Below, one piece after another: positions 1 to 60,157 of a stretch of DNA of 60,157 nt. Below the pieces are notes generated by a model, which was given only the letters and a program-made list of their open reading frames with translations, did no database searches and had not been told where the DNA came from. This stretch comes from Prevotella sp. (lineage in GTDB: Bacteria > Bacteroidota > Bacteroidia > Bacteroidales > Bacteroidaceae). Every line of letters starts with the position of its first letter. Position 1 is the first letter of the stretch. The stretch spans positions 1-60,157 of the forward strand of contig JAFSNR010000035.1 in NCBI GenBank assembly GCA_017443345.1, in the 5' to 3' direction. A program made the position numbers and the translations under genes.

Positions 1-2
1 AT

Positions 3-203
3 GGCATGGGGAGTGTCAAGCTCATAGTAGAGGATGTGGACGGCGAGGCCAATGGCGGCAAGTTCCGCAGCGATACGCTCGACATCGACAGCAGCAAGGC
101 TGTCAAGACGGCTGAAGGCTCTGGAACATGGGACATGGGTATCTTTGAGCTTCGTACCGACATCAAGATGAAGAAAGATGAAGCCGACACCCCTGACGCT
201 TAG
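3..203 (+). CDS. C-terminal end of a small protein, probably the lipoprotein partner of the downstream radical SAM enzyme (partial)
   Basis: The frame is open from the left edge of the window and ends in TAG at 203, so only the last 66 or so residues are seen and the start lies outside. The visible part is polar and Asp/Lys-rich (GSVKLIVEDVDGEANGG, ending KKDEADTPDA), with no transmembrane segment. It overlaps the radical SAM gene by 26 bases in another frame, which suggests translational coupling. From family knowledge, Bacteroidales radical SAM enzymes of the TIGR04133 type sit directly after a small lipoprotein (TIGR04134), so this position fits that partner. The lipoprotein signal cannot be checked here, so the assignment rests on context. 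Confidence 0.5.
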   Translation, partial: GMGSVKLIVEDVDGEANGGKFRSDTLDIDSSKAVKTAEGSGTWDMGIFELRTDIKMKKDEADTPDA

Positions 204-1260
204 GAAGAAGATTGCCCTCGAGCTTTGGCGGCAGAAGCAGGCCATCCTCATCGAGGAGCACCCCCTGAGGCAACTCTTCTGGGAGTGTACGCTGCGCTGC
301 GACCTGAAATGCCGTCACTGCGGCAGCGACTGCAAGATGCAGCCTGCGAGTAAGGACATGCCCAAGGAGGACTTCCTGCGTGTGCTCGACTCCATCGCCA
401 GGAAGACCGATCCCCACAAGGTGTGCATCGTCGTCACTGGCGGGGAGCCTCTGATGCGAGAGGACCTTGAAGACTGCTGTGCAGCCATCTGTCAGAAGGG
501 ATTCCCCTGGGGGATGGTGACCAATGGCCTCCACCTGACGCCCCGTCGATGGCAGAGGCTTCTCAGGGCTGGCATCGGCTCGATGACGATCAGCCTCGAC
601 GGGCTGGAGGACGAGCACAACTGGATGAGAGGCAACCCGCAGAGCTTCCGCATGGTTAGCCAGGCCATTGACATGCTCACTGCCCAGGAAGGATTTCTCT
701 TCGACATCGTTACCTGCGTGAACCGTCGTAACTTTCCTCGTCTTGACGACATCAAGCATTTCCTCGTCTCGAAGGGCGTCAGGCGATGGCGTCTTTTCAC
801 CGTTTTCCCTGTAGGCAGGGCTGCCCAGGACCCGATGATGCGGCTCACCGATGAGGAGTTCAGAGGTGTGTTCGACTATATAAAGAGGACGCGCGAGGAG
901 GGTGAGATCCGTGTGGACTACGGCTGCGAGGGCTTCTTGGGCAACTATGAGGGCGAGGTGCGTAATCTGCTTTACACCTGTCAGGCCGGCATTACGGTTG
1001 GTGGTGTGATGGCCGATGGGGCAATAGGTGCCTGTACAAGTATCCGTGCCGACTTTCATCAGGGCAACATCTACGAGGATGACTTCATGGAGGTCTGGGA
1101 GAACCGGTTTGCGCCCTACCGTCAACGGGAGTGGAAAAAGACAGGCGAGTGTGCTGACTGCAAATATTTCCGCTATTGTCAGGGAAACGGCATGCACCTG
1201 CGCGACAGCAATAACCAACTGTTGCTTTGCCATCTGAATAGACTTCAGCAAGCTCATTAG
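178..1260 (+). CDS. Radical SAM/SPASM protein of the rSAM/lipoprotein type
   Basis: A 360-residue enzyme expected to cleave S-adenosylmethionine at a [4Fe-4S] cluster and modify a peptide or protein. The cluster motif CxxxCxxC is Cys41, Cys45 and Cys48 (CDLKCRHC), followed by the SAM-binding stretch VVTGGEPLMRED. The C-terminal third has the spaced cysteines of a SPASM domain (TCQAG, GACTSI, GECADCKYFRYCQGN, LLLCH), which binds auxiliary clusters. The ATG at 178 starts inside the end of the upstream small gene, so the two are coupled. The organisation and N-terminal sequence resemble TIGR04133 from memory. The substrate is unknown; the adjacent small lipoprotein-like gene is the obvious candidate. 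No protease or exporter gene is visible beside it. Confidence 0.85.
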   Translation: MKPTPLTLRKKIALELWRQKQAILIEEHPLRQLFWECTLRCDLKCRHCGSDCKMQPASKDMPKEDFLRVLDSIARKTDPHKVCIVVTGGEPLMREDLEDCCAAICQKGFPWGMVTNGLHLTPRRWQRLLRAGIGSMTISLDGLEDEHNWMRGNPQSFRMVSQAIDMLTAQEGFLFDIVTCVNRRNFPRLDDIKHFLVSKGVRRWRLFTVFPVGRAAQDPMMRLTDEEFRGVFDYIKRTREEGEIRVDYGCEGFLGNYEGEVRNLLYTCQAGITVGGVMADGAIGACTSIRADFHQGNIYEDDFMEVWENRFAPYRQREWKKTGECADCKYFRYCQGNGMHLRDSNNQLLLCHLNRLQQAH

Positions 1261-1307
1261 TTTGCATTTTTCTTGGCTGATTGCTTGTTAGTTTGAAGAA
1301 ATCTTTG

Positions 1308-1316
1308 TATCTTTGC
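1308..1316 (+). promoter_or_regulatory. Bacteroidetes -7 box upstream of the inositol-monophosphatase gene
   Basis: TATCTTTGC fits the TAnnTTTG consensus and lies 28 bases before the ATG at 1345, so transcription should start just after it. It probably drives the suhB-like and J-domain genes, which are 12 bases apart, and possibly the transglutaminase gene. Confidence 0.6.
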
Positions 1317-1344
1317 ACCACAAGCGAGAAGTATAAGTTTTTTC

Positions 1345-2184
1345 ATGGAAAAGATGATTGATTTAGAGAAATATACCCTGTCCGTTTGTGAGATTGCTCG
1401 GCGGGCAGGGGCTTATATCAGGGAGGAGCGACGGAAGTTCTCTCTGGAGAGTGTGGAACGGAAGCATGCCCACGACTATGTGTCGTATGTGGATAAAGGT
1501 TCGGAGAAGCTGATTGTCAATGCTTTACGTGAACTTCTGCCTGAAGCGGGATTCATCACGGAAGAAGGCACTGCCAAAGAGGTGAAAAGTGGAGAAGTGA
1601 AAAGTGAAAAGGTGTGCTGGGTGGTTGATCCCCTCGATGGTACGACCAACTTCATCCATCAGTATGCACCTTATGCCGTCAGTATCGCTCTCTTGCAAGG
1701 CAAGACGGTCCTCATTGGTGTGGTCTATGAGATCTGTGCCGATGAGTGTTTCTACGCCTGGCAGGGTGGAGGAGCACACTTAGAAGTGAAAAGTGGAGAA
1801 GTGAAAAATGAAAGGTTGAGGGTCAGCAAGCAGAAGATTCAGGATGCGCTGCTCTGTCTGCAGCTGCCCTATAACAGCGATGCCTATAAGCCTGTGATTA
1901 AGGGATTGATAGACCAGCTCTATGGCAACGTGGGCAGTATCAGGGCATGCGGTTCTGCAGCGATGGCACTTTGTCAGGTGGCTGCTGGTCGTCTCGATGG
2001 CTATGCCGAGCAGTATATTGGCCAATGGGACTATATGGCTGGCAGTCTGATCGTGATGGAGGCAGGTGGAAAGGTGACGGACTACGCTGGTTCTGAGGAC
2101 TTTACACAAGGGAATAGCGTCGTGGCCACGAATGGTATCATCCAGGCGAACCTATTGGAGACGATAGAAAAGGTAAAAAAGTAA
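1345..2184 (+). CDS. Inositol monophosphatase family protein (SuhB/CysQ-like)
   Basis: A 279-residue cytoplasmic phosphatase of the Mg2+-dependent, Li+-sensitive FIG superfamily. Metal-binding motifs are present: EEGTA near residue 72, the signature WVVDPLDGTTNFIHQ near residues 92-106, and the C-terminal motif QWDYMAGSLIVMEAGG. Substrate may be inositol-1-phosphate or 3'-phosphoadenosine 5'-phosphate; the sequence does not decide. Two insertions (KEVKSGEVKSEK and LEVKSGEVKNE) are encoded by a 7-bp-period AAGTGAA-type repeat that also occurs untranslated at 3044-3075. They sit just before the metal site and in a surface region and keep the frame. It lies 12 bases before the J-domain gene. Confidence 0.85.
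   Translation: MEKMIDLEKYTLSVCEIARRAGAYIREERRKFSLESVERKHAHDYVSYVDKGSEKLIVNALRELLPEAGFITEEGTAKEVKSGEVKSEKVCWVVDPLDGTTNFIHQYAPYAVSIALLQGKTVLIGVVYEICADECFYAWQGGGAHLEVKSGEVKNERLRVSKQKIQDALLCLQLPYNSDAYKPVIKGLIDQLYGNVGSIRACGSAAMALCQVAAGRLDGYAEQYIGQWDYMAGSLIVMEAGGKVTDYAGSEDFTQGNSVVATNGIIQANLLETIEKVKK
1582..1610 (+). repeat. AGTGAAA-type heptamer repeat inside the phosphatase gene (copy 1)
   Basis: Roughly four 7-base units related to AGTGAAA, in frame and encoding VKSGEVKSEK. The same sequence recurs at 1782-1814 and, non-coding, at 3044-3075. Confidence 0.7.
1782..1814 (+). repeat. AGTGAAA-type heptamer repeat inside the phosphatase gene (copy 2)
   Basis: Second in-frame copy, encoding LEVKSGEVKNE. 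It is nearly identical to the intergenic copy at 3044-3075, including the leading TTAGAAGTG. Confidence 0.7.
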
Positions 2185-2196
2185 GAAAATATAAAG

Positions 2197-3045
2197 ATGG
2201 CAGCAGGAAAGTGGATAGGAGGATTTATCGGATGGATGGCAGGTGGCCCTTTGGGGGCATTGGCTGGCTATCTGGTGGGCTCGTTGTTTGATTCGATGCT
2301 CGACGGCGTGAATAGCCCAGATAATTCAGGGACTTGGGGCGCAGGCTCCGAACGTGATGGAGGTTCGTGGCAACAGCGATCCTATCAGGACTATAACCAG
2401 GCTTATCAGCAGGCCTATCGCCAGCGTCAGCAGCAGGGACAGCGAAACAGTTTTCTGTTCTCCTTGCTCGTGCTCTCCTCTTATATTATTAAGGCCGATG
2501 GCAAGGCGATGCACTCAGAGATGGAACTGGTGCGCCAGATGCTTCGTCAGAACTTTGGTGAGAGTGCAGTCAACCAAGGCAATGAGATCCTGAACAAACT
2601 GTTCGACGAACAGAAGCGTGAAGGTTGGCAACAGTTCAAGTCGACGGTGCGTCAATGCTGTGGACAGATCAACCAGCAGATGGACTATTCGCAGCGTCTG
2701 CAGCTTCTGAACTACCTCGTGATGGTGGCCCAGGCCGATGGCCATGTGCCCCAAAGTGAAATTACGGCTCTGAAGGAATGTGCCCAGTGGATGGGACTCC
2801 GCAGCAGTGAGGTTGACTCGATGCTCCACCTCGAAGGCAATACCCTTGAGGATGCTTATAAAGTGCTGGGTGTCAGTCCGGATGCCTCTGACGATGAGCT
2901 GAAGAAAGCCTATCGTAAACTCGCTCTTGAGCACCATCCCGACAAGGTGGCTGCCCTTGGAGAGGATGTGCGCAAGGCTGCTGAGAAGAAATTCCAGGAG
3001 ATCAATGCTGCCAAGGATCGTATCTGGAAAGCAAGAGGACTTTAG
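2197..3045 (+). CDS. DnaJ-domain co-chaperone with glycine-rich membrane anchor and TerB-like domain (DjlA-like)
   Basis: 282 residues in three parts. Residues 1-40 form a Gly/Ala-rich hydrophobic segment ([22 protein letters not shown]) likely to insert in the membrane. Residues about 85-205 form a helical TerB/DjlA-like domain ([28 protein letters not shown]). A C-terminal J domain follows from about 218 ([20 protein letters not shown]) with the HPD tripeptide at LALEHHPDK. This order matches DjlA, which stimulates DnaK ATPase at the inner membrane. It lies 12 bases after the phosphatase gene. A heptamer repeat starts right at its stop codon. Confidence 0.8.
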
Positions 3046-3075
3046 AAGTGAAAAGTGAGAAGTGAAAAGTAAAAG
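3044..3075 (+). repeat. Intergenic AGTGAAA heptamer repeat
   Basis: About four AAGTGAA-type 7-base units fill the gap between the J-domain gene stop and the transglutaminase gene. It is the non-coding sibling of the two copies inside the upstream phosphatase gene. Confidence 0.7.
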
Positions 3076-3084
3076 GGAATAGCG

Positions 3085-5493
3085 ATGAAAAAATTACTCA
3101 TGATGATGGTGCTGGGCAATCTATGGCTGACAGCGATGGGGCAGACGAAGGATGACTATGTGGATTTCCTCTACAAATATATGCCACTGCCTGACAAGTC
3201 GGATTATCCGCGTGCGTTCTACGAGAAGAACGTGGCACTGTCGCTTCAGGCAAAGGCAGAGATGCCTTGGGGTAAGACGGTGCCAGAAAGGGAGTTCAGG
3301 CATTTCGTAGTGCCTGTGCGTGTGAATAATGAGAACCTCGACAACAGTCGCGAGGTGTTCTATCAGGCACTGAAGCCGAGGGTGGAGAATCTGAGTATCA
3401 AGGAGGCTATCCTGGAGGTGAACCACTGGTGCCACGAGCATGTGACCTATCGTCCGAGTGATGCGCGAACGAGTAGTCCGTTGGCTACGCTGAAAACGGC
3501 TTATGGTCGTTGTGGAGAGCAGTCGACGTTCACGGTGGCAGCCTTGAGAGCTGTGGGCATCCCAGCACGCCAGGTCTACACGCCACGTTGGGCACATACT
3601 GATGATAACCATGCATGGGTGGAGGCCTGGGCTGATGGGAAGTGGTATTTCCTGGGGGCCTGTGAACCTGAGCCCGTATTGAACTTAGGTTGGTTTAACG
3701 AGAGTGCATCGCGTGGCATGCTGATGCATACGAAGGCTTTTGGCGATTACGACGGTCCCGAGGAGGTGATGAGTCGTACACCCTGTTATACGGAGATCAA
3801 TGTCATCGACAATTATGCGCCAACCTCTCGCATCGACGTCAAGGTAGTGGATGCGCAAGGCAAGGCTGTGGAAGGGGCACAGGTGGCGTATAAACTCTAT
3901 AACTATGCTGAATTCTACACGGTTGCCAAGAAACAGACGGATGCAGAGGGTAAATCGTTCCTCACGGCTGGTCTTGGCGATATGTTGTTGTGGGTGTCGA
4001 AGGATGGTAAGGTCGCTATTCAGAAAGTGACGTTTGGCAAGGATATGGCTGTCACTGTTGTGCTTGATGGTAAACCCTTGCCACAGAGTGTGGATATCGA
4101 CATCGTGCCTCCACCTGTCAGTGGGGCGCTGCCTGAGGTGACACCGGAGCAGCGTGCAGAGAACAATCGCAGGATGACAGTGGAGGACTCCATCCGTCAT
4201 GCCTATGAGGCAACAATGCCTGTAGAGGACTGGCGTGGTAACCATCAGACCATCAAACAGTTCCTCTCCGAAGCAAAGAACCCTGTGATGGCTCGGAAAC
4301 TGCTTGAGGTCATCTCGAAGAAGGATTTGAGAGATATCTCCTTGGAGGTGCTTCGTGATAATGAAGTGGAGTTGACCGATACCACAGATATCTATTGTCG
4401 TTACGTGCTCTCGCCACGTGTGGAGAACGAGTGGCTCACCCCTTACAAGGCATTCTTCAGACAGGAGCTGAAGGGTATTAAAAAGGTGGAGGATCTCGTC
4501 GCTTGGTGTCAGCAGAACCTCAAGATTGACAACGGTCATAATCCCCAGCAGTTGCGCATGCAGCCAATGAGTGTCTACAGAGACCGGCTGACGGACAACA
4601 TGGGGCGTAACATCTTCTTCGTCTCTGCAGCCCGTAGTCTGGGTTTCCCTGCACGTATCAATGAGGTGAACGGTAAGCCGCAATACGAGAAGGATGGGGC
4701 ATGGTATGATGTGGATTACGAGAAGCGGACAGACCAAAGTGTGAATCTCGAGCCCCTCAAGCTGACCTATCAACCCGTTGAGCATTATGATGATCCGAAA
4801 TACTATATCCACTTTACAATCAGTAAGTTGGCTAACGGCGAAGCGCAGTTGTTAACCTACGACGAAGAGGCTACATGGAAACGTGATTTCGAGAAAGGTA
4901 TTGAGTTGGAAAAGGGTGATTACCTCTTGACGACGGGTACGCGACTGGCCAGTGGTAAGGTGCTGGCACATCTTGAGCGTTTTACCATCGGTGACGGGCC
5001 TTCCAAGATGGACTTCACCATGCGTGAGGACAAGGAGGAGGCTCAGGTGATTGGTTCCCTGAATGCAGAGGATCTGTATTTCGATCATGCTTCACAGTCG
5101 AAGACGAGTATCCTTGCAACTACTGGTCGCGGCTTCTATGTGCTTGGTATCGTGGCACCTAACCAGGAACCCACGAACCACGCTCTGCGCGATATCAGCG
5201 TCTACAAGGAGCAGATGGAGAAGTGGGGACGTAAGATGCTGTTGCTCTTCCAGAACGACGATGAGGCTCAGCGTTTTAACTTTGCTGAGTTCGACAAACT
5301 GCCCAATACTGTGGTCTGGGGTATTGATGTGGATGGAAAGATCCGTCAGGAGGTATGGGAACAGATGAAACTCACCAGTCCCTCATTACCTGTATTCCTG
5401 ATTTGTGACACGTTCAATCGTGTGGTATTCGTCAGTCAGGGCTACACCATCAATCTGGGTGAGCAGCTGATGAAGATTATTCGCAAATTGTAG
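3085..5493 (+). CDS. Secreted transglutaminase-like protein
   Basis: 802 residues with an N-terminal signal peptide (MKKLLMMMVLGNLWLTAMG). A transglutaminase/protease-like core follows, with the nucleophile at Cys143 in YGRCGEQST and His176 in DDNHAWVEAW. The usual third acidic residue is not obvious; the segment reads FLGACEPEP. A carboxypeptidase-regulatory-like beta domain follows (about residues 245-330, KVVDAQGKAVEGAQVAYKL). A second transglutaminase-like stretch (about 430-580) lacks a clear Cys-His pair. The C-terminus (from about 680) resembles a thioredoxin-like fold without a CxxC. The substrate is unknown. The gene overlaps the end of cutC on the other strand by 17 bases. Confidence 0.75.
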   Translation: MKKLLMMMVLGNLWLTAMGQTKDDYVDFLYKYMPLPDKSDYPRAFYEKNVALSLQAKAEMPWGKTVPEREFRHFVVPVRVNNENLDNSREVFYQALKPRVENLSIKEAILEVNHWCHEHVTYRPSDARTSSPLATLKTAYGRCGEQSTFTVAALRAVGIPARQVYTPRWAHTDDNHAWVEAWADGKWYFLGACEPEPVLNLGWFNESASRGMLMHTKAFGDYDGPEEVMSRTPCYTEINVIDNYAPTSRIDVKVVDAQGKAVEGAQVAYKLYNYAEFYTVAKKQTDAEGKSFLTAGLGDMLLWVSKDGKVAIQKVTFGKDMAVTVVLDGKPLPQSVDIDIVPPPVSGALPEVTPEQRAENNRRMTVEDSIRHAYEATMPVEDWRGNHQTIKQFLSEAKNPVMARKLLEVISKKDLRDISLEVLRDNEVELTDTTDIYCRYVLSPRVENEWLTPYKAFFRQELKGIKKVEDLVAWCQQNLKIDNGHNPQQLRMQPMSVYRDRLTDNMGRNIFFVSAARSLGFPARINEVNGKPQYEKDGAWYDVDYEKRTDQSVNLEPLKLTYQPVEHYDDPKYYIHFTISKLANGEAQLLTYDEEATWKRDFEKGIELEKGDYLLTTGTRLASGKVLAHLERFTIGDGPSKMDFTMREDKEEAQVIGSLNAEDLYFDHASQSKTSILATTGRGFYVLGIVAPNQEPTNHALRDISVYKEQMEKWGRKMLLLFQNDDEAQRFNFAEFDKLPNTVVWGIDVDGKIRQEVWEQMKLTSPSLPVFLICDTFNRVVFVSQGYTINLGEQLMKIIRKL

Positions 5494-6148
5494 CCTTCAC
5501 GATGCTGACGGCTTCAGCAGAGGTGATGCCGCTACCAGCAGAACACGAACCGTGAATTTCCCTACAGCCCGTCTGGTCGATAATCAGGCGGGCATTTTCT
5601 GTGTTCACCCCACCGCCTGGCATGATGATCAGACGATCGCCAGCCTGCTGCTGAAGTGCTTTTAACAATGAAACGCCCTGTTCGGCCTTGGGCTGTTGTC
5701 CTGAGGTGAGAATGCGCTGGCAACCCAGACTGATGATCTGTTCGAGGGCTGCCGAAGGATCACGACAGACATCGAAGGCACGATGGAAGGTAACGGGCTT
5801 TCCTTCAGAGGCTGCCACTAATCGGCGAGTCGTCTCGATATCGATGTTACCCTCTGCATCGAGCGCACCAATCACAATACCGTCAGCATAGGGTAGGGAG
5901 GCCTTGATGTCTTCTTCCATGATGCGTACTTCCTCCTCAGAATAAACGAAGTCGCCTTCACGTGGTCGGATCAGCACATGGATTTTCAAAGTGGGGTACA
6001 TTGAGCGGATGGTCTTCAGCAGTCCGAGCGATGGCGTCAGACCGTCTAACGACAATGCTGAGCAGAGTTCGATGCGTTCAGCCCCTCCTTCTACGGCAGC
6101 CATCACACTCTGAAGACTACCAGTACAGACTTCTAATAATCGTTTCAT
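5477..6148 (-). CDS. cutC: CutC family protein (copper homeostasis)
   Basis: A 223-residue TIM-barrel protein. CutC motifs are visible: MKRLLEVCTGSLQSV at the start, GAERIELCSALS, HVLIRPREGDFVYS, VTFHRAFDVC, RILTSGQ, IMPGGGVN and EIHGSCS. The family is linked to copper tolerance, but a catalytic role is not settled. An in-frame TTG lies farther upstream at 6169, but it falls inside the -7 promoter box TATCTTTGC (6174 to 6166), so the ATG at 6148 is the start. It converges with the transglutaminase gene and shares 17 bases with it. Confidence 0.9.
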   Translation of the reverse strand: MKRLLEVCTGSLQSVMAAVEGGAERIELCSALSLDGLTPSLGLLKTIRSMYPTLKIHVLIRPREGDFVYSEEEVRIMEEDIKASLPYADGIVIGALDAEGNIDIETTRRLVAASEGKPVTFHRAFDVCRDPSAALEQIISLGCQRILTSGQQPKAEQGVSLLKALQQQAGDRLIIMPGGGVNTENARLIIDQTGCREIHGSCSAGSGITSAEAVSIVKATICE

Positions 6149-6165
6149 ATCTTCCAGTTTTGTTT

Positions 6166-6174
6166 GCAAAGATA
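6166..6174 (-). promoter_or_regulatory. -7 box for cutC
   Basis: TATCTTTGC on the minus strand, 18 bases before the cutC ATG; a Bacteroidetes TAnnTTTG promoter element. Confidence 0.6.
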
Positions 6175-6303
6175 CTTAGAATCGGCGAGATAACAAAGCG
6201 ATTTTGGAAGATTAACGCAGTTTGACCTGACAATAAAGGCAGTAAACTCATTGACGCCAGTTAAACTTTGTTAATGAACTACGCAATTCTGGGTAAAACA
6301 ATA

Positions 6304-6332
6304 GGACCCGAGGCTATCGCAGCGTCGGGTCC
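6304..6332 (-). terminator. Probable terminator after glnN
   Basis: GGACCCGA and TCGGGTCC are 8-base inverted arms around a 13-base loop, about 46 bases beyond the glnN stop. The minus strand continues into a T-rich run (TATTGTTTT). The U tract is imperfect. Confidence 0.5.
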
Positions 6333-6377
6333 CCCTGCAAACTTCAAACAACCAAAAAAAATTGTTTGATGTTCTTA

Positions 6378-8591
6378 CTATCTTATGAATAACAGCTCAC
6401 GATATTTCGGCAGTGGCCAAAGGGCATCGTCGACGATGAGCTCCAGCTTGTCGATCTCATAGCGGATGGTGTCGAGTTTCGGCTCTACCTTATCATGGTA
6501 AGCAATAGCCTTCTCATGCTCATCCTCTATCTTGTTGGCCTTCTTACGGGCTTCTACGAGTTCCTCTACACCCTTCTCAATGGCAGAGGTGCGCTCGGCA
6601 ATCTCCTCAATGATCTTGATGTTACGTGCAGAGAGCTTGTCGGCTGTGTCGATGGGGAATACCACTGACATGTGGTTGACATTGCTCAGCAGGTCACTCT
6701 GATAACGGGTAGCCACAGGGATGATGTGGTTCATCGAGAGGTCGCCCAGTACGCGGGCCTCAATCTGAATCTTCTTGGTGTAGGTCTCCCACTTCACCTC
6801 GTTGCGGGCCTCGAGTTCCTTCTTCGTCATCACACCCAGACTCTCAAACATATCGATGCTTTCCTTGTCAAGGTAACGCTCGAAGATCTTCGGACAGCTC
6901 TTCTCCACGTCGAGACCACGTTTCTCAGCCTCGATGACCCACTCGTCAGAGTAGCCGTTGCCGTCGAAACGGATGGGCTTACAGGTCTTGATGTCCTCGC
7001 GCAGCACGTCGATGATGGCGTGGAACTTAGCACTGTGCTCAGTACCAGCGAGTTTCTTCTCATACTCGGGGATCTTAGCGTCCACACGCTTCTTGAAGTC
7101 AACGAGAGCCTCGGCTACGGCACTGTTCAGGGCAATCATGGCCGATGCGCAGTTAGCCTCAGAACCTACGGCACGGAACTCAAAGCGGTTACCAGTGAAG
7201 GCGAATGGCGATGTGCGGTTACGGTCAGTGTTGTCGATGAGCAGTTCAGGAATCTCAGGGATGTCCATCTTCAACCCCTGCTTGCCAGTCATGGCGAGGA
7301 AGTCCTTATCAGCCTTCTCGATGTGATCGAGCAGCTCGCTGACCTGCTTGCCGAGGAAGCTTGATACGATGGCTGGAGGTGCCTCGTTTGCTCCCAGACG
7401 ATGGGCGTTGGTGGCACTCATGATTGAGGCCTTCAACAGACCGTTGTGCTTGTAGACACCCATCAGCGTCTCGACGATGAAGGTTGCAAAGCGCAGGTTG
7501 GCCTCTTGTGTCTTGCCAGGAGCGTGCAGCAGGATGCCGTTGTCTGTGCTCAGCGACCAGTTGTTGTGCTTACCGCTACCATTGATGCCTGCGAATGGTT
7601 TCTCGTGGAGCAACACACGGAAACCATGCTTGCGGGCCACCTTCTTCATCAGCGACATCAGCATCATGTTATGGTCAACGGCCAGGTTCGTCTCTTCGAA
7701 GATAGGAGCTAGCTCAAACTGGTTGGGAGCCACCTCGTTGTGGCGCGTCTTACAAGGTACACCCAACTCCAGCGCCTGAATCTCCAAGTCGCGCATAAAG
7801 GCAGCCACACGCTCAGGAATCGATCCGAAGTAATGGTCATCCATCTGCTGGTTCTTGGCAGAGTCGTGGCCCATCAGCGTACGACCCGTCAGCAACAGGT
7901 CAGGACGGGCAGCATAAAGACCTTCGTCGACGAGGAAGTACTCCTGCTCCCAACCGAGGTTGGAAGTGACCTTCTTCACGGCGGGATCGAAATAGTGACA
8001 TACATCCGTAGCCGCTACGTTTACGGCATGCAAGGCACGGAGCAGAGGAGCCTTATAGTCAAGGGCCTCACCGCTATACGAGATAAATACGGTGGGAATA
8101 CACAGTGTATCATCGATGATGAACACGGGTGATGTGGGATCCCATGCAGAATATCCACGGGCCTCGAAAGTAGAGCGGATACCGCCAGAAGGGAACGAAG
8201 AGGCGTCGGGCTCCTGCTGAACGAGCAGTTTGCCTGTGAACTCTTCTACCATACCACCCTTGCCATCGTGCTCAATGAATGAGTCGTGCTTCTCGGCAGT
8301 TCCCTCTGTCAAGGGCTGGAACCAGTGCGTATAGTGGGTGACACCATTCTCTACGGCCCACTGCTTCATACCGGCGGCTACAGAGTCGGCGATGTCACGA
8401 TCCAGACGGGCACCATTGTCCATCACGTCTATCATCTTCTCATAAACCTGCTTCGGCAGATACTTGTACATTTTCTCACGATTGAAGACCTTCTTACCAA
8501 AATACTCGTAAGGTCTCTCACTGGGTGTTTTTACGTCGAGCGGCTTTTTCTTGAATGCCTCACCGACAACCTGAAATCTTAATGCTTCCAT
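6378..8591 (-). CDS. glnN: Glutamine synthetase type III
   Basis: Makes glutamine from glutamate, ammonium and ATP in the cytoplasm. At 737 residues from the chosen start it has the length of GSIII rather than GSI (about 450). Family features include the N-terminal VFNREKMYKYLPKQVYEKM, the region HYTHWFQPLTEGTAEKHD, the segment FPSGGIRSTFEARGYSAWDP, the catalytic-core stretch KHNNWSLSTDNGILLHAPG and NRTSPFAFTGNRFEFRAVGS. The frame is open upstream to 8666, but the start is taken at MEALRFQVVGEAF (8591), since the -7 box lies at 8644-8636. It has its own promoter in the shared nitrogen-control layout, separate from glnB-amtB. Confidence 0.95.
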   Translation of the reverse strand: MEALRFQVVGEAFKKKPLDVKTPSERPYEYFGKKVFNREKMYKYLPKQVYEKMIDVMDNGARLDRDIADSVAAGMKQWAVENGVTHYTHWFQPLTEGTAEKHDSFIEHDGKGGMVEEFTGKLLVQQEPDASSFPSGGIRSTFEARGYSAWDPTSPVFIIDDTLCIPTVFISYSGEALDYKAPLLRALHAVNVAATDVCHYFDPAVKKVTSNLGWEQEYFLVDEGLYAARPDLLLTGRTLMGHDSAKNQQMDDHYFGSIPERVAAFMRDLEIQALELGVPCKTRHNEVAPNQFELAPIFEETNLAVDHNMMLMSLMKKVARKHGFRVLLHEKPFAGINGSGKHNNWSLSTDNGILLHAPGKTQEANLRFATFIVETLMGVYKHNGLLKASIMSATNAHRLGANEAPPAIVSSFLGKQVSELLDHIEKADKDFLAMTGKQGLKMDIPEIPELLIDNTDRNRTSPFAFTGNRFEFRAVGSEANCASAMIALNSAVAEALVDFKKRVDAKIPEYEKKLAGTEHSAKFHAIIDVLREDIKTCKPIRFDGNGYSDEWVIEAEKRGLDVEKSCPKIFERYLDKESIDMFESLGVMTKKELEARNEVKWETYTKKIQIEARVLGDLSMNHIIPVATRYQSDLLSNVNHMSVVFPIDTADKLSARNIKIIEEIAERTSAIEKGVEELVEARKKANKIEDEHEKAIAYHDKVEPKLDTIRYEIDKLELIVDDALWPLPKYRELLFIR

Positions 8592-8635
8592 AATTTTACT
8601 TTTTGTTATAAATATCAATTTGATTGTTTGATGGT

Positions 8636-8795
8636 GCAAAGGTACTGCAAATTGTTTGAATAACACATCTATTTACTTGCATTTTGTTTGTTAAAAACGC
8701 TTCAAATTGACAATTTGTAAACCTTAAAGCGTGTATTGCTTACCTTTTGCTTTCACTTTGTATATAAAATCTACCATTTATTAGCAAACTGTTAT
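8636..8795 (-). promoter_or_regulatory. glnN control region with the shared four-box layout
   Basis: The -7 box TACCTTTGC runs 8644 to 8636. Upstream on the minus strand are box D (GCGTTTTTAACAAACAAAA, from 8700), box C (TTTACAAATTGTCAA, from 8721), box B (CAAAGTGAAAGCA, from 8760) and box A (ATAACAGTTTGC, from 8795). The same boxes occur at the same offsets upstream of glnB, pyrG and dapF. Box C is a dyad, TTTACA-N3-TGTCAA. Confidence 0.75.
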
Positions 8796-8805
8796 CGGAC
8801 ACATA

Positions 8806-8844
8806 AACAAAAAATCCTCCCCCTACCATCACGATAAGGGGAGG
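8806..8844 (-). terminator. Rho-independent terminator after the outer-membrane protein gene
   Basis: CCTCCCC (from 8844) pairs with GGGGAGG (to 8816) around a short loop, and the minus strand then reads ATTTTTTG. It lies 17 bases after the stop at 8861 and closes the glnB-amtB-porin unit. Confidence 0.8.
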
Positions 8845-8860
8845 TGTTCACCTGGAAAGA

Positions 8861-9565
8861 TCAGGGCTGCAGCGTAAACCCGAAAACCAGGTAGCCTTTC
8901 TGTGAACAAGGGTTGCCCACAATCTGTCCGAAGACAGGTATTGAGAACGAATCCGTCACTTTTATTTCCTTCGTGGCTTTCAGCGCCAGGTTGGTCACAG
9001 CAAAACCATTTGTGTCGTATAAGGTGGTGGCCCAAGGGACGATACCGGCTGTAGCAGTCCAGTCGACTGTGGCAAGTTTGAATGGGACGGCCACTTCCGC
9101 ATAACTGCTGTAAGCGCGTTTATCGTCCTTATTGGTGCCATCGTTGCCTCCAAAGTATGTAAACCACTGTATGCTGGCCACTCCGAAGTCGTAGCCGATG
9201 TTGGCCTCGAACATGTGGTTTGTACTGTTGGCTTCGTATTTGAAGTAGCGTCCATCAGGATCGAGTCCTTCGCTGAACCAATAGTCCGTGATGCCGATAT
9301 TGAAACCACCAGTGGCAAAAGCCAGTGTCAGGTCGAACTCCTTCACATCGTCAGGGTCGGTCAGTCCATAGCTGCCCCATGCCGAGAGAGAAAGCCCTTT
9401 ATAGCCAATGCCGAGTGTAGGCTGTACGGCGGCGCTTCCACAATCCAGACCACGCCAGATATAACTGCTTACCAAATCGGCCGCTACTGTTGTCTCTACT
9501 TTATCCTGTGCCGTAGCACTATATCCTGTAGCGATCATCATCGCCATTAAAACAATCTTTTTCAT
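8861..9565 (-). CDS. Outer-membrane beta-barrel protein (TorF-like porin family)
   Basis: 234 residues with a clear signal peptide (MKKIVLMAMMIATGYSATAQ). The mature part is made of alternating aromatic/small-residue strands (VSSYIWRGLDCGSAAVQPTLGIGYKGLSLSAW style, kept in short form) and ends in a barrel-like GYLVFGFTLQP. It resembles small putative porins of the TorF type, but the match is by general pattern only. It is third in the glnB-amtB unit, 40 bases after amtB, with a terminator behind it. The position suggests a role in letting ammonium or small nitrogen compounds cross the outer membrane; that role is inferred from context. Confidence 0.7.
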   Translation of the reverse strand: MKKIVLMAMMIATGYSATAQDKVETTVAADLVSSYIWRGLDCGSAAVQPTLGIGYKGLSLSAWGSYGLTDPDDVKEFDLTLAFATGGFNIGITDYWFSEGLDPDGRYFKYEANSTNHMFEANIGYDFGVASIQWFTYFGGNDGTNKDDKRAYSSYAEVAVPFKLATVDWTATAGIVPWATTLYDTNGFAVTNLALKATKEIKVTDSFSIPVFGQIVGNPCSQKGYLVFGFTLQP

Positions 9566-9570
9566 AATTT

Positions 9571-9602
9571 CTCTAAACTTTAAACTCTAAACTCTAAACT
9601 TT
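9571..9602. repeat. TAAACTC heptamer repeat between amtB and the porin gene
   Basis: Four 7-base units of TAAACTC type fill most of the 40-base gap and would lie in the leader of the porin message. Confidence 0.6.
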
Positions 9603-9605
9603 TCT

Positions 9606-10859
9606 TTAGTTGTAGCAAAGCTCTCCATGTTCGTAAACGTCGAGACCCTCTTCCTCAATGCGCTTGTTAACACGCAGACCATGCAGTTTCTTGATGCCAT
9701 AGAACAGAGCGAAACCACAGGCGGCAGCCCAAAGGTCGATGACGAGGATGCCAAAGCACTCAGCAGCGAAGAATCCCCAACCGCCTCCGTAGAAAGCGCC
9801 GTTAGATGTAGACAGCAGACCTGTCATCAGCGTACCCAGAATACCGCATACACCGTGTACTGAAGAAGCACCAACGGGGTCGTCAATATGCAGCTTGTGG
9901 TCGATAAACTCGATGGCATAGACCAGTACGATACCGCAAACCAGACCGATGATGATAGCACCTGTGGGTGATACCAGGTCACAACCTGCCGTAATACCTA
10001 CCAAACCTGCCAGCACACCGTTGAGCGTCAGTGAGAGCGATGGCTTGCCGTACTTGATATAGGTGAGGAACATCGTAGCCACACCACCTGCAGCGGCAGC
10101 AAGGTTGGTGGTCAGGAAGACGTGCGAGATAGCAATGCGGTTCACCTCACCACTGGCAGCCAGCTGCGAACCTGGGTTGAAACCGAACCATCCGAGCCAG
10201 AGGATGAATACACCCAGAGCGGCCATAGCGAGGTTGTGACCAGGAATAGCGTTGCTCTTCTTGTCAGCACTGTATTTGCCGATACGGGGACCCAGTGCCA
10301 AGGCACCAATCAGCGCCAGCACACCACCTACGCTGTGTACGATGGCAGAACCTGCAAAATCGTGGAACACGTCGCCAAAGGTCGTCATCATAAAGCTGTC
10401 AGCAGCATCGTTGCAGAGCCAGCCGCCGCCCCACGTCCAGTGACCCTCTATGGGATAGATAAACAGCGAGATCACTGCACTGTAAACGAGGTACATCGAG
10501 AACTTCGTGCGCTCAGCCATCGCACCGCTGACGATGGTGGCAGAGGTGGCACAGAACACCGTCTCGAAAATCAGGAAACCTTCTACGGGAAGGTCACCCT
10601 TGTAGAAACTCAGGTCGCCCCAGTTAGGCATACCGATAAAGCCTGCACCCTCGCTTCCAAACATAAAGCCGAAGCCGAGGAAGAAGAATAACAACGAGCC
10701 GAACATAAAGTCGACAAAGTTCTTCATCAGGATGTTCGCCGTGTTCTTACTACGCGTAAAACCTGCTTCACACAGCGCAAAGCCTGGCTGCATCCAGAAA
10801 ACCAACATGGCTGCCAATAGCATCCATACAGTATCGAGTGATAATCCAATTTCGTTCAT
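9606..10859 (-). CDS. amtB: Ammonium transporter AmtB
   Basis: A 417-residue inner-membrane ammonium channel with about 11 membrane helices. The pore twin histidines are in DFAGSAIVHSVGG and SSVHGVCGILGT. Other Amt signatures are ALCEAGFTRSKNTANILMKN near the start and WLGWFGFNPGSQLAASG. The start MNEIGLSLDTVWMLLAAM has no cleavable signal, as in the cytoplasmic-start Bacteroidetes group. It lies 48 bases after glnB. The PII protein normally blocks this channel when nitrogen is plentiful, which fits the pairing. Confidence 0.95.
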   Translation of the reverse strand: MNEIGLSLDTVWMLLAAMLVFWMQPGFALCEAGFTRSKNTANILMKNFVDFMFGSLLFFFLGFGFMFGSEGAGFIGMPNWGDLSFYKGDLPVEGFLIFETVFCATSATIVSGAMAERTKFSMYLVYSAVISLFIYPIEGHWTWGGGWLCNDAADSFMMTTFGDVFHDFAGSAIVHSVGGVLALIGALALGPRIGKYSADKKSNAIPGHNLAMAALGVFILWLGWFGFNPGSQLAASGEVNRIAISHVFLTTNLAAAAGGVATMFLTYIKYGKPSLSLTLNGVLAGLVGITAGCDLVSPTGAIIIGLVCGIVLVYAIEFIDHKLHIDDPVGASSVHGVCGILGTLMTGLLSTSNGAFYGGGWGFFAAECFGILVIDLWAAACGFALFYGIKKLHGLRVNKRIEEEGLDVYEHGELCYN

Positions 10860-10888
10860 ATCCTAAAAGTTTTGTGTTTGTTATCCTA

Positions 10889-10917
10889 ATTATTCACTAT
10901 TCACTGTTCACTTTTTA
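10889..10917. repeat. ATTCACT heptamer repeat between glnB and amtB
   Basis: Three 7-base units (ATTCACT, ATTCACT, GTTCACT) in the 48-base gap between glnB and amtB. Confidence 0.6.
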
Positions 10918-11255
10918 TCTTTAAGAACAGTGTCGCCGTTCTCGCCAGTACGGATGGACCATGTGTCTAACACTTCACTCACGAAGATGCGACCGTCGCC
11001 AACCTCGCCTGTATGGGCTACCTGCAGAATCACTTTCACCGTTGGGGCTACCAGGATGTCGCGGCACACGATGGTGATAGCGACGCGCTCAATGACGTCC
11101 GTTGAATATTGTACGCCGCGGTAGATGCGCTCCTGTCGGCTCTGGCCGATACCATGTACGTCGTGGTACTCAAACCAGTCGATGTCGGATGATAGCAAAG
11201 CTGCTTTCACCTCCTCGAACTTCGTCTTGCGGATAATTGCTTCAATCTTTTTCAT
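10908..11255 (-). CDS. glnB: PII nitrogen regulatory protein
   Basis: 115 residues, the normal PII length (112-120). It senses 2-oxoglutarate and ATP/ADP and controls AmtB and other targets. Visible parts are the N-terminal MKKIEAIIRKTKFEEVKAAL, a T-loop around GIGQSRQERIYRGVQY that keeps the two tyrosines used for modification or contact, and the B-loop TGEVGDGRIFV. The T-loop is less typical than in proteobacteria (GQSRQERIY rather than GRQKGHTELY), so uridylylation should not be assumed. It is first in the unit with amtB and could equally be called glnK. It is driven by the TACCTTTGC promoter at 11330-11322. Confidence 0.95.
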   Translation of the reverse strand: MKKIEAIIRKTKFEEVKAALLSSDIDWFEYHDVHGIGQSRQERIYRGVQYSTDVIERVAITIVCRDILVAPTVKVILQVAHTGEVGDGRIFVSEVLDTWSIRTGENGDTVLKDKK

Positions 11256-11321
11256 ACCTTTTTACCTTATTAAATTAATACTAAGCCCTCTTATTGGGTT
11301 ACAATTTGTTGTTTTGACGAT

Positions 11322-11480
11322 GCAAAGGTATGACGTTTTGATAGAAATACAAACAAAATGCTTTCGTTTTGATTGTTAAAAACGCACACAACTATCAAAA
11401 TGTAAACATTTCAAGGCTGATGCATGTCTTTCTGCTATCACTTTGCCTCATAATCCTGTCATGATGTTACAAAGTGTTAG
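11322..11480 (-). promoter_or_regulatory. glnB-amtB control region with the shared four-box layout
   Basis: The -7 box TACCTTTGC runs 11330 to 11322. Box D GCGTTTTTAACAATCAAAA starts at 11385, box C TTTACATTTTGATAG at 11406, box B CAAAGTGATAGCA at 11445 and box A CTAACACTTTGT at 11480. The stretch from TGTGTGCG through GAAAGCATT (about 33 bases around box D) is identical to that upstream of pyrG. Confidence 0.8.
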
Positions 11481-11520
11481 TTTTGATTATTTTGTGCGCG
11501 GACACAGACATTCCTGATGC

Positions 11521-11557
11521 AACAAAAAAATCCGCGAAACCTCAACTGGTTTCGCGG
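11521..11557 (-). terminator. Rho-independent terminator after dapL
   Basis: Perfect 10-base arms CCGCGAAACC and GGTTTCGCGG with a 6-base loop, followed on the minus strand by ATTTTTTTG. It lies about 30 bases past the dapL stop. Confidence 0.9.
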
Positions 11558-11585
11558 AATATCAATTGGATAATAAAGAAATTTG

Positions 11586-12821
11586 TCAACCTTTACTCCA
11601 TGCCTTGATGCGTTCCAGGGCTTCTTCGGTCTTCTCGTGACTGCCAAAGGCGGTGAAGCGGACATAACCCTCGCCTGAGGGACCGAAGCCGACACCGGGG
11701 GTGCAGACGACATTGGCACCATAGAGCAGGGCCTCGAAGAATTGCCATGAACCCATGCCGTCGGGGGTACGCATCCATACGTAGGGTGCATTCTCACCTC
11801 CGTAGCACTCGTAGCCGAGCGAGCGCAACATGTCGAGCATTCTCTTTGCATTCTGCATGTAGTAGTCGACGGTAGCCTTGACCTGAGCCTTGCCCTCTGG
11901 CGAGTAGATGGCCTCGGCGGCACGCTGGCTGATATAGCTGCAACCGTTGAATTTCGTACATTGGCGACGCAGCCACAACTGGTTGAGCGAGATGCGCTCG
12001 CCCTCGAAGGTGCTGACGGTGACCTCTTTAGGCACGATGGTATAGCCGCAGCGAACGCCGGTGAAACCTGCCGTCTTAGAATACGAACGGAACTCGACGG
12101 CACACTTGCGGGCTCCACGAATCTCGTAGATAGAATGGGGGATCTTCGGATCCTGGATGTAGGCCTGATAGGCGGCATCGTAGAGGATCAGGGCATCGTT
12201 CTTCAGGGCGTAGTTCACCCACTTGCGCAATTCCTGCTTGCTAATGACCGTTCCCGTGGGGTTGTTGGGATAGCAGAGATAGATGACATCGACAGGACGA
12301 CCTTTGGGTAGCTCGGGAATGAAGCCGTTCTCAGCCTTGGTGGGCATATAGCGCACGTTCGTCCAGCGACCATCCTTGAATACACCGCAACGGCCAATCA
12401 TCACGTTAGAGTCGATATAGACGGGATAGATAGGGTCGGTGACACCGATGAAGTTATCCCAGTGGAGCAGTTCCTGGAAGTTACCTGTGTCGGACTTCGC
12501 GCCGTCATTAATAAAAACCTCGTCGATGTCGAGATGGATGCCACGGGGCAGGAAGTCGTTCTTCAGGATAGCCTCGCGCAGGAAATCGTAACCCTGCTCA
12601 GGACCGTAACCACGGAATCCCTCAGCGGTAGACATCTCGTCGACAGCCTTGTGCATGGCCTCAGTGACGGCAGGACACAGTGGCTGGGTGACGTCGCCGA
12701 TGCCGAGACTGATAACGTCGGCACCCGAGTGCATCACCTTGAAGGCATTGACCTTCTTGGCAATGTCAGCGAACAGGTAATTGTTCTGGAGGTTCAGGAA
12801 GTGGATGTTTACTAATGCCAT
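11586..12821 (-). CDS. dapL: LL-diaminopimelate aminotransferase
   Basis: A 411-residue class I/II PLP-dependent aminotransferase that converts tetrahydrodipicolinate to LL-diaminopimelate with glutamate as amino donor, bypassing the acylated route to lysine and peptidoglycan. The PLP lysine is in SYSKTAGFTGVRCGY. Other family features are the N-terminal INIHFLNLQNNYLFADI-like start, ISLGIGDVTQPLCPAV and YLCYPNNPTGTVISK. Length matches the family (about 410). It lies 28 bases after dapF in the same unit and ends at a strong terminator. It uses glutamate, which may explain why its promoter shares the nitrogen layout. Confidence 0.95.
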   Translation of the reverse strand: MALVNIHFLNLQNNYLFADIAKKVNAFKVMHSGADVISLGIGDVTQPLCPAVTEAMHKAVDEMSTAEGFRGYGPEQGYDFLREAILKNDFLPRGIHLDIDEVFINDGAKSDTGNFQELLHWDNFIGVTDPIYPVYIDSNVMIGRCGVFKDGRWTNVRYMPTKAENGFIPELPKGRPVDVIYLCYPNNPTGTVISKQELRKWVNYALKNDALILYDAAYQAYIQDPKIPHSIYEIRGARKCAVEFRSYSKTAGFTGVRCGYTIVPKEVTVSTFEGERISLNQLWLRRQCTKFNGCSYISQRAAEAIYSPEGKAQVKATVDYYMQNAKRMLDMLRSLGYECYGGENAPYVWMRTPDGMGSWQFFEALLYGANVVCTPGVGFGPSGEGYVRFTAFGSHEKTEEALERIKAWSKG

Positions 12822-12824
12822 GTG

Positions 12825-12860
12825 TATTTACGATTTGACGATTTACAATTTACGATTTAT
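12825..12860. repeat. GATTTAC heptamer repeat between dapF and dapL
   Basis: About five 7-base units of the GATTTAC/GATTTGAC type span the dapF-dapL gap and run into the 3' end of dapF. Confidence 0.6.
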
Positions 12861-13665
12861 CTATTTCGACCTCACCGTCGAAGACGAATTCAGCGGGACC
12901 GGTCATATAGACGTGATGATCACTCTCGCACAGTTCGATGTTGAGCGTGCCGCCGTCCATGACTATCTGCGACTGGCGATCAGCACGACCTGTGACGAAG
13001 GCGGCAACAGCGGTGGCGCAGGCGCCGGTACCGCAGGCTTGGGTGATGCCGCTGCCACGCTCCCAGACGCGAGTGCGGATAATTCCATCATTTTCCACGC
13101 GAGCAAACTCGATATTGCAGCGCTGCGGGAAGGCCGGATGATACTCAAGGATGCGGCCCGTCTCACCAACTTGGTCCACATTGTCCGTGAAGATGACGTA
13201 ATGTGGATTGCCCATCGACACAAAAGTGCCCTGGGCGAGACCACGTGAAGGTATGAACTGCTCTTCATTCTCAAACACAGGTTCGAGCATATCCACCGTC
13301 ACACTCTCCACGATACCGTCTTCGACGTGCAGACTCAACGTCTTGATACCTGAGAGGGTCAGCAGACGGATCTCTGTCTTATCCGTCAGCCCACGCTCAA
13401 ACAGAAACTTGCCGATGCAACGACTGGCATTGCCACACATCATGGCCTCCGAGCCGTCCGCATTGAAAATGCGCATGGAGAAATCTGTTTCAGGCACAAG
13501 CGACTTGTCAATCAGTACCAGACCATCAGAGCCGATACCCTTATGGCGATCGCTCCAGGCGATGGCTGCAGCCTGTGGGTCGGCAATCTCATTCTCTATC
13601 ATATTGATATAGATGTAGTCATTGCCGCAACCATGCATCTTGGTAAATCTGATTTTCTTTGTCAT
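12850..13665 (-). CDS. dapF: Diaminopimelate epimerase
   Basis: 271 residues. It interconverts LL- and meso-diaminopimelate, the product of the neighbouring DapL reaction. The two catalytic cysteines are in [13 protein letters not shown] and [12 protein letters not shown]. The start motif [15 protein letters not shown] is typical. The frame is open upstream to 13791, but the -7 box TACCTTTGC at 13724-13716 makes [12 protein letters not shown] at 13665 the start. Its first cysteine motif reads NASRC where many homologs have NGARC, a small and probably neutral change. First gene of the dapF-dapL unit. Confidence 0.95.
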
Positions 13666-13715
13666 ATTGCTTCTTTTTGGGTGAAGTTTGCTGCCGTTTT
13701 GTAACTTTTTCGGGT

Positions 13716-13876
13716 GCAAAGGTATGCATAAAGTTAGAATCCACAAAGAAAACCGTCCTTTTTGTTTGTAGAAAATGAGGAAATTTGACACATTGTAAAC
13801 TAATCAGCCGAAAAACACGTTTGTTTGCTTACAACTTGCTTTTATATCCAGCGATTATCTTACAATGTGTCAAATT
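13716..13876 (-). promoter_or_regulatory. dapF-dapL control region with the shared four-box layout
   Basis: The -7 box TACCTTTGC runs 13724 to 13716. Box D-like TCATTTTCTACAAACAAAA starts at 13778, box C TTTACAATGTGTCAA at 13799, box B-like CAAGTTGTAAGCA at 13838 and box A TTGACACATTGT at 13873. Boxes A and C here form a perfect 17-base inverted repeat, 13782-13798 and 13860-13876. Box sequences are more divergent than in the other three regions but the spacing is the same to within a base. Confidence 0.65.
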
Positions 13877-13890
13877 ACTTCTTGTTTCAT

Positions 13891-15123
13891 TTACGAACCT
13901 ACGTCGAAGTCTCCGCTACTGGGAGCCATAGCCGTAACTGTGAACCAGACCGTGCCGTCATGATAGACCACCAGGTTGTGGCCAGCCTCGACGTTCAGAC
14001 CCGTGAACGAAGCACCGTTGGCATCGTGGCTGGTGGGGTTGATGGCATCGCCCGTACCATCCACCTTGGCTGTGAACACCACGTCGCCGAGATTGGTACC
14101 ACTGACGGCTACGCTGGTAACAGGTGCTGTAGCAGTGACGTTGCCTCCAGCAATGCTTTGGCTGACACCGTTGATGGTGGCCGAGGTGTTGTAGCTGGGC
14201 TCGCCAGGTGTCACGCCACCGCTACCGCCACCAGGAGTGACATCTTCGGTAGAACCAGTGCCGCTTGTGCCTGCGTTGTTCAGGTAGAACTCTGACTCCA
14301 TGTCGATGTCGTAAGCAGCATAGCTCATTTCGACGGCCTTTGACAGACTGCACAGGTCGCTGCCAAGACCAGCCTCGTTGAGCACCAGTTGACAGTTGCT
14401 GCGGAACCAGCCGCCACTCTTGTCCTTGCGGCTGACGATGATACCGGCGGCAACGACATCACCGCCACGGCCAAGCACGAAGTTGAAGTGGTCGGTGTCG
14501 AACTCGAAAGTAGAGAAGTTCAGGCGATTCTTCCAGTTGCTGCAGGGGAACTCGCCCTCGCTGTTCACGATCTCAGTCGACATGGGCGCACCAGAACCGT
14601 CGGCATTACGAGGGTTGAGCACGATGCGGGCGTAGTTCACCTCGTACTTGCCCTGGCGCTTCTGCACGGTCACGAACGTCAGCTGGTCACCACGCTGCAA
14701 GCCCCATGTGTTAATGAGATCAGCATAGGAGCGGCTGGGAGAGTTGACATAGGCCACATGCCCCTGAGTGGCATCGATGGCAACATCAATCTCGGGCAGA
14801 TGACCCTGCGAGATGATGATTGCGTAAGGCGACCACTTCTCGCTCTGGAGAGGAATGAACTGGAAGAACTGGCTGAGGCTCTGACCTAAAGCCTGAAGCG
14901 TTGACGCACGCTCACGGAGGTACTTGAGGTTCAATTTCTTGAACTTGTTCATACACTGAAGGCCGTTCGAGAAGCCTTCAAACGAGTGGTTGCAGATGTC
15001 CTTCAGCATCACGTAGGCCATGACAACCACTTTCATCAAGATGCGCTGCACTGTCTGTGCATTCGTCTTGGGATTCTTTACTCGGCGACTAGAAGCGCCG
15101 TTTGTTGTTGCATTGTTTACCAT
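13891..15123 (-). CDS. Uncharacterised Bacteroidales protein with Gly/Thr-rich linker and beta-rich C-terminal domain
   Basis: 410 residues, family not recognised with confidence. The N-terminus is basic (NNATTNGASSRRVKNPKTNAQTVQR), and the first 220 or so residues recall the many Bacteroidales proteins that begin VKNPKTNAQ and are sometimes grouped near DUF6266; this is an impression only. No signal peptide is seen. Residues about 300-318 form a flexible linker (EDVTPGGGSGGVTPGEPS), followed by a roughly 90-residue beta domain with Ig/IPT-like spacing (VTSVAVSGTNLGDVVF, ending HDGTVWFTVTAM). It may be a structural or surface-complex protein. Its likely promoter (TACATTTGC at 15369) gives an unusually long leader that includes an 11-bp repeat array. 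Confidence 0.6.
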   Translation of the reverse strand: MVNNATTNGASSRRVKNPKTNAQTVQRILMKVVVMAYVMLKDICNHSFEGFSNGLQCMNKFKKLNLKYLRERASTLQALGQSLSQFFQFIPLQSEKWSPYAIIISQGHLPEIDVAIDATQGHVAYVNSPSRSYADLINTWGLQRGDQLTFVTVQKRQGKYEVNYARIVLNPRNADGSGAPMSTEIVNSEGEFPCSNWKNRLNFSTFEFDTDHFNFVLGRGGDVVAAGIIVSRKDKSGGWFRSNCQLVLNEAGLGSDLCSLSKAVEMSYAAYDIDMESEFYLNNAGTSGTGSTEDVTPGGGSGGVTPGEPSYNTSATINGVSQSIAGGNVTATAPVTSVAVSGTNLGDVVFTAKVDGTGDAINPTSHDANGASFTGLNVEAGHNLVVYHDGTVWFTVTAMAPSSGDFDVGS

Positions 15124-15189
15124 AACTTTAATAATTTAATGGTATCACTACTTAAATCCTACCCTTGGCGACCGAGGTTTTCTAGTGCT

Positions 15190-15299
15190 CAATTGGAGTT
15201 CGATTGGAGTTCAATTGGAGTTCGATTGGAGATGGATTGGACTTCGATTGGAGATCGATTGGAGATCTCTTGGAGATCTCTTGGAGATCAATCGGAGTT
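15190..15299. repeat. Array of ten 11-bp units (CGATTGGAGTT type)
   Basis: Ten contiguous 11-base units, such as CAATTGGAGTT, CGATTGGAGAT and CTCTTGGAGAT, with TTGGA kept in nearly all. It lies between the gene ending at 13891 and its probable promoter at 15369, so it would be transcribed as leader. Unit length is close to one helical turn. Confidence 0.85.
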
Positions 15300-15360
15300 T
15301 AGCTTGAACTCTAGCTTGGGCAACATGTGAAAGACCAGTCATCCACATCGGGATTCTGGG

Positions 15361-15369
15361 GCAAATGTA
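15361..15369 (-). promoter_or_regulatory. -7 box upstream of the 11-bp array
   Basis: TACATTTGC on the minus strand fits TAnnTTTG. It is the best visible promoter for the 13891-15123 gene and implies a leader of about 235 bases. Confidence 0.4.
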
Positions 15370-15390
15370 CGATGATTAAACGGACAGAAA

Positions 15391-15421
15391 AACAAAAAAA
15401 AGGACTGTTTTTCGGCAGTCC
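15391..15421 (-). terminator. Rho-independent terminator after the 15.4-16.1 kb gene
   Basis: GGACTG and CAGTCC arms around an 8-base loop, then a minus-strand run of eight T and TGTTTTTC. It lies 37 bases after the stop at 15458. Confidence 0.8.
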
Positions 15422-15463
15422 AGTACTAATCCAGTGATAATCCAGTTTTAGTCCAGTTTACTT
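15420..15463. repeat. Second array of 11-bp units (CCAGTnnTAAT type)
   Basis: Four 11-base units beginning CCAGT (CCAGTACTAAT, CCAGTGATAAT, CCAGTTTTAGT, CCAGTTTACTT). Same period as the array 120 bases away but a different sequence; it abuts the stop codon of the next gene. Confidence 0.7.
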
Positions 15464-16108
15464 TTTTTTCTGGCTCTCTTTCAGTAACAATTTGTTTAAT
15501 TGAGATCTCCAGTTATTGTATTTTCTTGTATATAGTTTCTCTTCGAAAAGTATATTATATAGGTCTTTCGAATTCCCTATGATCAATTGATTATCATAGT
15601 ATTTCTTCACCAGGAAGATGATATCCTTGTTGTTATCCAATCTCCGGGCTGCATCCAAAAACTGTCTAGGCGCATCTTTGCCTTTGATATACAAAGAGAG
15701 TTTCAACAGGAGGGCTTCATCCTTGACTTTAGCTTTTTCCTCTTCATTATCAGATTCTTTATCGGTAGGAACGAAAATGAGATCTCCAGGACGGACAACA
15801 TCCAACATCTTCAGCTTCTCTTCGTATTCTTTGGGAAGTGTAACCCCCATCATATTCTTCAATGCGATGATATCATCCTTCGTGAACTTTCGCTCCCAAT
15901 ATTGCTTGTCTTCCATGGCATCAATCCTGCTCATAGAGGCACCAGTCACAATGTATGCAGAAATGTTCTCACCTCCTTGGGTCTGTTCTTCATTGGGGAC
16001 TGTGTAAGAGTCCGCATCAGGATCCACTGACTGATAAGCAATGGTATCTCTTATACCAAGCGTCAGCAGCCATTCGATGATCTTTGCGAGTCTAACTTTA
16101 ATTCTCAT
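15458..16108 (-). CDS. Uncharacterised protein with LysM-like or exposed loop region
   Basis: 216 residues from the chosen start, family not recognised. The N-terminus MRIKVRLAKIIEWLLTLGIRD is amphipathic rather than a clear signal. A middle stretch VVRPGDLIFVPTDKES resembles the end of a LysM-type motif but is too short to call. The rest is charged and helical and ends in LLLKESQKKK. The frame is open to 16222, but the -7 box TACCTTTGC at 16169-16161 supports MRIKV at 16108 as start. It stands alone between its own promoter and terminator at the edge of an AT-rich stretch. Confidence 0.6.
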   Translation of the reverse strand: MRIKVRLAKIIEWLLTLGIRDTIAYQSVDPDADSYTVPNEEQTQGGENISAYIVTGASMSRIDAMEDKQYWERKFTKDDIIALKNMMGVTLPKEYEEKLKMLDVVRPGDLIFVPTDKESDNEEEKAKVKDEALLLKLSLYIKGKDAPRQFLDAARRLDNNKDIIFLVKKYYDNQLIIGNSKDLYNILFEEKLYTRKYNNWRSQLNKLLLKESQKKK

Positions 16109-16160
16109 TTTTGTTTCTTTTATTGGCCAACAATAAGACAAACATTTCATTAACCTATGC

Positions 16161-16169
16161 GCAAAGGTA
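16161..16169 (-). promoter_or_regulatory. -7 box for the 15.4-16.1 kb gene
   Basis: TACCTTTGC on the minus strand, 53 bases before the ATG at 16108. Confidence 0.55.
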
Positions 16170-16275
16170 GTAAAATAAATCACATTCTGAGCATTCGGAA
16201 CTGAAAAAGTGACCATTTTCACAACTTTTTATGTGATTTTTGCAGGTTTGGAGTACGGAATTTGAGATTTTTGTG

Positions 16276-16284
16276 TATATTTGC
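16276..16284 (+). promoter_or_regulatory. -7 box in front of the structured RNA
   Basis: TATATTTGC fits TAnnTTTG and would start transcription at about 16290, right at the beginning of the structured segment. Confidence 0.55.
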
Positions 16285-16289
16285 ACCTG

Positions 16290-16495
16290 CAATCCGAAAG
16301 GAAAGCAATGACATGTTGAAACAACGAAGCGTTATGCTCGACTTGCGAAAGGAAATGTAGGAAACTTCCAATGTAATGCAAGGACGGTATTGACGGTTCG
16401 CGCGTATAGCGTGGACTGGTTACTGCATCTACATTACAAGGCAATTCCTACAGCCTCCTTTCGAAGACGTGGTAAATCAGCTCCACGCTTCATAA
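16290..16495 (+). ncRNA. Long structured RNA element of unknown family
   Basis: A nested fold can be read directly: GAAGCG (16326-16331) with CGCTTC (16486-16491), CGAAAGGA (16346-16353) with TCCTTTCG (16456-16463), GTAGGAA (16357-16363) with TTCCTAC (16445-16451), and TGTAATG (16372-16378) with CATTACA (16432-16438). A local hairpin CGTGG/CCACG lies at 16468-16487. It begins just after a -7 box and ends before the next gene. I recall similar sequences in other Bacteroidales, but I cannot name a family. No reverse transcriptase, HNH nuclease or Cas gene is adjacent. It could be a stand-alone RNA or a cis-acting leader for the gene that follows. Confidence 0.65.
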
Positions 16496-16537
16496 CAATT
16501 AAGGGCTCTTATGGTGGCTGGAGGGCAGGTATTCAAA

Positions 16538-17218
16538 ATGGACAATCAGTTAAATTTCAATGCTCTTATGGCATGGACGGCTTTCGGTACCCAAGATTAT
16601 TCGGGGCTGGAGCAACACGGTGGGGCGGTTTACAATTACTTCGTTCACAATCCAGGAGAAATCCTTAAATTAGATAATCCTCTCTTAATTGGTAAGATTT
16701 TCCAAGTATGCCTCGGATTCCAAGAACCTGACGAAGACATACAAGAAGTAAGGGCAGAAAATGCTTTTATTTGTTTCTCGCAAGCGTTGAATTCGGACAA
16801 AGTAAATGTTCATGACGAAGCGTCTGCCAGACTGATGATACTTCTCATCCGTGACCAAAAGCATTTGAAAAACAAAGTGGAGCATTCTTGTCAAAATGAA
16901 CATGCCAACCCATATAGTTTCTTCGGAATGATTGATGATGGGTTACCAAGTGACATGCCTATGGCTACAAATACAAAGATGCTCTATACTGCATATCATC
17001 TCTATGACGGCATAATTGATAAAGTAAATGTTAGCAATGAGTTTGTAAATCCAAGCGAAAAGAATGCCTTTGAGAATGTCAAAAGACATGTTATTGAAAA
17101 TTGTAATCAGTTGAGTCAAATATCGAATGAGAGAAAATGCGAACTAGGCGGCATAATCTTTGACAAGATTTGCAAAAGGCTACATAAAGACATAACGCTA
17201 TATTCTGACAATATGTAA
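16538..17218 (+). CDS. Uncharacterised protein downstream of the structured RNA
   Basis: About 226 residues from MDNQLNFNALMAWTAFGTQ; an in-frame ATG at 16511 would add nine. The later start is preferred because its N-terminus looks more regular, but this is a weak choice. No signal peptide or membrane helix. It is rich in Asn, Lys and acidic residues and appears helical, with no motif I recognise. The gene is AT-rich compared with the flanking metabolic genes and is followed by similar small AT-rich genes on the same strand, which points to horizontally acquired accessory DNA. Confidence 0.6.
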   Translation: MDNQLNFNALMAWTAFGTQDYSGLEQHGGAVYNYFVHNPGEILKLDNPLLIGKIFQVCLGFQEPDEDIQEVRAENAFICFSQALNSDKVNVHDEASARLMILLIRDQKHLKNKVEHSCQNEHANPYSFFGMIDDGLPSDMPMATNTKMLYTAYHLYDGIIDKVNVSNEFVNPSEKNAFENVKRHVIENCNQLSQISNERKCELGGIIFDKICKRLHKDITLYSDNM

Positions 17219-17238
17219 CTTTTAAACACATAATAGCT

Positions 17239-17661
17239 ATGGATAATAGTATAACAGAGGGCTTCCCTTATTCTAAACAAGACTTTGGCAATCTTTGTGC
17301 CACTGTTGATTTGCTGATTCTCAACGTATGTAAGATTGCTGGTCAGCAGTATACTGATTCACAAGTCGCACAAATATTAAAAGGCTATCAAAGTCTGAAA
17401 TATCCTTTACTCGCTATTTGGGAGTATTATGGTTTTGGTGAAATCAGCGAGATTTCCAGTGGTTTAACCTCTACGGCGCTTTATCAAGCATCAAAAATAG
17501 TTATGACAGATACTCTACGTGATTTAATAAGTGGTATATCATCACAGAATCCATTTGATTTCTATGGCAAAATCAACAATTCAGATAAGGTTGTGGAAAA
17601 ATTACTAATAGTATATAAACATTTACTTGCAAATCTGCAATCTGGCAGATTAATACTATAA
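17239..17661 (+). CDS. Uncharacterised small protein
   Basis: 140 residues, AT-rich gene 20 bases after the previous one and 17 before the next, so probably cotranscribed. Sequence begins MDNSITEGFPYSKQDFGN and looks helical and cytoplasmic with no motif I recognise. It starts with MDN like the preceding protein. Small acidic proteins in such arrays are often immunity proteins, but nothing in the sequence proves that here. Confidence 0.6.
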   Translation: MDNSITEGFPYSKQDFGNLCATVDLLILNVCKIAGQQYTDSQVAQILKGYQSLKYPLLAIWEYYGFGEISEISSGLTSTALYQASKIVMTDTLRDLISGISSQNPFDFYGKINNSDKVVEKLLIVYKHLLANLQSGRLIL

Positions 17662-17678
17662 CTATCAAAAGAATCATT

Positions 17679-18008
17679 ATGCAGATAAATATAAATACAA
17701 ACCACTTTGATTGGCAGTTTGAAATAGCCAATAGATATCTGCCCGTTAGACTATCAACAACTACATTTGATGGTTATGGCGAATGTATTGTCATAGTTGC
17801 CAATAGGGCAGATGGAATGACAACTGACATTACGGAGAACAACAAATCTGAAGTATTCATTACCCTTATGGATAGGCATCTCTATGAAGACATCAAAGCT
17901 AGAGTGCTCGAAATGGATTACTGGATACCTCAAAATCACTATAACACTTGTGACGGCCTAGCAGATGGTAAGCCAAGAAAAATCCACTTGGATGGTATGG
18001 TTTTCTGA
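17679..18008 (+). CDS. Uncharacterised small protein
   Basis: 109 residues, starting MQININTNHFDWQFEIANRY. Predominantly beta in appearance, acidic, with no signal peptide. Last of three closely spaced AT-rich genes. Not recognised; an immunity-type protein is a guess from size, composition and setting. The next 158 bases hold no gene and only a small CAGGA/TCCTG hairpin near 18029-18042. Confidence 0.55.
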   Translation: MQININTNHFDWQFEIANRYLPVRLSTTTFDGYGECIVIVANRADGMTTDITENNKSEVFITLMDRHLYEDIKARVLEMDYWIPQNHYNTCDGLADGKPRKIHLDGMVF

Positions 18009-18166
18009 GATTCTGAAGATAAAAACTCAGGAATACTCCTGCTACAAGGACTCGCAAAGTCAGACACTTCTGTGAGCGAAAGGGTGATTAAGTGAAGTTA
18101 GGGGTGTACAGGGATTATAATAGTAAATTAAACAATGATATATGAGAAAAGTTGTTAATATTTAAT

Positions 18167-18508
18167 ATGGATGAGATAAAGATAAAAGAGCTGTCTCGGA
18201 TACATAGCCGAATTAAAGAACTTGCAAATGGAGAAAGATTTGGTGCAAATCATTATGATTATCCACCTAACATAAATCTATTTGAAATATTAACATCACA
18301 GTTTTACGATATAGCATCCAATATGGAATGGGCAACCAATACAATGAATGCTATCTTGGATGGGCAGCATTCCCTGAATAGGCAATTTATGTATCTTCGT
18401 AGTCGACAATGTTTAAATAAATTTGAGACGATGAAGGACGTTTTGTCAGAAATAGATCAAATAATGAACGATATAAAAAATGAAGTATCATCATCTAAAA
18501 TAGAATAA
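18167..18508 (+). CDS. Uncharacterised small helical protein
   Basis: 113 residues from MDEIKIKELSRIHSRIKELA; a TTG 15 bases earlier is in frame but less likely. Charged and almost entirely helical (MKDVLSEIDQIMNDIKNEV at the end), suggesting a coiled coil or helical bundle. No known motif. It ends 5 bases before the BspA-like gene, so the two may be cotranscribed. Confidence 0.6.
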   Translation: MDEIKIKELSRIHSRIKELANGERFGANHYDYPPNINLFEILTSQFYDIASNMEWATNTMNAILDGQHSLNRQFMYLRSRQCLNKFETMKDVLSEIDQIMNDIKNEVSSSKIE

Positions 18509-18513
18509 AAGGT

Positions 18514-19638
18514 ATGATAAAAGTACAAAAAACTGCAAGTCTGTTATTGCTTCTTTTATTTGCTTGTATTAAATCTTATTCCTATGATTTCGAAGTGAAC
18601 GGAATCTATTATGGGTATAACTCCGATAGTCAAACTGCCTATGTTACGAACGGAGATCAACAATATTCAGGTTCAGTAATGATTCCTGCGTCTGTCACTT
18701 TCAATGGAAGAACATTGAATGTGACCTCAATAGGTCAAAAGGCGTTTTACAGATGTTACGGCGTGGAATCCGTCAGTCTACCCAATAGTGTTACGCGAAT
18801 AGAAAGCTCTGCATTTGAGGGTTGTGGATTAAAATCAGTAAACATCTCCAAAGGTGTCACAACTATTGGGAGTTTTGCATTCAGTTACAGTTACTTGACT
18901 AAGGTTTATATTCCGAATAGCGTCACAATTATTGATGGTTTTGCTTTTCAGCCCTGTAGCCAACTTGAGACTTTAATAATAGAGGATAGCGAAACTCCTA
19001 TAGAGTATTTAGACTATAACACCTTTGTCAATAGTCAATCGTCTGAAGAAACTACTCCGAAATATGTTTATATAGGTAGAGACTATTATTCTCAGAGCGG
19101 ATATCTTAGCCCCATCCCTATAAACTGTAGTAATGCAATAATACTATCAATCGGTAAATATGTAAAGCGTGTAGAAGCCTCTTCTTCAGTCGCTAAAACC
19201 ATTTATTCTGCATCAGAGGTTCCTGAAGAAGTGGAAGTAAATTTCAATGGCTCAATTTATGCCAATGCAAAACTTTATGTACCCACAGGAACAAAAGAGA
19301 AATACATGGTGGCAAACGGATGGAAGAACTTTTTTTTAATAGAGGAAATGGATATTGACAAAATGTGGAATGGGCAGGGCAATCCACCTGATAACAATCA
19401 AGAGAATAATATTGCTACTACTAGAGGAAATGCTATTTTAATTCAGAGCTGTGACGGAGTTGTTAATGTATCGGGCGTTGAAGATGGAGAAAGCGTTTGC
19501 ATTTACACAACTTCAGGTGTAATGGTAGGCAAGGTGAAAGCTCATGGAGGCCATTCATCTATTGCAACGAACATTTGTAGCGGAGAAATTGCCATTATTA
19601 AGATTGGCGAAAAGTCTGTGAAAGTTGTGATGCAGTAA
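18514..19638 (+). CDS. BspA-like leucine-rich-repeat surface protein with T9SS-like tail
   Basis: 374 residues with signal peptide (SLLLLLLFACIKSYSYDF). Residues about 60-160 contain BspA/LRR_5 repeats with the recurring pattern of AF-x-x-C and SVT-x-I (TSIGQKAFYRCYGVESVSLP, SVTRIESSAFEGCGLKSV, TTIGSFAFSYSYL, IDGFAFQPCSQ). The C-terminal 70 residues (VSGVEDGESVCIYTTSGV, ending IIKIGEKSVKVVMQ) look like a type IX secretion sorting domain, by pattern. Such proteins bind host or bacterial surfaces in Prevotella and relatives. AT-rich and placed at the end of the accessory gene run. Confidence 0.8.
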   Translation: MIKVQKTASLLLLLLFACIKSYSYDFEVNGIYYGYNSDSQTAYVTNGDQQYSGSVMIPASVTFNGRTLNVTSIGQKAFYRCYGVESVSLPNSVTRIESSAFEGCGLKSVNISKGVTTIGSFAFSYSYLTKVYIPNSVTIIDGFAFQPCSQLETLIIEDSETPIEYLDYNTFVNSQSSEETTPKYVYIGRDYYSQSGYLSPIPINCSNAIILSIGKYVKRVEASSSVAKTIYSASEVPEEVEVNFNGSIYANAKLYVPTGTKEKYMVANGWKNFFLIEEMDIDKMWNGQGNPPDNNQENNIATTRGNAILIQSCDGVVNVSGVEDGESVCIYTTSGVMVGKVKAHGGHSSIATNICSGEIAIIKIGEKSVKVVMQ

Positions 19639-19717
19639 TTTTATGGAGTTATGGGGGCCAGGTTTTGATTCCCATTGACAAATAGAGATTCGGGAGACCG
19701 ATGCTGAAAATCCCAGC

Positions 19718-20080
19718 GTGGTGAAAGGATGGTTAAAGAGGCCATTGCTAATGGTTCTGGAAAATGGTCAAAAACCGTCACAAAAAGGGTCAAATTTGTC
19801 TGTTTCTGACGATAATAATGGTCACAAAAATGGTCACAAAAATGGTCACGAGGATGACCAAAAACCGTCAAAAATGAAGGTTTCTAAGTTCCCGACACCT
19901 ATTGTGGAAGAGGTATATAAGGCCATTAAGCTGAATCGTAAAGCGAAGTATTCGTGGTTTCAGGATAATCTTGGAGTAAGCGAGGCAACGATTAAACGTG
20001 CCATCAGCGATTTAAAGGAACTTGGCTATATCAATAAGGAGCACTCAAAAGTGAAAGGCGAATGGCAGTTGTTGAAATAA
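19718..20080 (+). pseudogene. Winged-helix gene remnant (C-terminal part of an AlbA_2-type regulator)
   Basis: About 120 residues can be read from a GTG at 19718 (or an ATG at 19751). The last 65 residues form a winged-helix domain (VEEVYKAIKLNRKAKYSWFQ, LGVSEATIKRAISDLKELGY) like the C-terminal domain of long AlbA_2/RecG-like transcriptional regulators, whose earlier domains are absent. The N-terminal part is low-complexity and includes a GHKN repeat. Upstream bases 19640-19717 have stops and no recognisable start, so I read this as a truncated remnant; a small independent wHTH protein is possible. Confidence 0.5.
19818..19853 (+). repeat. 12-bp tandem repeat (GGTCACAAAAAT)
   Basis: About three units of GGTCACAAAAAT, in frame, encoding GHKNGHKNGHED in the winged-helix remnant. 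Confidence 0.7.
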
Positions 20081-20311
20081 AAAAGTAATGTATCAGATGT
20101 TTTATTGCATTAATGGATATTGTTGATGATTAAAAATCAACTGGTCCGTTTAATAGGTCAATCCAAATTGCCAGAGGGGATGGTGTTGCCATAGCCTGTT
20201 TCGATGTCGTCTTTGACAACGTTTTATTCTTCTTTATTCTTTTCTTGTTTTCACCAGCCTCGGTTGCGAAACATTTCTGCCACTTTGTTTGGAAATCTCG
20301 GAAAGATTTCG

Positions 20312-20320
20312 TATCTTTGC
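20312..20320 (+). promoter_or_regulatory. -7 box for the flavin reductase gene
   Basis: TATCTTTGC, 18 bases before the ATG at 20339. The 258-base gap upstream (20081-20338) shows nothing else I can identify. Confidence 0.6.
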
Positions 20321-20338
20321 GGCATAAACTGAAGCATT

Positions 20339-20884
20339 ATGAAGAAAATCCTTTTTATCGTCGGTTCACTGAGGGAAGGTTCCTTCAACCGACAACTGGC
20401 CCGCGAGGCTGAACAGATGATTGGCGCAAGCGCCGAAGTGACTTACCTGGACTATAAGGATGTGCCGCTAATCAATCAGGACATCGAGTTTCCTGAGCCT
20501 GAGGCAGTAGGCCGATTGCGGGCTGCTGTGAAAGAGGCTGATGCGCTTTGGGTGTTTACACCTGAGTATAACTTCAGCTATCCTGGGCATGTGAAGAACC
20601 TGTTCGACTGGCTATCGCGCCCGTTGGTGGCTGGTGATTATGAGACACCTACTGTGATTAATGGCAAGAAAGTGGCTCTGAGCGGGGCAGGTGGTAAGAT
20701 GGCTACAGCCAAATGCCGTGAGAAGCTGACGGAACTACTCACCTTTATCAAGGCCGACGTGATGGAGCAGCAGACGGGTATCGTACTGAACATGGAGGCA
20801 TGGACGGAGGGACGGATGATTCTCAGCGATGAGCAGAAGTCTGCGCTGAAGGATCAGGTTGAGGCCTTCCTTAAGTTCGTGTGA
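20339..20884 (+). CDS. NADPH-dependent FMN reductase family protein
   Basis: 181-residue flavodoxin-fold protein. The FMN phosphate-binding loop is at the start ([17 protein letters not shown]), and the family motif [23 protein letters not shown] lies near residues 78-100, followed by [14 protein letters not shown]. Such enzymes reduce FMN, quinones or azo compounds in the cytoplasm. It is followed 31 bases later by rubrerythrin, consistent with an oxidative-stress unit in an anaerobe. Confidence 0.9.
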
Positions 20885-20915
20885 ATTATTTAATAACCAA
20901 CAAAAAAAGAGACTT

Positions 20916-21458
20916 ATGAAAGAATTGAAAGGAACAAAGACCGAGCAGAACCTCAAGGAGGCTTTTGCCGGCGAGAGTATGGCGAGAAACAAGTACACGT
21001 ATTTTGCTTCGCGCGCCAAGAAGGATGGATTTGTACAGATTGCCTCGATCTTCGAGGAGACAGCAGCCAACGAGAAGGAGCACGCCAAGATGTGGTATAA
21101 ATACCTGAATGGCGGTAGCGTGAGTGATACGGCTACGAACCTGGCGGATGCTGCCAATGGCGAGAACTTCGAGTGGACGGACATGTATGCCCGTATGGCC
21201 AAGGAAGCTCGTGAGGAAGGCTTCGACGAGATTGCCGAGAAGTTCGAACTGGTGGGGGCTATCGAGAAGCACCATGAGGAGCGTTATCGTAAGTTGCTGA
21301 AGAACATCGAGGATGCTGTGGTATTTTCTCGCGAGGGTGATGTGATCTGGCAGTGCAGCAACTGCGGCCATATCGTCATCGGCAAGAAGGCGCCTGAGGT
21401 TTGTCCTACCTGTGACCATCCGCAGAGCTACTTCCAGATTAAGGCAGAGAATTACTAA
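20916..21458 (+). CDS. rbr: Rubrerythrin
   Basis: 180 residues. Non-heme diiron peroxidase that removes hydrogen peroxide in anaerobes. The ferritin-like diiron domain spans residues about 1-140 with ligands in [26 protein letters not shown], and [12 protein letters not shown]. The C-terminal rubredoxin domain has CSNCG and CPTCDHP, binding Fe(Cys)4. An upstream in-frame ATG at 20859 lies within the previous gene; [17 protein letters not shown] at 20916 is the normal start. Confidence 0.95.
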
Positions 21459-21505
21459 AGAAACACCCATTAGAAAGGTGGAGATACTATGTCACCACTT
21501 CTGTT

Positions 21506-22273
21506 ATGACAGCGAAGGAGATCATACAACACATGGAGTCGTTGCAGAATGACGAGCAGCGGCGGATACTCATGAGGTTCTTTAAGACGGGTCCTGGTGA
21601 ATACGGCGAGGGTGATGAGTTTTTGGGACTGAAGGTCCCACAGACGCGTGAGGTGGTCAAGGCCGTTCCAAAGGATTTCCCTCTGAGCGAGGTGCCTGAG
21701 TTGCTGATGAGCCATTGGCATGAGGTGAGACTCTGTGGGCTGCTGATCCTTGTGGCAAAGTTCGAACGATTAGCGACGAAGAAATTGGAGCGCGATGAGA
21801 ATGCCATCAAGGGCCGCGACGAAATCCTGACACTTTATCTGCAATACGCTGAGCAGGCGAACAACTGGGATCTCGTTGACCTCTCTGTCCACAAGATTCT
21901 CGGCCATTGGCTGCTTTTGCCTACTCATCTGGGGAGTGACAATAAAGACCTTAGAATAAACATTCTCGATTCTTTAGCGCAGAGTGATAACCTTTGGAAG
22001 CAGCGTATGAGCATTGTCTGCTCGTGGAAGACCTCGCAGATGGGCGATCCATCGTGGTGCCTACGCTATGCCGAGATTCATCTGCATCATCCCCACGACC
22101 TGATGCACAAGGCCGTAGGATGGATGCTCCGTGAGATGGGCAAGCGTGTCTCGATGGACCTCCTCCGCGACTTCCTCCGTCAGCATGCCCACGAGATGCC
22201 TCGTACGATGCTTCGCTATGCCATTGAAAAGATGCCGGAGCGGGAACGGCAGTATTGGCTGGCTTATGATTAG
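21506..22273 (+). CDS. DNA alkylation repair protein (AlkD-like HEAT-repeat glycosylase)
   Basis: 255 residues, helical HEAT-like repeats. Family features include YGEGDEFLGLKVPQTREVVK near the start, SHWHEVRLCGLLILV, the segment NNWDLVDLSVHKILGHWL (with the catalytic-type Trp and Asp of AlkD), and RYAIEKMPERERQYWL at the end. AlkD removes positively charged alkylated bases such as 7-methylguanine. It ends with a 4-base overlap against gltD on the other strand. Confidence 0.85.
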   Translation: MTAKEIIQHMESLQNDEQRRILMRFFKTGPGEYGEGDEFLGLKVPQTREVVKAVPKDFPLSEVPELLMSHWHEVRLCGLLILVAKFERLATKKLERDENAIKGRDEILTLYLQYAEQANNWDLVDLSVHKILGHWLLLPTHLGSDNKDLRINILDSLAQSDNLWKQRMSIVCSWKTSQMGDPSWCLRYAEIHLHHPHDLMHKAVGWMLREMGKRVSMDLLRDFLRQHAHEMPRTMLRYAIEKMPERERQYWLAYD

Positions 22274-23628
22274 CGCTGGAGGAAAGTAGCGACCTTTGCG
22301 GCGGTCTGCTTACCGCTGGCCATAGCGCGGACTACAAGCGACGCACCATTGGCAGAGTCGCCACAGACGAAGACATTCTTGGGGTACTCCGGATGTTCAG
22401 GCTTGAGGAATCCCATGGCCAGCAATACGAGTTCTGCCTTGATGATTTCAGGCTTGCCCTTTTCTACCATGATAGGACGACCACCATTGGGATTGGGTTC
22501 CCAGTCGATTTCCTGTACCTTTACGCCAGTCAGTTTGCCATCCTTACCCAAGAACTCCAGGGTGTTGATGTTCCAACGTCGTGTACAACCTTCCTCGTGC
22601 GAAGACGTGGTCTTGAGGGTGCGAGGCCAGTTGGGCCAAGGATTCTGAGGATCTTCTGGACCTTCCACGGGCTTAGGCATAATCTCGATCTGAGTGACGC
22701 TCTTGCAACCCTGACGATGGGCCGTACCGATACAGTCGCTACCCGTATCGCCACCACCAATCACGAGGACATCCTTACCCTTAGCGGTGATACGTTCGTC
22801 CTTGCTAAATTCCATACCAGCCAGGACGCGATTCTGCTGAGAGAGCAGCTCGAGGGCGAAGTGAACCCCTTTCAGTTCTCGGCCTGGAGCTTTGAGATCA
22901 CGGGCAGTTGGAGTACCAGTTGAGATAACGACTGCGTCGTAATCAGAGGTTAGAGGTGAAAGGTCAGAGGTTAGAGATATCTCAGCTCCGTATTTGAACT
23001 CGATGCCTTCCTGCTCCATCAGGGCGATACGGCGGTCGATGATGGCCTTGTTCAGTTTGAAGTTGGGGATACCATAGCGGAGCAAGCCACCTGCGGCTTC
23101 GTTCTTCTCGAAGACAGTTACCTGATAGCCCATGAGGTTCAGGTCGTTGGCAGCAGCTAAACCAGCAGGGCCGGCACCAATCACAGCCACCTTCTTGCCA
23201 TTACGCTGGATGTCGGTTCGTGGTTGAATAAACCCTTCGCGGAAAGCAGCCTCAATGATGGCAGCCTCGTCTTCTCGGTTCGTTGTCGGTTCGTGGTTGA
23301 AACGGTTCAGCACGCAGGCTTTTTCACAGAGTGCAGGACAGATACGCCCCGTAAACTCCGGGAAGGGATTGGTGCTTGTCAAGAGCTTATAAGCCAACTC
23401 CCAGTCGCCTTTATATAGGGCGTCGTTCCACTCTGGGGCCTTGTTGCCCAGAGGACAAGCCCAGTGGCAGAAGGGTACGCCACAGTCCATGCAGCGCGAG
23501 GCCTGCAGTTTGCGTTCGCGGGTGTTCAGCGTCTGCTCTACCTCGCTGAAGTCGTGGATTCTATCTTGTAATGGACGATAACCGGCCTCTTGGCGGTGTA
23601 TCTCCAGAAATGCTTTTGGATTTCCCAT
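22270..23628 (-). CDS. gltD: Glutamate synthase small subunit
   Basis: 452 residues. It oxidises NADPH and passes electrons through FAD and Fe-S clusters to GltB for glutamate synthesis from glutamine and 2-oxoglutarate. The N-terminal cysteines for two [4Fe-4S] clusters are in ASRCMDCGVPFCHWACPLGN and ICPALCEKACV. The FAD motif is VAVIGAGPAGLAAA near residue 150, and the NADPH motif VLVIGGGDTGSDC near 290. Residues about 220-230 (SLTSDLSPLTSD) are encoded by a 7-bp-period repeat inserted in frame. It lies 87 bases after gltB. The N-terminal GltB frame break affects its partner, not this gene. Confidence 0.95.
   Translation of the reverse strand: MGNPKAFLEIHRQEAGYRPLQDRIHDFSEVEQTLNTRERKLQASRCMDCGVPFCHWACPLGNKAPEWNDALYKGDWELAYKLLTSTNPFPEFTGRICPALCEKACVLNRFNHEPTTNREDEAAIIEAAFREGFIQPRTDIQRNGKKVAVIGAGPAGLAAANDLNLMGYQVTVFEKNEAAGGLLRYGIPNFKLNKAIIDRRIALMEQEGIEFKYGAEISLTSDLSPLTSDYDAVVISTGTPTARDLKAPGRELKGVHFALELLSQQNRVLAGMEFSKDERITAKGKDVLVIGGGDTGSDCIGTAHRQGCKSVTQIEIMPKPVEGPEDPQNPWPNWPRTLKTTSSHEEGCTRRWNINTLEFLGKDGKLTGVKVQEIDWEPNPNGGRPIMVEKGKPEIIKAELVLLAMGFLKPEHPEYPKNVFVCGDSANGASLVVRAMASGKQTAAKVATFLQR
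22944..22978. repeat. AGAGGTT heptamer repeat inside gltD
   Basis: Four to five 7-base units (AGAGGTT, AGAGGTG, AAAGGTC, AGAGGTT) in frame in gltD, encoding SLTSDLSPLTSD in a loop just before the conserved YDAVVISTG. Confidence 0.7.
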
Positions 23629-23636
23629 TGCTATAT

Positions 23637-23712
23637 TTGACTATTTTACTATTTCACTATTTTTCTATTTTCTTGCCCAATTGTCTAATTGTAAATTGTC
23701 CAATTGTCAAAT
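23637..23712. repeat. Short-period A/T-rich repeats between gltB and gltD
   Basis: Two tracts of 7-8 base period, one of the TTTACTAT/TTTCACTA type and one of the CAATTGTC/TAATTGT type, fill almost the whole 87-base gap. They are likely transcribed but not translated. Confidence 0.6.
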
Positions 23713-23715
23713 AAA

Positions 23716-25893
23716 TCAGTAGTCGCGCTGGATGTTTGCAATCTTTTCTTGCAACTTCTTGTTTTGCTCCTCCTGGAGGACTCGTTTGTACTCGATAGGT
23801 ACTACCTGGATAAAGTCCTCGCAGTAGCGGTTCCAGTTGTCGAGCATGCGTCCAGCCAGAGCCGAACCTGTATGTAGGTAGTGCTGGCGGATCAGTTCGA
23901 GCAGTTCCTTACGACTGACGCTGTCCTCAACCAGGTTGATCTCCACCATATCCATGTTACAGAAGTAGTCGAATGTGTGATCTGGATCGTAGACGTAAGC
24001 CACACCGCCTGACATACCAGCAGCGAAGTTGCGGCCAGTCTTGCCGAGTACGACGACACGTCCACCAGTCATATATTCGCAGCAGTGGTCGCCTGCACCT
24101 TCAATCACAGCGATGGCACCCGAGTTACGCACGCCAAAGCGCTCGCCCACCTTACCATTGATGTAGAGTTCGCCTGAGGTGGCACCATACAGACCAGTAT
24201 TACCAGCGATGATGTTGTCCTCGGCGTGGAAATCCTCACCACTTCGTGCTGGAGGCAGAATCGAGATGCGACCGCCTGAGAGGCCCTTTCCGAAATAGTC
24301 GTTACACTCACCCTCGAGTTTGAGGTTAATGCCCTTCACGGCGAAGGCGCCAAACGACTGACCGGCTGAACCCTTGAACTTGATGTTAATCGTATTGTCA
24401 GGCAGTCCTGCCTCGCCATATTTTTTGGCAATAACGCCAGAGAGCATGGTGGTCACGGCACGGTCGGTATTCTTGATAGCATAGTCGAGTGTCACCTCTT
24501 CGCCATCGTTGATAGCCTTTTCGGCAGCCTTGATAATCTCTTCGTCCTTCACGCCGCTGACCTTGGTGAAAGCACCACGATCCCAATACAATGGTTTATC
24601 TGTTTCGGGTTTGTGTAGCAGACGGGCAAAGTCAATGGTCTTTTGCTTATCGGTGGCATTGGCGGTATCGACCTCAATCAACTCTGTATGACCGATGATT
24701 TCTTTCAGGCTGTGTACACCCATCTCAGCGAGGTACTCGCGCACCTGTTCGGCCAGGAAGGTGAAGAAGTTCACCACATACTCGGCACGTCCCTGGAAGT
24801 GCTTGCGCAGTTCAGGATTCTGGGTGGCCACACCCATCGGACAGGTATTGGTATTACACTTGCGCATCATCACACAGCCCAGCACAATCAGGGGCAGTGT
24901 ACCAAACGAGAACTCGTCGGCACCCAGCATCGCCATGATAATCACGTCCTTGGCGGTCTTCAGCTGTCCGTCGGTCTGCAGACGAACCTGATTGCGCAGG
25001 CCGTTCTTCACGAGCGTCTGTTGTGTCTCGGCCAGACCGATTTCAGGTGAGATACCTGCGAATCGCATAGAACTTGCAGGGCTTGCACCCGTACCACCCT
25101 CGGCACCAGAGATAACGATGAGGTCGGCCTTGGCCTTAGCCACACCTGCGGCAATGGTTCCCACGCCACTCTCGGCTACGAGCTTTACGCTGACTGCAGC
25201 TGTTGGGTTGATGTTCTTCAGGTCGAAGATGAGCTGCGCCAGGTCCTCGATGCTATAGATATCGTGATGAGGTGGGGGAGAGATGAGCGAGATACCAGGG
25301 ATCGCATTACGTGTCTTGGCGATAATCTCGTTGACCTTGAAGCCAGGCAGCTGTCCGCCTTCACCAGGCTTAGCACCCTGTGCCACCTTGATCTGTATTT
25401 CTTCGGCATTCACCAGGTATTCGGCAGTCACACCAAAACGTCCACTGGCTATCTGCTTGGTCTTACTTGAGAGACTCACGCCGTCCACCTCTGTGTGATA
25501 GCGGGCGTTGTCCTCACCACCTTCACCAGTGTTCGAGCGTGCACCCAGTTTGTTCATCGCCAGTGCCAGCGCCTCATGGGCCTCGATGCTCAGCGCACCA
25601 AAGCTCATGGCACCGGTAACAAAATGCTTCACGATGCTCTCAACGGGCTCTACCTCGTCGATAGGCGTTGGCTTAGCAGCCTTCTTAAACTTAAAGAAGT
25701 CACGCAGGAAGATGGGGCTCTCCTTCTCGTCAACGATCTTTGCCCAAGCCTTAAATTTATCGTAGTTGCCCTGACGGGTAGCCAATTGCAACTGGGCGAT
25801 TGTCTCTGGGTTCCAGGCGTGCTTGATACCATCCTTGCGCCATGCAAAGAGACCCTGGTTTTTGAGAGGTGAGAGGTGAGAGAAATGCTTCAT
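23716..25893 (-). CDS. gltB: Glutamate synthase large subunit, C-terminal fragment (frame-broken gltB)
   Basis: The second half of GltB in a frame shifted by one base from the first half. It reads MKHFSHLSPLKNQGLFAWRK and continues with the FMN-binding synthase domain (AMSFGALSIEAHEALALAMN, SGRFGVTAEYLVNA, ISPPPHHDIYSIEDLAQL, SGAEGGTGASPASS), the 3Fe-4S cysteines in MMRKCNTNTCPMGVATQ, and the C-terminal GXGXG helix (GLYGATSGELYINGKVGERF, AAGMSGGVAYVYD). Alone it lacks the amidotransferase domain. The ATG at 25893 is internal to the original gene. Removing one 7-base unit at 25864-25882 would join it to the N-terminal part and give about 1,505 residues, the usual GltB size. Confidence 0.9.
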   Translation of the reverse strand: MKHFSHLSPLKNQGLFAWRKDGIKHAWNPETIAQLQLATRQGNYDKFKAWAKIVDEKESPIFLRDFFKFKKAAKPTPIDEVEPVESIVKHFVTGAMSFGALSIEAHEALALAMNKLGARSNTGEGGEDNARYHTEVDGVSLSSKTKQIASGRFGVTAEYLVNAEEIQIKVAQGAKPGEGGQLPGFKVNEIIAKTRNAIPGISLISPPPHHDIYSIEDLAQLIFDLKNINPTAAVSVKLVAESGVGTIAAGVAKAKADLIVISGAEGGTGASPASSMRFAGISPEIGLAETQQTLVKNGLRNQVRLQTDGQLKTAKDVIIMAMLGADEFSFGTLPLIVLGCVMMRKCNTNTCPMGVATQNPELRKHFQGRAEYVVNFFTFLAEQVREYLAEMGVHSLKEIIGHTELIEVDTANATDKQKTIDFARLLHKPETDKPLYWDRGAFTKVSGVKDEEIIKAAEKAINDGEEVTLDYAIKNTDRAVTTMLSGVIAKKYGEAGLPDNTINIKFKGSAGQSFGAFAVKGINLKLEGECNDYFGKGLSGGRISILPPARSGEDFHAEDNIIAGNTGLYGATSGELYINGKVGERFGVRNSGAIAVIEGAGDHCCEYMTGGRVVVLGKTGRNFAAGMSGGVAYVYDPDHTFDYFCNMDMVEINLVEDSVSRKELLELIRQHYLHTGSALAGRMLDNWNRYCEDFIQVVPIEYKRVLQEEQNKKLQEKIANIQRDY

Positions 25894-28240
25894 CGTGAAG
25901 TCTTATAGCATCGCGAGCAATCTCCTTCAGTCCTACACCACCAATGGTGCTCACCTCCGTACCGAAGTAGCGACGCAGCAGGTCTTCACTCAGTCCAATG
26001 CTCTCGAAAATCTTAGCACCACGATAGCTGCGGATGGTCGATATACCCATCTTCGACATAATCTTCTTCAGACCCTTATCTACCGCCTTGATGTAGTTCT
26101 TCTCGGCTGTAGCATACTCCTCCTGAATCTTGTGGCGCTTCACCAGATCATCGAGCACTGCAAACGTCATATACGGACACAGTGCACTGGCACCATAGCC
26201 CAGCAACAGCGCCGCATGCATCACCTCGCGGATCTCTCCGCTCTCAACAATAAGGGCGGTCTGTACACGCTTGCCCACAGAAATCAGATAATGATGCACG
26301 GCACTTACAGCCAACAAACTAGGAATAGCAGCATGCGTCTCATCGATATCGCGATCGCTCAGGATAATGTAGTTCACACCCTCGTCCACACTTGCCTCTG
26401 CCTGATGACACAGATTGTCCAATGCCTGACGCAAGCCTTCCTCACCCTTACTCATTTCAAAGAGGATGGGTAGCTTCTTGGTGTTAAAGCCTTTATAGCG
26501 AATGTTACAAAGTATATCAAGTTGTGTGTTGGTCAGCACAGGCTGTGGCAGACGCACCATCTTACAGTTCGATGCATCGGGCGTCAGAATGTTGGTTCCT
26601 ACGGCGCCGATATACTCCGTCAGACTCATCACAAGTTCCTCACGTATAGGGTCGATGGCGGGGTTAGTAACCTGTGCAAACTGCTGACGGAAATAGTTGA
26701 ACAGCACCTGTGGACGGTCTGAGATAACTGCCAACGGTGTGTCGTTACCCATGGCAGCTACAGGCTCCTGACCTGCTGTGGCCATCGGGATGATAGTCTT
26801 GTCGATGTCCTCCTGACCGAAGCCGAAGGTAACGAGTTTCTGCTCCAAGTCCTTCACGCCGTTCTCTACGTGGCGACCGCTCTTCAACTTCTCCAGCTGC
26901 ACGCGGTTCTCGTTCAGCCATTCGCGATAAGGATGTGCCTTAGCCAACTGTTCCTTAATCTCACCATCGTAGTAGATCTTTCCCTCCTGGGTGTCAATCA
27001 GCAGAATCTTACCTGGCTGCAAACGGCCCTTCGATACCACGTCGCCAGGTTCAAAGTCCATCACGCCAACCTCGCTGGCTACCACCATCATACCCTGTTT
27101 GGTAATGGTGTAGCGGCTGGGGCGCAGACCGTTTCTATCGAGCATTCCGCCGGCATAGCGACCATCGCTAAACAACAGCGCTGCAGGACCGTCCCATGGC
27201 TCCATCAGGATAGAGTGATACTCGTAAAATGCCTTCAAATCCTCAGAAATCGGGTTCTTGTCGTTGAAGCTCTCCGGCACCAGAATGGCCATCGCCTGAG
27301 GCAAACTTAATCCACTGAGCATCAGGAACTCGAACACATTATCCAGCGAAGCACTATCACTCATGCCCTCCTGCACGATGGGGCGCAGATCCTTGATATC
27401 TCCTAAGGCTTCGCTGTTCAGCACACTCTCGCGAGCCTTCATCCAGCCACGGTTACCGCGAATGGTGTTAATCTCACCGTTGTGGGCCAACAGGCGGAAA
27501 GGCTGTGCCAGCTTCCATTTGGGGAAGGTGTTTGTGCTAAAACGGGAGTGCACCAGCGCCAATCCACTTGTAAAGTAATCGTTCGACAGGTCAGGGAAAT
27601 AACGTCGCAACTGTCCGCTGGTCAGCATTCCCTTGTAGATGATATTCTTGTTCGACAACGAACAGATGTAAAAATCCTCGTCGTCGATACGGTTTTCTAT
27701 GCGCTTGCGAACCTTATATAATATACGCTCGAATACAGGCACCTGCTCATCGGCGATACCCGTCACGAAAATCTGCTTGATGTCGGGCTCCACTTCACGC
27801 GCGGCAGCACCAAGCACTTCAGGATTAGTAGGCACAGCGCGCAGGTGCATCAGGGTCAGCCCCTCGCGTTCAATCTCCTCGATCATCACGCTCAGAATGT
27901 CCTGCTGCGCCTTCTCGTCTTTCGGCAGGAATACCAAACCAGTGCCATACTTTCCTTTTTCAGGCACAGGAATACCCTGCAACAGGATAAACTCGTGTGG
28001 AATCTGAACCATGATACCGGCACCGTCACCAGTCTTGTCGCGAGTCTCAGCTCCGCGATGTTCCATGTTTTCCAGCACCCTTAGGGCATTGTCCACCAGT
28101 TCATGACTCTTTCCGCCGTGGATGTTCACAACCATTCCCACGCCGCAAGCATCATGCTCGTACTGGCTCTGATAAAGCCCTTGTTGCGAATATGCTTCTT
28201 TTTGAATTCTTTCTAACGTTTGAAGTTTACATTTTGTCAT
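25757..28240 (-). CDS. gltB: Glutamate synthase large subunit, N-terminal fragment (frame-broken gltB)
   Basis: First half of GltB: the glutamine amidotransferase class II domain with the nucleophile Cys in YEHDACGVGMVVNIHGG (propeptide about 30 residues), then HNGEINTIRGNRGWM and the central domain (LFNYFRQQFAQVTNPAIDPIRE). True homology runs to IARDAIRLHDEA; the last 45 or so residues are out-of-frame readthrough, ending at 25757. The break lies at a GAGAGGT repeat. As written, the cell would make a truncated GltB unless the repeat varies in length in the population. First gene of the gltB-gltD unit, facing pyrG. Confidence 0.9.
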   Translation of the reverse strand: MTKCKLQTLERIQKEAYSQQGLYQSQYEHDACGVGMVVNIHGGKSHELVDNALRVLENMEHRGAETRDKTGDGAGIMVQIPHEFILLQGIPVPEKGKYGTGLVFLPKDEKAQQDILSVMIEEIEREGLTLMHLRAVPTNPEVLGAAAREVEPDIKQIFVTGIADEQVPVFERILYKVRKRIENRIDDEDFYICSLSNKNIIYKGMLTSGQLRRYFPDLSNDYFTSGLALVHSRFSTNTFPKWKLAQPFRLLAHNGEINTIRGNRGWMKARESVLNSEALGDIKDLRPIVQEGMSDSASLDNVFEFLMLSGLSLPQAMAILVPESFNDKNPISEDLKAFYEYHSILMEPWDGPAALLFSDGRYAGGMLDRNGLRPSRYTITKQGMMVVASEVGVMDFEPGDVVSKGRLQPGKILLIDTQEGKIYYDGEIKEQLAKAHPYREWLNENRVQLEKLKSGRHVENGVKDLEQKLVTFGFGQEDIDKTIIPMATAGQEPVAAMGNDTPLAVISDRPQVLFNYFRQQFAQVTNPAIDPIREELVMSLTEYIGAVGTNILTPDASNCKMVRLPQPVLTNTQLDILCNIRYKGFNTKKLPILFEMSKGEEGLRQALDNLCHQAEASVDEGVNYIILSDRDIDETHAAIPSLLAVSAVHHYLISVGKRVQTALIVESGEIREVMHAALLLGYGASALCPYMTFAVLDDLVKRHKIQEEYATAEKNYIKAVDKGLKKIMSKMGISTIRSYRGAKIFESIGLSEDLLRRYFGTEVSTIGGVGLKEIARDAIRLHDEAFLSPLTSQKPGSLCMAQGWYQARLEPRDNRPVAIGYPSGQLR
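25864..25882. repeat. GAGAGGT heptamer repeat at the gltB frame break
   Basis: 2.7 units of GAGAGGT (CTCTCAC on the coding strand). The two gltB frames differ by one base, so loss of one 7-base unit restores a single frame reading HDEAFLSPLKNQGLFAW. Confidence 0.85.
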
Positions 28241-28280
28241 ATTATCCTTACTTTTACTTTCTTTTTGCCTGTTTACGGCT

Positions 28281-28289
28281 GCAAAGGTA
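28281..28289 (-). promoter_or_regulatory. -7 box for gltB-gltD
   Basis: TACCTTTGC on the minus strand, 41 bases before the gltB ATG at 28240. Farther upstream the minus strand reads TTTACAACAAAGTGATAG (from 28368), so box A of the pyrG region serves as a box-B-like site for gltB. Confidence 0.6.
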
Positions 28290-28350
28290 AATCAAAATGT
28301 TCGAATAAACAAGAAATATCTTACGTTTTTATTATTTAATTTTGTAGCAA

Positions 28351-28509
28351 CTATCACTTTGTTGTAAATTCCAGTAATTTTAAACCAAAATGTCAGCAAA
28401 ACAATATGAAACACCTGTTGATTCTTTACAATATGATATTTGTGTGCGTTTTTAACAATCAAAACGAAAGCATTCCCTTTGTCTAATTACCAAAATATAG
28501 TACCTTTGC
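28351..28509 (+). promoter_or_regulatory. pyrG operon control region with the shared four-box layout
   Basis: Box A CTATCACTTTGT at 28351, box B CAAAATGTCAGCA at 28386, box C TTTACAATATGATAT at 28425, box D GCGTTTTTAACAATCAAAA at 28446, and -7 TACCTTTGC at 28501-28509. The offsets between boxes match those upstream of glnN and glnB exactly (35, 39, 21, 55 or 56). It is shared with the divergent gltB. Confidence 0.8.
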
Positions 28510-28534
28510 ATCTTGGAATGGCAAATTGTAATAT

Positions 28535-30211
28535 ATGAACACAAAGTACATCTTCGTTACTGGCGGCGTGGTTTCCTCGCTTGGCAAGGGAATCATCTCC
28601 GCCAGCATCGGTAAACTGCTGCAGGCACGTGGCTTTAAGGTCACGATTCAGAAATTCGACCCGTACATCAACATCGACCCAGGGACGCTGAACCCCTACG
28701 AGCACGGCGAGTGCTATGTGACGGAGGATGGTTTCGAGACCGACCTGGACCTGGGACATTACGAACGGTTTACGGGCATACACACCACACGCAACAACTC
28801 GATTACGACGGGGCGCATCTACAAGACGGTGATAGACCGTGAGCGGCACGGCGACTATCTGGGCAAGACAATTCAGGTGGTGCCGCATATTACGGATGAG
28901 ATAAAACGGAGGATGTTGCGCGAGGGACTGGACGAGGGACTGGACTTCGTGATAACCGAAGTCGGTGGCACCATCGGCGACATAGAGAGTGCACCGTTTA
29001 TGGAGGCCATCCGACAGTTGCGATGGCAGTTGGGGCGCGACGCGGTGTGCGTACACCTGACCTATGTGCCTTATCTGAAGGCGGCGGACGAATTGAAGAC
29101 AAAACCGACGCAACACTCCGTAAAGGAACTGCAAGGAATGGGTATTCAGCCGGATATCCTCGTCCTCAGGACGGAACGCCACCTCGATGACCATGTGCGC
29201 ATGAAGGTGGCGTCTTTCTGTAATGTGGACTTGGAGTGCGTGGTGCAGAGCGAGGACATGCCGAGCATCTACGAGGTGCCGGTAAGTATGCAGAAGCAGG
29301 GCTTGGACGCTGCCATCATGCGAAAGATTGGTATTCCAGTGGGCGAGACGCCAGCTATGAAGTCCTGGCACGACTTCCTCGACAAACAGCGTAATGCCAA
29401 GCGCGAGGTGCATATCGGATTGGTCGGCAAATACGACCTGCAGGATGCCTACAAGAGCATTCGCGAGAGTCTGAATCTGGCTGGCATCTACAACGATGTG
29501 AAGGCACGGCTGCACTTTATCAATAGCGAGGAAATCAGTCGAGAGAACGTAGCAGAGAAGCTCGACGGCATGGCGGGCATCATCATCTGTCCTGGTTTCG
29601 GACAGCGAGGCATCGAGGGCAAGATTATCGCGGCAGAATACACGCGCACCAACGACATTCCTACCTTCGGCATCTGTCTGGGTATGCAAATGATGGTGAT
29701 TGAGTTTGCCCGCAATGTGTTGGGCTATAAGGATGCCAACAGTGCAGAAATGAGACCCACCCCCCAGCCCCTCCCTGTTATGGAGGGGAGTGATTACCAA
29801 GAGCCAGTGAATGTTATCGACCTAATGGAAGAACAAAAAAACATCACGCAGATGGGCGGCACGATGAGATTGGGCGCATACGATTGTCAGTTGGTAGAAG
29901 GCAGTAGGGTATTTGAGGCCTACACGCAGTCAGAACTATCTACTCCCCTCCATAATAGGGAGGGGCAAGGGGGTGGGTCTCTTGTTAGTGAGCGCCACCG
30001 TCATCGCTACGAGTTCAACAACGCCTATAAAGAGGAATACGAGGCGAAGGGTATGAAGTGCGTAGGTATCAATCCTGCCGCAGACCTCGTGGAAATCGTT
30101 GAGATACCAGAGAAGCGCTGGTACATCGGCACGCAGTTCCACCCAGAATACTCGTCAACGGTACTGCATCCGCATCCGCTGTTCATGTCGTTCATCAAAG
30201 CCTGCATCTGA
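28535..30211 (+). CDS. pyrG: CTP synthase
   Basis: 558 residues. Converts UTP to CTP with ATP and glutamine nitrogen. N-terminal synthase domain: YIFVTGGVVSSLGKGIISAS, DPYINIDPGTLNPYEHGE, TEVGGTIGDIES. The C-terminal class I amidotransferase domain has the nucleophile Cys in GICLGMQMMVIEFARN and the His-Glu pair in TQFHPEYSS. It is longer than usual because two 38-base copies of a C-rich palindromic repeat, in opposite orientation, are inserted in frame around residues 408-420 (PTPQPLPVMEG) and 470-482 (STPLHNREGQGGG). It is the first gene of the pyrG-purF-carAB-asnB unit and ends one base before purF. Confidence 0.95.
   Translation: MNTKYIFVTGGVVSSLGKGIISASIGKLLQARGFKVTIQKFDPYINIDPGTLNPYEHGECYVTEDGFETDLDLGHYERFTGIHTTRNNSITTGRIYKTVIDRERHGDYLGKTIQVVPHITDEIKRRMLREGLDEGLDFVITEVGGTIGDIESAPFMEAIRQLRWQLGRDAVCVHLTYVPYLKAADELKTKPTQHSVKELQGMGIQPDILVLRTERHLDDHVRMKVASFCNVDLECVVQSEDMPSIYEVPVSMQKQGLDAAIMRKIGIPVGETPAMKSWHDFLDKQRNAKREVHIGLVGKYDLQDAYKSIRESLNLAGIYNDVKARLHFINSEEISRENVAEKLDGMAGIIICPGFGQRGIEGKIIAAEYTRTNDIPTFGICLGMQMMVIEFARNVLGYKDANSAEMRPTPQPLPVMEGSDYQEPVNVIDLMEEQKNITQMGGTMRLGAYDCQLVEGSRVFEAYTQSELSTPLHNREGQGGGSLVSERHRHRYEFNNAYKEEYEAKGMKCVGINPAADLVEIVEIPEKRWYIGTQFHPEYSSTVLHPHPLFMSFIKACI
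29754..29791 (+). repeat. C-rich palindromic repeat inside pyrG, copy 1
   Basis: 38-base element starting GACCCACCCCC with an internal stem CCCCTCC/GGAGGGG. It encodes PTPQPLPVMEGS in an expanded loop. Copy 2 at 29942-29979 is its reverse complement with few changes. Confidence 0.8.
29942..29979 (-). repeat. C-rich palindromic repeat inside pyrG, copy 2 (inverted)
   Basis: 38-base reverse complement of copy 1, differing at a few positions. It encodes STPLHNREGQGGGSL just before the conserved SERHRHRYEFNN. Confidence 0.8.
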
Positions 30212-30212
30212 T

Positions 30213-31952
30213 ATGGAACAGCTAAAGCATGAATGTGGTGTGGCGATGATTCGCCTGCTGAAACCGCTGGACTACTACGAGAAGAAATACGGCTCGTGGG
30301 CTTACGGTTTCAATAAGCTCTATCTGATGATGGAGAAGCAGCACAACCGCGGACAGGAAGGTGCTGGTATCGCTTCCGTAAGCCTGAACAATGAGCCTGG
30401 CACGGAATATATGTTCCGCGAGAAGGCCGAGGGCAAGGATGCCATCACGGAGATTTTCAGTCGCGTCACACAAGAGATGGCCGGAGAACTGCTGATGGGT
30501 CACCTGCGCTATTCGACGACAGGCAAGAGCGGACTGACGTTTGTGCATCCTTTCCTGCGTCGTAACAACTGGCGCGCCAAGAACCTCTGTCTGTGTGGCA
30601 ACTTCAACATGACCAACATCGACGAGGTGTTTCAGTTTCTGACCTCGCAAGGACAGTCGCCACGAATCTATGGCGACTCGTACATCACGCTCGAACTGAT
30701 GGGCCACCGACTGGACCGTGAGGTGGAGCGGCTGTTTGATGAGGCCAAGGCGAAGGGACTGGAAGGACTCGACATCACACGATATATCGACGACCACGTG
30801 GAGATGGCCAACGTGCTGCGGAAGACGATGGAGCACTACGATGGCGGCTACGTGATGTGCGGACTGACAGGTAGCGGCGAGATGTTCGCCGTACGCGACC
30901 CTTGGGGTATCCGTCCAGCATTCTATTATCGCGACGACGAGATCATCGCCCTTGCCAGCGAACGCCCTGTGCTACAGACTACCTTTGACCTACAATACGA
31001 GGACATCCGCGAACTGCAACCTGGCGAGGCACTCATTGTGCGTCGCAGCGGCGAGAGCCATCTGGAGCAGATTATGCCTGCCCAAAAGTTGAGCGCGTGC
31101 TCGTTCGAGCGCATCTACTTCAGCCGAGGTTCCGACCGTGACATCTATCAGGAGCGCAAACGCCTTGGTGAACAGTTGACGCCTGCCATTCTGAAAGCCA
31201 TCGACGGTGATGTGTACAACACGGTGTTTTCATATATTCCCAATACCGCCGAAGTGGCATATTACGGTATGACCGACGGCTTCCGTCAGCAGGGTTACAA
31301 CGTGCGGACAGAGAAAGTCGTATGGAAAGACATCAAACTGCGCACGTTTATCTCTGCCAATACAGAGCGTAACGACCTGGCAGCTCACGTCTATGACATC
31401 AGCTACGGTTCGCTGCGTCCCTACGAGGATAATCTTGTGATTATCGACGACTCGATAGTCCGCGGCACGACATTAAGAGAAAGCATCTTCAAGATTCTCG
31501 ACCGCCTGCATCCGAAGAAGATTGTCATGGTGTCGAGTTCGCCCCAGATTCGGTATCCTGATTATTACGGCATCGACATGCCTCGTCTGGAAGAGTTCTG
31601 CGCCTTCCGTGCCACGATGGCCCTCATCGAAGAGCGCGGTATGTGGCAGCTGGTGAACGATGTCTATTTAGCCTGCAAGCGTGACCCTCAGACTGATAAT
31701 CATGTCCGTGCGCTCTACGAGCCGTTTACCGTCGAGGAAATCAACGAGAAGATTGTGGAGATGTTGCGCCCCAAGGACATGCAAGCCCCCATCGAACTAG
31801 TGTTCCAAAGCATCGAGGGATTGCACGATGCTTGTCCCAACCATCCTGGCGACTGGTATTTCACCGGCCACTATCCCACGCCTGGCGGTACACAGCTCGT
31901 CAACCAAGCATTCGTGAACTATATTGACAGCAAACTTCAAATAAATAAATGA
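30213..31952 (+). CDS. purF: Amidophosphoribosyltransferase (long Bacteroidetes form)
   Basis: 579 residues from MEQLKHECGVAMIRLL. It transfers glutamine nitrogen to PRPP to form phosphoribosylamine, the first purine step. The class II amidotransferase nucleophile is Cys8, so a short propeptide must be removed. Other features: MEKQHNRGQEGAGIAS, GHLRYSTTG, GNFNMTN and the PRPP loop VIIDDSIVRGTTLRES. The frame is open upstream into pyrG, but the ATG at 30213, one base after the pyrG stop, fits the family start. It is longer than E. coli PurF (about 505), with about 80 extra residues at the C-terminus. Its stop overlaps the carA start (ATGA). Confidence 0.9.
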   Translation: MEQLKHECGVAMIRLLKPLDYYEKKYGSWAYGFNKLYLMMEKQHNRGQEGAGIASVSLNNEPGTEYMFREKAEGKDAITEIFSRVTQEMAGELLMGHLRYSTTGKSGLTFVHPFLRRNNWRAKNLCLCGNFNMTNIDEVFQFLTSQGQSPRIYGDSYITLELMGHRLDREVERLFDEAKAKGLEGLDITRYIDDHVEMANVLRKTMEHYDGGYVMCGLTGSGEMFAVRDPWGIRPAFYYRDDEIIALASERPVLQTTFDLQYEDIRELQPGEALIVRRSGESHLEQIMPAQKLSACSFERIYFSRGSDRDIYQERKRLGEQLTPAILKAIDGDVYNTVFSYIPNTAEVAYYGMTDGFRQQGYNVRTEKVVWKDIKLRTFISANTERNDLAAHVYDISYGSLRPYEDNLVIIDDSIVRGTTLRESIFKILDRLHPKKIVMVSSSPQIRYPDYYGIDMPRLEEFCAFRATMALIEERGMWQLVNDVYLACKRDPQTDNHVRALYEPFTVEEINEKIVEMLRPKDMQAPIELVFQSIEGLHDACPNHPGDWYFTGHYPTPGGTQLVNQAFVNYIDSKLQINK

Positions 31953-34828
31953 TGAAAAAAGAAGCAAAATTGATACTCAGCGACGGCACGGTATTCTGCG
32001 GTTGGTCGTTTGGATTTGAAGGTGAAACCGTCGGCGAGGTGGTGTTCAACACCGCGATGACGGGCTATCCTGAGAGTCTGACAGACCCCAGCTATGCGGG
32101 ACAGATACTGGTGACGACATTCCCGCTGATAGGCAACTACGGCGTACCTGATACGGGCATCGGCGAGGACGGGCTCCCGCTATTTATGGAGAGTGACCGC
32201 ATCCATCCAAAAGCAATCGTCGTGGCAGATTATAGTGAGCAGTTTTCGCATTGGAATGCAAAGGAGTCATTAGCCGCTTGGCTGAAGCGCGAGAAGATTC
32301 CTGCTATTACTGGCATAGATACCCGACGCCTGACAAAGGTGTTGAGGGAACATGGTGTGATGATGGGGCGCGTGGTCGTTGAAGGTGCTACGATAGAATC
32401 ACAACAAACGGAAGAAGATTACGGATCTGTGAACTGGGCGGAGAAAGTCAGTTGTAAGGAAATCATTCGCTATAATGAGGGGGCTGGCAAGAGAGTTGTA
32501 TTAGTGGATTGCGGTGTGAAGGCCAATATTATTCGCTGTCTGGTCAGACGTGGTATAGAGGTGATTCGCGTACCTTGGGACTACGATTTCAATGCGCTCG
32601 ACTTCGATGGTCTTTTCTTGGCTAATGGTCCAGGCGACCCGGAACAATGTGGCAAGACGGTGGAGCATATCAGAACATTTTTGGAGAACGAGCAGGGGAA
32701 AAACGTCGGGGGAACCGACGGGCACACGCGGCCGTGCATGGGCATCTGTCTGGGCAACCAACTGCTGGCCCGTGCTGCTGGAGCCCAAACCTATAAGCTG
32801 AAATACGGTCATCGCTCGCACAACCAGCCTGTGCGTGAGGTGGGCACAAATCGTTGTTACATCACGAGTCAGAATCACGGCTATGCTGTGGATGACTCAA
32901 CACTGCCTGCTGACTGGGAGCCGCTGTTCGTCAATATGAATGATGGCTCGAATGAGGGTATTCGCCACAAGACGAATCCTTGGTTCTCGGCACAGTTTCA
33001 CCCCGAGGCCTGCTCTGGTCCTACGGATACAGAATGGATGTTTGACGAGTTCGTCAACTGCCTAAATGCAGTCCGAACGGGACGGACTCAGAGTCCGCTC
33101 CTTACGGACCAAGAGTCCGAACGAGACGGACTAAAAACGAACGGCATATCTAAAGTCCTGTTGTTGGGCTCTGGTGCCTTGAAGATTGGTCAGGCTGGTG
33201 AGTTTGACTACAGCGGTGCGCAGGCACTGAAGGCCTTAAAGGAAGAGGGAATCCATTCTGTGCTTATCAATCCGAATATAGCCACTGTACAGACTTCAAA
33301 AGACGTGGCAGATACTGTATATTTCCAACCCGTGACGCCAGAGTTCGTAGAGCGCGTCATCGAGAAGGAGCGCCCCGACGGTATCCTGTTGTCATTTGGC
33401 GGACAGACAGCCTTGAACTGTGGCGTGGAGCTCTACGAAAAGGGCGTATTAGAGAAATATGGCGTCGAAGTGTTAGGAACCCCCGTGCAGGCCATCATCG
33501 ACACGGAAGACCGCGACCTGTTTGTGAAGCGTCTCGACGAGATTGGTGTGAAGACCATCAAGAGCGAGGCATGTTCCTCTGTTGAAGAGGTACAAAAAGC
33601 GGCTCGCGAGTTGGGATTCCCCGTCATTCTGCGCGCCGCCTACGCCCTCGGTGGTCTCGGCTCTGGTTTCTGTGACAACGATGCGGAATTACTGGCGCAG
33701 GCCGAAGAAGCCTTCTCGTTCTCACCGCAGGTGTTAGTAGAAAAATCGCTGAAAGGCTGGAAGGAGATTGAGTACGAGGTGGTGCGCGACCGTTTTGACA
33801 ACTGTATCACCGTCTGCAATATGGAAAACTTCGACCCGCTGGGCATCCATACCGGCGAGTCGATCGTCGTCGCACCGAGTCAGACACTCTCGAACAGCGA
33901 GTACCATAAGCTGCGCGCCCTGGCCATCAAGATCATCCGACATATCGGCATCGTGGGTGAGTGTAACGTTCAATACGCCCTCGACCCCAACTCGGAGGAC
34001 TATCGCGTCATCGAGGTTAATGCCCGTCTGTCGCGTTCATCGGCACTGGCATCGAAGGCAACGGGCTATCCATTGGCGTTTGTTGCTGCCAAACTCGGAC
34101 TCGGTTATGGACTTTTCGACTTGAAAAATAGCGTCACCAAGACGACCTCTGCCTTCTTCGAGCCTGCCCTCGACTATGTGGTGGTAAAAATACCGCGTTG
34201 GGACCTCACCAAGTTCCATGGTGTCCGCCGCGAGCTCGGCTCATCGATGAAGAGTGTGGGCGAGGTGATGGCTATAGGACGTACCTTTGAGGAGGCACTA
34301 CAGAAGGGAATCCGCATGATTGGTCAGGGTATGCACGGGTTTGTGGAGAATCACGAAATTAAGATTGCAAACATTCAGAAATCTCTGCACGAGCCGACGG
34401 ATATGCGTATCTTTGTCGTATCGAAAGCATTAAAGATTGGCTACAGCGTTGAGCAGATTCATCAACTGACGATGATTGACCGTTGGTTCCTCGAAAAGTT
34501 AAAGCAGATCGTCGACATCGACCAGCATCTGAAGGAGAACGCCCTGCTTTCTGAGGTGTCGGAGTATATGGAACCCAACGAATTCATGGAATATTTGAGG
34601 TCGCCGGAAATATTTCCGCTATTACAGGCTGCCAAGGTCTACGGTTTCTCCGACTTCCAGATAGGCCGTGCCATAGGTCTGGAGAACCGTATGAAGATGG
34701 AACAGGCAGGCCTCACCGTCCGCAAGTGGCGAAAAAACCTCGGTCTCTTGCCTACCGTCAATCAGATAGACACCCTCGCAGCGGAATATCCCGCCCAGAC
34801 CAATTACCTATATTTGTCGTACCTTTAA
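31949..34828 (+). CDS. carA-carB': Carbamoyl-phosphate synthase: CarA fused to the N-terminal half of CarB
   Basis: 959 residues. Residues 1-370 are CarA: GVPDTGIGEDGLPLF, nucleophile Cys in MGICLGNQLLARAAG and His-Glu in AQFHPEACSGPTDTEWM. Residues 374-395 are encoded by a triple palindromic repeat. From residue 402 (KVLLLGSGALKIGQAGEFDY) it is CarB with the first ATP-grasp (ILRAAYALGGLGSGF, EVNARLSRSSALASKATGYP) and the oligomerisation domain, ending QIDTLAAEYPAQTNYLYLSYL. Full CarB is about 1,070 residues; here only about 558 are present, and the second ATP-grasp and the allosteric domain are absent. asnB starts 12 bases later, so the missing half is not nearby. Whether the half-CarB works as a dimer, is complemented elsewhere, or is dead is unknown. 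Confidence 0.85.
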   Translation: MMKKEAKLILSDGTVFCGWSFGFEGETVGEVVFNTAMTGYPESLTDPSYAGQILVTTFPLIGNYGVPDTGIGEDGLPLFMESDRIHPKAIVVADYSEQFSHWNAKESLAAWLKREKIPAITGIDTRRLTKVLREHGVMMGRVVVEGATIESQQTEEDYGSVNWAEKVSCKEIIRYNEGAGKRVVLVDCGVKANIIRCLVRRGIEVIRVPWDYDFNALDFDGLFLANGPGDPEQCGKTVEHIRTFLENEQGKNVGGTDGHTRPCMGICLGNQLLARAAGAQTYKLKYGHRSHNQPVREVGTNRCYITSQNHGYAVDDSTLPADWEPLFVNMNDGSNEGIRHKTNPWFSAQFHPEACSGPTDTEWMFDEFVNCLNAVRTGRTQSPLLTDQESERDGLKTNGISKVLLLGSGALKIGQAGEFDYSGAQALKALKEEGIHSVLINPNIATVQTSKDVADTVYFQPVTPEFVERVIEKERPDGILLSFGGQTALNCGVELYEKGVLEKYGVEVLGTPVQAIIDTEDRDLFVKRLDEIGVKTIKSEACSSVEEVQKAARELGFPVILRAAYALGGLGSGFCDNDAELLAQAEEAFSFSPQVLVEKSLKGWKEIEYEVVRDRFDNCITVCNMENFDPLGIHTGESIVVAPSQTLSNSEYHKLRALAIKIIRHIGIVGECNVQYALDPNSEDYRVIEVNARLSRSSALASKATGYPLAFVAAKLGLGYGLFDLKNSVTKTTSAFFEPALDYVVVKIPRWDLTKFHGVRRELGSSMKSVGEVMAIGRTFEEALQKGIRMIGQGMHGFVENHEIKIANIQKSLHEPTDMRIFVVSKALKIGYSVEQIHQLTMIDRWFLEKLKQIVDIDQHLKENALLSEVSEYMEPNEFMEYLRSPEIFPLLQAAKVYGFSDFQIGRAIGLENRMKMEQAGLTVRKWRKNLGLLPTVNQIDTLAAEYPAQTNYLYLSYL
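33070..33132. repeat. Triple palindromic repeat in the carA-carB linker
   Basis: Three hairpin units of AGTCCG-N7-CGGACT type (33070-33088, 33092-33110, 33114-33132), all within the reading frame. They encode VRTGRTQSPLLTDQESERDG, a linker unlike either conserved domain. Confidence 0.85.
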
Positions 34829-34840
34829 AATATAAAGATT

Positions 34841-36505
34841 ATGTGTGGAATCGTAGCAATATTAAATGTGAAGGAGCAGACGCATGAGCTCCGTGAAAAG
34901 GCGTTGAAGATGAGTCAGAAAATCCGTCATCGCGGACCTGACTGGAGTGGAATATACTGTGGCGGCAGTGCCATCCTCGCCCATGAGCGACTAAGCATCG
35001 TCGACCCAGAAAGTGGCGGACAACCGTTGTACTCGCCAGACCGCAAGCAGGTGCTTGCAGTCAACGGCGAAATCTATAACCATCAGGAGATTCGTCGCCG
35101 TTATGCAGGCCAGTACGAGTTTCAGACGGGTTCAGACTGCGAGGTTATCCTTGCGCTCTATCGCGAGAAGGGCATCAATTTCCTTGAAGACCTTAACGGC
35201 ATCTTTGCCTTTGTCCTCTACGACGAGGAGCGCGATGAGTTCCTGATAGCCCGCGACCCCATCGGCGTGATACCTCTTTATATCGGCTATGACAGCGACG
35301 GCACGGTCTATGTCGCCTCAGAACTGAAGGCTCTCGAAGGACAATGTGAGCGCTACGAGCCCTTCCTCCCTGGCCACTATTATTGGAGCGTGTCGCCTGG
35401 TATGAAATGGTATTACCGTCGTGACTGGATGCACTACGATGCTGTGAAGGACAATCCTGCCAGCGTTGAAGCCATCCGTGACGGTCTGACGGCTGCTGTG
35501 AAGCGTCAGTTGATGTCCGATGTGCCCTACGGCGTGCTGCTCTCGGGCGGACTCGATTCCTCTGTCATCTCTGCTATCGCTGAGAAATTCTCTGAGCATC
35601 GTATCGAGGACGACAGCAAGACAAAGGCTTACTGGCCTCGTCTGCACTCCTTTGCAGTGGGCCTGAAAGGTGCTCCCGATTTGGCTAAGGCCAAGATGGT
35701 GGCCGACCATATCGGTACCGTACACCACGAAATCAACTACACTATCCAAGAAGGTCTGGATGCTATCCGCGACGTCATCTATTTCATCGAGACTTACGAT
35801 GTAACTACCGTCCGTGCCTCTACGCCGATGTATCTGTTGGCGCGAGTCATCAAGTCGATGGGTATTAAGATGGTGCTTAGCGGTGAGGGTGCTGACGAGA
35901 TTTTCGGTGGTTACCTCTACTTCCACAAAGCCCCGTCGGCTCAGGCTTTCCACGAAGAGACTGTCCGTAAATTAGGAAAGCTCTATCTCTACGACTGTCT
36001 GCGCGCTAACAAGAGTCTGTCTGCCTGGGGTGTAGAGGGGCGTGTGCCTTTCCTCGACAAAGATTTTTTAGACGTCGCTATGCGCACCAATCCTGAGGCT
36101 AAGATGTGTCCAGGTCAGACGATGGAGAAGAAGATTGTGCGCGAAGCATTTGCCGACATGCTGCCCGCCGAAGTCGCCTGGCGACAGAAGGAGCAGTTCA
36201 GCGATGGCGTAGGCTATTCATGGATCGACACCTTAAAGGACATCACTTCCAAGGCTGTCAGCGATGAGCAGATGGCCCATGCTGCCGAGCGCTTCCCCAT
36301 CAACCCGCCGAAGAACAAAGAGGAATACTACTACCGCAGCATCTTCGCCGAGCATTTCCCCAGCGAGTCAGCAGCCAAGAGTGTCCCATCGGAAGCCTCC
36401 GTTGCCTGTTCTACAGCCATCGCCCTCGAATGGGATGCCGCCTTCAAAGGTATGAATGACCCCAGTGGCCGTGCAGTCAAAAGCGTGCACGAAATGGCAT
36501 ATTAA
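34841..36505 (+). CDS. asnB: Asparagine synthase B (glutamine-hydrolysing)
   Basis: 554 residues, the usual AsnB length. Converts aspartate, glutamine and ATP to asparagine. The class II amidotransferase nucleophile is Cys2 (MCGIVAILN), with LSIVDPESGGQPLYS and VNGEIYNHQE. The synthetase domain has the PP-loop GVLLSGGLDSSVISAIA near residues 230-246 and the motif MVLSGEGADEIFGGYLYF. It starts 12 bases after carAB and closes the run of four glutamine-using enzymes. No terminator is evident after it. Confidence 0.95.
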   Translation: MCGIVAILNVKEQTHELREKALKMSQKIRHRGPDWSGIYCGGSAILAHERLSIVDPESGGQPLYSPDRKQVLAVNGEIYNHQEIRRRYAGQYEFQTGSDCEVILALYREKGINFLEDLNGIFAFVLYDEERDEFLIARDPIGVIPLYIGYDSDGTVYVASELKALEGQCERYEPFLPGHYYWSVSPGMKWYYRRDWMHYDAVKDNPASVEAIRDGLTAAVKRQLMSDVPYGVLLSGGLDSSVISAIAEKFSEHRIEDDSKTKAYWPRLHSFAVGLKGAPDLAKAKMVADHIGTVHHEINYTIQEGLDAIRDVIYFIETYDVTTVRASTPMYLLARVIKSMGIKMVLSGEGADEIFGGYLYFHKAPSAQAFHEETVRKLGKLYLYDCLRANKSLSAWGVEGRVPFLDKDFLDVAMRTNPEAKMCPGQTMEKKIVREAFADMLPAEVAWRQKEQFSDGVGYSWIDTLKDITSKAVSDEQMAHAAERFPINPPKNKEEYYYRSIFAEHFPSESAAKSVPSEASVACSTAIALEWDAAFKGMNDPSGRAVKSVHEMAY

Positions 36506-36565
36506 CTATATGATGTCGCAAGAGTTAAAACAATCGAATAATTTGGTTATCTCAGACTTTTGTTA

Positions 36566-36574
36566 TACCTTTGC
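36566..36574 (+). promoter_or_regulatory. -7 box upstream of queH
   Basis: TACCTTTGC about 68 bases before the queH ATG. A second TAnnTTTG match (TAATTTTG, about 36621-36628) lies close to the start and could be the real one. Confidence 0.45.
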
Positions 36575-36641
36575 ACTTGGCAAAGGGGCATTGAACTGAT
36601 GACCGATAAACGGATTATTTATCGTAATTTTGCAGCGCAGA

Positions 36642-37247
36642 ATGAAAAAAACAGCGATACAGAAGCCAGAGGGACTCACAGAAGTGCTGTTGCATGCCTG
36701 TTGTGCGCCTTGTTCATCCGCCATTGTTGAGTGGATGCTGGCAAATGGTGTACGTCCCACCATCTTCTATTATAATCCTAACATCTACCCACGTGAAGAA
36801 TACGACATCCGTAAGAACGAGAGTAAACGGCATGCGGAGAGTCTTGGTCTCAGGTGGATTGATGGTGACTATGACCATGAGGCCTGGTTAGGAGGCGTCT
36901 GTGGTTTAGAGGGTGAGCCTGAGCGTGGCCGACGGTGCGAACAGTGTTTTACTCTTCGTCTGACAAGAGCTGCCCAGGAGGCAAAAACGTTAGGTCTGAC
37001 CTATTTTACAACGACTCTGGCCTCTTCCCGTTGGAAGAGTCTGGAGCAGATTGAACGAGCTGGTCATCTGGCAGAGAAGGCCGTCGAGGGAACGTTGTTT
37101 TGGGCACAGAACTGGCGAAAAGGCGGACTCTATGAGCGCCGTAACCAGTTGCTCAAAGAGTTCGCCTTCTATAATCAGCGATACTGTGGCTGCGAGTTCA
37201 GTCTGCGTCAGAGGGAACTACAGGAATCACAATCTTCCCAGCTTTGA
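36642..37247 (+). CDS. queH: Epoxyqueuosine reductase QueH
   Basis: 201 residues of the DUF208/QueH family. It reduces epoxyqueuosine in tRNA to queuosine. The conserved cysteines for the Fe-S/metal sites are in LLHACCAPCSSAI (Cys20, Cys21, Cys24), GRRCEQCFTLR and RYCGCEFSL. Other features: IFYYNPNIYPREEYDIRK and TTTLASSRWKS. A TTG 12 bases earlier is in frame, but MKKTAIQKPEGL at 36642 is the start. Its 3' end overlaps the convergent GH92 gene by 50 bases. The last 10 residues (LQESQSSQL) are poorly conserved tail. Confidence 0.9.
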   Translation: MKKTAIQKPEGLTEVLLHACCAPCSSAIVEWMLANGVRPTIFYYNPNIYPREEYDIRKNESKRHAESLGLRWIDGDYDHEAWLGGVCGLEGEPERGRRCEQCFTLRLTRAAQEAKTLGLTYFTTTLASSRWKSLEQIERAGHLAEKAVEGTLFWAQNWRKGGLYERRNQLLKEFAFYNQRYCGCEFSLRQRELQESQSSQL

Positions 37248-39423
37248 TGAGTTCGTCGTGCGTGATACGATAGCGCTTAGGTGCCTTCTTTGGTTCCTGA
37301 GCTGCCTCGATGACGATATCTCCGTTGGGATAGTATCGTTTGTCAAGGTGGAGTGTCACACGATCGAAAGCTGGTGCTGTCAAAGCGTATGAAGGTGATC
37401 CTGGACAGTCGGGATAGAGTCCCATCATCGAGAAGATGAGCCAGGTAGACATCGTACCACAATCGTCATTACCAGGGATGCCATTCGGCTTGTCTGAGTA
37501 GTGCTTGTTGATTAATTCACGTACAATCTTCTGTGTGCGCCATTCCTCACCCTTGAAGTAAGTGAAAAGGTAGGGATAGGCGATATCAGGCTCATTAGCA
37601 GGATCATAGAGACCTTCATCAAACACACGCTGCAGCTTGTCCACGAACTTCTTGTTGCCACCCATCAGTTTGGCGAATCCAAGGATGTCGTGGGGTACAT
37701 AGAAAGTGTAGTTCCACGCACTTCCCTCATGGAATCCAGGGGCGTTGGAGAAGTCTGCGCCATCCTTGGGATCGAAGGGCGTGAGGAAGGTGCCGTCCTG
37801 ATTGATGGGGCGCAGTGTACCTGATTCCTTCGAGTAATAATGCCGATAGCCCAGACTCTGCTGACGGAATCGCTTGGCATCTTCTTTCTTACCAAGGGCT
37901 TCTGCCAGATTAGCTAACGAAGCATCCGCAATGTAGTATTCGAGGGCATGACTGACGGAGTTGTCGCCTGACATATCAGCAGCATATTCGCCCATGGGTA
38001 CATAGCCACGTTTATAATAGTTGTCGACATCAGGACGCATCTTATTCTCCTTGGCAGGTAAGGTGGCCGACTTGTAGAAAGCCTCATAGGCAGTCTCGAT
38101 ATCAAAGTCGCGCAGACCCTTTAGCCATGTATCTGCAATAACGGGGATGGAAGGGTCACCCTCCATTGTCCATGTCTCACGTCCATAGAGTTCCCACTTG
38201 GGCATCCAACCCCATTCCTTGTACATCGAAATCATCGAACGCACCATGTCGAGCTGTTTGTCAGGGTAGAGGAGGGTCATCAGCTGACTGACGTTGCGAT
38301 AGGTATCCCAGAGCGAGAAGACGGTATAACGGTTACCCGTCGTGGAGCCAATCTTAAAGGATTCCATCTCAGGGTATTGGCCGTTGACATCCTGTAGGAT
38401 ATTGGGGTGGATCTGCGTGTGGTAGAGGGCTGTATAGAACATGCGTTTCTGGGCTTCAGTACCTCCCTCGACGGTGATGCGATTTAAGCAGTCTGCCCAT
38501 GTCTGACGAGCCTGCTGACGGATTTGCTCAAAGGCAAACTTGGGTTGCTCTGTATTCAGATTCTCACGGGCATTATCGATGGAAACAAACGAAACGCCCA
38601 TTTGTACCTCTATTTGTTCGCCTTCCGTGCAGTCATAATTAAAGTAGTAGCCCACATCGTCACCAGCCAGTTCCTTGCCATAGGTGGTGTAGAGTTTGTA
38701 CTTACCATTATCAGCATCCCAGTCTTTCTCTGGACCGTCCATCGGAGGCTGTTTCTTCCAGTAGCCTGACGAGACGGGCTTCTTGTTAACACGCATGACG
38801 AAATAGATGGGGAAAACAGCTTGGGGATTATAGCAGAAGGTACCCAAGAGGCGATACCCCTCAATCTCTGTATCGCTGACGCGTCGTACCATACCACCTA
38901 CCTCATTGGTGAGTCCATTACCCAAGTTCAGCAGAATATGGCTTTCGCCCTTAGGAAAGGTGAATCGTTCTGCAGAGGAACGCAGGGTGGAAGTGACCTC
39001 ACAGCGGATGCCGTACTTCTTCAGACTGACGGCATAATAACCAGGTGTGGCCTGTTCATCAGAATACTCTGAGCCGTAGTTGTGATAGTCTACATCGAGT
39101 TTACCTGTTGTGGGCATGGTCAACAACGTACCGAGTTCAGGACAGCCCACACCACTCAGTGTGACATGGGCAAAGCCCGTGAAGTATTTATTGGTATATT
39201 CGTAAGGAGCCGACCACCAACGTTTATCCTTATCGTATTGGTTCAAGTCACTGCCCATCACATTGAAGGGTACGACTGACATCATACCATTTGGACAGAC
39301 AGCCCCAGGATTACAGACGCTGTAGTTCGTGGTGCCGATAAAGGGATCGACATAGTCCACAGGCTGTTGGGCGGATAAAGGTAAACAGGTAAAAAGGTAA
39401 AAGGGTAAAAGGAACTTTTTCAT
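37198..39423 (-). CDS. GH92 family alpha-mannosidase (secreted)
   Basis: 741 residues with signal peptide and GH92 signatures: VDYVDPFIGTTNY, PGAVCPNGMMSVVPFN, the Ca-dependent catalytic-domain segments TVFSLWDTYRNVSQLMTLLYP and WMPKWELYGRETWTMEGDP, and GNDDCGTMSTWLIFSMMGLYPDCPG, which carries the acidic residues used as base. GH92 enzymes are exo-acting calcium-dependent alpha-mannosidases. Last gene of the PUL, overlapping GH3 by 4 bases (ATGA). Its signal-peptide core (FLLPFYLFTCLPL) is encoded by a 7-bp-period TTTTACC repeat. Confidence 0.9.
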   Translation of the reverse strand: MKKFLLPFYLFTCLPLSAQQPVDYVDPFIGTTNYSVCNPGAVCPNGMMSVVPFNVMGSDLNQYDKDKRWWSAPYEYTNKYFTGFAHVTLSGVGCPELGTLLTMPTTGKLDVDYHNYGSEYSDEQATPGYYAVSLKKYGIRCEVTSTLRSSAERFTFPKGESHILLNLGNGLTNEVGGMVRRVSDTEIEGYRLLGTFCYNPQAVFPIYFVMRVNKKPVSSGYWKKQPPMDGPEKDWDADNGKYKLYTTYGKELAGDDVGYYFNYDCTEGEQIEVQMGVSFVSIDNARENLNTEQPKFAFEQIRQQARQTWADCLNRITVEGGTEAQKRMFYTALYHTQIHPNILQDVNGQYPEMESFKIGSTTGNRYTVFSLWDTYRNVSQLMTLLYPDKQLDMVRSMISMYKEWGWMPKWELYGRETWTMEGDPSIPVIADTWLKGLRDFDIETAYEAFYKSATLPAKENKMRPDVDNYYKRGYVPMGEYAADMSGDNSVSHALEYYIADASLANLAEALGKKEDAKRFRQQSLGYRHYYSKESGTLRPINQDGTFLTPFDPKDGADFSNAPGFHEGSAWNYTFYVPHDILGFAKLMGGNKKFVDKLQRVFDEGLYDPANEPDIAYPYLFTYFKGEEWRTQKIVRELINKHYSDKPNGIPGNDDCGTMSTWLIFSMMGLYPDCPGSPSYALTAPAFDRVTLHLDKRYYPNGDIVIEAAQEPKKAPKRYRITHDELIKAGKIVIPVVPSDAD
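39376..39413. repeat. AGGTAAA heptamer repeat in the GH92 signal peptide
   Basis: About five 7-8 base units of AGGTAAA type on the plus strand encode, in reverse, the hydrophobic core of the signal peptide (FLLPFYLFTCLPL). Confidence 0.7.
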
Positions 39424-41765
39424 TCTACAGTAATCGTTTCTTGAAGGAGGATATTGTCAGATGAACTGCCAATCATGATGGTAAAGTCGCCTGGCTCGAC
39501 AACGCATTTCATGTCAGCATTGATGATAGAGAGGTCTTCGGCTTCGAGCGTGAATGTGATGTCGCGCGTTTCACCCTTTGGGATGAAAATGCGCTGGAAC
39601 TTCTTGAGCTGTTTAAGGGGTTGGGCTGTTGAAGCAAACTCATCGTGCAGATAGAGTTGTACCACCTCATCGCCGTCATATTGGCCAGTATTCGTAACCT
39701 TCAAGCTGACCTCGAATGTCGTAGGACCTTGTTTCTTGATTTGTAGGTTATCATATTTGAAGGTGGTGTACGACAATCCGTAGCCAAAGGGGTAAAGTGG
39801 ACGAGCACTCATCTCCACATAGTCGTGGGGCATGGGCGGTTTCTTGTTGTAATAGACGGGCAATTGTCCGATATTCGCAGGAACAGATACTGGCAGACGA
39901 CCAGCAGGATTGTAATCGCCGAAGAGCACATCAGCTATGGCTGTACCTCCCTCTTGTCCTGGATAGTAGGCCGTCAGCAGGGCATCAGCATTTTGGGCTG
40001 CCCAACTTTTATCCATCGGACGTCCTTCGATGTAAATGACTACAAGAGGTTTGCCTGTTGCTTTCAGTGCTTTTAGGAGTTCCATCTGGTGGCCCAATGG
40101 GGTCAGTGTGGCTCTATCGAAACCCTCGCCACAATCCATGTCGCTGATGGTCTTGCTGTCTGTGACAGCAGCACCAGTCTCCTTATAGCTGGTCTTGAAG
40201 TCACGTGCAGATGAGCCTCCTACAGCCACAATGACAACATCGGCACGACGGGCGGCCTCTACTGCCTCAGAGATATTCGACTCTGACGTATCGCGTACAG
40301 CACAGCCCTTCACGTATTCCACAAGGGATGCAGGCAACTTGGTTCGGATACCACTGAGAATGGTCTTCACATTACCGTCTTCTTGTGGGGAGGTGTAGTC
40401 GCCCAACATGTTATAGACATTGTCGGCATTAGGACCGCAGACGAGCACCTTTGTCTGTTTGCTGAGGGGTAGGGTGTTACCCTCATTCTTCAACAGAGTG
40501 ATGACCTCACGGGCAGTGAAGAGGGCCACTTCCTTGTTGCTGTCGCTCCGTACTTGCTTTTTGGCTTTCTCCACATCGACATAGGGGTTCTCAAAGAGTC
40601 CCATCTCGAACTTCAATCGTAGGATATTTGCCAGGGCATGATTGATTTGCTCCTCACTGACAAGTCCTTTTTTGACGGCATCTACCAGAGGGGCAAAGGC
40701 CAGAGCGCCAAGGTCGGCATCGACACCGGCCTTCAGGGCCATGACACCTGCTTCCTGACGATCGCGTGCTACACGATGGGTACCCCAGATTCCATCAACG
40801 CTATAGAGGTCGCTGACAACGAAACCATGGAATCCCCATTCGTGACGGAGCAGGTCGGTAAGCAGCGCTTTGCTGGCGGTACAGGGGATACCGTCGAGGG
40901 AGTTGTAGGAGGTCATGACGGAAAGGGCTCCTGCATCGATGGCCTTCTTAAAAGGTGGTAGGAAACTCTCTCGTAGTTCTCGTGAGCCTGCCAAGGTGAT
41001 GCCACCATTCTGTCCACTCTCCGTTGTGCCATAGCCAATAAAATGTTTGAGTGTGGCAATGGTGCTCCAAGGTTTCGAGAGGTCGCCGCCTCCGAGACCC
41101 TTCACCATGGCAGATCCGAGTTCACCTGCGAGTACAGGGTCTTCACCCATGGTCTCTTCAACGCGTGACCAACGGGGTTCACGGGCTAAGTCCAGAACAG
41201 GTCCATAGCTGATATGTCCTCCCTGAAGACGAATTTCTTGGCCAATCACTTCACCAACCCGTTCTATCAGAGATGCGTTCCAGGTGGCAGCCATTCCGAA
41301 ACCCGTTGGGAAAACGGTGGTACCTATGGCCATATGACCATGGGGCGCCTCTTCAGCGAGGAGCAGGGGAATGCCAAGACGGGTGTTCTCGATGACATAC
41401 TTCTGTAGGGCATTACCTGCTTTCGCAGCGAGTTCGGGGTTGAGACCGTTCTCAAGCGATTTCTGTGTCCATGGGTCTGCTCGATAGGTACCCCAAAGCA
41501 TGCCGATATGTCCTTCAGTAATATCCTGCTTGAAGGACTCAGAGGGAACGACTTCCTTACCCTTGATGGTGTAGTAGTTCCAGGCGAGGGTACAGCGTAA
41601 CTGTCCCACTTTCTCTTCGAGTGTCATCCGTTGGATGAGGTCGTTGACTCGCTCCTCTACTGATAGTTTTGGATTCTGATAAGGGAGCAACTCCTTCTTT
41701 TTCTTTGCTGCAGAGAGGCTGATGGCCAGACAGCAGAACATCGTTGTTAACAGGTATCTTCTCAT
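39420..41765 (-). CDS. Glycoside hydrolase family 3 (beta-glucosidase/beta-xylosidase type)
   Basis: 781 residues, signal peptide MRRYLLTTMFCCLAISLSAA. The GH3 barrel carries KVGQLRC, YGPVLDLAREPRWSRVEET, and the nucleophile Asp in GFVVSDLYSVDGIWG. The second domain has VLVCGPNADN and IVAVGGSSARD, followed by a fibronectin-III-like domain (FEVSLKVTNTGQYDGDEVVQLY). It would release a terminal beta-linked sugar; substrate is not fixed by sequence. In the PUL it lies between GH29 and GH92 with 4-base overlaps on both sides, so translation is coupled. Confidence 0.9.
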   Translation of the reverse strand: MRRYLLTTMFCCLAISLSAAKKKKELLPYQNPKLSVEERVNDLIQRMTLEEKVGQLRCTLAWNYYTIKGKEVVPSESFKQDITEGHIGMLWGTYRADPWTQKSLENGLNPELAAKAGNALQKYVIENTRLGIPLLLAEEAPHGHMAIGTTVFPTGFGMAATWNASLIERVGEVIGQEIRLQGGHISYGPVLDLAREPRWSRVEETMGEDPVLAGELGSAMVKGLGGGDLSKPWSTIATLKHFIGYGTTESGQNGGITLAGSRELRESFLPPFKKAIDAGALSVMTSYNSLDGIPCTASKALLTDLLRHEWGFHGFVVSDLYSVDGIWGTHRVARDRQEAGVMALKAGVDADLGALAFAPLVDAVKKGLVSEEQINHALANILRLKFEMGLFENPYVDVEKAKKQVRSDSNKEVALFTAREVITLLKNEGNTLPLSKQTKVLVCGPNADNVYNMLGDYTSPQEDGNVKTILSGIRTKLPASLVEYVKGCAVRDTSESNISEAVEAARRADVVIVAVGGSSARDFKTSYKETGAAVTDSKTISDMDCGEGFDRATLTPLGHQMELLKALKATGKPLVVIYIEGRPMDKSWAAQNADALLTAYYPGQEGGTAIADVLFGDYNPAGRLPVSVPANIGQLPVYYNKKPPMPHDYVEMSARPLYPFGYGLSYTTFKYDNLQIKKQGPTTFEVSLKVTNTGQYDGDEVVQLYLHDEFASTAQPLKQLKKFQRIFIPKGETRDITFTLEAEDLSIINADMKCVVEPGDFTIMIGSSSDNILLQETITVE

Positions 41766-43567
41766 TGTACAATCACTTTTTCGTATTTAACGGTTTCTGA
41801 TTCGTTCACCATCTGCTTAGCCTTCAGTCTGACGTAACGGGTATCAGTGGGGGCGAAGTAGACATTCTGTCGGATCGGATTGTTGCGGATATTCGAGAAC
41901 TCACCCGACATGATGCGACGCATCTCATCCAAGGTTTTGCCCACGTAGATCTCGTAATGGGAGATCATACCATTTTGAGCAGGCTGATAGTGGAGTGAGT
42001 GAATTTGTCTGATCTCTCCTAAATCGAGTACCACACCCTTACCATCCGGATCATTAATCACAGTGGCAGGTAGGCCTTTTATATCTTCTTCCTTTTGTTC
42101 GTAGTTCTCCTGTGCATTGGGGGCGTAATAGGCACCGAGGCCATTGATGCAGAGTGGACCGCGAGCTTCCTCAAAGTGGATGCGCAGTTTGTTGGTCGTG
42201 ATAGTTTGGAAGCGGAGCAGTCGCTTGTAGCCGATTGTCGTTGTAGCCTCCTTGATCTTCAGAGGTTGCCACTGACCGTTAGCAAAGTAGTCGATATTGA
42301 ACTTCTTCACACGCTGTCCCAACGGAATGTATTCTTGCAGCATCAGACGATTCATCTTCTGCTTACCTTTCAGGGCGATCTCCAACGTGGCTGTTGTCAC
42401 GCCGTCTTCTGTGGCCCAATAGGTGTCGTAGTTACCGTCCATCAGGTTCTGCGTACCGAAAAGCTTTTTATCACGTACGTTTGAGGCCTTAATGCTGGCC
42501 TTTTTCAGCAGGTTATTGCTCAGCTCAGCTGCTACCAATTTGTGATAATCCACAGCATGGGCAGAATCTGTGGGATGGATCAGTCCGTCCTTGTCAACAG
42601 GGAAGTTCAGTAGGAAGGTACCATTATGGCCCACGCTGCGATAATAGAGGTCAGTGAGATGCTCCACGCTCTTGACCTTTTCATCCTCTGATTCATGATA
42701 GAACCAACCTGGACGAATGGAAGTATTACACTCTGAAGCCACCCAAGTGTCACCGTCAGCATGTCCACTTGTCAATTCATAATATTTGTCATAGCCAGGA
42801 TATACTTCCTTAATGCGTAGGAACGACCAGTTGGTGGCATCAGCATAGCCATTCTCGTTGCCCACCCAACGACAGCCAGGACCACCATCCGAGAAGATAA
42901 TCGCTTGTGGCTGATACTTGTAAACCATCTGATGGGCACGTGGGAAATCATAATAGGTACGACGATCGATCTTACGTGTCTCCTTAGCACCACCATACCA
43001 ACCGTCGCCACCATTGGCACCATCAAACCATACCTCAAAGATTTCTCCATACTGAGTGAGTAGTTCCTCCAGTTGAGCATAGAAATATTCCACATAGAGT
43101 GGTGTGCTGTAAAAAGCCTGGTGACGATCCCATGGCGAGAGATAAAGCCCCAGTTTCAGCCCATATTTCTTACAAGCTGCAGCCAGTTCTCCGACCACGT
43201 CGCCTTTACCGTCCTTATAGGCTGAGTTGCGAACACTATAATCTGTATATTTAGTGGGCCAGAGGCAGAATCCGTCGTGATGCTTGGCCGTAAGAATTAC
43301 GCCTTTCATGCCTGCCTCCTTAATGGTCTTAGCCCACTGCTCGGTGTCGAGTCTGGTTGGGTTGAACGACATGGGATCGGCATCGCCATAACCCCATTCA
43401 CGGTCACCAAAGGTGTTTGGTCCGAAATGGATGAAAGCATAGGTTTCTAACTTCTGCCAAGCCACTTGATGGGCTGTCGGCAGTGGGGTAATTGGTGCTG
43501 GGGCCTCTTTCTGAGCCATTGCTGTCAGCGAAAGACAGCACATGATGGTGGAGAGTAATTTTATCAT
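41762..43567 (-). CDS. GH29 alpha-L-fucosidase with F5/8-type carbohydrate-binding domain
   Basis: 601 residues, signal peptide MIKLLSTIMCCLSLTAMAQ. GH29 core: YAFIHFGPNTFGDREWGYG, MKGVILTAKHHDGFCLWPTKYT, and the nucleophile Asp in EVWFDGANGGDG. Residues about 380-600 look like one or two beta-sandwich (F5/8 type C) modules (ASNVRDKKLFGTQNLMDGNYDTYW). Removes alpha-fucose from glycan ends. It lies 11 bases after the upstream GH92 gene and overlaps GH3 by 4 bases. Confidence 0.9.
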   Translation of the reverse strand: MIKLLSTIMCCLSLTAMAQKEAPAPITPLPTAHQVAWQKLETYAFIHFGPNTFGDREWGYGDADPMSFNPTRLDTEQWAKTIKEAGMKGVILTAKHHDGFCLWPTKYTDYSVRNSAYKDGKGDVVGELAAACKKYGLKLGLYLSPWDRHQAFYSTPLYVEYFYAQLEELLTQYGEIFEVWFDGANGGDGWYGGAKETRKIDRRTYYDFPRAHQMVYKYQPQAIIFSDGGPGCRWVGNENGYADATNWSFLRIKEVYPGYDKYYELTSGHADGDTWVASECNTSIRPGWFYHESEDEKVKSVEHLTDLYYRSVGHNGTFLLNFPVDKDGLIHPTDSAHAVDYHKLVAAELSNNLLKKASIKASNVRDKKLFGTQNLMDGNYDTYWATEDGVTTATLEIALKGKQKMNRLMLQEYIPLGQRVKKFNIDYFANGQWQPLKIKEATTTIGYKRLLRFQTITTNKLRIHFEEARGPLCINGLGAYYAPNAQENYEQKEEDIKGLPATVINDPDGKGVVLDLGEIRQIHSLHYQPAQNGMISHYEIYVGKTLDEMRRIMSGEFSNIRNNPIRQNVYFAPTDTRYVRLKAKQMVNESETVKYEKVIVQ

Positions 43568-43578
43568 TGATGAAATGT

Positions 43579-45837
43579 TTATTGATGATTGCTAAATGAG
43601 TAGGGTTCGTCTTCTGCCGCTGTGCCACGCTGTTTGTTGGCCTTGCAACCTAAGTCGAAATGTATCTGCGTGCCTTTGAGCAGTGCTTCGTGGTCGAGGT
43701 AGTTATGTGGATAGTCGGCACCGTCCATCGTCATCCGTTGGATATAGCAACCCTCACCTTCGCTGTTGATGGTAATGTCTTTTCCATTCTCCAGATGAAC
43801 GGTGGCCTTCTTGAAGTATGGCGTTCCAATGACATACTGGTTGCTGCCAGGGCATACGGGATAGAATCCCAATGCTGAGAACACATACCAAGCTGAGGTC
43901 TGACCGTTGTCCTCATCGCCGCAGTAGCCATCTGGGTTGGCAGTATAGAGGCGGTCCATCACCTGACGGATCCAATACTGCGTCTTCCAAGGCTCTCCAC
44001 TATAGCCATAGAGGTAGATCATGTGTTGGATGGGTTGGTTACCATGGGCATAATTCCCCATATTCATAATTTGCATCTCACGGATTTCATGAATGGGGAA
44101 ACCATAGTAGCTGTCGTCGAAGATCGGAGGCAGAGCAAAGACGGAGTCGAGCATCTGGTTGAATGTCGCTTTGCCACCCATGAGATTGATTAACCCTTGT
44201 GGGTCGTGGAAGACGCTCCAGGTGTAATGCCAACTGTTACCTTCGGTAAAGGCATCGCCCCACTTCAGTGGGTTGAAGGGGGCCATGAACTGTCCGTTCT
44301 TCAGTTTGCCACGCATTAGTTTTGTTGTGGGATCGTAAAGATTCTGGTAGTTCTTGGCCCGCTGGGCATAGATGGCAATTTCACTTTCTGGCTTGCCCAG
44401 AGCCTTGCCCAACTGCCAGATGCACCAGTCATCATAAGCATACTCCAGTGTACGGGCTGCGTTTTCATTAATCTTCACATCGTAGGGTACGTAGCCTAAT
44501 TGGTTGTAGTAGTCATAGCCAGCACGACCAGTGGAACTGACCTCAGGATGAACAGCTTGCGTGCCATGAATCACTGCCTGCCAGAGTGTCTCGATATCGT
44601 AGCCTCGCAGACCTTTTAGATAAGCGTCGGCCACGGTGGAAGCAGAGTTATTGCCCACCATACAGCCACGATGACCAGGACTGGCCCACTCGGGCAGGAA
44701 ACCACTCTCAAGGTAAGCATTTACCAGACCTTCCTGCATTTTGACGTTCATCGAGGGATAGACGAGGTTCAGGAGTGGGAACAGACATCGGAACGTGTCC
44801 CAGAAACCGGTATCCGTAAACATATAGCCTTTTTTGATTTCACCATTATAGGGGCTGTAGTGGACAACCTCGCCTTGAGCATTTACCTCGTAGAAACTGC
44901 GTGGAAAGAGTACCGAACGATACAGGCAACTATAGAATGTACGTAGGTGGTCGATATTGGAATCTTCAATTTCAATCTTGCCCAATATCTCATTCCATCG
45001 ACAACGTCCTTTCTCCTTTACTTGTTCTAATGTACCGTTGCCCAATTCTTTGAGATTTTGCTCTGCCTGTTCGAGACTGATGAACGATGAGGCCACACGG
45101 GCACAGATCTTCTCACCGCGACGGGTCTTGAAAGTCACGATGGCACCTGCATGATCCGTTTTCATCTCACGGGCATCGCTCAGGACACTGTCCTTAACTG
45201 TGGCGAATTCTGCAAAGGGCTTGTTGAACTCAATGACAAACCAGTTCTTGAAATTATCCGGTACGCCACCACTGTTTCGAGTGGTATAGCCCACTAACGT
45301 GCGGTTGCCAACCACCTTCACGTAGGAACCCTTATCGAAGGCGTCGACGACGACATTTGCCTGAGAGGTCTCAGGGAAAGTGAACTGCATGATGACAGCC
45401 CGTTCTGTGGGTGCCAGTTCTGCTGTCACGTCGTAATCTGCCAGATAGACGCTATAATAATAAGGTGTGGCCTGCTCTGTCTTGTGTGAGAACCAACTGG
45501 CACGCTTGTTCTCGTCGAAGACTTTTTCACCTACCGTTGGCATCAGCGAGAACTGGCCATAGTCGTTGATCCAGGGACTGGGCTGGTGCGTCTGCTTCAA
45601 ACCAATGATCTTGTCGGCACTATACGTGTATTGCCAGCCATCACCCATCTTCCCCGTCTGAGCTACCCAGAAATTCATGCCCCAAGGCATAGCCACAGCG
45701 GGGTAGGTATTACCTGTAGAGAGAGAGTACTTCGATTCTGTACCTACTAACGTGCTCACGTAGTCTACTGGTTGGATGCCTGCAATCCCCTTAATGGGCA
45801 TTAGGGAAGCGAGAATAATAATAGTCAAAAATCTCAT
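43579..45837 (-). CDS. GH92 family alpha-mannosidase (secreted)
   Basis: 752 residues from the chosen start, signal peptide MRFLTIIILASLMPIKGIAG. GH92 features: VDYVSTLVGTESKYSLSTGN, TGFWDTFRCLFPLLNLVYP, SGFLPEWASPGHRGCMVG, and the base motif CGDEDNGQTSAWYVFSALGFYPVCPG. The frame is open to 45930, but the -7 box TATCTTTGC at 45884-45876 makes 45837 the start. It has its own promoter and heads the GH92-GH29-GH3-GH92 unit. Differs enough from the other GH92 to suggest different linkage preference. Confidence 0.9.
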   Translation of the reverse strand: MRFLTIIILASLMPIKGIAGIQPVDYVSTLVGTESKYSLSTGNTYPAVAMPWGMNFWVAQTGKMGDGWQYTYSADKIIGLKQTHQPSPWINDYGQFSLMPTVGEKVFDENKRASWFSHKTEQATPYYYSVYLADYDVTAELAPTERAVIMQFTFPETSQANVVVDAFDKGSYVKVVGNRTLVGYTTRNSGGVPDNFKNWFVIEFNKPFAEFATVKDSVLSDAREMKTDHAGAIVTFKTRRGEKICARVASSFISLEQAEQNLKELGNGTLEQVKEKGRCRWNEILGKIEIEDSNIDHLRTFYSCLYRSVLFPRSFYEVNAQGEVVHYSPYNGEIKKGYMFTDTGFWDTFRCLFPLLNLVYPSMNVKMQEGLVNAYLESGFLPEWASPGHRGCMVGNNSASTVADAYLKGLRGYDIETLWQAVIHGTQAVHPEVSSTGRAGYDYYNQLGYVPYDVKINENAARTLEYAYDDWCIWQLGKALGKPESEIAIYAQRAKNYQNLYDPTTKLMRGKLKNGQFMAPFNPLKWGDAFTEGNSWHYTWSVFHDPQGLINLMGGKATFNQMLDSVFALPPIFDDSYYGFPIHEIREMQIMNMGNYAHGNQPIQHMIYLYGYSGEPWKTQYWIRQVMDRLYTANPDGYCGDEDNGQTSAWYVFSALGFYPVCPGSNQYVIGTPYFKKATVHLENGKDITINSEGEGCYIQRMTMDGADYPHNYLDHEALLKGTQIHFDLGCKANKQRGTAAEDEPYSFSNHQ

Positions 45838-45875
45838 ATAATCTGTATTTTTGTTTTTAGTTATTTGTTCTAGCC

Positions 45876-45884
45876 GCAAAGATA
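45876..45884 (-). promoter_or_regulatory. -7 box for the PUL enzyme unit
   Basis: TATCTTTGC, 39 bases before the GH92 ATG at 45837. It implies a second, separately started transcript for the four hydrolases. Confidence 0.6.
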
Positions 45885-45936
45885 CGAAAAATACTCGAAA
45901 CAGACAAACAAATTGTCGAAAAAGTAGCAAAGCTGA

Positions 45937-47409
45937 TTATTGCTTGAGAATATCGGCGATTTGTTGGGGTGTAAGTTCTACAGAACCGAGCATAAATTCG
46001 GGAATATTGTAACTTTTCATTAATTGCTGGTGATAGTCTGGACGGGCAGTAGGGAGCTCGAATGGTTTGGCTGCATGTCCTTGAGCATCGATATGGGCAA
46101 TGAAGGGTCGGGTATAGACACCGTCATCGCGACGGGAAGAGAAGATAATCCATCGTCCGTTGCTCGACCAAGCATGATAGCTCTCTACGTTCGAAGAGTT
46201 AAGTTCGCTGAGGGGACGTGCCTGTAATGTCTGCAGATTGAGCAACCAGAGGTCTGCATCACGATGCCAGATATGGAAACACCCCCATTCACCTTGTGTA
46301 AACATGAGCCATCGGCCATCGGGTGAAATACGTGGCAGGGTAGCACTTTGGCCATTGACCGTAGGGTCATAGACCAGTTCGCGTGGTCCAAAAGTCTTGC
46401 TCTGAGGATCGAAACTTTTGCGCCAGATGGCATACTTGATATCTCGGGCGTGGGTGATGATTTCTGCAATGTCAACTGTGTCAGCGGTATATTCATAGTG
46501 GGCACTGCAGTAATAGAGCGTTTTGCCATCGGGTGCCCAGCAGGGGAAGGTCTCGAATTCATGGGAATCGTGTTCGATGTGTTTCACCTCATCTTTCTCA
46601 ATGTCATAGAGTATCAGGTCGCTGGCAGCATCCAGCACTTCAATCTTATTGATGTCGCGGGTATGAAAACTCTGTAGGGTTTTGTTGGTGGAGTAGGCAA
46701 TGAGGTTTTGGGTGGGGTGCCATGCAGGGTAGACGCCTGCAGAAAGAGTTGAGTCACGTTTCAAATTGACTTTGCGGCTCTTTCCATCGATACTGATGAA
46801 TGTGCCACCATGGTTCTGACGGGCATGCATTTGGAAACGCTTAGGATTGTATTGCTGGTAGTGGTGGCAGTTGACACACTGTCCTTGTGAAGTTGAACTG
46901 CAAAGACGGTTGTCGTAAATCACACGTTCGTCGTAGTTCTCCAGACAACGCTGGTTAATCGTAATCTCTTCGTATGAGACATAGGATGGTGGGATGAGAC
47001 GGAAACTAATCCATGGGTCAATACGATCTTTGGAGACGTGGATATAAAAGGGCTTAAAGCGTGTCCAATTCTGTTCCTTGGCTGCATAGATTTCTACCAG
47101 GATACTATCACCAGCAGCTAGTTCTGTAAGACGGTGCCATTTATCTATGTCTGGTGTTATTTCTACTCCTTCATATATAAGTTCGTCCTCTCCATAAGAA
47201 AATCTGGTGATGATAATGTCTGCCTCGTCTGTCACTTCAAAAGTGAGTGGGGCAATGTTTTGAGGTATGGTGATGCCGTCTGTATAATCGGGCATGGTAT
47301 GTGGTAACAGGCTACTGTCTAAATACTCTGTGGGCAGATTGGTATGCTGACATGAGATGGCAGTCACCAACAGAGCTATCTGTAAGTATATGATAATTAG
47401 ATGTTTCAT
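45937..47409 (-). CDS. TolB-like (PD40) propeller lipoprotein with c-type heme motif
   Basis: 490 residues. Signal with lipobox ending at Cys20 (LLVTAISCQHTN), so a lipid-anchored envelope protein. A beta-sandwich-like region fills residues about 25-150, then one CxxCH heme-attachment motif at Cys178-His182 (QGQCVNCHHYQ). From about residue 225 there are four PD40/WD-like propeller blades (AWHPTQNLIAYSTN, CWAPDGKTLYYCSA, RISPDGRWLMFTQG, AWSSNGRWIIFSSR). I recall similar TolB-like proteins beside GH92 genes and a membrane protein in other Bacteroidales PULs. Its role is unknown; sensing or redox-linked binding is possible. It lies 5 bases after the membrane protein gene. Confidence 0.75.
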   Translation of the reverse strand: MKHLIIIYLQIALLVTAISCQHTNLPTEYLDSSLLPHTMPDYTDGITIPQNIAPLTFEVTDEADIIITRFSYGEDELIYEGVEITPDIDKWHRLTELAAGDSILVEIYAAKEQNWTRFKPFYIHVSKDRIDPWISFRLIPPSYVSYEEITINQRCLENYDERVIYDNRLCSSTSQGQCVNCHHYQQYNPKRFQMHARQNHGGTFISIDGKSRKVNLKRDSTLSAGVYPAWHPTQNLIAYSTNKTLQSFHTRDINKIEVLDAASDLILYDIEKDEVKHIEHDSHEFETFPCWAPDGKTLYYCSAHYEYTADTVDIAEIITHARDIKYAIWRKSFDPQSKTFGPRELVYDPTVNGQSATLPRISPDGRWLMFTQGEWGCFHIWHRDADLWLLNLQTLQARPLSELNSSNVESYHAWSSNGRWIIFSSRRDDGVYTRPFIAHIDAQGHAAKPFELPTARPDYHQQLMKSYNIPEFMLGSVELTPQQIADILKQ

Positions 47410-47414
47410 AGTCG

Positions 47415-49178
47415 TTATTGGTTGAAGAAATAATTATAGAAGAATGTATTGCCGAAGTGTTCCCGCATAAGAGGTTTGACCTCACCGATGCTCATATTCC
47501 GATGTTGGCTCGCTTCGTGCATGAAAGACTGATAGTTCCTTCTGATTGTTTCGTCCACAGGGATGGAGTCTGTCTGATTGTAGATGCATAGGGCCTCCTG
47601 ACAATGGCGTGGAATCCTACTATCTGAGTTCAGTTCCTGATAGTGTTTAAAGCGTTGGAGAAATGCCTCACTATTGCATGATTGGAGGGCGAACATCAGC
47701 GATGCCTCTTGGGCAAGTGGATCGTCACTGTCCCGATTGGCGAAATGATTCAGAAGGAACGCTTCCGGGAGCATATTATCGCTCGTCAACTGGTCGTCAG
47801 TGGGCATCAATCGCTTCATCAGTTTCAATTCCTCGGTGTCAGGGCCTGTCCAGGACTTGTAATATCGCGTATGCCCCAAGATGCTGAGGTACTTTTGAGC
47901 AGCAGCGTTCTCCCCATTCAACAGCATGCTGGTGACCATACATTTGAAGTATTCTACGCGCCAACCGAACTCCACACCGTCCTCCATACACCAACGGTGA
48001 CAGAAATTGGCCTGTCCGTAGTTGAGGTAGAGTAACTTACCGCCCGTTTGGAGCATCCTGACCTCAAAGGGTGCCATGCTTTGACAGTTACCAGTCGGAT
48101 AGTCATACATCTGATCGCCCTGAAGTCCCAACCGGAACAAAGCCAGGTTGTTCATGACGCTCATCAGTCGGGTGGGGTGCTCTGCCAAGCGCATGGTGGC
48201 TGTCAGTCTCTCCCAGTCGCACTGTTCCATACAACGGTACATCTTCAGTTCCAGATGAAAATTCTGGTCCTTGTACCAATTGGCGTATGTGATGATACCT
48301 GCTGCCATGAAGATGACTGGTTGGATAATATAGGGTGATACTTTAATCTTGTTTGTTTTAATAGGGAAAAGGTAGAGCAGTGAGCAGATAATCAGTAAGA
48401 TGGTTAGAAGTATATATGGAATATAATAAGCACTGCATATCTTTTCAGCCGTCTGGAACTGTGGAATTCCTGCCAGCCATATATCAGAGATGTCTACGCT
48501 ATGGTAGATCGTGTGATAACAGATGAGTGGTGTGGCGATAATGGTCATCAACGCCAGCACCCCAAGTCTCCATGTAATAATCCCCATGATCAAGATAGCG
48601 ATCAGGGCATAGCAACCGATCAGAGGGTAGCAGATAGCAGCAGTAAGTATGAGGAAAAGCGTGCGTAGATATAAGCTTTCTGGTAGGAGGCAGAATAGCC
48701 AAATCAGTCCTGTGGCTGCTAAGAATCCGATGGTAGATGCGAAGAAATAGCCTTGCATTTTCAAGTAGAAGATCCAATACCCCAAGTGGAATATAGTAAT
48801 AGCTAAGATACAGACAGGTATGATACAGAGTACGGCCCATCTGTCTGGGATGGCAAATGTTTGTTTAAAGATCCACATGAGCAGTCCCCAGAGGGTTAAC
48901 AACAGAAGGATGCCGACATATTGAACATGGAAAAATTGCGTCAGATAGCATCCTAACCAGACGAGCAATCCGGCAGGAACTGACATCGACTGTTCGAAGA
49001 AAAGTCTTGTATATAGGAATAAGCTCTGCTCCTGTACACGGAAGAGATACTCTTTCTCATAGGTCAGCATGACTGCCCCAAAGATGATCAGGGCTAACAA
49101 AGGGAGAGAAAAAGACAAGAAGGTGTACCAATACTGACACACCTTCTTGTCTTGATTATTTTGTTTTACTTGTCCCAC
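47415..49178 (-). CDS. Polytopic membrane protein of a GH92-type PUL (DUF6057-like)
   Basis: 587 residues. The first 320 residues contain about nine or ten hydrophobic helices (LPLLALIIFGAVML, VLCIIPVCILAITIFHLGYW, FLILTAAICYPLIGCYALIA and others); the rest is a soluble, helical tail with Leu- and Cys-containing segments resembling TPR-like helices. It recalls DUF6057 proteins, named from memory. Start is a GTG at 49178 that overlaps the susD stop by 13 bases. A 15-base-arm hairpin (49112-49153) lies within the first codons and may act as an attenuator. The function is unknown; a transport or anchoring role with the PD40 lipoprotein is inferred from the pairing. Confidence 0.65.
   Translation of the reverse strand: MGQVKQNNQDKKVCQYWYTFLSFSLPLLALIIFGAVMLTYEKEYLFRVQEQSLFLYTRLFFEQSMSVPAGLLVWLGCYLTQFFHVQYVGILLLLTLWGLLMWIFKQTFAIPDRWAVLCIIPVCILAITIFHLGYWIFYLKMQGYFFASTIGFLAATGLIWLFCLLPESLYLRTLFLILTAAICYPLIGCYALIAILIMGIITWRLGVLALMTIIATPLICYHTIYHSVDISDIWLAGIPQFQTAEKICSAYYIPYILLTILLIICSLLYLFPIKTNKIKVSPYIIQPVIFMAAGIITYANWYKDQNFHLELKMYRCMEQCDWERLTATMRLAEHPTRLMSVMNNLALFRLGLQGDQMYDYPTGNCQSMAPFEVRMLQTGGKLLYLNYGQANFCHRWCMEDGVEFGWRVEYFKCMVTSMLLNGENAAAQKYLSILGHTRYYKSWTGPDTEELKLMKRLMPTDDQLTSDNMLPEAFLLNHFANRDSDDPLAQEASLMFALQSCNSEAFLQRFKHYQELNSDSRIPRHCQEALCIYNQTDSIPVDETIRRNYQSFMHEASQHRNMSIGEVKPLMREHFGNTFFYNYFFNQ
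49112..49153 (-). terminator. Strong hairpin at the susD / membrane-protein junction (possible attenuator)
   Basis: Perfect 15-base arms (AAGACAAGAAGGTGT and its complement) around a 12-base loop, then TTTTTC on the minus strand. It lies 12 bases past the susD stop and within codons 9-23 of the next gene. It could terminate part of the transcription after susCD. Confidence 0.65.
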
Positions 49179-50839
49179 CAGATACGAGAGTCAAAGCGGT
49201 CACCACCTGACAAGCGGCTAACAGCTGCCTGATAGTTGGTTGTGTTGATCTGATCTTCACTGGTCGGATAGCGGAAGCGACGGGGGATACCCTTACTCTG
49301 GCTGTTACCATCGGCATTGGCTGTTCCAATACAGAACGGAGATGCTTCCAGAGCGGGATAGCCTGAACGACGCCAGTTGGCAAATGCCTCATACTCATCG
49401 CCGAAGCTGTTAATCCAATACTGGGTGTTGATCATCTCCTTCTTAGCCTCTGTGTCAGCAGCAACGAAGGCAGTCTTCTGTGCAGCGACATAAGCATCTA
49501 CGGCGTCAGCTGTCAGATAGGTGTCGACAAGCGTAGAAGCACCCTTGCTTGGGAACTGTCCGAACTGCTCCATAGCTGCACGGATACCTGCCTCGAAGTA
49601 TGTAGCAGCATCACCGCTGATATATCCACGGAGAGCAGCCTCTGCCAGCAGCAACTGAGTCTGTGCGTTGGTCACGATGAATGTGGGAGCCTCTGGGTCG
49701 CTATATGTATAACGGTTAGGAACAGAGAAACGGCTCTTGAAATGAACACCTGCGTCACCTGGGGTGTCGTGGTAGATGTTACCTTCGCTGGCATCAAAGC
49801 GGCTGTCGACCTTGCCAATGAAGTAGGGGCTGCTTGGACCATTGCTGTAGCCTCCAGATGGGAGACCCTGCTGGATAGCGGGATCTGAATTTCCATATTC
49901 ATAGTCAGCACTCTGGACAGAGATGTCTGGATTCGTACAAACGGTAGCAATCAAAGCCAGACGGGGGTCATTAGATTCCTTGAGAATGTCTATGAAAGTC
50001 TTCGACATAAAGAACTCCTTGTCCTCGTGAGCGTTAATCTTGGCGAAAGGCTCTGCTGAGTCGTTGGTAGTCACACCACCAGGATGGTCGAGTTTCACGT
50101 TCTGTGCAGTGGTGGTAATCAGACCATTAGCCAGTGCCTTGGCAGCATAGGTCTTGGCTGTACCCTCATCAACCTTCACCAGACGCATGGCCAGACGCAG
50201 CATCAGTGAGTTGGCGAAACGCTTCCAAGAAGCAGCATCACCCTGGAAATAAACATCGTGGCTCTTCATCTGAGCAGTACCACTGCCAAGGTTGGCTTGA
50301 GCCTCGTCAAGTTCTGTGAGCATGCTCTTATAGATTGACTCCTGTGTGTCGTACTCGGGATAGGAATACAGACCGGGTCGTCCTGCCTGAGAGTAGGGGA
50401 TGTCACCATAGAGGTCAGTCATCTTGCTGAAAGCATAGACACGCATCACACGTGCAATATTCCAGTCGATAGTCATACCAGCCTCTTCCTTCCATTTGTC
50501 ATAAGCTGTGGTGATGTCACGCATGGCACCACGGTCTCCGCTATAGGTATCCCAGTAAGCTCCAGAGTAGGCATCGCTCCAAGTGTAGCGGCCATAATCC
50601 TCCCACCACTGGATAGAGGTCATGTGCTGAATCCACTGTGAAGCGTGGATACAAGAATTACGCCAGATATCCCAGTCTGATCCAAGTGCCTGGTGCTGGC
50701 CGTTGCTGAAAAGCATGGCCACGGGCACGTTTCCTTCATTCAGATGCTCCGGGTCGATGTTGGTATCACCAAAGTCTCCACAACTTGTCAATCCAAGTGC
50801 GAATACCGAAGCTATTGCAAATACTTTATATTTTTTCAT
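49166..50839 (-). CDS. SusD/RagB-family nutrient-binding outer-membrane lipoprotein
   Basis: 557 residues. Lipoprotein signal ending at Cys20 (ALGLTSCGDFGD). SusD-like 2 features: NIDPEHLNEGNVPVAMLF, RVMRVYAFSKMTDLYGDIPYSQA, SLMLRLAMRLVKVD, and the C-terminal NTQYWINSFGDEYEAFANWRRSGYP with GIPRRFRYP at the end. It binds glycan at the cell surface and caps the SusC channel. It lies 21 bases after susC. Confidence 0.95.
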   Translation of the reverse strand: MKKYKVFAIASVFALGLTSCGDFGDTNIDPEHLNEGNVPVAMLFSNGQHQALGSDWDIWRNSCIHASQWIQHMTSIQWWEDYGRYTWSDAYSGAYWDTYSGDRGAMRDITTAYDKWKEEAGMTIDWNIARVMRVYAFSKMTDLYGDIPYSQAGRPGLYSYPEYDTQESIYKSMLTELDEAQANLGSGTAQMKSHDVYFQGDAASWKRFANSLMLRLAMRLVKVDEGTAKTYAAKALANGLITTTAQNVKLDHPGGVTTNDSAEPFAKINAHEDKEFFMSKTFIDILKESNDPRLALIATVCTNPDISVQSADYEYGNSDPAIQQGLPSGGYSNGPSSPYFIGKVDSRFDASEGNIYHDTPGDAGVHFKSRFSVPNRYTYSDPEAPTFIVTNAQTQLLLAEAALRGYISGDAATYFEAGIRAAMEQFGQFPSKGASTLVDTYLTADAVDAYVAAQKTAFVAADTEAKKEMINTQYWINSFGDEYEAFANWRRSGYPALEASPFCIGTANADGNSQSKGIPRRFRYPTSEDQINTTNYQAAVSRLSGGDRFDSRIWWDK

Positions 50840-50860
50840 TTGTTTGTCTGTTTTATATGA

Positions 50861-53800
50861 TTAGAACTTCACGTTTACGTTGAAACCGATGTTGCGGGTT
50901 GCGGGATAACCGTTCAACTCAAGACCCTGACCATTGGTGTTGTTGATTGAAGACTCTGGGTCGATGTTGTCGGTGTATTTCTTGATAGTCCACAAGTTAC
51001 GTGCAACGATAGAAACACTCAGGCCTTTCACATACTTAAGAGGATCAAGCAGTGACTTCGGGAAGGTGTAGCCCAAAGAGATCTCACGCAGTTTGATGAA
51101 GTCTGCTTTATAGACGAACTCCTCGGCAATGTTGTTGCTGACGATAGCACCAAAGTAGTCTTGAGGATTAACAGCCGTCGTGTTCTGAGAACCGTCCTCG
51201 TTGACACCTGGGTATACGAACTTGGCCGTAGGATCACTCTCGCGTCCGTACAGTGTGTTCTTATGCAGACCGCTTGAGTAGAGGCTCAGGTTTGTACCAG
51301 AGAAGAGCTTAGCACCGAACTTGAAGTCGATGAGGAATGAGAGCGTGAAGTCCTTCAGCTTGAAACTGTTGTTCCAACCTCCAGTCAACTTGTACACACC
51401 GTTGCCAAGGCTCTCCTGGCTGTCAGCGTGCTGGGGCAGACCGTCCTTCAGAATCAGGTTGCCGTTACCGTCTCTCTTGTACTTGTAGCCGATGAGTTCA
51501 CCATAAGGCTGACCAACGATGTTGTAGACTGTTACACCACCAGAGCGTGAAGAAGCACCGTCGATAGAGAGGCGGTCAACGCCTTCACCAAGATTCTTCA
51601 CCTCACTGTTGTTGTATGCGAAGTTCAGAGTTGTATTCCACTGGAAGATCTTTGTACGTATAGGATAAGCATCCACCATGAACTCGAAACCGTTGTTACG
51701 AATCTCACCGACGTTGGCTACCTTTGAACCGTAACCAGAAGCGCTGGAGGTAGAAACCACAGCGATATCGTCCTTGGTATTCTTGATGTAATATGCCATG
51801 TCCAAGGTCAGACGATTAGATAAGAACGCTAAGTTCAAACCGACCTCAAACTCCGTGATCTTAACAGGTTTAAGTGAGGGGTTAGGATACTTGTTGCCAT
51901 TATTCTGAGTGGCTACACTTTGGCCGTTTACCGTATAGTTGCGGAGCTGGTAGAGCAGCAGGTTAGAATAAGGAGTTGTACCGTTAGATGCAGAAGCCAC
52001 ACCGGCACGAACCTTACCGAAGTCGAACCACTCTGGCATCTTGAAGGTATCAGTGAATACCCATGATGCAGTAACTGAGGGATAGAAGTAACTGTTAGAG
52101 TCGTCGGCCAGTGTAGAGAACCAGTCGTTACGGGCTGTCATGTTTAAGAAGAGCTGATTCTTCCAACCTAAGTCGAGTGTGCCGTAGAAAGAGTTTACCT
52201 CATAACGTGTATAGCTCTTAGCTGGACGCTTGTCAGAGAGGTTGTTGATTGACCAGAGACCGTCAACGATGAACGGGCGTCCACCGTCAGATACAGTGTA
52301 CTGCTTGTTTTGGTTGCTCTGCTTGTTACCACCGAATGTGGCACCAACCGTAAATCCATTGAAATCCTTGTTGAAACCGATGAGGAAGTTGTAGTTCATT
52401 TCCTCAAAGTTCTTCTCATATTCAGTCATCCAACCCATGGGGTCTGCAGCTGCACCGATAGGCTGAACCTGCTTATATTCCAGGCTATAGCCGTCGCGCT
52501 GTACTGCTGCCTGAGCATAGAGCCAGTCGGTAATCTCCCAGCGAAGATTGATGGCACCGGTCAGACGGTTGCGGTTAGAATCATTGGTCTTGCGATACTG
52601 CAGCCAGTAGGGGTTGTTGAAGTATACATTCGTACCACCAATCATTTCAGTACCGTCTTCGTTGGTTCCCCAACCAGCAGCCGTTCCTTCCATCCAACGG
52701 ATGTCAAACGAATTGCCATGATACATCAATGATGCGTTGGTGTTACCATTACCGTCAGAGAGGTTGGCACGACCTTGTGCTTTATCAAAGACGTAGTTGG
52801 CAGTTACGTTCAGGTGTAATCTCTTGGTAATGTCGAACGTAGTGTTCATGTTGATGCCAATCTGGCGGTTGTTGGCATTTGGCAAGATACTCTTCTCATG
52901 ATTGTAAGAAACACCGAAACGATACTGAATACCTTCCTTACCACCGGAAACAGAAGCAGAAGTGTTGCTTGTTACACCTGTACGATAGAAGTTGGGCCAG
53001 TTGTTGATAGAGCTGTAGTTGTAGCTCTGGCCGAGGAAGTTCGTAGCGTTGCTGCCATCCATTCTTGCACCCCAGCTGGATGTCTCCCAGTTCTGGGCAT
53101 CAACAGCTGAAGAAGGCTTAACACCATAGGAACCGATACCATAGGTGTCCTGCCAGTCACGATAGTCATAAATCGTGTTGAAGGTCAGGTTCTCGTTTAC
53201 TTCCACCTGTACGGGCTGATTTTTCTTACCACTCTTTGTAGTAATGAGAATAGCACCGTTACCACCGCGGTAGCCGTAGAGGGCAGAAGCGGCAGCACCC
53301 TTCAATACCTGGATGCTCTCAATGTCATCAGCATTGATGTTGTTCAGACCATCACCCATATCGGCACCTCCCCAAGTTCCTGCAGAACCCTGGTTGGAGT
53401 TGTCGAAGGGAACACCGTCAACAACATAGAGTGGCATGTTGTTACCTGTAAGAGAGGCATTACCACGGATGATAACACGTGAAGAACCTGTTGAACCTGT
53501 GGCATTTCCTGCGACGCTCACACCTGCTATCTTACCTGAGAGGGCGTTACCGATATTCGGATCACGAGCCATGGTAAACTGCTCACCATCGACTTTCTGG
53601 GTAGAATAACCCAGCGAACGCGACTGGCGTTTCACACCGAGGGCTGTAACCACCACTTCGTCGATAGCCATAGCCGACTCCTTCATGGTGACATCGATAC
53701 TGGTTTTGCCAGATACAGGAACCACCTGTGTTTGTGTACCAATGTAAGAGAACTCCAGCTTACCATTGGTAGGACATGAAATGGTGTAGTTACCATCAAA

Positions 53801-53989
53801 ATCGGTAATCACACCGGTAGTAGCACCCAAAACCTTGACGGTCGCACCAATAACTGGCTCACCGAGTTGATCTTTGACAGTACCCTTTACCGTGACATTT
53901 TGCGCACTGATGGTTGCTGCGAAGAGCAGACATAAAGCCATCGTACACGCTCTCAGACGAGAGGTAAAAAAGCTTTTTTCTTTTTTCAT
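50861..53989 (-). CDS. SusC/RagA-family TonB-dependent outer-membrane receptor
   Basis: 1,042 residues. Signal peptide (ACTMALCLLFAATISAQ), then a carboxypeptidase-D-like beta domain (GTVKDQLGEPVIGATVKVLG, residues about 33-110), the TonB-box-like DEVVVTALGVKRQSRSLGY, a plug domain (VIIRGNASLTGNNMPLYVVDGVPFD) and a C-terminal beta-barrel ending in RNIGFNVNVKF. With SusD it imports oligosaccharides using TonB energy. Sequence alone does not give the glycan. Promoter TAAATTTGC at 54059-54051. It heads the PUL and faces GH2. Confidence 0.95.
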   Translation of the reverse strand: MKKEKSFFTSRLRACTMALCLLFAATISAQNVTVKGTVKDQLGEPVIGATVKVLGATTGVITDFDGNYTISCPTNGKLEFSYIGTQTQVVPVSGKTSIDVTMKESAMAIDEVVVTALGVKRQSRSLGYSTQKVDGEQFTMARDPNIGNALSGKIAGVSVAGNATGSTGSSRVIIRGNASLTGNNMPLYVVDGVPFDNSNQGSAGTWGGADMGDGLNNINADDIESIQVLKGAAASALYGYRGGNGAILITTKSGKKNQPVQVEVNENLTFNTIYDYRDWQDTYGIGSYGVKPSSAVDAQNWETSSWGARMDGSNATNFLGQSYNYSSINNWPNFYRTGVTSNTSASVSGGKEGIQYRFGVSYNHEKSILPNANNRQIGINMNTTFDITKRLHLNVTANYVFDKAQGRANLSDGNGNTNASLMYHGNSFDIRWMEGTAAGWGTNEDGTEMIGGTNVYFNNPYWLQYRKTNDSNRNRLTGAINLRWEITDWLYAQAAVQRDGYSLEYKQVQPIGAAADPMGWMTEYEKNFEEMNYNFLIGFNKDFNGFTVGATFGGNKQSNQNKQYTVSDGGRPFIVDGLWSINNLSDKRPAKSYTRYEVNSFYGTLDLGWKNQLFLNMTARNDWFSTLADDSNSYFYPSVTASWVFTDTFKMPEWFDFGKVRAGVASASNGTTPYSNLLLYQLRNYTVNGQSVATQNNGNKYPNPSLKPVKITEFEVGLNLAFLSNRLTLDMAYYIKNTKDDIAVVSTSSASGYGSKVANVGEIRNNGFEFMVDAYPIRTKIFQWNTTLNFAYNNSEVKNLGEGVDRLSIDGASSRSGGVTVYNIVGQPYGELIGYKYKRDGNGNLILKDGLPQHADSQESLGNGVYKLTGGWNNSFKLKDFTLSFLIDFKFGAKLFSGTNLSLYSSGLHKNTLYGRESDPTAKFVYPGVNEDGSQNTTAVNPQDYFGAIVSNNIAEEFVYKADFIKLREISLGYTFPKSLLDPLKYVKGLSVSIVARNLWTIKKYTDNIDPESSINNTNGQGLELNGYPATRNIGFNVNVKF

Positions 53990-54050
53990 CTTGTAGGGTT
54001 TTAAAATTAGTTATATGTTAGTAAAAAAGAGTAATTAGCTATTCGACGCT

Positions 54051-54059
54051 GCAAATTTA
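54051..54059 (-). promoter_or_regulatory. -7 box for susC
   Basis: TAAATTTGC on the minus strand, 62 bases before the susC ATG. Confidence 0.5.
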
Positions 54060-54079
54060 ATTAAAAAATGGAAATAACT

Positions 54080-54089
54080 CAAACGTTTG
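54080..54089. promoter_or_regulatory. Palindrome between the two PUL promoters (candidate operator)
   Basis: CAAACGTTTG is a perfect 10-base palindrome with a central CG, extended imperfectly to CTCAAACGTTTGCAG. It lies 20 bases upstream of the susC -7 box and 44 bases upstream of the GH2 -7 box, so it could control both. Confidence 0.4.
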
Positions 54090-54133
54090 CAGTTAATTTG
54101 TGTTAATGCCCTTGACAAGACATAGTTTTTTAG

Positions 54134-54141
54134 TATCTTTG
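54134..54141 (+). promoter_or_regulatory. -7 box for GH2-GH65
   Basis: TATCTTTG, 43 bases before the GH2 ATG, with a TTGACA-like element about 22 bases upstream. Confidence 0.55.
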
Positions 54142-54184
54142 TGCAGAAATCAGTAACTAAGACATTATTATATATAGTATATTT

Positions 54185-57100
54185 ATGAAGTATTTATCCG
54201 TTTTCTTAAGTTGTATCGCTATGAACGCAGTTGCTGGGCCAGACGATACGAATCATACCCGGGGTATAGGTCAGTATCCTGGTGCTCAGAGTGAGTATTT
54301 TGCACCTGCCGTCAGTTGGGTAGACAATGGACAGGTATTGACGAACGTGGCATTGCATAGGAAGGCCTGGGCCTCGTCGGCTTGTGACTATAACCATACG
54401 GCACATCTGGTGACCGACGGCATCTGTGACAATGCAGAGCCAGTGCGGCTCCTTGTGTCTACGCAGGCTGGTCGACTGCCACGTAAGGAGGCAGAATGGG
54501 CCATTGATGGCGGTGTCTATTCAAGGAATATCCTGATGGGTGAGAAGACTTGGTTACAGTATGACTGGGGCGGAACTATGAGAGTACAGGCTAGTAGCGT
54601 GAAGTTGCAAGGCATGATGGCCTATCATGAGCAATTGGCCACTGAAGGCTACTCGATTCGTTGTGAGGTGTCGGAGAATGGCAACGATTGGCTGTTGGTC
54701 GGTGAACTGAAAGGAAAAGGACTGCCAGGCAAGCCGCTTCGATATAAGTTACACTCCGATCCCAACAAACAGACAGATGACGGTCTGTTACCTGCTCGTC
54801 AACTTGACGAGACAATCCGTTTTTATGAGCCAGTGAATACCCAACACTTCCGTATTACGATGGACCTGACGGGTGCTGCTCATTGGGATGTTCATGAGTT
54901 GCAATTTCAGGATGCTTTGGGCGACTATGTGGAAGTAATGCCTTCACAGCAATTTTGTAGTATGTGGGTGAGCGACGGTGGGGGAGAGCAATGGCTCTAT
55001 ACGGATCTGGGGGCCAGTCTGCCCATTGAGAAGATTCATCTTGATTGGTATTTGGCACCTAAGAAAGGCATGATTCAGGTGTCTGACGATGCTCGTAGTT
55101 GGGCAAAGGTGGCCGACATTAACAATCCGTCTGACGTGAAAACCAACGCCCGTTTTGTACGTCTTTTGATGCAGGAGTCTGGTGAGGCAGGCTGCTATGC
55201 TTTGCGTGAGATGGAAGTGCTGTCGAAAAAGAAAACAGTCTACGTTCCTCATGCGATTGCAGGCATGCGCAAAGGAAGATTTGAACTGAGTGGTGGTAAT
55301 TGGCAGCTTCAGCGGGCTTCGGAGGTCGACGATAAGGGTGAGAAGATAGCCTCCCCCAACTATGACAGTCAGAATTGGATTCCTGCTACTGTACCTGGTA
55401 CGGTTCTCACCTCTTATATAAATATAGGTGGAATACCAAATCCGAATTATGCTGATGATGTGGATCAGATTTCGGAGTCATTCTTCCGCTCGAATTTCTG
55501 GTATCGCAATGAATTTGATATGTCTGTAGAACCTGAAGGTCAGCAGTGGCTGAACTTCGACGGCATTAACTGGAAGGCCAACGTATTCCTGAACGGCCAG
55601 AAGCTGGGTCGTATCAGTGGTGCCTTCATGCGTGGCAAGTTTAATGTGACGGGCTTGCTCAAGAAAGGTAAAAACTATCTGGCAGTGGAAGTGATTTGTA
55701 ATCAGCATTTCGGGGCAGTCAAGGAGAAGGACGAGAATACGACGCAGTTTAATGGTGGCATCCTTGGAGCCGACAATCCGACTTTTCATGCGACGATCGG
55801 CTGGGACTGGATTACAACGGTTCGTGGACGTGAGGTCGGTATCTGGAACGAGGTCTATTTGACCAGTACTGGTGTGGCCAGCGTGAGTGATCCGTATGTG
55901 AAGACAGAACTCTCTGCCGACATGAAGACCGTCAGTGTCAGTCCTTCTGTCTTCGTCCGTAATACAGACAACCAGCCAGTGAAAGGAACGTTGAGTGGTT
56001 GGATTGGCGATGTGAAGTTTGAGAAATCCGTTACCCTGCCTGCCAACAGCGAGCAGGAGGTTCGTTTCTGTCCGAAGCAGTTCCCACAGCTGACATCCTC
56101 CGATTTCCAACTCTGGTGGCCGAACGGTTACGGAGAGCCCACCCTTTATGAGGCCGGTTTCACCTTTACACCAGAATCGGGTCAGGCCTCAACGGTGAAC
56201 TATCAGGCTGGTTTGCGTGAGATGAAGTTTGTGGATGCCAAGGATTCCCTGCGTATGTACATCAATGGCCGTCGCTTCATTCCTTTAGGTGGTAACTGGG
56301 GATTCGATGAGCATAATCTGCTGTACCGCTCGCGTGAGTATGATATCGCCGTGGGTTATCATAAGGATATGAACTGTACGATGATTCGCAACTGGGTGGG
56401 ACAGATTGGTGACGAGAGTTTCTATGAGGCCTGCGACCGTCATGGCATCATGATCTGGCAGGACTTCTGGTTGGCTAATCCTGCTGATGGACCTGATCCT
56501 TATGATGACATGCTTTTCCTCAGTAATGCAGAGGACTACCTGCGTCGAATCCGTAGTCATGCAAGTATCGGTATCTACTGCGGGCGCAACGAAGGTTATC
56601 CACCAGAAACGATTGACCGGAAGTTACGTGAATACGTGCGTACACTCTCTCCAGGCATGGATTTCATTTCTAGTTCTGCCGATGACGGTGTGAGTGGACA
56701 TGGTCCTTACTGGGCTTTGCCGATGAAGGAGTACTTCTCGCGTCAGAGTGGTAAGATCCATACGGAACGCGGAATGCCTAATGTGATGAATATTGAGAGC
56801 CTGTCGCGTACGTTGAGTAGTGATGCTCTCTGGCCACAGAGCGTGCAGTGGGGTCAACATGACTATACATTGTTGGGCGCACAGCGGGCCCGTGAGTTCA
56901 ACGATCTGGTGAAAGAAGGACTGGGCGAGGCTCAGAGTGCTGAGGAATTCACCCGTTGGGCACAGCTTATCAACTACAACGGCTATCGTGGTATGTATGA
57001 GAGTACGAGCAAAAGCCGTGCAGGCCTACTCATCTGGATGAGTCATGCCTGTTGGCCTTCTATGGTATGGCAGACCTATGATTATTACTTCGAGCCCACT

Positions 57101-57706
57101 GCCGCCTACTTCGGCGTGAAGAAGGCCTGCGAGCCATTGCATATCCAGTATAATGCCCTCACTGACAGCATTGAGGTGGTGAATCACTCTGCAGGTAACG
57201 TTGCTGGCATCACGGCCATCGCCACCATCTTTGACCTCAATGGCAAGAAGGTGCGTCAGCAGAAAGCTCGTCTTAATTCTGCGGAGGACACCACTGGGTC
57301 ATGGCTTAAACTCTCCGGTTTCCAGCCATCTGCACCATCCGACGTCTGGTTCCTGCGCCTACAGCTCTTGGGTAAGAACGGCATTGTTTCTGAAAACCTT
57401 TATATCATGGGTCGCGAGGAGAACAACTACCGTGCGCTGAATACTCTGCCCAAACCCCAGCTTCAGCAAACCATGAAAGTTTCGGGCACCGAGGCCGTTG
57501 TGACGGTGAAAAATACGGGCAAGACACCGGCTCCCTTCCTGCGTCTGAACCTGAAGGGAACTGACGGAGAACAGATCCTGCCAGTGATCTATAGCGACAA
57601 CTATTTTACCTTGATGCCAGGCGAGCAGAAGACGGTAACCATATCCTGGAAACCCGAGGATGCCCGTGGGCAGGAACCCCAGATAGAAATCACCAGTCTC
57701 AACTAA
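54185..57706 (+). CDS. GH2 family glycoside hydrolase (beta-mannosidase / exo-beta-glucosaminidase-like) with N-terminal F5/8-type domains
   Basis: 1,173 residues. Signal peptide MKYLSVFLSCIAMNAVAG. Residues about 50-350 contain F5/8-like discoidin modules (NVALHRKAWASSACDYNH, LQYDWGGTMRVQASSVKLQ). The GH2 part has a sugar-binding domain (FFRSNFWYRNEFD, WLNFDGINWKANVFLNGQ), an Ig-like domain, and the barrel with the acid/base Glu in IYCGRNEGYPPE and a probable nucleophile Glu in IHTERGMPN. The order fits GH2 beta-mannosidases and glucosaminidases; substrate is not resolved. It is longer than a standard GH2. First gene of the plus-strand arm of the PUL, 6 bases before GH65. Confidence 0.85.
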   Translation: MKYLSVFLSCIAMNAVAGPDDTNHTRGIGQYPGAQSEYFAPAVSWVDNGQVLTNVALHRKAWASSACDYNHTAHLVTDGICDNAEPVRLLVSTQAGRLPRKEAEWAIDGGVYSRNILMGEKTWLQYDWGGTMRVQASSVKLQGMMAYHEQLATEGYSIRCEVSENGNDWLLVGELKGKGLPGKPLRYKLHSDPNKQTDDGLLPARQLDETIRFYEPVNTQHFRITMDLTGAAHWDVHELQFQDALGDYVEVMPSQQFCSMWVSDGGGEQWLYTDLGASLPIEKIHLDWYLAPKKGMIQVSDDARSWAKVADINNPSDVKTNARFVRLLMQESGEAGCYALREMEVLSKKKTVYVPHAIAGMRKGRFELSGGNWQLQRASEVDDKGEKIASPNYDSQNWIPATVPGTVLTSYINIGGIPNPNYADDVDQISESFFRSNFWYRNEFDMSVEPEGQQWLNFDGINWKANVFLNGQKLGRISGAFMRGKFNVTGLLKKGKNYLAVEVICNQHFGAVKEKDENTTQFNGGILGADNPTFHATIGWDWITTVRGREVGIWNEVYLTSTGVASVSDPYVKTELSADMKTVSVSPSVFVRNTDNQPVKGTLSGWIGDVKFEKSVTLPANSEQEVRFCPKQFPQLTSSDFQLWWPNGYGEPTLYEAGFTFTPESGQASTVNYQAGLREMKFVDAKDSLRMYINGRRFIPLGGNWGFDEHNLLYRSREYDIAVGYHKDMNCTMIRNWVGQIGDESFYEACDRHGIMIWQDFWLANPADGPDPYDDMLFLSNAEDYLRRIRSHASIGIYCGRNEGYPPETIDRKLREYVRTLSPGMDFISSSADDGVSGHGPYWALPMKEYFSRQSGKIHTERGMPNVMNIESLSRTLSSDALWPQSVQWGQHDYTLLGAQRAREFNDLVKEGLGEAQSAEEFTRWAQLINYNGYRGMYESTSKSRAGLLIWMSHACWPSMVWQTYDYYFEPTAAYFGVKKACEPLHIQYNALTDSIEVVNHSAGNVAGITAIATIFDLNGKKVRQQKARLNSAEDTTGSWLKLSGFQPSAPSDVWFLRLQLLGKNGIVSENLYIMGREENNYRALNTLPKPQLQQTMKVSGTEAVVTVKNTGKTPAPFLRLNLKGTDGEQILPVIYSDNYFTLMPGEQKTVTISWKPEDARGQEPQIEITSLN

Positions 57707-57712
57707 TCTCGT

Positions 57713-59650
57713 ATGGGAAACAGAATCATTTCACTTGCCGTCGTACTCCTTACTACGGCAAGTTTTTATTGCAAAGCACAGGACAGCTGGAGTATAACAG
57801 CTGCTGAACTCGATGCTAACACATATCATGGGGCTACTGTTGCCAATGGAATGATTGGCTTTAAGTCTACTGTACATCCTCTTCAGACTGAGCATATCAT
57901 TCTGGCAGGTGCTTACGGCAAAGCTCGCTCTGGAGGTGTAGAGGTTATTCTGAAAGGCATCAATTTCATGAATGCCCTTTTGGTCATTGACGGAGATACT
58001 GTCTCGGCTTCAGATATCATGGAGCATAAGCAGACATTACATTTCCAGAAGGGGTGTCTAACAGGCAGATTCATTGTGAAGAATAAGGCTCATGTGACTT
58101 ATAGCCTCTATGCCTTACGCCATCTGCCTTTTTGTGGACTGATGGAGATCACCATCTGCCCGATGTCAGATATCCGTGTGTCTGTCGTGAACGAGCACCT
58201 CGCAAGTAATGCTCTCTGTGATGTTGTTTCTAGGAAAAGCGGATTGACCGAGCGCAGCGGTAGTGTCAGGCTGTTGTCAACCGATGCTATGAGCTTTGGT
58301 GGAAAGCTGTCGGTGAGTGCTGCTTCTGCTGTTATAGGCCAATCAGAGGGTTTGATGCGCAAGGGTGGGGAATACCAGTTGGCCATCGTTGGGGCCTGTC
58401 TTTCTTCGGCTCATCATCCTGATCCTGCCAATGAGGCAGAACGTCAAACCATTTTTGCTGCCTTTGAGGGGATTGACAGGTTGGTTTCCCATCATACGGA
58501 TGCATGGGATGAACTATGGAAAGGTGATATTACCATTGATGGTGACTTGCAAACTCAACAGGATGTCCATAATATGCTGTATCAATTATATAGTAATGTA
58601 CGCGATGGTTATAGTCTTTCCATTCCGCCGATGGGATTGACCTCTACGGGCTATAATGGTCATGTCTTTTGGGATGCCGATCTCTGGATGATGCCTGCCT
58701 TGTTGGTACTTCATCCTTCACTTGCACGACAGATGGTGGAATACAGGATAGAACGTTTGGATGCAGCCCGCCAGCATGCATTGGCATATGGCTATCGTGG
58801 TGCTATGTTTCCTTGGGAAAGCAGTGAAAGCGGCACTGAGCAAACACCATTCTTTGCTCTTACAGGACCATTTGAGCATCATATCACAGGCTGTGTCGCC
58901 TTGGCTGCCTGGCAGTATTTCTGTGTCAGTCGCGATACCACTTGGCTTCGTGACAGAGCCTGGCCGTTGCTTCGTGAAACGGCACGCTTTTGGGAAAGCC
59001 GCATTGAGACAGATGCTGAGGGGTGGCATATCCGCAATGTGGTCTGCCCTGACGAGTGGGCAATGAATGTCGACGATAATGCATTTACCAATGCTGTTGC
59101 AGCTAGGAATATTGAAGTGGCTAAGATGGCAGCACGAATTCTTGGGAAAGAGTTCCCTATTGTTGGCTTCTCATTGTCACAAGCTGCAAAAGTGCCATTA
59201 ATCGACGGAGCTACCCGCGAGCATGCTGGTTACCAAGGAGAATCCATTAAACAGGCAGATGTCAGTCTGTTGGCATATCCTCTGCGTGCCGTTACCGATA
59301 CCAATCAGATTCGTCGTGACCTGGAATATTATATTCCACGTATTCCTCTCGACAATACCCCGGCCATGAGTGATGCCCTGTTTGCCTTGCTCTATGCACG
59401 TTTGGGTGATGCAGAAAAGGCTCTCCATCATTTCCATGAAGGATATGATGATTATCTCTGTCCCCCCTTCCGCCAGATGGCAGAGGAGAAGAACGGTCAT
59501 AATCCGTACTTCCTGACAGGTGCAGGCGGCCTCCTGCAGGCTGTCATGATGGGGTTTGCTGGTTATGAAATTACTGACGACGGTATTCGCCAAAACACCA
59601 TCCTCCTGCCTAAGGGATGGCAGAGACTCTCTATTTGTCGTGGCAGATAG
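57713..59650 (+). CDS. GH65 family glycoside hydrolase/phosphorylase-like (secreted)
   Basis: 645 residues, signal peptide ISLAVVLLTTASFYCKA. The (alpha/alpha)6 barrel has GH65 motifs: GHVFWDADLWMMPALLVLHP, RGAMFPWESSESGTEQTP, and VVCPDEWAMNVDDNAFTNAV, where the Glu in PDEWA fits the catalytic acid. The secreted location argues for hydrolase rather than phosphorylase, and the sequence recalls glucosyl-galactosyl-type glucosidases. It probably acts on an alpha-linked glucose. No terminator is clear after it; 59651-59860 holds only a 10-base inverted repeat, CTACCATACT/AGTATGGTAG. Confidence 0.8.
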   Translation: MGNRIISLAVVLLTTASFYCKAQDSWSITAAELDANTYHGATVANGMIGFKSTVHPLQTEHIILAGAYGKARSGGVEVILKGINFMNALLVIDGDTVSASDIMEHKQTLHFQKGCLTGRFIVKNKAHVTYSLYALRHLPFCGLMEITICPMSDIRVSVVNEHLASNALCDVVSRKSGLTERSGSVRLLSTDAMSFGGKLSVSAASAVIGQSEGLMRKGGEYQLAIVGACLSSAHHPDPANEAERQTIFAAFEGIDRLVSHHTDAWDELWKGDITIDGDLQTQQDVHNMLYQLYSNVRDGYSLSIPPMGLTSTGYNGHVFWDADLWMMPALLVLHPSLARQMVEYRIERLDAARQHALAYGYRGAMFPWESSESGTEQTPFFALTGPFEHHITGCVALAAWQYFCVSRDTTWLRDRAWPLLRETARFWESRIETDAEGWHIRNVVCPDEWAMNVDDNAFTNAVAARNIEVAKMAARILGKEFPIVGFSLSQAAKVPLIDGATREHAGYQGESIKQADVSLLAYPLRAVTDTNQIRRDLEYYIPRIPLDNTPAMSDALFALLYARLGDAEKALHHFHEGYDDYLCPPFRQMAEEKNGHNPYFLTGAGGLLQAVMMGFAGYEITDDGIRQNTILLPKGWQRLSICRGR

Positions 59651-59867
59651 TAGATTTGCTATAGTGGTTTGTCAATATGGTTGATGAATTCTATTATATA
59701 ATTTTTTTATTTGAATTTCTACCATACTGCCATTTTGTTTTTATATTACCTGATTATCAAGGATTTAACAGATGTGGTAGATAATAAAAGTATGGTAGTA
59801 AATGATTGATAATTGGAAAAATCAACAAATATTCGGGGAAATATTTGGTTTTTCAATCAGTTTTTTG

Positions 59868-59875
59868 TATCTTTG
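59868..59875 (+). promoter_or_regulatory. -7 box before the short ORF at the right edge
   Basis: TATCTTTG, 32 bases before an ATG at 59908; a credible TAnnTTTG promoter. Confidence 0.5.
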
Positions 59876-59907
59876 TGGTCGATTTTTGAATACTAAACCG
59901 ATACAAG

Positions 59908-60006
59908 ATGGAAACAAACGATAAAATTGGATCTGCCTTCGAAAACATCGTTTTCTACGGCAGAAAACGATGTTTTCGTAGTCAGGAAACACCATATCCC
60001 GCCTGA
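59908..60006 (+). CDS. Short ORF disrupted by a palindrome
   Basis: 32 codons beginning METNDKIGSAFENIVFYGRK and ending at TGA 60004-60006. A perfect palindrome with 17-base arms (59940-59956 and 59962-59978) lies inside it. In the +1 frame, downstream of the palindrome, an open stretch runs VFVVRKHHIPPEEPLVSAS to a TAA near 60071, and would join the start if 22 bases were removed. It may therefore be an interrupted roughly 50-residue protein, or a leader ORF. No function is recognised. Confidence 0.35.
   Translation: METNDKIGSAFENIVFYGRKRCFRSQETPYPA
59940..59978. repeat. Perfect palindrome, 17-base arms, 5-base loop
   Basis: Left arm CGAAAACATCGTTTTCT, loop ACGGC, right arm its exact complement. 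There is no T run after it on either strand, so it is not a typical terminator. Confidence 0.85.
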
Positions 60007-60063
60007 GGAGCCGTTGGTATCAGCCAGCGATTACACCATTATCCAAGTGCAAAAAGAATTAAA

Positions 60064-60157
60064 GGAATAACCCTGGCTTATTCCGAAATAACCCTGCCTT
60101 ATTCGCAAACAACCCACCCTTATTTTGAAATAAGCGGCACTTATTCGCAAATAAGCG
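60064..60157. repeat. 21-bp-period tandem array running off the window
   Basis: Four 21-base units and part of a fifth (AATAACCCTGCCTTATTCGCA type), with AATAA and CTTATT kept in most. Each unit contains an AATAA/TTATT inverted pair. The period is a multiple of three, and one frame stays open (ITLAYSE, ITLPYSQ, THPYFEI, SGTYSQI). Confidence 0.75.

Follow-up and report, generated by a model that had tools for sequence, protein, structure and literature searches.

Four control regions in a stretch of Prevotella sp. DNA (the window, 60,157 nucleotides), located in front of glnN, glnB-amtB, dapF-dapL and pyrG-purF-carAB-asnB, carry the same boxes in the same order and raise the question of which protein acts on them. 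In P. ruminicola 23, for which strong responses to ammonium and peptides have been published, these genes stand at the top of the ammonium response; the paper makes conflicting statements as to whether their expression goes up or down at low ammonium (PMC5552732). The parts of that paper considered here name no regulator beyond PII, and its main text contains neither the word promoter nor the word motif (PMC5552732). A search of mainly open-access papers yielded no regulator of nitrogen control in Bacteroides or Prevotella. Naming a candidate gene, and defining an operator and a set of targets, opens the question to direct testing in bacteria that dominate rumen and gut.

Box layout of the control regions

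The initial annotation had placed four boxes, A to D, in each region, and all of them were recovered (4/4). Its gene labels were right, but the order in its title was not, because positions 13716-13876 precede dapF-dapL and positions 28351-28509 precede pyrG-purF-carAB-asnB. Boxes A, B and C are copies of one 13-bp imperfect inverted repeat, TTACA-N3-TGTMA (consensus of the A, B and C boxes at 29 sites). The earlier suggestion that one protein may bind several related sites is supported. Measured between 13-mers, the distances are 31 (A-B) and 43 (B-C) in all four promoters; the values of 35 and 39 given previously describe the same spacing with different box limits. Box D follows C at a distance of 21 in 4/4 promoters, and the distance from D to the first T of the -7 element TACCTTTGC, calculated from the positions of C, is 56 (glnN), 55 (glnB), 55 (pyrG) and 54 (dapF). 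Box D is present throughout, with a diverged copy at dapF (CATTTTCTACAAACAAAA), and consists of a T-tract and another copy of the 13-mer (the -44 box, inside D). The count of four boxes was too low: the same 13-mer also occurs at -107, -44, -13 and +19 relative to the -7 element, which includes copies within the -33/-7 spacer and in the leader. At -107, the glnB copy is weak and those of dapF and pyrG are degenerate; the -44 box is degenerate at dapF, and the -13 box is weak at pyrG. The divergent gltB promoter represents a fifth instance and has three boxes in common with pyrG (Table 1).

Table 1. Control regions, boxes and genes in the window (all coordinates refer to the window).
Feature	Positions	Strand	Remarks
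glnN (GSIII) control region	8613..8794	-	profile E 2.0e-20
glnN boxes	8782-8794, 8751-8763, 8740-8752, 8708-8720, 8677-8689, 8645-8657, 8613-8625	-	
glnN -7	8636-8644	-	TACCTTTGC
glnB-amtB-orf234 control region	11299..11479	-	profile E 2.8e-22
glnB boxes	11467-11479, 11436-11448, 11425-11437 (weak), 11393-11405, 11362-11374, 11331-11343, 11299-11311	-	
glnB -7	11322-11330	-	
dapF-dapL control region	13692..13872	-	profile E 1.5e-18
dapF boxes	13860-13872, 13829-13841, 13786-13798, 13724-13736, 13692-13704	-	degenerate slots 13818-13830, 13755-13767
dapF -7	13716-13724	-	
pyrG-purF-carAB-asnB control region	28352..28531	+	profile E 5.3e-20
pyrG boxes	28352-28364, 28383-28395, 28426-28438, 28457-28469, 28519-28531	+	weak slots 28394-28406, 28487-28499
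pyrG -7	28501-28509	+	
divergent gltB promoter	28227..28438	-	-7 TACCTTTGC at 28281-28289
gltB boxes	28426-28438, 28383-28395, 28352-28364 (common with pyrG); 28258-28270, 28227-28239 (at gltB start)	-	
glnN, type III glutamine synthetase	6378..8591	-	PF12437 GSIII_N 269 bits, PF18318, PF00120
orf234, secreted or outer-membrane-like protein	8861..9565	-	adjoins amtB
amtB, ammonium transporter	9606..10859	-	TIGR00836, 417 bits
glnB, PII protein	10908..11255	-	PII models below equivalog cut-offs (77 of 202 bits); position beside amtB
dapL (11586-12821) and dapF (12850-13665)	11586..13665	-	TIGR03542 and TIGR00652
gltB, two overlapping frames	25757-28240, 23716-25893	-	PF00310, PF04898; PF01645, PF01493
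gltD	22270-23628	-	TIGR01317
gltB and gltD together	22270..28240	-	
operon pyrG, purF-like, carA-carB fusion, asnB	28535..36505	+	

Allowing up to 3 mismatches, the composite C-N8-D had exactly four matches in the window, all with 0 mismatches, and none in 100 dinucleotide shuffles; in the whole genome (4.16 Mb), only the four window sites were found. A profile of the A-D layout likewise ranked these sites at the top of the genome (E 2.8e-22 to 1.5e-18). The next hit, with E 2.5e-9, lies at a gene for an ammonium transporter on contig C25, and the one after it (E 0.0015) overlaps a window site in antisense.

Control by sigma-54/NtrC was rejected, as all five window promoters carry TACCTTTGC. 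A scan for the sigma-54 -24/-12 promoter consensus (TGGCAC-N5-TTGC) with at most 2 mismatches gave 86 matches in the window versus 60 expected, only one of which overlaps a control region (8636-8650, 2 mismatches); the single exact match lies at 17288-17302. Control by a GlnR/TnrA (MerR-type) regulator, whose operator consensus is TGTNA-N7-TNACA, was dismissed for want of an exact match in the control regions, the only one in the window (1.15 expected) being at 54101. Whether box D might be IHF-like or simply AT-rich was judged by eye, and this reading was discarded, since D contains a comb box plus a T-tract.

Conservation and the 31-32 bp comb

The A-D profile was used to scan 22 genus genomes (E<=1e-4), 21 of which had been chosen for a pattern hit, and the hits were assigned by tblastn against 18 library proteins. 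Four pattern hits with 3 mismatches (L010, L011, L023, L034) had been dropped as chance matches before profile building, as they lacked a nitrogen-regulon homologue, and L018, which repeats the glnN site of the window, had been left out. Of 89 profile hits, 83 fell to nitrogen-regulon genes, including 13 assigned solely through the divergent neighbour. The remaining six comprise one hit at an Lrp/AsnC gene (lrp1), four in unfetched stretches and one without assignment; by their coordinates, the latter five adjoin glnB or amt2. The hits are thus concentrated upstream of nitrogen genes, as expected of a shared nitrogen-control module, and the same layout precedes the same genes in relatives; the random spread or lack of conservation that would have spoken against such a module was looked for in the genus genomes and not seen. 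Boxes A and B, which had not been used for choosing relatives, are still conserved at fixed spacing.

The fixed A-D layout is narrower than the mechanism. Only 10 of the 29 named loci with a close glnB carry an A-D site upstream of this gene, and many of the remaining ones display a plain 31-32 bp comb instead. At least 4 of 149 family genomes gave an A-D profile hit (E<=1e-4, stricter filter), a lower bound because 24 candidates per genome were scored, in a scan that says little about the comb.

Together the boxes make up a comb with a period of 31-32 bp, or three helical turns, and a single shift by one extra turn. In 34 glnB promoters (5 of them added after their arrays were known), the distances between box pairs peak at 31/32 (46 pairs), with none at 33-38, and 126 of 213 distances within 15-140 fall on multiples of 31-32, compared with a mean of 0.6 and a maximum of 3 in 40 shuffles. 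The extra turn is visible as distances of 42/43, 73/74 and 105. Counted from the -7 element, the comb starts near -150, passes through the -33/-7 spacer and ends near +30, and a T-rich stretch often precedes the next box. Up to seven dimers would fit on this comb, which crosses the core promoter.

A set of 21 glnB promoters that lack the A-D layout, taken from relatives, had 83 of its 126 comb slots filled, against 0-6 when the comb was shifted by 3-15 bp; the slots were read from the same promoters on which they were then tested, though those from -107 to +19 coincide with the A-D set, and boxes A-C had served to train the 13-mer matrix. Without the 5 promoters added by hand, the other 16 fill 64/96 slots, and L370 scored 0, the last -7-like match having served as its anchor. 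A leader box at +18 to +20 was found in 40 of 73 promoters, compared with 8 of 438 background windows. L336-L338 (3 of the 29 close-glnB loci) were dropped for lack of a -7 element; no array was seen in two of them. Among 41 control upstream regions, a 31/32 pair occurred in five, all at places of profile hits (lrp1, gdhA in three cases, and ddh), and in none of the other 36. Chains of at least three boxes were present in 7 of 51 distant loci, whereas the Flavobacteriia and Chlorobi loci among them had none; 11 of the 51 were hand-picked for scoring.

Lrp1 as the candidate regulator

The half-sites of the boxes differ from those of the archaeal feast/famine protein FL11. Sites of Lrp-type regulators in general are imperfect repeats of 13-17 bp with a spacing of two or three turns, and autoregulation is common (PMC2995911). 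TTACA-N3-TGTMA falls within this range, and its copies recur on the same face of the DNA at 31/32 bp and multiples thereof. The earlier view that no described regulator fits was not supported, because Lrp/AsnC proteins typically show this combination of an inverted repeat of 13 bp, a spacing of three turns and a box for autoregulation (PMC2995911); of the proposed undescribed nitrogen-control module, the nitrogen-control module is supported, and the lack of a known type of regulator is not. Judged from sequence, the control regions are probably operators of an Lrp/AsnC-family regulator, most likely Lrp1, on a three-turn comb. The protein bound to the comb would most likely be an amino-acid-sensing member of this family that is not yet known to regulate nitrogen genes in Prevotella and certain relatives from gut and rumen.

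Lrp1 (G000:C196:36591-37049 in the own genome) consists of an N-terminal AsnC-type HTH and a C-terminal Lrp/AsnC ligand (RAM) domain; PF13404 and PF01037 score above cut-off in this copy and in that of genome G007, and the best solved relative by sequence is AsnC (2cg4, E 5.9e-29). The gene was found in 110 of 120 genus genomes. Since it is near-universal, its presence can neither separate genomes with and without arrays nor track that of glnB, and co-occurrence with glnB was abandoned as a non-discriminating test.

Profile hits lie just upstream of lrp1 in G007 (E 1.2e-5) and G083 (E 0.0019), with boxes at -64, -33 and +9 in the former, i.e. 31 and 42 apart. From the 110 genomes, 108 lrp1 promoters were taken (two partial hits were left out), of which 35 stayed unscored for lack of a recognised start or a usable -7 element. 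A box exactly 9 nt after the start of the -7 element was present in 45 of the 73 scored relatives, as a site rather than a measured effect, and at any other offset from 0 to 39 in at most 3 of 73. A box at the start of the lrp1 transcript is what autorepression by Lrp1 would lead one to expect. Across the order, the +9 box was found at 6 of 29 loci; it is missing from 4 of the 8 scorable order-level lrp1 loci with >=65% identity. Of 42 scored genomes that were not counted as carrying this glnB, 20 retain the box, and of 31 that were, 5 lack it.

It is unlikely that a different Lrp/AsnC paralogue (Lrp2 or Lrp3), or several paralogues jointly, bind the array and that the lrp1 box reflects cross-regulation. 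At least two Lrp-like hits were obtained in each of 23 genomes searched, paralogues of this family may often share similar motifs, and genome G101 (73% complete) contains array sites and Lrp2, with no hit for Lrp1. However, Lrp2 (44-48% identity) occurs in only 7 of the 23 genomes, and neither the Lrp2 promoters (7 loci, 4 with a -7 element) nor those of Lrp3 (17 of 20 anchored) have a box at the +9 place. Somewhat less probable still is a non-Lrp regulator, for instance a response regulator or a CRP/FNR-type protein, acting at the boxes and on lrp1 as well: the promoters follow the usual TAnnTTTG pattern, and phased sites are also used by regulators of other families, but a 31-32 bp comb of 13-bp inverted repeats, running over ~170-200 bp and through the promoter, matches reported Lrp-type sites, and lrp1 was the sole regulator gene noticed directly 3' of a profile hit in an unsystematic look at neighbours. 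It is very improbable that the similarity merely reflects one promoter having been duplicated recently, or the usual composition of Bacteroidales promoters, without a shared regulator. Although glnB and pyrG have ~30 nt of identity around D in common, the sequence between boxes differs, and the conserved phase contradicts this reading: box phase is kept among 20 aligned comb promoters at a mean ungapped identity of 41% (3 of 190 pairs >60%). Shuffles and shifted combs give almost nothing, and the 31/32 pairs in the 41 control upstream regions coincide with profile hits.

Proposed mechanism and known Lrp-type systems

If Lrp1 is the regulator, each 13-bp box would take one protein dimer. As 31-32 bp correspond to three helical turns, successive dimers can share one DNA face, and the DNA would wrap around an octamer with its dimers all on that side. 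When an amino acid signalling nitrogen sufficiency is plentiful, the octamer would cover the -13 and +19 boxes and thereby turn off the genes for ammonium uptake and GS/GOGAT; when it falls, the complex would open and the upstream boxes A, B and C would help RNA polymerase. The sharp comb could provide a clean natural system for Lrp octamer wrapping and promoter switching.

At E. coli gltBDF, Lrp sites are centred at -152, -215 and -246, 63 and 31 bp apart and thus on the same three-turn comb, and Lrp controls glutamate synthase positively; these sites are far upstream and work together with IHF (PMC1784095), whereas the Prevotella comb has sharp 13-bp boxes, runs through -13 and +19 and serves a whole ammonium-assimilation regulon. 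Sa-Lrp of Sulfolobus acidocaldarius binds gltB, gdhA and three glnA regions, responds to glutamine, shortens DNA as if wrapped, and has another target whose two sites are about one helical turn further apart than those of gltB; it differs in its AT-rich bipartite site, its archaeal promoters and the unchanged gltB expression of a deletion mutant in three conditions (PMC3584215). Ah-BarR of Acidianus hospitalis forms an octamer with apparently wrapped DNA, represses its own gene, activates a target and accommodates two site spacings in one complex, but it is a beta-alanine regulator of one gene pair with two- and three-turn spacings rather than a long three-turn comb (PMC10201364). FL11 binds a 13-bp palindromic site as a dimer and a long DNA stretch as an octamer, yet is archaeal and responds to lysine and arginine (PMC2995911).

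More tentatively, with the odds slightly against it, one Lrp-type regulator may replace NtrC, GlnR or NtcA in Prevotella and part of the Bacteroidales and package the whole ammonium-assimilation regulon into nucleosome-like particles, with the optional one-turn shift (A-B versus the rest) perhaps setting the activator-repressor balance of each promoter.

Among the genes served, orf234 matched no Pfam or NCBIfam family; it is kept next to amtB in relatives and, by position only, is a homologue of P. ruminicola PRU_1977.

Conservation of the four-box layout

Inspected on the transcribed strand, the control regions of glnN, glnB-amtB, dapF-dapL and the pyrG operon contained all of the boxes A to D that the initial annotation had described in them. 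The genes it had named were likewise confirmed, except that the regions it had given to pyrG and dapF-dapL had to be exchanged (see table). In all four promoters, the 13-mers of A and B were spaced by 31 and those of B and C by 43, with a C-D spacing of 21 and box D located 54-56 before TACCTTTGC. The composite C-N8-D matched the window four times with 0 mismatches (0 matches in 100 dinucleotide shuffles), and at ≤3 mismatches the whole genome yielded these four sites only. A sequence-only profile of the complete layout, trained on 29 sites, added one site in this genome, at a second ammonium transporter gene (amt2) on contig C25 (E 2.5e-9); its other matches there had E-values of 0.0015 or worse, the upstream region of gdhA (0.516) among them.

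The nitrogen module is real and conserved. Matches to the C-D pattern at ≤3 mismatches were obtained in 32 of 120 genus genomes, compared with 3 for a reversed control pattern. Among the 30 loci recovered by this search, one was the window and 25 lay before pyrG, glnB, glnN, dapF or amt2; the remaining four (L010, L011, L023 and L034) were rejected as chance-looking matches. Boxes A and B occupied fixed positions in the relatives, although the loci had been found by C and D alone, and the T-run between A and B was conserved as well. The profile was used to scan 22 genus genomes, 21 of them chosen for having a pattern match, which gave 89 matches at E≤1e-4, some representing one site counted on both strands. 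After assignment by tblastn against a library of 18 proteins, 82 of the 89 could be placed at amt2 or at one of the window's regulon genes (13 via the divergent neighbour only), one at the diaminopimelate dehydrogenase gene ddh (TIGR01921) and one at an Lrp/AsnC gene. Five matches remained, four outside the stretches covered by this assignment and one to which it gave no gene. By coordinates, the four were situated just upstream of glnB (three) and at the amt2 locus L031 (one), and the fifth upstream of glnB in genome G062.

A comb of 13-bp boxes

Box A resembles B and C reversed because all three, A in reversed orientation, are copies of a 13-bp motif (TTACA-N3-TGTMA) that forms an imperfect 5-3-5 inverted repeat. 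A motif scan of the window promoters placed copies at -149, -118, -107, -75, -44, -13 and +19, numbered relative to the first T in the -7 element. The -44 copy falls inside box D. Individual promoters deviate from the series: dapF has degenerate boxes at -44 and -107, pyrG a degenerate one at -107 and a weak one at -13, and glnB a weak one at -107. The gltB gene is transcribed divergently from pyrG; its promoter has a -7 element of its own and a comb at -149, -106, -75, +19 and +50, with three boxes common to both promoters. In 73 promoters chosen because they have an A-D site, these seven offsets were again prominent, together with a lesser one at -139. Slots -13 and +19 fall outside the stretch used for this choice, and a leader box at +18 to +20 reached a score of 6 in 40 of the 73 promoters, compared with 8 of 438 background windows.

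An A-D site lay upstream of glnB in 10 of the 29 named loci that have a close form of this gene, and many of the others had boxes 31-32 bp apart instead. Distances between boxes were collected from these 29 loci and five promoters added after their arrays had been seen; 31 and 32 occurred 46 times and 33-38 not at all. Of the 213 distances in the range 15-140, 126 were multiples of 31-32 (mean of 40 shuffles, 0.6), and a second series (42/43, 73/74, 105) was one helical turn longer. The comb was further evaluated in 21 promoters with a -7 element and no A-D site (16 of the 29 and the five added; L336, L337 and L338, lacking a -7, were excluded). The slots -138, -107, -75, -44, -13 and +19 were filled in 83 of 126 cases (64 of 96 without the five hand-added promoters), compared with 0-6 when all slots were displaced by 3-15 bp; a weakness of this comparison is that the slot list had been derived from the same promoters. 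The mean ungapped identity of 20 of these promoters was 41%, and the common box phase is therefore not plain sequence similarity. Among control upstream regions, 5 of 41 had a 31/32 pair, all at places of profile matches (lrp1, three gdhA, ddh).

Further out, combs anchored on a -7 element were seen in Segatella copri, a Tannerella, Phocaeicola intestinalis, Candidatus Bacteroides intestinipullorum and another Bacteroidales. Chains of ≥3 boxes were present in 7 of 51 distant loci and absent from the Flavobacteriia and Chlorobi loci among them, and several Bacteroides loci had no box chains. In 11 loci hand-picked from the 51, with the best -7 taken for each, 18 of 36 boxes fell on the comb.

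Lrp1 as the candidate regulator

On the best reading, the boxes are operators of an Lrp/AsnC regulator, arranged as a comb and most likely bound by Lrp1. By sequence, Lrp1 is a member of this family: it carries both Lrp/AsnC domains, and its nearest solved relative is AsnC (2cg4). Lrp1 was found in 110 of 120 genus genomes and in 56 of 57 good ones. Profile matches lay just upstream of lrp1 in genomes G007 (E 1.2e-5) and G083 (E 0.0019); in an unsystematic look, no other regulator gene was seen directly downstream of a match. When 108 lrp1 promoters were taken, 73 could be anchored on a start and a -7 element, 45 of which had a box (score ≥8) exactly 9 nt past the start of the -7, overlapping the expected transcript start; any other offset occurred in ≤3 promoters. 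A box at offsets 8 to 10 was present in 26 of 31 genomes with a close glnB (or amt2 sites) versus 20 of 42 others, uncorrected for kinship. In other genera of the order, the +9 box was present in 6 of 29 lrp1-like loci, of which 6 lacked a recognised start and many, at <60% identity, may not be orthologues; at ≥65% identity, 4 of 8 scorable loci had it and 4 did not. The paralogue groups Lrp2 (7 loci, 4 with a -7) and Lrp3 (20 loci, 17 anchored) had no +9 box.

We infer that Lrp1 regulates these promoters. The comb would then be a feast/famine switch for ammonium assimilation, with glutamine as our guess for the effector, and would work in the manner of E. coli Lrp at gltB. In a review, archaeal Lrp sites are described as imperfect repeats of 13-17 bp that cluster on one face, two or three turns apart, with autoregulation common (PMC2995911). 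E. coli Lrp activates gltBDF from -152, -215 and -246 (PMC1784095), corresponding to gaps of 63 and 31 bp, and Sa-Lrp, with glutamine, binds three glnA regions as well as gltB and gdhA (PMC3584215).

Expression in P. ruminicola 23 and features of the target genes

A study of P. ruminicola 23 (PMC5552732) reports ammonium-dependent changes of 27- to 69-fold for amtB, its neighbour PRU_1977, glnK, asnB, glnN-2 and gltBD. Its list of 18 nitrogen genes includes dapF, pyrG, purN and the diaminopimelate dehydrogenase gene PRU_2042. Compared by name, eight of the 18 (amtB, glnK, asnB, glnN, dapF, gltB, gltD and pyrG) correspond to strong targets of the present analysis, and three (gdhA, PRU_2042 and purN) to targets that are weaker or seen in a single genome; glnA, purT, cysK and four others match none. 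In that study the results state a rise at low and the discussion a rise at high ammonium, so the sign of regulation is not fixed by that paper. Levels were higher on ammonium than on peptides, which fits repression of these genes by amino acids.

Coordinates of control regions and target-associated genes in the window
Feature	Position	Strand	Remark
orf234	8861-9565	-	beside amtB
dapF-dapL control region	13716-13876		
pyrG operon control region	28351-28509		
gltB, frame	23716-25893	-	overlap 25757-25893
gltB, frame	25757-28240	-	overlap 25757-25893
PurF-like amidotransferase	30213-31952	+	frame 30099-31952, 160 bits (purF cut-off 350)
carA-carB fusion	31949-34828	+	first half of carB only

By eye, orf234 has a signal-peptide-like start, an SSYIWRG motif and an outer-membrane-barrel-like end; it shares 48-77% identity with its counterparts in 17 relatives and had no family match in Pfam or NCBIfam. 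By position, it may be the homologue of PRU_1977, whose response to ammonium is one of the strongest in P. ruminicola 23 (PMC5552732). The gltB gene is a single frame of ~1500 aa in relatives, and its two overlapping frames here are a frameshift or an assembly error. With a score below the purF cut-off and no more than weak glutamine-amidotransferase domains in Pfam, the PurF-like amidotransferase is a diverged paralogue. The carB part of the fusion covers 3-542 of a 1052-position profile, giving a half-size carbamoyl-phosphate synthase within a glutamine-amidotransferase operon; relatives have similar forms, fused or split. In the pyrG leaders of six loci (L013, L016, L024, L027, L028, L032), a CCATAAA...TTTATGG-type inverted repeat, not seen at pyrG of the window, follows shortly after the -7 element and possibly encloses the start codon in a hairpin, with a very short leader. 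Among the 72 genus genomes with PII, the sole form in 23 (e.g. G042, G045, G052) is a distant one (54-65% identity), present as two copies in three genomes and possibly of NifI type.
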